DNA of 24,463 nucleotides from Elusimicrobiota bacterium. GTDB lineage: Bacteria; CG03; SLGR01; PWQF01. Under the pieces are notes generated by a model. That model was not told the DNA's origin and did not search any database. It worked only from the letters and a program-made list of their open reading frames with translations. Location: NCBI GenBank assembly GCA_003557485.1, contig PWOI01000036.1:1-24463 (forward strand), in the 5' to 3' direction. A program made the translations under genes and the position numbers. Shown in pieces: positions 1 to 24,463 of this stretch. Numbering within the stretch: the first letter of the stretch is position 1; the number at the start of each line of letters is the position of its first letter.

Positions 1-3
1 CAT
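1..3 (-). CDS. Start codon of a leftward gene, probably IS21 transposase istA (partial)
   Basis: On the - strand the sequence AAAGGAGGTG (positions 19-10) is followed after six bases by ATG at 3-1. This is a strong translation start whose coding sequence leaves the window after one codon. Its place inside the repeat-bearing IS end suggests the IS21 transposase gene. The product cannot be confirmed from here. Confidence 0.45.
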
Positions 4-44
4 GAATCACACCTCCTTTGCCATACATGATAGCAAAAGAGGCA

Positions 45-90
45 AAACCGGACATTTCTATTTTGCTCAAACCGGACATTATCATTTTGC
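45..90. repeat. Two tandem 22-bp direct repeats in the IS end
   Basis: Copy one is 45-66 and copy two is 69-90, offset by 24 bp. They share the core aaaccggacatt and the tail attttgc, and differ at three central bases. They are probable transposase binding repeats. Confidence 0.7.
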
Positions 91-112
91 GCTGACAGTC
101 AACACGTTATCC

Positions 113-141
113 TTGACAATTAATTGCTAATTGATTATCAT
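113..141 (+). promoter_or_regulatory. Sigma-70-type promoter for the M23 peptidase-bactofilin pair
   Basis: A consensus -35 TTGACA (113-118), an exact 17-bp spacer and a -10 TATCAT (136-141) predict transcription from about 148. The first downstream gene begins at 198. The -35 starts nine bases outside the proposed IS end, so the promoter probably belongs to the chromosome and not to the element. Confidence 0.65.
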
Positions 142-197
142 TCTTAGAGTAATTTATGGTATCCATGATTAGGAGCTTCTGATATAGAAAGTTTATA

Positions 198-1106
198 ATG
201 ATTAAAAAAATAAAATGCTGGTATAATAAAAAGTTAACCCTCATTTTTGCGCCTGAGAGAGGCGGGAGGTCGTTTCATTTTACGTTAAGCTATCCTTTTA
301 TATTCTTTATTTCTCTATTTTTAGCCGGGCTGCTTGCATCAGGCATCTATATTGCCGGAATATATGTAAATTACCATGAAACAGCATCATCTCATAGGGA
401 GCTTTTGGAAAGAAAGAGCGATTATGCCAGAAAAACCGAAGATGCCCTCGACCTTTTAAGTAATATACGTAATCTTGAGACACAACTGACCTCAATGCTT
501 GGAATGGAAAGCCCCAGAAGTATTATTGAAAACTATCCGCTCGGAGGCCCGGACCCGAACCTGGTAATACCTTCTGAAATAAATACTATTTTTGAAATCA
601 GCAGACTTGAAGCGAATATAAGCGAATTAAAAAGAGAGACATGGATGCAGCAGCAGTCGGCGCAGGAAATTGAGGGTTTTTTAAAAAGACAAATGGATAT
701 GCTTCTTTCCACCCCGTCAGTCTGGCCGGTTTTCGGCTATATAACAAGTGGATTTGGGAATAGGGTTCATCCAATAACCGGCAGAAAGGAATTTCACCGC
801 GGCATAGATATTTATAACTCCCTTGGCGATAGGGCTCCGGTCAGAGTAACCGCAAGGGGCCGCGTTATACTTGCCGGGTGGGCAGGTGCTGCCGGCCAGA
901 CGATAGTTGTTGACCATGGAAACGGTTTTTCTACCCGATACATGCACCTGTCGCAAATGCTTGTAGACCAAGGAGACCGTGTTGAACAGGGACAGATTAT
1001 CGGCTACATAGGAAGAACCGGGCGTGTCACGGGAAAACACCTGCATTATGAGGTCTGGTACAGAGGTCAGCCGGTCAACCCCATGCGTTATGTAAGGGGA
1101 AGATAG
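198..1106 (+). CDS. Membrane-anchored M23 (LytM-type) peptidoglycan endopeptidase
   Basis: This 302-residue protein has a short cytoplasmic N-terminus, one transmembrane helix (about 33-57), a periplasmic coiled-coil-like stretch (about 60-165) and a C-terminal LytM/M23 domain (about 175-300). The zinc site is intact: H200 and D204 in HRGID, the second histidine of HLH (H283), and the likely catalytic H250 in RYMH. The family cuts peptide cross-bridges in peptidoglycan at the outer face of the inner membrane. The next gene is a bactofilin, a frequent partner of M23 peptidases in cell-shape control, so a role in local wall remodelling is inferred. The ATG at 198 has only a weak ribosome site (agaaag). 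The promoter at 113-141 serves it. Confidence 0.9.
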   Translation: MIKKIKCWYNKKLTLIFAPERGGRSFHFTLSYPFIFFISLFLAGLLASGIYIAGIYVNYHETASSHRELLERKSDYARKTEDALDLLSNIRNLETQLTSMLGMESPRSIIENYPLGGPDPNLVIPSEINTIFEISRLEANISELKRETWMQQQSAQEIEGFLKRQMDMLLSTPSVWPVFGYITSGFGNRVHPITGRKEFHRGIDIYNSLGDRAPVRVTARGRVILAGWAGAAGQTIVVDHGNGFSTRYMHLSQMLVDQGDRVEQGQIIGYIGRTGRVTGKHLHYEVWYRGQPVNPMRYVRGR

Positions 1107-1138
1107 AAAGGCAATAAAGTCAGCTTAATTTAAGTTAT

Positions 1139-1145
1139 AAGGAGG
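1139..1145 (+). promoter_or_regulatory. Ribosome binding site that fixes the ATT start of the bactofilin
   Basis: AAGGAGG is followed by seven bases and then ATT at 1153. The reading frame has a stop at 1138-1140 and no ATG, GTG or TTG before the bactofilin core, so this site points to ATT as the start. Confidence 0.7.
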
Positions 1146-1152
1146 CAGAACA

Positions 1153-1581
1153 ATTTTTTTTACATCCAGCAAAAATAAATCTTCATTAGGAAAAGTCGAA
1201 ACTCTCATAAGCCAGGACACTAAAGTTAATGGCACCATTGAAGCATCGGGAACAATAAGGGTTGATGGTACCATAAAAGGCGGAATAAAAAAAGCCGACG
1301 GTGTAATCATAGGAGACACAGGTATTGTTGAAGGAGACATATTTGCTAATGCCGTTAGCCTTGCAGGAAAAGCAAAAGGGAATATACATTCCGAAACTAC
1401 TCTGGAACTCCTTCCGGGATCAACTCTTGTAGGAGATATTAAAACATCGAAACTCTCTATTGCGGAAGGGGCACACTTTGACGGTGTATGTCATATGCTG
1501 GATGAACACAACAATTATTCCCCAGTAGAGGAAAATTCTGATTCACCGAGAGATTTTAATAGTCCTGACGACCCTACCTGA
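1153..1581 (+). CDS. Bactofilin family cytoskeletal protein with ATT start codon
   Basis: The frame encodes about 142 residues. It starts MFFTSSKNKSSLG if ATT is read as Met, which resembles the usual MFF start of bactofilins. It continues as a right-handed beta-helix of short repeats typical of the family, including VNGTIEASGTIRVDGTIKG, GDTGIVEGDI and LLPGSTLVGDIKTSKLSI, and ends in an acidic, probably disordered tail (about 115-142). Bactofilins polymerise without nucleotide on the inner membrane and often recruit M23 peptidases; the gene just upstream encodes one. The start is odd: no ATG, GTG or TTG lies between the upstream stop (1138-1140) and the conserved core, but ATT sits seven bases after a perfect AAGGAGG. 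Standard gene callers would miss or truncate this gene. A base error turning ATG into ATT beside the T8 run is the alternative. Confidence 0.85.
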   Translation: MFFTSSKNKSSLGKVETLISQDTKVNGTIEASGTIRVDGTIKGGIKKADGVIIGDTGIVEGDIFANAVSLAGKAKGNIHSETTLELLPGSTLVGDIKTSKLSIAEGAHFDGVCHMLDEHNNYSPVEENSDSPRDFNSPDDPT

Positions 1582-1597
1582 AACTTTATCTCAGGTA
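1575..1597. terminator. Possible bidirectional hairpin between convergent genes
   Basis: The inverted repeat TACCTGA ... TCAGGTA (7-bp stem, 9-base loop) spans the stop codons of the bactofilin (+) and the lipoprotein gene (-). There is no clear T-run on either side, so its role as a terminator is weakly supported. Confidence 0.3.
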
Positions 1598-2110
1598 CCC
1601 AATAGCTTTATCTATATTTTCTCTGACACTGTCATTTCTGACAAGGTCTCTGGATATAAGCAGGTAGTCAATTGCCTTCGGGTACCTTAGTTCCTTAATT
1701 GATTCGCAGGCTCTCATTCTAACTTTCTCCTCTTCGCCTTCGTCTTCAATTACTTCAACAAGAGGAATTATACCGTGCGGAGTATTCATATACCCCATCA
1801 AATCAACAAGCCAATATCTATACCTGTAATTATCAGATGTTTTTAAATCTCTTATAAGAAGAGGCACCGCACCTTCCCCTATATCCATTAATATAACTGA
1901 TTCATTCATAGTTGAACTTCCCAATCTATCTAAGCTGACTGAATCTGCCAAATTTTTAACTCGCTCAAGGATATTTTCAACTCTCTGGATAGTCTCCGTG
2001 TCAATCTCGCCAGCAGGCGGCGGCACTACTATAACCGGTGGAGGGGTTTTGGCGCATCCTGCAATTAAAAACACAGTTAACGCAACTGCCGTAAATATTC
2101 TTTTAATCAT
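1586..2110 (-). CDS. Putative lipoprotein with HEAT-like helical repeats
   Basis: This 174-residue protein begins with a typical lipoprotein signal: charged MIKR, a hydrophobic core, and lipobox LIAGC with the lipidated Cys at 19. A Pro-rich linker (PPPVIVVPPP) follows, then a helical region (about 40-174). Segments such as GAVPLLIRDLK and GIIPLVEVIEDEG, each followed by arginine-rich helices, resemble HEAT or PBS-lyase-type repeats. No enzyme motif is visible. It is the last gene of the long leftward run, and its ATGA start overlaps the stop of the HD hydrolase gene by 4 bp, so it is probably co-translated. A link to nucleotide metabolism is not shown by sequence. Export and lipidation are confident, function is unknown. 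Confidence 0.75.
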   Translation of the reverse strand: MIKRIFTAVALTVFLIAGCAKTPPPVIVVPPPAGEIDTETIQRVENILERVKNLADSVSLDRLGSSTMNESVILMDIGEGAVPLLIRDLKTSDNYRYRYWLVDLMGYMNTPHGIIPLVEVIEDEGEEEKVRMRACESIKELRYPKAIDYLLISRDLVRNDSVRENIDKAIGYLR

Positions 2111-3144
2111 TTTTGGTTTTTGGCTTTTAGTTTCGAGTAAAGCTCCTGAGCCCTGACATCGGTAAGAGAAGCAACAAAATCACAGACTCCCCTGTGAGTT
2201 TCTTCATTTTTAAGGAAAGGCATCTCTTTTAAAATTTTCTCATAATTCTCCAAGTAATGAGAATATATCAGAGAAAGCATCTCGCGGGATCTAATTTCTC
2301 GAAAAGAACCGTGAAGCCCTGTATAGACTTTTCTGTAAAGAAAGCCTCTAAGCTCATCTGTAGCCTCCATGACTTCAGATGACATGGTTATATGCTTTTT
2401 ATCCAAGCTGTTTTCAACAACATCTTTTATCATCGTTATAAGCCGCTGATAAAAAGTGAGGCCGAGCACTTTTTCTGTACTTGCAGGCAAATCCTCCTTT
2501 TTTATTATTCCCATATTGAAAGCGTCATCCACATCATGATTTATATAAGCTATCCAGTCAGCAAACTGGACGACTTCGCCTTCAATAGTAGAGGTCTTTC
2601 CCTGGCCCTTTATATTTTCTCCGTGTACTTTATATACACTCCACTCCCCTTTTGAATGACCAGCTATCCCATTTCGTACTTCATAGGTCAGGTTAAGGCC
2701 TTTTCCTGCGTTTTCAAGTTTATCGACTACCCTAAGGCTCTGCTTCGCATGCCTGAAACTGAAAGGTGTAAGATCCCGGAGTATATCCTCACCTGCATGT
2801 CCGAAAGGAGTATGACCCAAGTCGTGTCCGAGAGCGATAGCTTCCACTAGATCTTCATTTACTTTAAGGGCTCTTGCCATATAACTTGCTGCAGCGGCTA
2901 CTTCCATTGTATGGGTCAGACGGGTTCGGAATCTTTCTCCGGCAGTTGAAAGAAAAACCTGTGTTTTATGCTTCAGTAGACGAAAGCTAACAGAATGAAG
3001 TATTTTATCTCTGTCTTTCTGATATTCCGTGCGTACCGGACAGGACTTTTCATCTTTTTTTCTGCCCCTGGTTTCTGTGCTTAAGGTTGCAAACCGGGAA
3101 AGAGATTCTTTTTCTCTTTTTTCAAACTCCTCGCGTATGAGCAT
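2107..3144 (-). CDS. dgt: dGTPase-like HD-domain deoxynucleotide triphosphohydrolase
   Basis: At 345 residues this matches the shorter dGTPase-like class. It has the N-terminal RTEYQKDRDKILHS motif and the HD metal site: H78 in RLTHTMEV, H107-D108 in GHDLGHTPFGHAGE with helper H111 and H116, and D196 in VVQFADWIAY. The family hydrolyses dNTPs to deoxynucleoside plus triphosphate in the cytoplasm. Here it would feed deoxynucleosides to the deaminases and phosphorylases encoded upstream, which is inference from context. Substrate preference among dNTPs cannot be read from sequence. Its stop overlaps the following lipoprotein start by 4 bp. It lies 19 bp after the cytidine deaminase gene. Confidence 0.88.
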   Translation of the reverse strand: MLIREEFEKREKESLSRFATLSTETRGRKKDEKSCPVRTEYQKDRDKILHSVSFRLLKHKTQVFLSTAGERFRTRLTHTMEVAAAASYMARALKVNEDLVEAIALGHDLGHTPFGHAGEDILRDLTPFSFRHAKQSLRVVDKLENAGKGLNLTYEVRNGIAGHSKGEWSVYKVHGENIKGQGKTSTIEGEVVQFADWIAYINHDVDDAFNMGIIKKEDLPASTEKVLGLTFYQRLITMIKDVVENSLDKKHITMSSEVMEATDELRGFLYRKVYTGLHGSFREIRSREMLSLIYSHYLENYEKILKEMPFLKNEETHRGVCDFVASLTDVRAQELYSKLKAKNQK

Positions 3145-3163
3145 TTTTTAAGTGATGTTGGCC

Positions 3164-3595
3164 TTATTTCTCAGAATTATTTTCTTTTATTCTGCGCAGG
3201 TTTTCCCTAAATGAGTCCTGATCATCAAAGTGAGGTATCAGATCTTTCGCTCTATATGATATTAACCCGCCTTCCGGATCAACACAAAAAATATCCGCTT
3301 CCTTTGCAAACTCAATAATAACCTGGCGGCAAGCTCCGCAGGGCATAGAGAGATTGCTTGATGATGTTGCAACAGCAACAGCTTTTATTTTTCTCTCACC
3401 TTCCGCAACTGCCCGGGTAACTGCAACACGCTCGGCACATATTGTAAGTCCGTAAGAAGCATTTTCAACATTGCAGCCGCCATATATTTTTCCTGATTCC
3501 CCCTCTACAGCAGCGCCTACGAGAAACCCGCTATAAGGGGCATACGCCCGCTCCCTGTACTCAAGCGCCGTCTGGATAAGTTTTTCATTTTTCAT
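3164..3595 (-). CDS. cdd: Cytidine deaminase
   Basis: This 143-residue protein is a homotetramer-type cytidine deaminase. The zinc and proton-shuttle site is C53-A54-E55 in TICAERVAV, and the second pair is C86 and C89 in PCGACRQV. NVENASYG (42-49) is the nucleoside-binding segment. It converts cytidine and deoxycytidine to uridine and deoxyuridine, which the pyrimidine nucleoside phosphorylase encoded in the same run can split. The start overlaps the end of the adenosine deaminase gene by 11 bp, and a GGAGG lies ten bases before the ATG. The fold is complete and nothing is missing. Confidence 0.95.
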   Translation of the reverse strand: MKNEKLIQTALEYRERAYAPYSGFLVGAAVEGESGKIYGGCNVENASYGLTICAERVAVTRAVAEGERKIKAVAVATSSSNLSMPCGACRQVIIEFAKEADIFCVDPEGGLISYRAKDLIPHFDDQDSFRENLRRIKENNSEK

Positions 3596-4625
3596 AAAAT
3601 TGCATCCTCCCTTTTATTTGTTTTATAAACTCTTCTTTCATTCTGTTTTTTTTCGCTTCATCCTGAAAGGAATACTCAACTCCATTCAATATTATATCCG
3701 CAAGGTCACTTACTTTAAGTCCAAGTTCCACTGCTTTATTATATTCATAAGTGAGGTCTATACCGCTGACTCCTCTGTCGTCCGTATTCAGTGTTATTAC
3801 AACACCCTTATCATGCAACTCTTTAAACGGATGGCAGTCATAACCATCAACAACCTGGGTATGGATATTTGAAGTAATGCATATCTCAAGAGGTATTCCC
3901 TTCTCAATAAGAATTTCGCGAAGATTCGGATCTTTTGCAAGGGCAACACCATGACCAATTCTGAGAGCTCCCATTTCAACCGCCTCAGCAATATTTTCAG
4001 GGCCGCCGGCTTCTCCGGCATGTATTGTCATATTTATTTCGTTTTTTCTGCAGAAATCCAGTGTTTCACGAAAATCCGATAACCCGTAACTTGTCTCATC
4101 CCCTGCTATATCAACGCCGCATACACCGTATTTCTTCATCCTTAGAGCCCATTCAGCAGTTTCTTTTATTTCTTCCGGTGTTGACCCTCTGTAGAGACAA
4201 AGAATAATGCCCGCTTTAATATCAAATTCTGAAGTGCCTTTTTCCAACCCCTTTAAAACTGATTCTATTACTTCAGGAACCGGAAAGTTTTCTGTTTTTT
4301 GCAGAACGGGTGCAAATCTTATCTCCATATATTTAGTGTTTTCATAGCTGCAGTCTCTCAAAAGTTCATAGGTCACCCTTTCCAGAGCATAAGGAGTTTT
4401 CAGGAGAGGATAGAACACATTAAAACGCTCAAGAAATTCACTGAGACTTTTGCAATCCGGAGGGACTCTGACATATTTCCTGAGTTCCTCCACATTATCT
4501 GCCGGAAGGTTATAATTCTGCCTGAGGGCAAGATCCAGCATGGTCTGTGTACGCACAGAGCCATCAAGATGACAGTGTAAATCTATTTTAGGCAGACTTC
4601 TGATAAATTTGTCTGAAACATTCAT
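3585..4625 (-). CDS. add: Adenosine deaminase
   Basis: The protein has 346 residues, the usual length. The metal ligands and catalytic residues of adenosine deaminase are present: H17 and H19 in DLHCHLDGSV, H202 and E205 in IHAGEAG, H225 in RIGHG, and D282-D283 in LNTDD. It deaminates adenosine and deoxyadenosine to inosine and deoxyinosine, the substrates of the purine nucleoside phosphorylase in this operon. Its ATG overlaps the end of the upstream P-loop kinase gene by 4 bp (ATGA), indicating translational coupling. The related enzyme adenine deaminase is encoded separately in this window, so both nucleoside-level and base-level adenine deamination are covered. Confidence 0.95.
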   Translation of the reverse strand: MNVSDKFIRSLPKIDLHCHLDGSVRTQTMLDLALRQNYNLPADNVEELRKYVRVPPDCKSLSEFLERFNVFYPLLKTPYALERVTYELLRDCSYENTKYMEIRFAPVLQKTENFPVPEVIESVLKGLEKGTSEFDIKAGIILCLYRGSTPEEIKETAEWALRMKKYGVCGVDIAGDETSYGLSDFRETLDFCRKNEINMTIHAGEAGGPENIAEAVEMGALRIGHGVALAKDPNLREILIEKGIPLEICITSNIHTQVVDGYDCHPFKELHDKGVVITLNTDDRGVSGIDLTYEYNKAVELGLKVSDLADIILNGVEYSFQDEAKKNRMKEEFIKQIKGRMQFYEK

Positions 4626-5260
4626 TTTTTTCTTTTTAAAAGCTCTACTAACTTTTCAACTCCCTCATCTAATTTGGTAAAGTCATCCGGGATCGGAGAG
4701 TCCGGGTATACAAAAATCACGGGAAAAGGCAGTTGTTCCTTAAGGTCCTTCTTATCATCGCTGCCGTAGGTTTTTTCCATTTCCTCCCTTGATACAAGAT
4801 GATCGTCACTTCCCTCTTTAATAGCCTGCTCGTGTCTGCGAACATTTCGTTGCCAGCATATTTCAAAAGGAACATCAAGGTATACTGCAATAGCTTCACT
4901 GATAATTGACTCCGAAAAATTTTTCAGTATCGAATGAACATAGTCTGGCCTTGAAAACTCAATAAAGATTAACCTGTCTTCCCCGGAACTCTTTTTCAGT
5001 TTTAAGACATCTTCATTGACCTTCTCTAAAATATCATCCCATACTTTATCATCGGTAACTTTGTACCCGCCATCTTCTGTTCTGCGACACCGTTTCCATT
5101 CTCCACTTTTTTCGTCCTCCATGAAGATATTCCAGAGTTTCGGAAAATCATCTATTCTGGGAAAAGACGTAAACATCTCTTCTTCCTCGAGCCGACTTAT
5201 AAGGCGCCTGTAAAAAGCTGATTTGCCGCAGCCGGGTATTCCAAGCAGAAAAACAATCAT
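4622..5260 (-). CDS. P-loop nucleoside/nucleotide kinase-like protein of unknown substrate
   Basis: This 212-residue protein opens with a Walker A loop GIPGCGKS (7-14) directly after the first beta strand, as in small P-loop kinases. A second hydrophobic strand RLIFIEFSRP (about 99-108) is a candidate Walker B-like segment, and CWQRNVRRHEQA (about 144-155) looks like the arginine-rich lid of such kinases. It does not match adenylate kinase, Tmk or Cmk closely enough to name. It overlaps the TIM-barrel gene upstream and add downstream by 4 bp each, which argues for a stoichiometric role in nucleoside or sugar metabolism. A deoxynucleoside or sugar kinase activity is inference only. Confidence 0.7.
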   Translation of the reverse strand: MIVFLLGIPGCGKSAFYRRLISRLEEEEMFTSFPRIDDFPKLWNIFMEDEKSGEWKRCRRTEDGGYKVTDDKVWDDILEKVNEDVLKLKKSSGEDRLIFIEFSRPDYVHSILKNFSESIISEAIAVYLDVPFEICWQRNVRRHEQAIKEGSDDHLVSREEMEKTYGSDDKKDLKEQLPFPVIFVYPDSPIPDDFTKLDEGVEKLVELLKRKK

Positions 5261-6270
5261 ATACCAAATACCTCGTTCAGGTATTGCGTTTCATCAGCAA
5301 GAATTTTTTCAGCATTAAGCAACTCATCCGTATCTCTTACAGCTGTTTCAACTACAATTGTATTTACTCCTTTGGAGCGGAATTTTTCAGACAGGTTCCT
5401 TAGGTTTTCCTCCCTTAAAAACCCTTTCTGGTAATGCAGCGGCGGATGAAATTTAAAAGGAGGATTTCCTCCGGGTTCCGGATTTATCCAGAAATCATTC
5501 AGATGTATCTGGTGAAGGATATTATCAGGAATTTCATCAACTATATCTTCGGGTTTTTTTCCTATGCTCTCACGGCTGAAATTTTTTTGGTGCATAGGAA
5601 GCCCTATTGTAAACCAGTGACCTATATCGAAACAGTATTTAACCTGAAATCCCTGGCCGTTAACCTTTTTTATAATACTAATTATGTCGGAATTATAGAC
5701 ACCATAAGTATCAAAGGCAGTATTATTTTCAAGGTGAAATACTATTCCTCTTTCATCTGAATAAGAAGAAAGTTCTTTTAGTGTCTTCTCAAGAGATTCA
5801 TCCACCATCTTCAGATATTCTCCCACAGCCTGATAGAAAGGCACGCTTCCCGGGTGCATAACAACACTTTCACATCCCAGTTCCGAAGCAAAATCGATAT
5901 ATCTTTTCTGCAATTCAACGGCTATAACCCTGTCAGATTCCTGAAATGCGCAAGTTGAAGCCGCAACATAAGTATAGGGAAGATGTAGCGAGAGAGTCAT
6001 GTTTTTTTCCAGAGCACAGGATTTTGACTCCGTAATTTCATCTTTACTCATTTCCAGAAAAGGATTGGGTACTCCGCCATCAAGCTCTATGTGTCCCAAC
6101 CCGATTTTTTCCCCGATAGAAACCTGGTTTACTATATCTCTCTTTGTTTTTATCTGTACCCTGGCATCCATATCTCCCACTGAAAGTGAGCCGGACTTTA
6201 AATCATCTCTTTCCCTCTCTGACAGAAAGGATGCTTCCAGCATATTAGTAAAATTTCTTCCTATTTTCAT
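5257..6270 (-). CDS. Xylose-isomerase-like TIM-barrel protein (sugar isomerase/epimerase family)
   Basis: This 337-residue protein has the AP-endonuclease-2/xylose-isomerase-like TIM-barrel pattern. Visible motifs are SLHLPYT, SVVMHPGS, VFHLENN (a glutamate metal ligand), KYCFDIGHWF (an Asp-x-x-His ligand pair), HQIHLNDFW and a late VVETA strand. These give the usual Glu/Asp/His set for a divalent metal. The family includes sugar and sugar-phosphate isomerases and epimerases as well as endonuclease IV; the specific DNA-repair motifs are not evident. Its ATG follows AAAGGAGAGATAA, 11 bp after the PfkB gene. The neighbouring kinase and phosphorylase genes suggest a pentose or pentose-phosphate substrate, which is unproven. 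Confidence 0.78.
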   Translation of the reverse strand: MKIGRNFTNMLEASFLSERERDDLKSGSLSVGDMDARVQIKTKRDIVNQVSIGEKIGLGHIELDGGVPNPFLEMSKDEITESKSCALEKNMTLSLHLPYTYVAASTCAFQESDRVIAVELQKRYIDFASELGCESVVMHPGSVPFYQAVGEYLKMVDESLEKTLKELSSYSDERGIVFHLENNTAFDTYGVYNSDIISIIKKVNGQGFQVKYCFDIGHWFTIGLPMHQKNFSRESIGKKPEDIVDEIPDNILHQIHLNDFWINPEPGGNPPFKFHPPLHYQKGFLREENLRNLSEKFRSKGVNTIVVETAVRDTDELLNAEKILADETQYLNEVFGI

Positions 6271-6281
6271 TTATCTCTCCT

Positions 6282-7229
6282 TTATTTTAAACCGTCTTTG
6301 ATACTTTCAAAATGAGAAATCTTTTTCAGATATTTAAATCTTTCCTCTACATCTTCTATAGTTATTTTTTTGAGCATATCTATGCTGAATCCTTCGACTG
6401 TATAAGATGCCACAACGCTTCCAAGGATAACCGCCTGGCGCAGGACAGAGTTCTCAACTCTCCCCCTTGAAGCTAAATACCCCATAAAGGCGCCGGCAAA
6501 ACTATCACCGGCCCCGGTAGGATCCGCTACACTTTCAAGAGGAACAGAAGGCGCGGTAAAAATTTCTATCTTTTTTCTTTCGGAAAAAAACACAGTAACT
6601 CCATACTCCCCCTGCTTAACTACAATAATTCTCGGTCCCATTCTGAATATCTTGTTGCATGCTGTTGTTAAATTAGATGATTCTCCAAGCTGCCTTGCCT
6701 CAGCATCATTAACAAGTAGATAATTGACTTTTTTGAGGGTCTCCATAAGTTCTTCTCTTTTATTTTCTATCCAGAAATTCATTGTATCCAAGGCAATAAC
6801 TCGCGGTGAATTCATTTCATTTACAACCTTAAGCTGAAGTTCCGGATCAATGTTAGCAAGAAAAAGATATTCGGCGTTTTTCTGCACCGCTGTTAACTTG
6901 GGTTTAAAATCCTGGAACACATTAAGCTCGGTCTTCAGTGTATGAGCAACATTCAAATCATATTCATATTTACCTTCCCATCTAAAAGTTCTTCCCTCTG
7001 CAACTTTCAAAGATGCCGTATCTATCCCCCTTTTATCCATATCTGATATATACTCTTTTGGAAAGTCCTTCCCAACAACCCCGACCAGACTAACAGGAGC
7101 GAAAAGACTCGATGCCCATGAAAAGTATACTGCTGAGCCTCCCAGCGAAGAAGACCTCCTGCCAAAGGGTGTTTCAATACAGTCCAACGCTACAGACCCT
7201 ACAACTACTATATTATTATTACCAGTCAT
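6282..7229 (-). CDS. PfkB-family carbohydrate/nucleoside kinase
   Basis: The protein has 315 residues with both PfkB signatures: the N-terminal glycine region SLGGSAVYF (about 28-36) and the C-terminal DPTGAGDSFAGAF (236-248), with catalytic base D242. Substrates in this family range over ribose, adenosine, inosine/guanosine and sugar phosphates. Sitting directly after an MTA-phosphorylase-type gene with a one-base stop/start overlap (TGATG), it may phosphorylate a nucleoside or the ribose-1-phosphate released by phosphorolysis. A ribose-1-phosphate kinase of this superfamily is known from archaea. The exact substrate cannot be read from the sequence. Confidence 0.85.
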   Translation of the reverse strand: MTGNNNIVVVGSVALDCIETPFGRRSSSLGGSAVYFSWASSLFAPVSLVGVVGKDFPKEYISDMDKRGIDTASLKVAEGRTFRWEGKYEYDLNVAHTLKTELNVFQDFKPKLTAVQKNAEYLFLANIDPELQLKVVNEMNSPRVIALDTMNFWIENKREELMETLKKVNYLLVNDAEARQLGESSNLTTACNKIFRMGPRIIVVKQGEYGVTVFFSERKKIEIFTAPSVPLESVADPTGAGDSFAGAFMGYLASRGRVENSVLRQAVILGSVVASYTVEGFSIDMLKKITIEDVEERFKYLKKISHFESIKDGLK

Positions 7230-8095
7230 CAGTTTTTCTCCATTATAACTTTCAATTTTTCCTTAAGGGAAGGGTCTATTTTATCCGGGGAAGTAACGAC
7301 AGCAGTCGCAACTGCATCCCCGCAACTGCATTGCCTTGGAGCATCGGGATCTATTTTTCTTATTACACCCTCTACAACTTTCTTTGCGTTAAGGGCATTT
7401 TTTTCAAACTGCTTTACAACCATTTCCGCCGTAACGGCATCGTGCTGGGGGTACCAGCAGTCATAATCCGTGACCATTGCAACTGTCGCATAGCATATCC
7501 CGGCCTCACGGGCAAGTTTTGCTTCCGGAATTGCAGTCATCCCTATTACATCTACTCCCCAGCTTCGGTATATAAGAGATTCCCCAAGTGTGGAAAACTG
7601 GGGTCCTTCAATGCATATATATGTTCCTCCCCTGTGTACCTTTATGCTGGTTTCTTCTGCAACATCAGCGGCAATCCCAGCCAAAGTTTCGCATACAGGT
7701 TTGGAAAAGGAAATATGACCAACGCATCCGCTTGCAAAAAAAGAGGCCGCCCGGGATTTTGTCCTGTCAAAATACTGGTCTACTACTACTATATCACCCA
7801 GTGAAATATGCTCCTTCATACTGCCCACGGCACTGACAGAAATAATTTGTTTTACACCAATTTTTTTCAACGCGTAGATATTCGCCCTTGAATTAACTTC
7901 AGATGGAATAATATAATGACCCCTCCCGTGCCTGGGAAGAAACGCGACTTCTTTTCCGTGCAGTTTACCGGTAATAACGGCATCGGAAGTTTTACCGAAA
8001 GGAGTCTGTATTTCCTGTTCAGAAATATCGCTTAAACCTTCCAGTTCATATACTCCGCTTCCGCCTATTACTCCTATTCTTATCTTTTTAGTCAT
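7229..8095 (-). CDS. mtnP: S-methyl-5'-thioadenosine phosphorylase-type purine phosphorylase
   Basis: At 288 residues this is a full MTAP-family trimer-type phosphorylase. It has the phosphate-binding GGSG (10-13) and PRHGRGH (54-60), the ribose/phosphate segment GGTYICIEGPQFST (156-169), and MTAIPEAKLAREAG followed by MVTDYD, where D210 and D212 are the aspartates that favour adenine over hypoxanthine. It should phosphorolyse methylthioadenosine and possibly adenosine to adenine plus the sugar-1-phosphate. Adenine can then be deaminated by Ade from the same operon. Bacterial MTAP homologues vary in specificity, so the 6-aminopurine preference is more certain than the methylthio preference. 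An ATG follows GGGG at suitable distance, 13 bp after the DHH gene. Confidence 0.88.
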   Translation of the reverse strand: MTKKIRIGVIGGSGVYELEGLSDISEQEIQTPFGKTSDAVITGKLHGKEVAFLPRHGRGHYIIPSEVNSRANIYALKKIGVKQIISVSAVGSMKEHISLGDIVVVDQYFDRTKSRAASFFASGCVGHISFSKPVCETLAGIAADVAEETSIKVHRGGTYICIEGPQFSTLGESLIYRSWGVDVIGMTAIPEAKLAREAGICYATVAMVTDYDCWYPQHDAVTAEMVVKQFEKNALNAKKVVEGVIRKIDPDAPRQCSCGDAVATAVVTSPDKIDPSLKEKLKVIMEKN

Positions 8096-8108
8096 TATTT
8101 ACCCCGTT

Positions 8109-9464
8109 TTATTCTTTAAGGTAATCCATTCCCAACTCTTCTGCTTCTTTCCGGCTCCCGGATGCTTCAGCTTTCTTCATATCATTAATAAGGCCGCGAA
8201 AAACTTCTAAGGCTTCTTCATAAGAAACACCGCTTTTCCTGGTTTTGCACTCTGCCGCAAAAGGATGCCCTCCGCCGGTTATCTCATCTTTGTTATTAAA
8301 TTTTTCCACAAGCCTGCTTGCAAGATTCGAACAGAATTTCCCGGAATGGATTCCTCCGGCCGTGGACCTGAGCGAGAAGTGAACACCCCCTCCGGTTTCC
8401 CTGTTTATCATTATAAAAAGCACTTCTTTATCCCCGGAATTTCTCTTGAGTTCGTTATTGTATACGGACCCGGCCATCGGCATAAGAGGAATATTTTCCC
8501 CCTCAAATTTATAGATATCGGTATTCCCAAAAGTATATACTAGACTGGTATTGCCGGAAAAAAGATTCATTGTCTTATCCCAGTCCTCTTTAAAATATCC
8601 GAATATTTTGCGAATTTTAAAAGGATCTGCGGTATCGTTTATAAAATCTTCAAGAGTTCTCCAGGAAATGAATCCAAAATTGTCCCTCTGTTCTTTAATA
8701 ATATCAAAACTGAACTTCGCATGGTCAAGCTCTGAAAGATTATCATCCCTATCATTATAGAAATACTGGAACCCTCCCCCTCCGATGGCAAAATAAAGTT
8801 CTGTTATCTGGTTTAAAAGGGTTGTGTATTCTCTCTGCGTGAACTCAAACATTGTTGGGCGTGAGCGGATTTTTTCAATCAGGTTGCCAAAGTGATCCTC
8901 TATTCTCTCCCTGTAAAAACATTTAACATAATCCGATATTTCATCTACAGCGGGTTTAACGGCCCAGTCTCCCTTGAGGCCTACAAGAGCAAGAAAATCA
9001 TCATACTTGCTGCCGTACTCTAAATAAGTCATGAGCATATGAGCCAGATATGATGTCGAGCAGCTATAATACCCATTAATGTTAGGGTTGATGAGAAGAC
9101 ATTTTTTGACTTCTCCTATCGGAGGGTGGTGGTCAATAATTATAAATTTATCAACTTTATCAACATATTCGTCATAATAACTTACTGTACCCTTATCGGA
9201 AACTATTACCGCACCATAATCGTCTTTTGCAAGTTCACTGTCCAGGAGCGATTCGTCAAGCTCATATGTCGGAGGAAGCTTAACGACTGCCCGGCCGCCC
9301 ACATTCTCTACCAGTTCTTTAAGTATCGCCCCTGAAGTAAGGCCGTCGGGATCATCATGGGTAAAAATAAGCACATTTTTATTCTTGATGCCGCGAAAAC
9401 TTTCAGCAACACCCTGCCAATTATTATTATTGAACTCTTCCTTTACAAACTTTTCGTAATTCAT
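8109..9464 (-). CDS. DHH/DHHA1-family phosphoesterase
   Basis: This 451-residue protein carries the DHH phosphoesterase motifs THDDPDG (35-41), VSDKGT around D90, and the name-giving IDHHPP with D111-H112-H113. The C-terminal DHHA1 domain contains GGGHPFAAECK (near residue 395). Families of this type include RecJ, nano-RNase/pAp phosphatases and cyclic-dinucleotide phosphodiesterases. The length is greater than NrnA (about 320) and shorter than RecJ; the central insertion (about 190-330) is of unknown role. In this operon a function in trimming oligonucleotides to nucleotides is plausible, but inferred. An ATG follows AAAAGGAGTCT, 9 bp after the pyrimidine phosphorylase gene. Confidence 0.82.
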   Translation of the reverse strand: MNYEKFVKEEFNNNNWQGVAESFRGIKNKNVLIFTHDDPDGLTSGAILKELVENVGGRAVVKLPPTYELDESLLDSELAKDDYGAVIVSDKGTVSYYDEYVDKVDKFIIIDHHPPIGEVKKCLLINPNINGYYSCSTSYLAHMLMTYLEYGSKYDDFLALVGLKGDWAVKPAVDEISDYVKCFYRERIEDHFGNLIEKIRSRPTMFEFTQREYTTLLNQITELYFAIGGGGFQYFYNDRDDNLSELDHAKFSFDIIKEQRDNFGFISWRTLEDFINDTADPFKIRKIFGYFKEDWDKTMNLFSGNTSLVYTFGNTDIYKFEGENIPLMPMAGSVYNNELKRNSGDKEVLFIMINRETGGGVHFSLRSTAGGIHSGKFCSNLASRLVEKFNNKDEITGGGHPFAAECKTRKSGVSYEEALEVFRGLINDMKKAEASGSRKEAEELGMDYLKE

Positions 9465-9473
9465 AGACTCCTT

Positions 9474-10781
9474 TTATTCGATAACATCGATTATTAAATC
9501 CGGCGGCTCGGTTTGGTTCTTGGTTATCTCCAACGCACTAATATACATGTCGGATACCTGTTTCATATCTTTAACAGAGGAGGAATAGAGTTTCGCCAGA
9601 ATCTCCCCTTTTTCAACCCTATCAGAAATTTTCTTAAAAACAGTTATCCCCGCCGAATGGTCAATCTTATCGCTTGTACGTTTACGGCCAGCTCCAAGAG
9701 AAAGGGCAGCAAGCCCTATCTTTCTCGTATCCATTGCGGTTATGTAACCGCCTGAGGGGCTTTTTACTTCAGTTGAATACTCCGGACGCTTTAAAATATT
9801 TTCAGGGTTTTTACAGACTTTCCTGTCACCGCTCTGCGCCTCTATCATGTCCCCGAACTTTTCAAGCGCTGAGCCGTTTCTGAGGTTTCTTTCGGCAATA
9901 TATTTTGCTTCCTCGAGACTCCCGGATTTTCCTGCCAATTTAAGCATCATACCGGCAAGAGTGACCGTAATTCCCCTTATATCATCAGGCCCTTCACCTG
10001 ACATAATTTCAATTGCCTGTTTAATTTCACAGGCGTTTCCTATCTCCATGCCAAGTGGTTGATTCATATCTGAAATTACAGCAGCCATCTTTCTTCCGTT
10101 TTTCTTTCCTGTTTCTATCATTAAACGCGCAAGTTCCCGGGCATCTTTTTCTTTTTTCATAAAGGCTCCCGAACCTGTTTTTACGTCAAGAACAAGGGCT
10201 GATGCCCCTTCGGCAAGTTTTTTACTCATAATACTTGCAGCTATTAACGGTATGCTGTCAACAGTCGCTGTCACATCCCTCAGAGAATACATATCTTTAT
10301 CTGCCGGGGCTATGTTTTTTGTCTGACCTATTATTGCGAGTCCAATTTTTTTCAACTGTTCTTTGAACTGTTCTGCGCTAAGATCTATTCTATAGCCCGG
10401 AATAGACTCAAGTTTATCAAGTGTTCCACCCGTATGGCCAAGTCCCCTGCCGCTCATCATAGGAACAACCATACCGAGCGACGATGCAAGAGGAGCTAAA
10501 ATAAGAGAAACCCCGTCACCAACCCCGCCGGTGGAATGTTTATCTGCGGTAACTCCTTCTATATCCGAAAGATCTATCTGTTCTCCCGATTTGAGCATTA
10601 TATTAGTAAAATCCGAAAGTTCTTCCGTATCCATACCCCGAAAATAAACAGCCATAAGGAAGGCGGACATCTGGTAATCCGGGACAGTGCCACAGACAAA
10701 TCCTCCTACCAGGTACTCCAATTCTTCACGGGAAAGCTTCTTTCCTTCCCTTTTCTTAAATATCAAATCATAAGTATTCAT
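9474..10781 (-). CDS. pdp: Pyrimidine-nucleoside (thymidine/uridine) phosphorylase
   Basis: With the ATG at 10781 the protein has 435 residues and starts MNTYDLIFKKREGKKLS, the normal N-terminus of this family. A TTG six codons earlier is possible but lies inside the preceding gene. The phosphate-binding KHSTGGVGD (81-89) and the family signature SGRGLGHTGGTLDKLES (110-126) are intact, followed by the alpha/beta domain and the C-terminal PyNP domain. It splits uridine, deoxyuridine and thymidine to the base and (deoxy)ribose-1-phosphate, supplying phosphopentomutase encoded two genes upstream. Thymidine versus uridine preference cannot be decided. There are 4 bp between the purine phosphorylase stop and this ATG. 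Confidence 0.93.
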   Translation of the reverse strand: MNTYDLIFKKREGKKLSREELEYLVGGFVCGTVPDYQMSAFLMAVYFRGMDTEELSDFTNIMLKSGEQIDLSDIEGVTADKHSTGGVGDGVSLILAPLASSLGMVVPMMSGRGLGHTGGTLDKLESIPGYRIDLSAEQFKEQLKKIGLAIIGQTKNIAPADKDMYSLRDVTATVDSIPLIAASIMSKKLAEGASALVLDVKTGSGAFMKKEKDARELARLMIETGKKNGRKMAAVISDMNQPLGMEIGNACEIKQAIEIMSGEGPDDIRGITVTLAGMMLKLAGKSGSLEEAKYIAERNLRNGSALEKFGDMIEAQSGDRKVCKNPENILKRPEYSTEVKSPSGGYITAMDTRKIGLAALSLGAGRKRTSDKIDHSAGITVFKKISDRVEKGEILAKLYSSSVKDMKQVSDMYISALEITKNQTEPPDLIIDVIE

Positions 10782-10785
10782 AAAA

Positions 10786-11595
10786 TTACATTTTCTCAAT
10801 TATTTTCTTAACAAGCATTTTGAATTTTTCTTTTGATTTCTCAGTAGTTTCGATGACTTCATCATGGGATAGAGATTCACCGGTTATTCCTGCCGCCATA
10901 TTTGTTATCATTGAAAGACCGAGAACCTTAAGCCCCTTTTTGTTTGCAGCTATAACCTCCGGTACAGTGGACATACCCGCAATATCCGCTCCTATTCTAC
11001 GAAGCATCTCTATCTCCGCCGGTGTCTCATAAGAAGGCCCCTGCATGGCAGCATATACGCCTTTATTTAAAATTAATCCGGCACTGCTGCCTGCCTGCAA
11101 AGCAAGGCTAATCAGCGCGGGATCGTAAGCCCGTGTCATATCTATAAAGTCCGCGCTGCCTTTAAGAGGGTTGTCTCCCATAAGATTTATGTGGTCTTTG
11201 ATTATTACAATATCTCCGGGCCTGTAATCACTATTAATTCCTCCACCTGCATTTGTGATTATAATTTTTTTAATTCCGCAGCCTGCCATAACTTCCACAG
11301 GAAAAACAACCTGCTGCATAGAATATCCTTCGTAAAAATGTATCCTTCCCGCAAGAGCGATAATACTCTTCCCGCAGAGTTCTCCGGCAACTACCTGACC
11401 GCGGTGGCCCTTTACGGAAGAAACCGGAAAATGAGGTATCTCCGGAAAATCAAGTATACCCGGGTTTTTTATTTCATCTGCTAATTCGCCCAGACCGCTT
11501 CCCAATACCAGTCCGATCTTAGGCTCTGAACCGGTTTTGGATTTAATCTTACTTACTGCACGTTTTATATGCTTTTTTCTTCTGCCGGATTGCAT
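10786..11595 (-). CDS. punA: Purine nucleoside phosphorylase (trimeric, PNP family)
   Basis: The 269-residue protein matches trimeric purine nucleoside phosphorylases. It has GLVLGSGLGELAD (28-40), the HRGQ phosphate segment (64-67), TNAGGGIN (114-121), AMQGPSYETPAEIE with the base-binding E194, M208 in AGMSTVPE, and N232 in SMITNMAAG, the residue that marks 6-oxopurine specificity. It should release hypoxanthine or guanine from (deoxy)inosine and (deoxy)guanosine with phosphate. The MTAP-type enzyme covers 6-aminopurines, so the two are complementary. GGAGG sits nine bases before the ATG, and only 2 bp separate the gene from deoB. Confidence 0.93.
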   Translation of the reverse strand: MQSGRRKKHIKRAVSKIKSKTGSEPKIGLVLGSGLGELADEIKNPGILDFPEIPHFPVSSVKGHRGQVVAGELCGKSIIALAGRIHFYEGYSMQQVVFPVEVMAGCGIKKIIITNAGGGINSDYRPGDIVIIKDHINLMGDNPLKGSADFIDMTRAYDPALISLALQAGSSAGLILNKGVYAAMQGPSYETPAEIEMLRRIGADIAGMSTVPEVIAANKKGLKVLGLSMITNMAAGITGESLSHDEVIETTEKSKEKFKMLVKKIIEKM

Positions 11596-11597
11596 TT

Positions 11598-12785
11598 TTA
11601 ATTTCCTCCGTATATTGCGCTTTTAAAACTTGTTCCGAAATTTATATTTCCAATACCCAGAAAATCAGCAACCGTCTGCCCGCAATCGGCATAAGTATTT
11701 CTGAGTCCCAGGTTTGCTTTCTTTTTTATACGTTTTCCCGATACAAGCACCGGAACCATTTCCCTGGTATGATCCGTATGGCCCTCAAACTCCGGATCGC
11801 ATCCGTGATCAGCAGTAATAAAAAGAATATCCTCTTCAGAAAGAGAGTTTATAATACGGGGAAGAAGACCGTCAAACTCTTCCAAAGCATCCGCAAACCC
11901 CCTTGAATCACGGCGGTGTCCGTAGTCCGTATCAAAATCCACAAGATTTGTGAATATAAGCCCGCTACTTCCTCTGTATTTTTCCATAGCTTCGATTGTT
12001 TTATTGACACCGTCTTTATTCCCTGAAGTTTTTATCTCTTCGGTAAGCCCTCTGTGAGCAAATATATCCCCAATTTTTCCCACGCCCACGCTTATTAACC
12101 CCTTGTTTTTGAGTATATCCAGAAGCGTTTCGGACGGCGGTTCGAGAGAAAGATCTTTACGCCCTGCGTTATTCCGCTTAAACTTACCTTTAGATTCACC
12201 GGTAAAAGGCCGGGCTATTACTCTGGACACAGAATTCGGGCCAACAAGTATTTCCCGCGCCTGACGGCAAATCTTATATAATTCTTCAAGGCTTATAACA
12301 TCCTCATGTGCAGCGACCTGAAAAACAGAATCCGCAGAAGTGTAGACTATAGGATTGCCTGTCCGCATATGTTCACCGCCAAGTTCGTCAAGAATAACGG
12401 TTCCCGACGAGGCGTAGTTTCCAAGAGCTTTTCTGCCCGTTTTATCTTCAAACTCCTTTATGACCTCCGGAGGAAACCCTTCCGGATAAACCGGAAAGGA
12501 AAAATCAAGATTAACTCCGGTTATTTCCCAGTGCCCGCTTGTTGTATCTTTTCCCGGAGAATTCTGAAGCATACGGCCGTAGTTTCCATCAGAAACAGGA
12601 ACATAATTCTGCAAATCCGAAATTTCGCCAAGGCCCAGCCGGCAAAGATTGGGCAGGGAAAGGCCACCGGCCGCCTCATCTATGTGTTTCAGCGTGTTAG
12701 CGCCTGTATCCCCATATTTAAAGGCGTCTTCCATATACCCCACCCCCAGACCGTCAAGAACAATTATAACCGCTCTGGATGTCAT
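11598..12785 (-). CDS. deoB: Phosphopentomutase
   Basis: The protein has 395 residues, the usual DeoB length, with the alkaline-phosphatase-fold metal sites: D11 in VLDGLG, KDTTSGHWEITG (79-90, containing the phosphorylated Thr), and a C-terminal ITADHGCDPEFEGHTDH metal cluster. It converts ribose-1-phosphate and deoxyribose-1-phosphate to the 5-phosphates. This is the step that joins the phosphorylases of this operon to DeoC and RpiB of the microcompartment section. The ATGA overlap with ade (4 bp) indicates translational coupling. Confidence 0.95.
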   Translation of the reverse strand: MTSRAVIIVLDGLGVGYMEDAFKYGDTGANTLKHIDEAAGGLSLPNLCRLGLGEISDLQNYVPVSDGNYGRMLQNSPGKDTTSGHWEITGVNLDFSFPVYPEGFPPEVIKEFEDKTGRKALGNYASSGTVILDELGGEHMRTGNPIVYTSADSVFQVAAHEDVISLEELYKICRQAREILVGPNSVSRVIARPFTGESKGKFKRNNAGRKDLSLEPPSETLLDILKNKGLISVGVGKIGDIFAHRGLTEEIKTSGNKDGVNKTIEAMEKYRGSSGLIFTNLVDFDTDYGHRRDSRGFADALEEFDGLLPRIINSLSEEDILFITADHGCDPEFEGHTDHTREMVPVLVSGKRIKKKANLGLRNTYADCGQTVADFLGIGNINFGTSFKSAIYGGN

Positions 12786-14494
12786 TTTATAAACAGTTCC
12801 GCATGTTTCATTTTTTTTACATCGACAAGTCCCTTATCTGTTATCTTAATTTCAGGTATAACGGGCAGGCAAAGAAAAGAAAGAATAAAAAAAGGATCCG
12901 GAGGAGCTGCACCCATTTTCCGTGCGGCTATTATAACTTTTTTCAGGTTTTTATTTACTTTCTCAACAGGTTCTTCACTCATAAGCCCGGCTATCGGAAG
13001 CGACAGTTTTTCTACTGTTTTTCCGTCTTTAACCGCCGCAAGCCCACCTCCCATTTTTATTACTTCAACACAGGCGGCCATAATATCGGAATCTTCTACC
13101 CCGGTTGCAACTATATTATGGGAGTCATGAGATACTGAGGTTGCTATAGCGCCTTCTTTAATGCCCATCCCCTTAAGCATTCCGACAGCAACGTTTCCGC
13201 TGGAGCGATGTCTTTCAACTACGCAAATTTTCAAGAGATCACGTGATGGGTCGGAAACAAGAAAACCATCTCTTTCAGGAGTTTTATATTTTTTTTGCAG
13301 GGTTATTATCTGATCCGGCACAAGTTTAATTGCGCGGACCGAAGGGCCTGAAGCCTTAACAGTAAAATTACCCGGCTCAAGCCATTTGACATTAACAGAG
13401 CCCCTTATATGAACATCTTTCGGTTTCCTCGGCAATTTCTTTATTTTTCCTTTTTCCGCAACAAGGCGGCCGTTTTTGAAAACCATTAGAGGACAGCGGC
13501 TTTTAAAAGATTTCAGAACCTGCATATCTGCTTTATATCCAGGAGCAATCGCACCGTGATTTCTGAGCCCGAAATACCTTGCGGTATTTATAGTTGCCAG
13601 CATTACGGCTACAACCGGATTCATACCCTCTCTGCAGGCCTTTCTTACTATGTGGTTCATATGTCCTTTGTCAATCAGGTCGCCCGGTGACCTATCATCC
13701 GAAACAAAAGAGAAGTTTGAAGCATTAAGGTCTTTTACAAGAGGCAGAAGGTCTATTAGATTTTTTGTTACGGTACCTTCCCTTATCATTATGTGCATAC
13801 CTTTACGGAGTTTTTCACGTGCTTCTTCTATTGCTGTGCTCTCATGGTCCGAAGTTATTCCGGCCGAAATATAAGCAGATAGATCCTTTCCGCACAAACC
13901 GGGAGCATGCCCCTCTATTTTTTTATCAGAAATGAGTTTAAGCTTATCCAGTACATTTTTTTCGCCCTTTATAACACCGGTAAAGTCCATCATTTCCCCA
14001 AGTCCGACAACCCATCTCTGCGATAGGTAAGGAAAAATATCTCCGGCGCTGATAACGGCACCTGAAGTTTCTATAGAGGTAGCCGGGACACAGGAAGGAA
14101 TTGTAAGATATACTTCAAGCGGCTGGTATTTTGATGATTCAAGAATGTATTTAATACCGTCAAGACCCAGCACATTAGCAATTTCATGAGGGTCGGCTAT
14201 AACCGCTGTAGTACCCAGAGGAACAACGGCCCGGGCAAACTCTGAAACCGTTGTCATAGAACTCTCAATATGAATATGTCCGTCAATATAACCGGGAAGA
14301 AGAAGGTTATTTTCAATATCTATAACCCGGCAGGCTTTATACTCCCCGAAACCGCAAATACGCCCGTTATAAACCGCAACATGTTCCCTTGTTATTTCAC
14401 CCGAAAGAACATTTACAAGACGGGCGTTTTTTAAAAGGAGATCTACCTTATTCCGGCCTGCAGCGGCTTTTATAAAACCATCCATTGTTTTCAA
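12782..14494 (-). CDS. ade: Adenine deaminase
   Basis: This 570-residue amidohydrolase has the arrangement of the bacterial Ade family. The first metal motif is GHIHIESS with H73 and H75, then ADPHEIANVLG with D101 and H103, a later SDHESTAIEEA segment, and the C-terminal VSHDSHNIVATG motif typical of this family. It converts adenine to hypoxanthine and ammonia, so adenine released by the MTAP-type enzyme can merge with the inosine branch. A TTG start at 14494 lies five bases from AAAGGAG; the ATG three codons later is an alternative with poorer spacing. It follows the transketolase gene after 21 bp. Confidence 0.94.
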   Translation of the reverse strand: MKTMDGFIKAAAGRNKVDLLLKNARLVNVLSGEITREHVAVYNGRICGFGEYKACRVIDIENNLLLPGYIDGHIHIESSMTTVSEFARAVVPLGTTAVIADPHEIANVLGLDGIKYILESSKYQPLEVYLTIPSCVPATSIETSGAVISAGDIFPYLSQRWVVGLGEMMDFTGVIKGEKNVLDKLKLISDKKIEGHAPGLCGKDLSAYISAGITSDHESTAIEEAREKLRKGMHIMIREGTVTKNLIDLLPLVKDLNASNFSFVSDDRSPGDLIDKGHMNHIVRKACREGMNPVVAVMLATINTARYFGLRNHGAIAPGYKADMQVLKSFKSRCPLMVFKNGRLVAEKGKIKKLPRKPKDVHIRGSVNVKWLEPGNFTVKASGPSVRAIKLVPDQIITLQKKYKTPERDGFLVSDPSRDLLKICVVERHRSSGNVAVGMLKGMGIKEGAIATSVSHDSHNIVATGVEDSDIMAACVEVIKMGGGLAAVKDGKTVEKLSLPIAGLMSEEPVEKVNKNLKKVIIAARKMGAAPPDPFFILSFLCLPVIPEIKITDKGLVDVKKMKHAELFIK

Positions 14495-14515
14495 GGAAAC
14501 TCCTTTGTCGGTCTA

Positions 14516-16543
14516 TTACTTTTTTTTCTCAACAAGCTCCTTTGCTTTACGGGCTATATTCTCTGCGACAAGGCCGTGCTCTATAAGAAGTTCCCACGGC
14601 TGACCGCTTTCCCCGAACCTGTCATCCACTCCAACCATATCCATAACAACGGGTGAATTATAGTCCTTTAAGGAACAGACGGCGCCGGCTATTATATTTC
14701 CGAACCCGCTCTTCTGGTGCTCCTCGCATGTAACTATTGCGTTGGTATCCTCTGCTGCTTTGATTATAGTTCCTTTATCAAGAGGCTTGACCGTATGTAT
14801 ATTTATGACGCGGCTGTCGATACCAAACTCCTCCTTAAGAATCCAGGCGGCCCGCATTGACTCCGTAACCATAGCCCCGCAGGCTATCAGCGATATATCT
14901 TCACCTTCAGGCTGATACTGACTACCTAGGTGCCACTGGAAAGCATCTGCAAAATTTTCACGCTCTCCTCTATACCTGATTACAAGAGCTTCCCCGAATT
15001 TAAAAGGCGTCTGCGGATTAGTAACAACTGCTGTCGCCTCTCTTCCATATCTTATAACCGCAGGACCGTCAATAAGGGCAAGAGCCCTGGTCATGCGCTC
15101 TGTTTCCAGAGAATCACAGGGTGTAGCAAGTATAATATCCGGTATATAATTTATCAGAGCTATTTCTTCAAGAGACTGATGTGTCGCCCCGTCAGGACCT
15201 ACAGAAATACCTCCGTGGGACGCCGCAACTTTAACATTAAACTTGTTATAGCATACCGTAGTTCTGAGCTGTTCCCAGTTCCTTCCTGTTGCAAAAACAC
15301 CGAAAGAACCTGTAAAGGCAAGGCGTCCTTCTTTTGCCAGGCCCGAAGCCGCGAGTGTCGCATTGGCCTCTGCTATACCCATACTGAAAAACCTGTTTTT
15401 TCTATCGGGATTATCCTTGTAAAACTGGTCAATTTTAATTGAACCGGAAAGGTCGCAGCCCAGGGCAACCGTGTTTTCATCCGCGCCTAGTTCTTTAACT
15501 GCACGGCCGAACCCTACCCTTGTCGCTTCCATAACAGACTTCATTCTGTCTGATGAGTTCCACCAGTACGAACGGGAAAAACCGGAAAGTTTATTTTGGA
15601 TTCTTTTTTCAATTTTCTGCTGGTAATCATCCGCAATTTTTAAAAGTGAATCAACTTTTTCAGCGGTAAATCCCGGAGCGCCGATATCTTCCAGCGCCTG
15701 ATCGAGCGACTCGTCTCCGCAGCGTCCGTCCTTTGGACAGATCCCATGGTAGCCAACCTTATGCTCAGCATAAGAAACGCCCTTACCTTTAACTGTTTCA
15801 GCTATTACTACAGTTGGAGCCCCTTTAAAATTTCTGGCATTTTCAAGAGCGTTTACAATTTCTTCCATGTTATGCCCGTCAACCTCAATAACATTCCAGC
15901 AAAAAGACTCGTACTTATTTTTAAGTGAGCTCAAACACATTATTTCGTCCGTAGCGCCATCTATCTGAAGGCCATTTTTATCAATTATGGCAATAAGGTT
16001 ATCGAGCCGGTAATGTGCAGCGCTCATTACTGACTCCCATACCGAACCCTCATTCTGTTCCCCGTCACCCATTATACAGTAAACATTGTTCTCTCTCTTC
16101 TTAAGGCGGCTGTCAAGCGCGCTCCCTACGGCTACTCCAAGTCCGTGACCCAAAGACCCGCTGGAAAGCTCAACACCCGGAATTGCAAGCCTGTTGGGGT
16201 GCCCGTCAAAACCCGACTTGAGTTTTCTCAGTTTGACAATGTCTTCTATGGGAAAATAACCAGAAATACCAAGAGACGTATAGAGGGCCGGAGCTTTGTG
16301 CCCCGCTGACCAGAATATTCTGTCCCGGTCATCCCAACCGGGATTGGCCGGATCATGTTTTGCAACTTTCAGATAAAGCGCAGCAGCTATATCCATTATG
16401 GAAAGTGTACCTCCGGTATGTCCTGATCCGGCTGCGGTCAGGGCAACCATACTGTAGGCTCTCATTTCTTTTGCTTTCTCTTCAAGCTCAACTATGGAAT
16501 ACTCTTTTCTCATCTTATTTGTTGAAGAATCTGTTATAGGCAT
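14516..16543 (-). CDS. tkt: Transketolase (single-chain)
   Basis: With the ATG at 16543 the protein has 675 residues and contains all three transketolase domains. The N-terminal part has GHTGGTL (42-48), SAGHKAPALY and the thiamine-diphosphate motif GDGEQNEG (159-166). The middle domain has MGIAEANA with the catalytic glutamate E392 and SHGGISVGPDGATHQ. The C-terminal domain ends around residue 675. Several thermophiles split this enzyme in two; here it is fused. It interconverts pentose phosphates with fructose-6-phosphate and glyceraldehyde-3-phosphate, taking the ribose-5-phosphate and ribulose-5-phosphate generated in this locus. A start 13 codons upstream is open, but the Shine-Dalgarno AAGAAGGA favours 16543. 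Confidence 0.93.
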   Translation of the reverse strand: MPITDSSTNKMRKEYSIVELEEKAKEMRAYSMVALTAAGSGHTGGTLSIMDIAAALYLKVAKHDPANPGWDDRDRIFWSAGHKAPALYTSLGISGYFPIEDIVKLRKLKSGFDGHPNRLAIPGVELSSGSLGHGLGVAVGSALDSRLKKRENNVYCIMGDGEQNEGSVWESVMSAAHYRLDNLIAIIDKNGLQIDGATDEIMCLSSLKNKYESFCWNVIEVDGHNMEEIVNALENARNFKGAPTVVIAETVKGKGVSYAEHKVGYHGICPKDGRCGDESLDQALEDIGAPGFTAEKVDSLLKIADDYQQKIEKRIQNKLSGFSRSYWWNSSDRMKSVMEATRVGFGRAVKELGADENTVALGCDLSGSIKIDQFYKDNPDRKNRFFSMGIAEANATLAASGLAKEGRLAFTGSFGVFATGRNWEQLRTTVCYNKFNVKVAASHGGISVGPDGATHQSLEEIALINYIPDIILATPCDSLETERMTRALALIDGPAVIRYGREATAVVTNPQTPFKFGEALVIRYRGERENFADAFQWHLGSQYQPEGEDISLIACGAMVTESMRAAWILKEEFGIDSRVINIHTVKPLDKGTIIKAAEDTNAIVTCEEHQKSGFGNIIAGAVCSLKDYNSPVVMDMVGVDDRFGESGQPWELLIEHGLVAENIARKAKELVEKKK

Positions 16544-16548
16544 CTTTT

Positions 16549-16556
16549 TCCTTCTT
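16549..16556 (-). promoter_or_regulatory. Ribosome binding site that decides the transketolase start
   Basis: AAGAAGGA on the - strand lies five bases before ATG 16543-16541. The upstream in-frame ATG at 16582 has no such sequence. Confidence 0.6.
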
Positions 16557-16600
16557 TCGTGATAAAACATCCTTATTTTCACATATTTGCACAGTTTTAA

Positions 16601-16629
16601 ATGCTAATATATTTCCCCACTTATATCAA
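16601..16629 (-). promoter_or_regulatory. Possible internal promoter ahead of tkt
   Basis: On the - strand, TTGATA (16629-16624), a 17-bp spacer and TAGCAT (16606-16601) lie in the 90-bp gap after the response regulator gene. This is one of the longest gaps in the leftward run. Transcription would start near 16594, giving a leader of about 50 bases. This would let the nucleoside genes be expressed apart from the microcompartment genes. It is based on sequence match only. Confidence 0.4.
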
Positions 16630-16633
16630 ATTC

Positions 16634-17005
16634 TCACTCGGGAGACCCGACCTTCTCTTCTATCTGTCGCAACAGGGCCTGAGAGTCAAAAGGTTTGACA
16701 ATATACCCTTCAGCGCCGGCCTGAAGTCCTTTCATTACTTCCATCTCCTGGCCAAGAGCCGAAAGTATTATTATTGGTATAGATGAAGTGGATTCATTTT
16801 CTTTAATTCGACGGGTTGCTTCAACACCGTCCATTTCCGGCATCATAATATCCATAAGTATTAAATCAGGCAATTCCTTTTCAACCGTATCAACGGCTTC
16901 ACGCCCGTTCTCTCTGCTGACAATTTTATACTTTCTTTTTTCAAGAAGAAACTTTAAAAGTTTAACTGTCGTTCTGTCATCCTCTACTATCATTATCTTC
17001 GTCAT
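16634..17005 (-). CDS. Single-domain response regulator (receiver only)
   Basis: The protein has 123 residues and is only a receiver domain. D9-D10 form the acidic pocket, D52 in LILMDIMMPEMDG is the phosphoacceptor, S82 is the switch residue and K104 in VKPF is the conserved lysine. There is no output domain, so it must act by protein-protein contact, as CheY- or Spo0F-type proteins do. It follows the histidine kinase gene after 48 bp with a good AAGGAGAG site, so the two are likely partners. The unusual AAA+ protein encoded just upstream is a candidate downstream target, which is speculation. Confidence 0.92.
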   Translation of the reverse strand: MTKIMIVEDDRTTVKLLKFLLEKRKYKIVSRENGREAVDTVEKELPDLILMDIMMPEMDGVEATRRIKENESTSSIPIIILSALGQEMEVMKGLQAGAEGYIVKPFDSQALLRQIEEKVGSPE

Positions 17006-17053
17006 TATTTATTCTCTCCTTGTAAATAAACACCTATTTCTAATGCTGCAATT

Positions 17054-18952
17054 TCAGTTCAACGGCAGTATAAATGTAACTTCGGCACCGCCACCGGGTG
17101 CGGAATCTATACTAATTTCACCTCCGTGTCCTAAAATTATGCTGCGTGCCAGCGTCAGGCCAAGCCCCATTCCTTCCATATCTCTTGTTCTCGGGTTCTG
17201 ATTCTGGAAAAATTTCTCGAAAACTCTTTTTTTTAACTTTTCGCTTATGCCTATCCCTGAGTCGATGACGGCAACCTGAACAAAATCCCCCTTTCCTGCA
17301 GCCGCAACTGTTACCTTTCCTCCCTGGGACGTAAATTTAACCGCATTATCTAGAAGACTTTTAATGGCTTTTTTAATCTTACCCCTGTCAACATTTATTT
17401 CCAGGAACTTGTCTTTCAAGTCAATTTTACAATTTATATTTTTATTTTCAAAAATTTCGCTGTACTCAAAAACACACTCTTTTATAAGTTCTTCAACACT
17501 TACTTTCTCTTTGTTAAGTTTGCTGTTTCCCCGCGTAACTGAAGCCGTATCAATAACATCATTTATAGATGACTCCAATTTCTCCACAGAACTTTCTATG
17601 GTTTTTACGAAATCTTCCTGTTTTTCATTCAGCTCACCTCCATGACCTCCCAACAGCAACTCCGTGAAGCCTTTTATGGAAGTCAAAGGTGTTTTAAGTT
17701 CATGAGATATAAGAGAAATAAAATTATCCTTGACTATGTTAAGTTCTTCCAACTGGCGGTTACTGTTGACAACCGTTTTTAAAGTTTCATCCCTTTCTAT
17801 AAATTCGGCCAGCCGGCTGGCATACATTTCAAGAATTTCGAAATCCCTTGCGGAGTAATCACTATCCCGGCTTTTAAGAAGAAAAACACCTTTTATTGTG
17901 TCTGCTACTTTTGCCGGAAGCGATATAAGAGAAGCCGAGTTAAATGAATCAAATACAACTTTTGTTTTTCCCGTATAGGAAAGTGAATCAATTTCAATAA
18001 TCCTGTGGTCTGACAGAAGCTCTGCCGGTATTTCAATTTCTTTAAGTTTTTTCTTCAGGCTGGATGAAGAAGCCGCTCTAAGTCTTAATCTGTCGCCGAA
18101 AAGCTCGAAATAAGCTCCCTCATCCAGGCCCATAATTGAAGATATTTCTCTGAAAACCGTTTTGGCCGCGTCTTCGGGTGTTGATGAAGAGTAAACCGCA
18201 ACCGAAAGGTTGTAAAGGGATTTCAGTTCTTTAACACGGTTAACAAGACGCATATTGGTTGATGCCAACTCGTCGCCGGCGCTGTCTGCCTGAGCGGCAG
18301 TCCTCATGCTCTGCAGCTCCATCTGCCTTATTTTTGAGGCATTTTTATACATCCCCTTTATTAGCAGACTTATGGCGTGGAAATTTTCCATTCCGTATTT
18401 CGCAATCTGTTTACTGTCTCCCGAAAAACCCACAAAACCATTTAGAACCTTTCCATCAAAAAGCGGAAAATCAACTACTGTATGTCCGGGGAGAATCCCA
18501 ATAACCGCAGGTTTTTCATTTATAATTGGCCCTGGGTCAGGAACTTCTTTAATATTAAAATATTCCCCGGCGTCTCTAAATGTCGCTTTTTCCCGGCTTC
18601 GGCCCATCACTATACTGTAACGAAATACTCCGTCATCCCCTTTAATTATAACCCAGCACCCGCTAATTCCTTTCAGCTTCATTGTCTCTGAAAAAAGATC
18701 CCGCACCTGATTTTGAATTTTATGCACTGTCGAAGCAGCTTCTGACATGGAAGAACAGGCTTTTTTGTATATATTCCTGAAATGCATTAAATCATATATT
18801 GAACTCCGGAAGGTTTTATAAAAATAAAAACCAGACAAGCATAGACAAACAAAAGACAACCATAAAATAGAGAAAAGCTGCATAAATATATATAAAGGTA
18901 AAAGCAGTAAGGACAACAGAAGCATATAAGCTGCGAATTTAGGCGATTTCAT
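17054..18952 (-). CDS. Membrane histidine kinase with two GAF-like sensor domains
   Basis: The 632-residue protein starts with two transmembrane helices (about 8-24 and 27-46) and almost no external loop. A coiled segment and two GAF-like regions follow (about 80-200 and 240-385). The HisKA domain has H417 in SLISHELKTPLTS. The ATPase domain has the N box DNAVKF (535-540), the G1 box DSGIGIS (564-570) and the G2 box GMGLGLTLA (594-602). It should sense a cytoplasmic or membrane signal and phosphorylate the receiver protein encoded next. It begins 2 bp after the DnaA-like gene, so all three regulatory-looking genes are probably co-expressed. Confidence 0.92.
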   Translation of the reverse strand: MKSPKFAAYMLLLSLLLLPLYIFMQLFSILWLSFVCLCLSGFYFYKTFRSSIYDLMHFRNIYKKACSSMSEAASTVHKIQNQVRDLFSETMKLKGISGCWVIIKGDDGVFRYSIVMGRSREKATFRDAGEYFNIKEVPDPGPIINEKPAVIGILPGHTVVDFPLFDGKVLNGFVGFSGDSKQIAKYGMENFHAISLLIKGMYKNASKIRQMELQSMRTAAQADSAGDELASTNMRLVNRVKELKSLYNLSVAVYSSSTPEDAAKTVFREISSIMGLDEGAYFELFGDRLRLRAASSSSLKKKLKEIEIPAELLSDHRIIEIDSLSYTGKTKVVFDSFNSASLISLPAKVADTIKGVFLLKSRDSDYSARDFEILEMYASRLAEFIERDETLKTVVNSNRQLEELNIVKDNFISLISHELKTPLTSIKGFTELLLGGHGGELNEKQEDFVKTIESSVEKLESSINDVIDTASVTRGNSKLNKEKVSVEELIKECVFEYSEIFENKNINCKIDLKDKFLEINVDRGKIKKAIKSLLDNAVKFTSQGGKVTVAAAGKGDFVQVAVIDSGIGISEKLKKRVFEKFFQNQNPRTRDMEGMGLGLTLARSIILGHGGEISIDSAPGGGAEVTFILPLN

Positions 18953-18954
18953 TT

Positions 18955-20964
18955 TTATTTTTTTCCCTCATCCTTACGTGCGCATATGGCTATATCAAGC
19001 ATAAGATTTAAAGCATCGCTTTCTTTAATATCTGAACGGCTCAAGATTTCAAATGGAACACCTGTTTTTTCCATAGATTTGCCGAGCCGGTTTCTGAAAG
19101 TATCCGCTTTTATACCGGACTCTTCACCGGGCTCCATACATAAAGCAATATCCGCTTCATTGGTATCAGCCATATGGGCAATTTTATCAAAATTAATATC
19201 TGACGAGGAATCATAGTAATGCACAAATAAAGGTTTGATGTAGAAATTGAATTTTTTATGCATTGCCAGTTTATTGAGTTTATCAACCAGTTTGCCTGCA
19301 TCTTCCTGACCCTCTGCAGGTATAAAATATCCGGCCTTTATCATTCTTATATCTTTTTTTTCCTCTCCTATAATGCAATTTTCGATATCTGTTTTCTCAG
19401 ATTCTTTTTTAAGAGATGCCTTCTCACTTTCTTCTTTTTTCTCTGCCTTTATGTTTTCTTCAATATCAGAAGAGGAACTCTCTTCCTTTCTTGACACAGG
19501 AGGAGCCGGCTTCTTTTCTTCATGCGGAGGCGGCGGGGTTGTATCTTCAGAAGCATACTCCCGGCAGGACTGGCAATAGTACCTGTCATACTGGCTGATA
19601 TATCTTAAAGACGAGGAACATTTGCTGCATAACCTGGCCGGCTCCGGAGCCGGAGGAACCTGAAAAGGCTGTGCAGCAGGCGGCATTTGAACGGGATCCT
19701 GGTATTGACCGCAGTTGTTACAATACCACCTTCTGTACTGAGGGACAAAAACAAGAGCTCCGCTGCAGTAACTGCAAACATTGGCATGATGCCGTAAAGG
19801 AGAGTGGGGAGGAGGCGGGGGATACTGGTACTGCTGAGTTTGAACAACTTGAGGCGGCGTTTCGGGAGATGCGGAGTTGCGGCTTCCTGAATCCGTTTTT
19901 TCAAAATCTGTCTCTCCATCTGTTTTTCCTTCCGGCTTCTTTTTTTCCTTGGGAAGTATGTTTACTATTATATCCTTAACAAGCTCAAGGTTTATATCGT
20001 CATCAGCAAGCTCTCTGTAGGCGCTTATGCGATTCAGTATTCCTTCAAGCTCTCTGATATTGGAAGTAAGTCTTTCGGCAATATAATTAATTACATCATC
20101 TTCAAGCGTTAGTCCCTTTTCTTCTGCTTTTTTCTTAAAAATTGCTTTTCTTGTTTCAAAATTAGGGCTTTTAATATCGGTAGTCAACCCCCATTCAAAC
20201 CTTGACCTCAACCGGTCCTCCAACGTAGCAAGTTCCTTAGGCGGCTTATCCGAAGTTATTACTATCTGCTTACCTACATCGTGCATCTCGTTGAATATGA
20301 GAAAAAACTCCTCCTGAGTGGACTCTGACTGCTGAAGGAACTGTATGTCATCAATAAGAAGAATATCTATCTTCTTATATTTTTCCCTTACTTTTTTTAT
20401 TTCACCTTCTTCTATGGCGCTTACTATTTCATTAATAAACTCCTGAGTTGACACATACACCACAGTAAGCTCAGGAAAATACTCCATAGCATAATTTCCT
20501 ATGGACTGCATAAGATGGGTTTTCCCGAGTCCTACGCCACCATATATAAAAAGAGGGTTATAATTTTTTCCGGGATTCTCTGCAACAGCCTTGCACGCAG
20601 CATAAGTAAACCGGGTATTTGCTCCGACAATAAATTTTTCAAAAGTATATCCTTTTTTAAGTTTTTTTAATTTTTTTTCCACTGAAGGGTTCTGTTTTAT
20701 ACTCTGATCTTTTTCTTCCGGAGAATTTTTAATGGTTTTCTCAATGTGAGTAATTATTTTTTGTTTTATGTCGTCATTTATTCCGTATAAAAAAAGCGAA
20801 AAGTTGTAGTCTCCTTCCGGCGACGGAAAAGGACGGCTGCTCACCTTACTCAGGCTGGAGGCAATACTCTCAACATCTTTTTCCGACCCCGATATATTCA
20901 GCCTGTAGCGATTCTTATCCTTTTGACTTGGAGAATACTCCAGGGAGTACTTTTTAATAGCCAC
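18955..20964 (-). CDS. DnaA-type AAA+ ATPase with two zinc ribbons and novel C-terminal domain
   Basis: This 669-residue protein carries a DnaA-type AAA+ core (about 104-340) but is not normal DnaA. It has the lead-in YTFEKFIVGANTRFTYAA, Walker A GGVGLGKT (142-149), Walker B ILLIDDIQFL (201-210), the arginine-finger segment LRSRFEWGL and sensor 2 SNIRELEG. Residues 1-80 do not look like DnaA domain I. After residue 340 there is no domain IV helix-turn-helix. Instead there are a Pro/Gln-rich linker, two CxxC-x14-CxxC zinc ribbons (C397/C400/C415/C418 and C446/C449/C464/C467), a charged coil rich in Glu and Lys (about 480-540), and an unrecognised alpha/beta domain (about 540-669). The start is GTG with no ribosome site and lies within a short leader frame. 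Function is unknown: perhaps a scaffold or regulator, not an origin binder. Confidence 0.88.
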   Translation of the reverse strand: MAIKKYSLEYSPSQKDKNRYRLNISGSEKDVESIASSLSKVSSRPFPSPEGDYNFSLFLYGINDDIKQKIITHIEKTIKNSPEEKDQSIKQNPSVEKKLKKLKKGYTFEKFIVGANTRFTYAACKAVAENPGKNYNPLFIYGGVGLGKTHLMQSIGNYAMEYFPELTVVYVSTQEFINEIVSAIEEGEIKKVREKYKKIDILLIDDIQFLQQSESTQEEFFLIFNEMHDVGKQIVITSDKPPKELATLEDRLRSRFEWGLTTDIKSPNFETRKAIFKKKAEEKGLTLEDDVINYIAERLTSNIRELEGILNRISAYRELADDDINLELVKDIIVNILPKEKKKPEGKTDGETDFEKTDSGSRNSASPETPPQVVQTQQYQYPPPPPHSPLRHHANVCSYCSGALVFVPQYRRWYCNNCGQYQDPVQMPPAAQPFQVPPAPEPARLCSKCSSSLRYISQYDRYYCQSCREYASEDTTPPPPHEEKKPAPPVSRKEESSSSDIEENIKAEKKEESEKASLKKESEKTDIENCIIGEEKKDIRMIKAGYFIPAEGQEDAGKLVDKLNKLAMHKKFNFYIKPLFVHYYDSSSDINFDKIAHMADTNEADIALCMEPGEESGIKADTFRNRLGKSMEKTGVPFEILSRSDIKESDALNLMLDIAICARKDEGKK

Positions 20965-20995
20965 TGTTTTTAACGGGGTTTTTTTCTTTATTCAC
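20954..20995 (-). CDS. Possible 13-codon leader peptide overlapping the DnaA-like start
   Basis: A GTG at 20995 lies seven bases after AAGGA (21007-21003) and opens a short frame MNKEKNPVKNSGY ending at TAA 20956-20954. The GTG that begins the DnaA-like protein (20964) lacks its own ribosome site and sits inside this frame. Reinitiation or coupling through the leader is a reasonable explanation. The alternative is that this is a chance frame. Confidence 0.35.
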   Translation of the reverse strand: MNKEKNPVKNSGY

Positions 20996-21023
20996 TTTAA
21001 GTTCCTTTGAAACGGCATATTTA

Positions 21024-21608
21024 TTAATTAATAATCTTTTTAACGGAATTTCTCAAGGCAGGGAATTTTTTATTGAATTCCGCTGAAATAATTTTTTCTT
21101 TTTCTTTAAGATGTCTTCCGGACGGTTCTTGCAATCCCGCACAGTTAATTTTAAAATTCATTATGCCGCTTTCGTAGGCGGCCCTTGCAAGCTCCAATGC
21201 AATGCCTACATCTGTTATTATGTTTTTAAATCTATTCAGCTCCTGCTTTTCTATAATACTGACAAGAATGAAGGCGGCCTCCGATATATCAAGGGAGACC
21301 TCTGCCGATTCTTTAATGGCCCGATGGAGGCTGCTTCCCCCCTCCTTCCAGTACTTCATCACCTTACTGAAAATACGGGAATCTTCCCGGGCAAGACAAA
21401 GAGATTTTTCCTTTAAACTTTCCAACTCTTTCTCTGTCTGTAAGGCATCCGGATCTCTTTTGTCTTTTTTCAATACAGCAATTCTCAGGGACATAAGCAT
21501 CAGTGCGCATCCGAGAGAATTTATTACTCCCGCGACATTTCCACCTCCGGGAGTTGAAGAATCCGAAGCAACACTCTCAATATATTTTAGGAGCTTATCG
21601 TCTAACAT
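21024..21608 (-). CDS. Cyclodeaminase/cyclohydrolase-fold protein (FTCD_C family)
   Basis: The 194-residue all-helical protein matches the C-terminal cyclodeaminase domain of formiminotransferase-cyclodeaminase and the stand-alone FchA cyclohydrolase. The diagnostic segment STPGGGNVAGVINSLGCALMLM (around 18-39) is present at the N-terminus. Known members act on formimino- or methenyl-tetrahydrofolate. No formiminotransferase domain is attached and no histidine or purine fermentation gene is next to it. It overlaps the preceding small gene by 7 bp, so it belongs to the microcompartment transcript. Whether it works on folate here or has been recruited for another substrate is not known. Confidence 0.85.
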   Translation of the reverse strand: MLDDKLLKYIESVASDSSTPGGGNVAGVINSLGCALMLMSLRIAVLKKDKRDPDALQTEKELESLKEKSLCLAREDSRIFSKVMKYWKEGGSSLHRAIKESAEVSLDISEAAFILVSIIEKQELNRFKNIITDVGIALELARAAYESGIMNFKINCAGLQEPSGRHLKEKEKIISAEFNKKFPALRNSVKKIIN

Positions 21609-21883
21609 TTTTCCACCCTTAACCCTTTTTCTTCTATAAGAAGTTTCGCCATCGGAGTAACTATTGCCTTTTCCGGCAGTCTGATAACTGAGGCCCCCTT
21701 ATTTACCTCTTTCTCAACAACCTCATATGTGATAAGAGAACCGGTATTTTTAAGGTAACTTTTAGAGGGAAGATAGGGTTTTTGCATGAAAAAACCCTTC
21801 CTGTGCCCTGCTTTTTCACCTGCAGGCGATATATTTTTTTCACATATAATGTCAACCAAAATATCTGCGATTAATTTTTCCAC
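21602..21883 (-). CDS. Small microcompartment-associated protein with EutT-N-like motif and possible targeting helix
   Basis: The protein has 93 residues. It opens with a short amphipathic helix MEKLIADILVDIICEKN, the kind of sequence that serves as an encapsulation peptide for BMC cargo, followed by a flexible Gly/Pro/Lys region. Its last 45 residues contain ITYEVVEKEV and VIRLPEKAIVTPMAKLL. This resembles the N-terminal (LPA-x-LTPSA) motif of EutT-type cobalamin adenosyltransferases, also seen as small pieces in BMC loci. No catalytic residues can be named. The start is GTG with no clear ribosome site. It lies between the BMC-H and FTCD_C genes. A cargo or assembly role is inferred. Confidence 0.65.
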   Translation of the reverse strand: MEKLIADILVDIICEKNISPAGEKAGHRKGFFMQKPYLPSKSYLKNTGSLITYEVVEKEVNKGASVIRLPEKAIVTPMAKLLIEEKGLRVEKC

Positions 21884-21939
21884 GTTTTAATTATTCAGGC
21901 CCGCCGGAATAAAAACTTTCTCCCTGTATCTATGAAATA

Positions 21940-22242
21940 TTACTGCCGGGTTTTCTTGAGATGCGCCTGGGGAAGAATCATCTCAAGATCATCATGGGGA
22001 CGGGGAATCACGTGAACACTTACAAGTTCCCCAACTTTCTGAGCGGCTGCCGAACCTGCTTCAACAGCAGCGCGGACAGCGCCCACCTCACCCCTGACCA
22101 TAGTGGTTACATAACCGTGGCCTATCTTTTCGTAGCCTGCAAGGTCAACTTTAGCTGCCTTAACCATTGCATCCGAAGCTTCTATCATTCCAACAAGACC
22201 TACAGTCTCAATCAATCCCAATGCCATTTTTGAACCTGCCAT
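21940..22242 (-). CDS. BMC-H hexameric microcompartment shell protein
   Basis: With the ATG at 22242, placed four bases after AGGAGGT, the protein has exactly 100 residues. It begins [30 protein letters not shown], the hallmark start of BMC-H (Pfam BMC) proteins, and continues through the pore-loop segment [25 protein letters not shown] and [12 protein letters not shown]. The pore loop reads K39-I40-G41-H42-G43 where many metabolosome hexamers have a KxGSG-like loop, so a histidine lines the predicted pore. It forms the flat facets of a protein shell. It is the only BMC-H in this window and no BMC-T is visible. Confidence 0.95.
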
Positions 22243-22246
22243 ATTT

Positions 22247-22253
22247 ACCTCCT
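22247..22253 (-). promoter_or_regulatory. Ribosome binding site that decides the BMC-H start
   Basis: AGGAGGT lies four bases before the ATG at 22242. It rules out the upstream in-frame start at 22299, which lies within the aldolase gene. Confidence 0.75.
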
Positions 22254-22255
22254 GT

Positions 22256-23677
22256 TCAGTATCCTCCTTCTCCGCCGGACTTTCCGCCTGCAATAGCAAC
22301 AGAAGCTGAGGCTCCTATTCTTGTCGCACCGGCCTCTACCATTTCCCGGGCATCTTCAGCTGACCTTACTCCGCCGGACGCTTTTACTCCCATTGACGGC
22401 CCTACAGTTTCCCTCATAAGCATGATATCTTCTATCTTAGCGCCACCCGGTCCGAATCCGGTAGAAGTCTTAACGAAATCAGCACCGGCGCTTTTTGACA
22501 GCTGACATGCTTTTTTTATCTGTGCTTTGTCAAGAAGCGCCGTTTCCAGAATAACTTTTAATACCTTTCCTTTTGCTGCTTCACGGACGGCTTTTATATC
22601 ATCTTCAACAAGACGCCAGTTTCCGGATTTAAGGGCTCCCACATTCAAAACCATATCTATTTCATCCGCACCGTTGGCTATAGCATCTCTTGCTTCAATC
22701 GCCTTTACTGTAGGCGTTGTAGCTCCCAGAGGGAAGCCCACAACGGTTGTTATCCCGACACCGCTGTCCTTCAAAAACTGCTTTGCCGTTCTGACGTTGG
22801 ACGGATTTACGCATACTGTAGCAAATCTATACTGTCTGGCTTCATCGCATAGTTTTTTAATCTCTTCGGTAGTCGCATCGGCATTAAGAAGGGTATGATC
22901 TATGAGACGGGCAAGGTCTCCGGAAACCTTGCCTCCCGTTTTTTTGGCTGATATCCTGTCGGCTCCCGAATTAACAACATTTCTTACATCATCCTCCCTG
23001 TAAACAACACAGAGCCCGCACTCTATACAATCCTGAACATCTCCGCCACAAGGCGCACCTGAAAAATCCGGCACCTTAATCCCTCCCGTAAAACTGTGCG
23101 AAGACTGTCCTAGACCAAACACTTCTGATGCCTCACGTGCCAGATTTTTTACTGACACCACTACCGCTCCAAAATTCCGCAAAGTATTTAAATACTCGTT
23201 TATCTTTCTCATATAGATAGAAGTTGCAGGAGGTTCCGGAGCTCCGCAACATATTACAGCATCCTTTGCAATAATTATTTTTATGTTATGCCTGAATGCA
23301 AGAAGAAGAATATTGCAGGCAGCATTATCAGCTATCATAGATGCGGTTTTAGCTGCGCCGTTAAGGGTAAGAACAGGAACAATTATTCCCGAAATTTTAT
23401 CAAGTATACTCCTGTCCCACATTTCGTTTTCCTCAACAATTCTCTTAACGCCGGATGAGAGCACCCTTTCACGGCCTATAATCCTCTGCGCGGCCGGAGT
23501 CATATAAGCAGAGAAAACAGCTCCCCGTCCGGATAGCTCAGATATCTGCCCCAGAGATCTTTCCACCTCTCTGTCTCCTCCCATAAAAACAAGGAGTATT
23601 TCTTTCCTGTCTTTTCCGGAATTCTTTAACTTTTCAACTGTTTCGCAGGTAATTTTCTGTATAAGGCTTTCTTTCAC
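22256..23677 (-). CDS. deoC: Flavoprotein-like domain fused to deoxyribose-phosphate aldolase, BMC cargo
   Basis: With the GTG at 23677 (eight bases after AAGGAGG) the protein has 473 residues. It begins with an amphipathic helix [21 protein letters not shown], resembling a BMC encapsulation peptide. Residues about 25-195 look like a Rossmann-type Flavoprotein domain ([43 protein letters not shown]). A Cys-rich joint follows with C210, C217, C220 and C223 (CIECGLC). Residues about 250-473 are a complete [16 protein letters not shown]341 in [11 protein letters not shown], Schiff-base lysine K403 in FVKTSTGFG and K432 in [13 protein letters not shown] splits deoxyribose-5-phosphate to glyceraldehyde-3-phosphate and acetaldehyde. 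The usual DeoC is about 220 residues, so half of this protein is additional. The flavin and metal roles are inference. Confidence 0.92.
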
Positions 23678-23685
23678 TTTAAAGT

Positions 23686-23692
23686 CCTCCTT
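23686..23692 (-). promoter_or_regulatory. Ribosome binding site that decides the DeoC-fusion start
   Basis: AAGGAGG is followed by eight bases and then GTG at 23677. A TTG six codons earlier lies in front of this site and overlaps the shell-protein stop; it would put the ribosome site inside the coding region. Confidence 0.7.
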
Positions 23693-23988
23693 CAATGATA
23701 TTTACGGCTCTTGCCTTTCCGGTATACGCTGTCAACAATACCGGCTATTATCGCCCTCACCGGAGCCCTTTCATAACCTAAAATCTGGCTACAGGCGTTT
23801 CCTTCATCTATTATTATTACTGTATCGCCGACACCGGCTCCGGTTTTAATATCAACAGCAAGCTGTACTTCTCCGGTCTGACGAAGAGAGATCTCATCAA
23901 CCGGCTGAATCAGCATTAGTTTTTTCCCTTCAAGCACAGGATGTTTTCTTGTTGCCCATACATTTCCGACTACTTTCGCTATAAACAC
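23692..23988 (-). CDS. EutN/CcmL-family pentameric shell protein (BMC-P), second copy
   Basis: With a GTG start at 23988 the protein has 98 residues, starting [29 protein letters not shown]. This is the classical EutN/CcmL N-terminus, followed by [22 protein letters not shown] and [13 protein letters not shown]. Pentamers cap the vertices of the icosahedral shell. The GTG overlaps the TAG stop of the first BMC-P gene (TAGTG), with AAGGA eight bases before it. A longer frame extends to 24045 but that part is not EutN-like and lies within the neighbouring gene. Confidence 0.92.
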
Positions 23989-24296
23989 TATTTTAATCCT
24001 TCCATCGATACACCGTCTATTATACCAACTATGGAAAAAGAACATATAGGATATTCTTCGAAAGCATGACAGGCTTCCCGGCTTCCGACATAAAAAACAT
24101 ACTCCCCCGCACCGGCTCCTACCGAATCAAGAGCAACTACAGATTTACCTGAGTCTTCGGTTTCATCTTTTCCGCTATTGAGAGCATCCCTGAGTTGCTG
24201 CCACTTCATCGGTTTAATAAGCAGTATTTTTTTTCCTTCCACTGTGGGATACTTGCGGGTTGCTACGACCCTGCCTACAACTTTACCCGGAAGCAT
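23988..24296 (-). CDS. EutN/CcmL-family pentameric shell protein (BMC-P), first copy
   Basis: The protein has 102 residues and starts MLPGKVVGRVVATRKYPTVEGKKILLIKP, with a following SVVALDSVGAGAGEYVFYVGS and FSIVGIIDGVS, as in EutN/CcmL proteins. It is clearly paralogous to the BMC-P encoded next but has an insertion (ALNSGKDETEDSGKS, about 58-72). Two different pentamer proteins in tandem suggest mixed vertex types or tuned expression. The start overlaps the end of rpiB by 14 bp. Confidence 0.92.
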   Translation of the reverse strand: MLPGKVVGRVVATRKYPTVEGKKILLIKPMKWQQLRDALNSGKDETEDSGKSVVALDSVGAGAGEYVFYVGSREACHAFEEYPICSFSIVGIIDGVSMEGLK

Positions 24297-24463
24297 TTTC
24301 GATATCCTTTATCATATTAAGTCTGTCCTGATGACGCCCTCCCTCGAAATTTCCACTGAGAAACGCTATTATTATTTTCTTTGCTATTTTAAATCCGGTC
24401 CTATCAGCACCAAGACAAATCACATTAGCATTATTATGCATCACACCCATACGGGTATCTTCG
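24283..24463 (-). CDS. rpiB: Ribose-5-phosphate isomerase B, C-terminal part (partial at window edge)
   Basis: The last 60 codons are in the window. They read EDTRMGVMHNNANVICLGAD, then FKIAKKIIIAFLSGNFEGG and RHQDRLNMIKDIE before TAA at 24285-24283. This is the C-terminal pattern of the RpiB/LacAB family (HNxANVxxLG, and FEGGRH). The enzyme interconverts ribose-5-phosphate and ribulose-5-phosphate. It heads the BMC genes seen here. The N-terminal two thirds, including any catalytic cysteine, lie beyond the right edge. Confidence 0.9.
   Translation of the reverse strand, partial: EDTRMGVMHNNANVICLGADRTGFKIAKKIIIAFLSGNFEGGRHQDRLNMIKDIENASG

Follow-up and report, generated by a model that had tools for sequence, protein, structure and literature searches.

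Sugar phosphate utilising (SPU) loci are among the most widespread microcompartment types, and gene content has been read in two opposite ways, as DNA catabolism and as aldehyde storage, to deduce their substrate and direction. What feeds such an organelle, and which way does its chemistry run? Here, we address this question with a window of 24,463 bp, one whole contig (C113), where shell proteins and an extended DeoC aldolase are joined to a deo-type nucleoside pathway in a single same-strand row of about 23 genes. We consider it probable that this locus is a deo-type nucleoside-catabolism row in which an SPU-type microcompartment has taken over the aldolase step.

A same-strand row of shell and nucleoside genes

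The row occupies the minus strand from 24463 down to 1586 and comprises 24 genes, including a fragment of RpiB:

24285..24463, minus: RpiB2 (canonical Cys-type paralog), 3' part only, truncated where the contig stops; overlaps the terminus of contig C84; in relatives RpiB2 lies ahead of BMC-P
23988..24296, minus: BMC-P shell pentamer (EutN/CcmL); PF03319, 70 bits
23692..24045, minus: BMC-P shell pentamer (EutN/CcmL), second copy; PF03319, 81 bits
22256..23695, minus: DeoC fusion; TIGR00126, 290 bits (cut-off 117), motifs, structure model and fold match
21940..22299, minus: BMC-H shell hexamer; PF00936, 98 bits; start probably about 22233
21602..21883, minus: small protein with a 'TPMAK' motif near the C-terminus; place beside the locus conserved in relatives
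21024..21608, minus: FTCD_C/FchA-like protein (cyclodeaminase or cyclohydrolase family); PF04961, 97 bits
18955..20964, minus: DnaA-like AAA+ protein; PF00308, 229 bits
17054..18952, minus: sensor histidine kinase with GAF domain; HisKA, HATPase_c, GAF_3; H-box
16634..17005, minus: single-domain response regulator; receiver-like sequence by direct reading, conserved position
14516..16582, minus: transketolase (Tkt); NF004559, 577 bits
12782..14494, minus: adenine deaminase (Ade); TIGR01178, 604 bits
11598..12785, minus: phosphopentomutase DeoB; TIGR01696, 463 bits; sole copy found in the genome
10786..11595, minus: purine nucleoside phosphorylase (PNP); TIGR01700, 310 bits
9474..10799, minus: pyrimidine nucleoside phosphorylase (PyNP); TIGR02644, 562 bits; sole strong copy in the genome
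8109..9464, minus: DHH/DHHA1 phosphoesterase, distantly RecJ-like; PF01368, PF02272; RecJ models below cut-off
7229..8095, minus: methylthioadenosine-phosphorylase-family enzyme (MTAP); TIGR01694, 314 bits
6282..7229, minus: PfkB-family kinase (sugar or nucleoside kinase); PF00294; all NCBIfam models below cut-off
5257..6270, minus: xylose-isomerase-like TIM-barrel protein; PF01261
4622..5260, minus: P-loop kinase-like protein; AAA_18/AAA_33 below cut-off
3585..4625, minus: adenosine deaminase; TIGR01430, 282 bits
3164..3595, minus: cytidine deaminase (Cdd); TIGR01354, 138 bits
2107..3144, minus: dGTP triphosphohydrolase; NF002327, 424 bits
1586..2110, minus: HEAT-repeat lipoprotein-like protein, the row's loosely attached end; PF13646; beside the row in G005 too

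Profile matches confirm much of what an earlier note had read from the letters: BMC-H, two BMC-P and DeoC, the cytidine, adenosine and adenine deaminases, the pyrimidine phosphorylase, the phosphopentomutase and the transketolase. One of its two purine phosphorylases stands (PNP, 10786..11595), while the other (7229..8095) belongs to the methylthioadenosine phosphorylase family. The window does not contain a complete RpiB gene, only a 179-bp C-terminal piece at the right edge (24285-24463). Among the less familiar products, the small protein at 21602..21883 gave no family match in profile searches, the FTCD_C-like protein scores just 66 bits against the FchA model, far under its cut-off, and the DnaA-like protein matches TIGR00362 over residues 69-343 only; domain searches did not find the DnaA DNA-binding domain in it and returned weak zinc-ribbon matches instead.

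Neighbouring genes overlap at 11 junctions and the longest gap is 59 bp. DERA, phosphopentomutase and the purine and pyrimidine phosphorylases cluster on one strand, as a deo-type locus requires. Between the shell half and the nucleoside half lie the FTCD_C-like protein, the DnaA-like ATPase, the histidine kinase and the response regulator, and the latter three, together with gaps of 48-59 bp, separate the two halves. We infer that the row is co-transcribed; a separate promoter could reside within the block of regulators or in these gaps. Promoter and terminator scans of the row returned more sites than shuffled sequences, yet no clear internal boundary. Because other genera and families show the same gene order, the arrangement is far beyond chance; a product of single-gene chances was set aside as evidence, since it treats genes as independent.

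The second half of the predicted organelle

Aldehyde dehydrogenase, PduL and more shell genes had been predicted beyond the window, and all were found on a second contig of this genome, C84, whose end encodes a 5'-nucleotidase with a hydrophobic N-terminus, TIM, PduL (PF06130, 247 bits), BMC-H, BMC-P, an aldehyde dehydrogenase (AldDH; 86% identity to its relative in G001), PduS, BMC-T and two RpiB. The shell kinds BMC-H, BMC-T and BMC-P are all present, with BMC-H and two BMC-P on C113 and BMC-H, BMC-P and BMC-T on C84. The two contig ends dovetail over 154 bp at just 86% identity, and it is synteny that suggests their adjacency in this genome. With shell genes, a DeoC-type aldolase (pfam01791), a pfam02502 protein and an AldDH and PduL core, the locus is, by its gene content, an SPU microcompartment, a known type, the assembled shell being predicted from the genes.

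The DeoC gene encodes, in order, an N-terminal helix, a UbiX/EpiD-like flavoprotein domain, a four-Cys linker and a DERA domain with the Lys/Asp/Lys catalytic motifs. The FMN-type flavoprotein domain is found on the aldolase in the host's order, and the cysteine motif of the linker, C-x6-9-C-x2-C-x2-C, could ligate an iron-sulphur cluster. N-terminal extensions of DeoC occur in shell-bearing genomes and are absent from the DeoC of shell-less ones; an N-terminal peptide of AldDH (MDINRDEIASVVREVIARLE-like) is conserved in shell-bearing genomes, and the nucleoside enzymes begin at their catalytic domains without extension. By hydrophobic moment, the N-termini of targeted and untargeted enzymes could not be told apart. 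Encapsulation of enzymes in the shell is a prediction from sequence.

C84 holds RpiB1 whole and most of RpiB2. RpiB1 (PF02502, 183 bits), the pfam02502 protein of SPU loci, retains the GSDHGG start motif and the EHDNAN histidine, and has an Asp at the position of the catalytic Cys of solved RpiBs; this replacement of the catalytic base of the microcompartment-associated RpiB extends to about 30 SPU genomes. RpiB2 is a Cys-type paralog beside it. All SPU loci surveyed have the Asp at this position. In a more speculative reading, which we consider rather unlikely, the SPU organelle might be more than a shell around old deo chemistry: the Asp-type RpiB might handle deoxyribose-phosphate differently, perhaps opening the ring for DERA, and a redox aldolase might couple cleavage to electron flow via PduS.

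A predicted route from nucleosides to acetyl-phosphate

In the proposed scheme, the exported 5'-nucleotidase would yield free nucleosides, from which cytosolic deaminases and phosphorylases would strip the bases to give (deoxy)ribose-1-phosphate, and DeoB would convert the 1-phosphates into 5-phosphates. Deoxyribose-5-phosphate would then pass into the shell, inside which targeted AldDH, PduL and PduS would turn acetaldehyde into acetyl-CoA and acetyl-phosphate with recycling of cofactors, the C3 and C5 sugars being consumed by TIM and transketolase. Nucleosides would be the physiological feed and the direction catabolic. As the sole strong DeoB and PyNP copies of the genome lie in the row, both would also serve ordinary salvage.

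Reversible reactions are catalysed by the phosphorylases, DeoB and DERA; the breakdown steps of the deaminases, the nucleotidase and the dGTPase are effectively irreversible. The reversible steps are compatible with a reductive sink or storage device, in which AldDH in the shell would run toward acetaldehyde, burning NADH, DERA would condense it with glyceraldehyde-3-phosphate into deoxyribose-phosphate, and the neighbouring enzymes would store or reuse the sugar. No storage use is evident for the cytidine, adenosine and adenine deaminases, the dGTPase and the 5'-nucleotidase, and PduL downstream of acetyl-CoA fits oxidation. The one-way deaminases and nucleotidase in the row favour catabolism over this 'aldehyde storage' model, which we consider unlikely here. 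The model was put forward for Atribacteria whose microcompartments contain DERA and RpiB (Nobu et al. 2016, cited by PMC6281690).

Conservation of the row in relatives

In G002 and G006 a single contig spans both halves, which read 5NT-GGDEF-TIM-PduL-BMCH-BMCP-AldDH-PduS-BMCT-RpiB-RpiB-BMCP-BMCP-DeoC-BMCH-small-FTCD_C-DnaA-like-(HK)-RR-Tkt-Ade-DeoB-PNP, with PyNP next in G002. In G000, G001, G002, G006 and G007 one contig carries the extended DeoC together with, at minimum, Tkt, and gene order is kept across four families of the host's order. A shell-less genome, G005, retains 5NT-TIM-RpiB2-DeoC-FTCD_C-DnaA-like-HK-RR-Tkt-DeoB-PNP-PyNP-MTAP-Cdd in order; profile searches found no PF00936, PF03319, PduL or BMC-type AldDH anywhere in it, and its DeoC, of 231 aa, lacks the extension. 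The comparison reveals what is jointly missing when the organelle is gone: shell, AldDH, PduL, Asp-type RpiB and the aldolase extension. We set aside the idea that G005 acquired its aldolase from a foreign source: the aldolase has a very long branch, but a position with the order was not rejected. L113 (Endomicrobia) and L052 (Elusimicrobium) also bear a DERA and lack any BMC domain, and in the DeoC tree their DeoC, without extension, are interspersed with those of relatives that have a shell.

Outside the order, we find what the earlier note had named as evidence against its claim, shell and nucleoside genes in unrelated places: the sister families f5 and f6 carry both sets on different contigs, and in these and other SPU lineages deoB is elsewhere or missing, the SPU set of true Elusimicrobia being mostly without a full-scoring DeoB. 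Two candidates from other phyla were too loose to count as the same arrangement: in G066, deoB has two BMC-P-like genes in its vicinity, and in G027 a BMC-H and a flavoprotein lie about 2 kb from deoB, on the opposite strand. The shell-nucleoside linkage is specific to the host's order, and is found neither in sister families nor in other SPU-type lineages.

These lineages, and the regulators between the halves, fit a general nucleoside-salvage operon that lies next to an SPU microcompartment by chance or through shared housekeeping regulation, with no metabolic hand-off. We regard such independence as distinctly improbable: order is kept across four families and in shell-less G005, the DeoB product is the substrate of the putatively targeted DERA, and in several genomes a 5'-nucleotidase borders the organelle genes on their far side. 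The claim of one functional unit, which fails in the lineages outside the order, rests within it on more than overlaps because of this conserved order and the row kept in G005. An assembly chimera, with the window or C84 from another organism in the bin, might be suspected from the imperfect contig-end overlap and from the close relative G001 being likewise a sediment MAG, but is very improbable given the single contigs of G002 and G006, the contiguity of DeoC and shell genes with nucleoside genes inside the window, and the about equal distance of C84 and C113 from G001.

Comparison with known systems

The deo operon of enteric bacteria is deoC-deoA-deoB-deoD; there as here, DERA, pyrimidine phosphorylase, phosphopentomutase and purine phosphorylase cluster on one strand, whereas here DERA carries an extension and has shell genes on both sides, many genes are added, and a two-component/DnaA-like block is present. 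Literature searches found no report of microcompartments with nucleoside phosphorylases. Family 4B A-domain encapsulin DeoC operons of Thermococcales (PMC8346489) also combine DERA with a possible protein compartment and a proposed nucleoside use, but are archaeal and HK97-fold, with neither BMC shell nor acetaldehyde-handling core. The Atribacteria microcompartments (PMC6281690, PMC7542362, PMC7736352) have shell genes and DERA, some with an RpiB-type protein and AldDH; the relevant passages interpret them as a device that recycles aldehyde, acts as an NADH sink or serves for storage and, unlike here, describe no linked nucleoside genes.

Closest are the SPU loci themselves (Axen 2014, PMC4207490; Sutter 2021, PMC8217296), for which passages of both papers already propose a role in DNA breakdown and list, as here, shell genes, a DeoC-type aldolase, a pfam02502 protein and AldDH, some with PduL, PduS and TIM. 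Nucleoside phosphorylase, DeoB, deaminase and nucleotidase are not named in those passages; our row includes them all, and its aldolase carries a flavoprotein domain. What is new is the physical coupling of an SPU organelle to a nucleoside route including one-way deaminases and nucleotidase, together with the replacement of the catalytic-base Cys by Asp in the microcompartment-associated RpiB. Since the row exists in relatives with and without a shell, the question of SPU substrate and direction becomes testable with named genes.

Gene row in the window and its continuation

The window is the whole of contig C113 (24,463 bp), part of a draft genome of 2.07 Mb that is 86.6% complete. Profile searches confirmed the earlier note's same-strand array of bacterial microcompartment (BMC) and nucleoside genes as 24 consecutive genes, one of them a fragment. 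Described there as mostly overlapping, the genes do so in 11 neighbour pairs, the remainder being separated by gaps of at most 59 bp.

24463-1586, minus strand, row of 24 genes
22256-23695, minus strand, fusion of deoxyribose-phosphate aldolase (DeoC, DERA)
18955-20964, minus strand, DnaA-like ATPase

The shell/aldolase part comprises two BMC-P, one BMC-H and one DeoC, followed by FTCD_C-like, DnaA-like, histidine kinase, transketolase (Tkt), adenine deaminase (Ade), DeoB, PNP and pyrimidine phosphorylase (PyNP) genes, then a DHH phosphoesterase, an MTAP-family phosphorylase, a PfkB kinase, a TIM-barrel protein, a P-loop protein and, at the far end, adenosine deaminase (Add), cytidine deaminase (Cdd) and dGTPase. 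The response regulator (RR) was identified by reading the sequence rather than by profile. The DnaA-like ATPase, devoid of a recognised DnaA DNA-binding domain, adjoins a histidine kinase (HK) and/or response regulator, conserved in the row even in the shell-less relative G005; L113, a shell-less genome, encodes a 44% relative close to its DeoC.

The remaining BMC-domain genes detected in the source genome lie at the end of contig C84, together with the aldehyde dehydrogenase (AldDH) and PduL that the earlier note had suggested seeking. Its 5'-nucleotidase (5NT) matches PF02872 with 145 bits. Over its final 154 bases, C84 dovetails with window positions 24310-24463, where the reversed window begins; as identity there is just 86%, possibly because strains differ or because rpiB is duplicated in tandem, we only infer the adjacency of the two contigs, which is not assembled. 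The assembly of G001, a relative from the same order and the closest among the genomes compared, breaks in the same neighbourhood. In several shell-bearing genomes, TIM genes (L025, L027, L028, L126, L127) are preceded by a short in-frame segment that carries an 'ITP.AKE'-like motif and is similar to the closing part of the 93-aa protein in the window; this segment was not seen before TIM in G005 or G001.

Gene orders in the source genome and relatives of its order
C84 end: Rho, 5'-nucleotidase, GGDEF protein, TIM, PduL, BMC-H, BMC-P, aldehyde dehydrogenase, PduS, BMC-T, RpiB1, RpiB2 (cut)
G002 (different family, single contig): 5NT-GGDEF-TIM-PduL-BMCH-BMCH-BMCP-AldDH-PduS-BMCT-RpiB1-RpiB2-BMCP-BMCP-DeoC-BMCH-small-FTCD_C-DnaA-like-RR-Tkt-Ade-DeoB-PNP-PyNP
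G004, second contig (same gene order as in the window): Tkt-Ade-DeoB-PNP-PyNP-DHH-MTAP-PfkB-TIMbarrel-kinase-Add-Cdd-dGTPase
G005 (shell-less): Rho-5NT-TIM-RpiB2-DeoC-FTCD_C-DnaA-like-HK-RR-Tkt-DeoB-PNP-PyNP-MTAP-Cdd

Conservation within and outside the order

G006 follows the order of G002 as far as PNP, where its contig ends, and G001 and G007 retain portions of the row in unchanged order; contig ends hide the joint between the halves in G003 and G004. In five of the seven shell-bearing genomes of the order (source genome counted), the extended DeoC thus shares a contig with Tkt or with more of the nucleoside row, and none contradicts this. The separation that the earlier note had named as refuting a single unit was not seen within the order but does occur in f5 and f6, sister families in the same phylum, which possess sugar-phosphate-utilising (SPU) genes and, in most cases, an Ade-DeoB-PNP-PyNP cluster on separate contigs. 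In G008, G010, G011 and G012, f5 contigs extend ~8 to 18 kb beyond the shell genes, and Tkt, Ade, DeoB, PNP and PyNP were not met there, the contig of G009 being too short to judge linkage; none of 32 further, mostly SPU-bearing genomes showed deoB in a comparable SPU row. On present sampling, the joining of the two sets is therefore a feature of the source organism's order.

Proposed cargo, shell boundary and direction

In the AlphaFold model of the DeoC fusion, a helix at the N-terminus leads into a Rossmann-like domain, and a linker of low confidence, bearing a Cys motif, then connects to the DERA barrel. Modelled alone (mean pLDDT 87), the N-terminal part matches UbiX/EpiD/DmrB FMN proteins (probability 1.00), its Pfam flavoprotein match falling below the cut-off; this suggests a putative FMN-type flavoprotein fold that may bind FMN. 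C-x6-9-C-x2-C-x2-C immediately precedes DERA in the source phylum and in L038, L040, L041 and G108, a possible Fe-S or Zn site judging from sequence, and its CxxCxxC core was found in no DeoC from loci without shell genes.

The whole genome of G005 (97% complete, 6% contamination) contains no BMC-H/T, BMC-P, PduL or BMC-type AldDH, and its 231-aa DeoC has no N-terminal extension; its branch in the DeoC tree is very long, grouping with the order not being rejected. Two further genomes without BMC domains, L113 and L052, adjoin shell-bearing relatives in this tree and their DeoC equally lacks the extension. This co-absence, a correlation over three cases, is as expected for an extension serving packaging. 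Conserved peptides at the N-terminus of AldDH and the DeoC extensions make these two enzymes likely cargo candidates; since PNP, PyNP, DeoB and Ade start at their catalytic domains, the shell boundary would fall at deoxyribose-5-phosphate.

Deaminases, dGTPase and 5'-nucleotidase catalyse one-way breakdown reactions, and these favour catabolism over a published alternative (cited in PMC6281690) in which such organelles work in reverse, storing aldehyde and serving as a sink for NADH. Because the reactions of the phosphorylases, of DeoB and of DERA can go either way, the one-way steps support the catabolic direction but do not prove it.

Comparison with known systems

A conserved single-chain protein of 300-324 aa with three BMC domains is encoded away from the main locus in G002, G003, G004, G006, G007 and G001 (L136 to L141, respectively), and families f138 and f111 have distant matches along its full length; it is absent from G005 and was not found in the 86.6% complete source genome. 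To our knowledge, known shell proteins have one or two BMC domains each.

Aligned with solved RpiBs, RpiB1 carries Asp at the catalytic Cys position, as do the BMC-associated RpiBs of every SPU locus surveyed (~30 genomes, several phyla; e.g. L006:2921-3373). Cys occurs in RpiB2 and in the RpiBs of G005 and L113, the Cys type being either a second paralog or, in shell-less relatives, the only RpiB. This Cys is essential in LacAB and the proposed base in RpiB, and M. tuberculosis RpiB has instead a Glu at a different position (PMC3755991); the Asp of RpiB1 could act as catalytic base.

In the open-access literature, we found no description of an SPU locus linked to nucleoside phosphorylases, DeoB, deaminases or a nucleotidase; SPU loci themselves, and the idea of DNA breakdown as their role, are already published.
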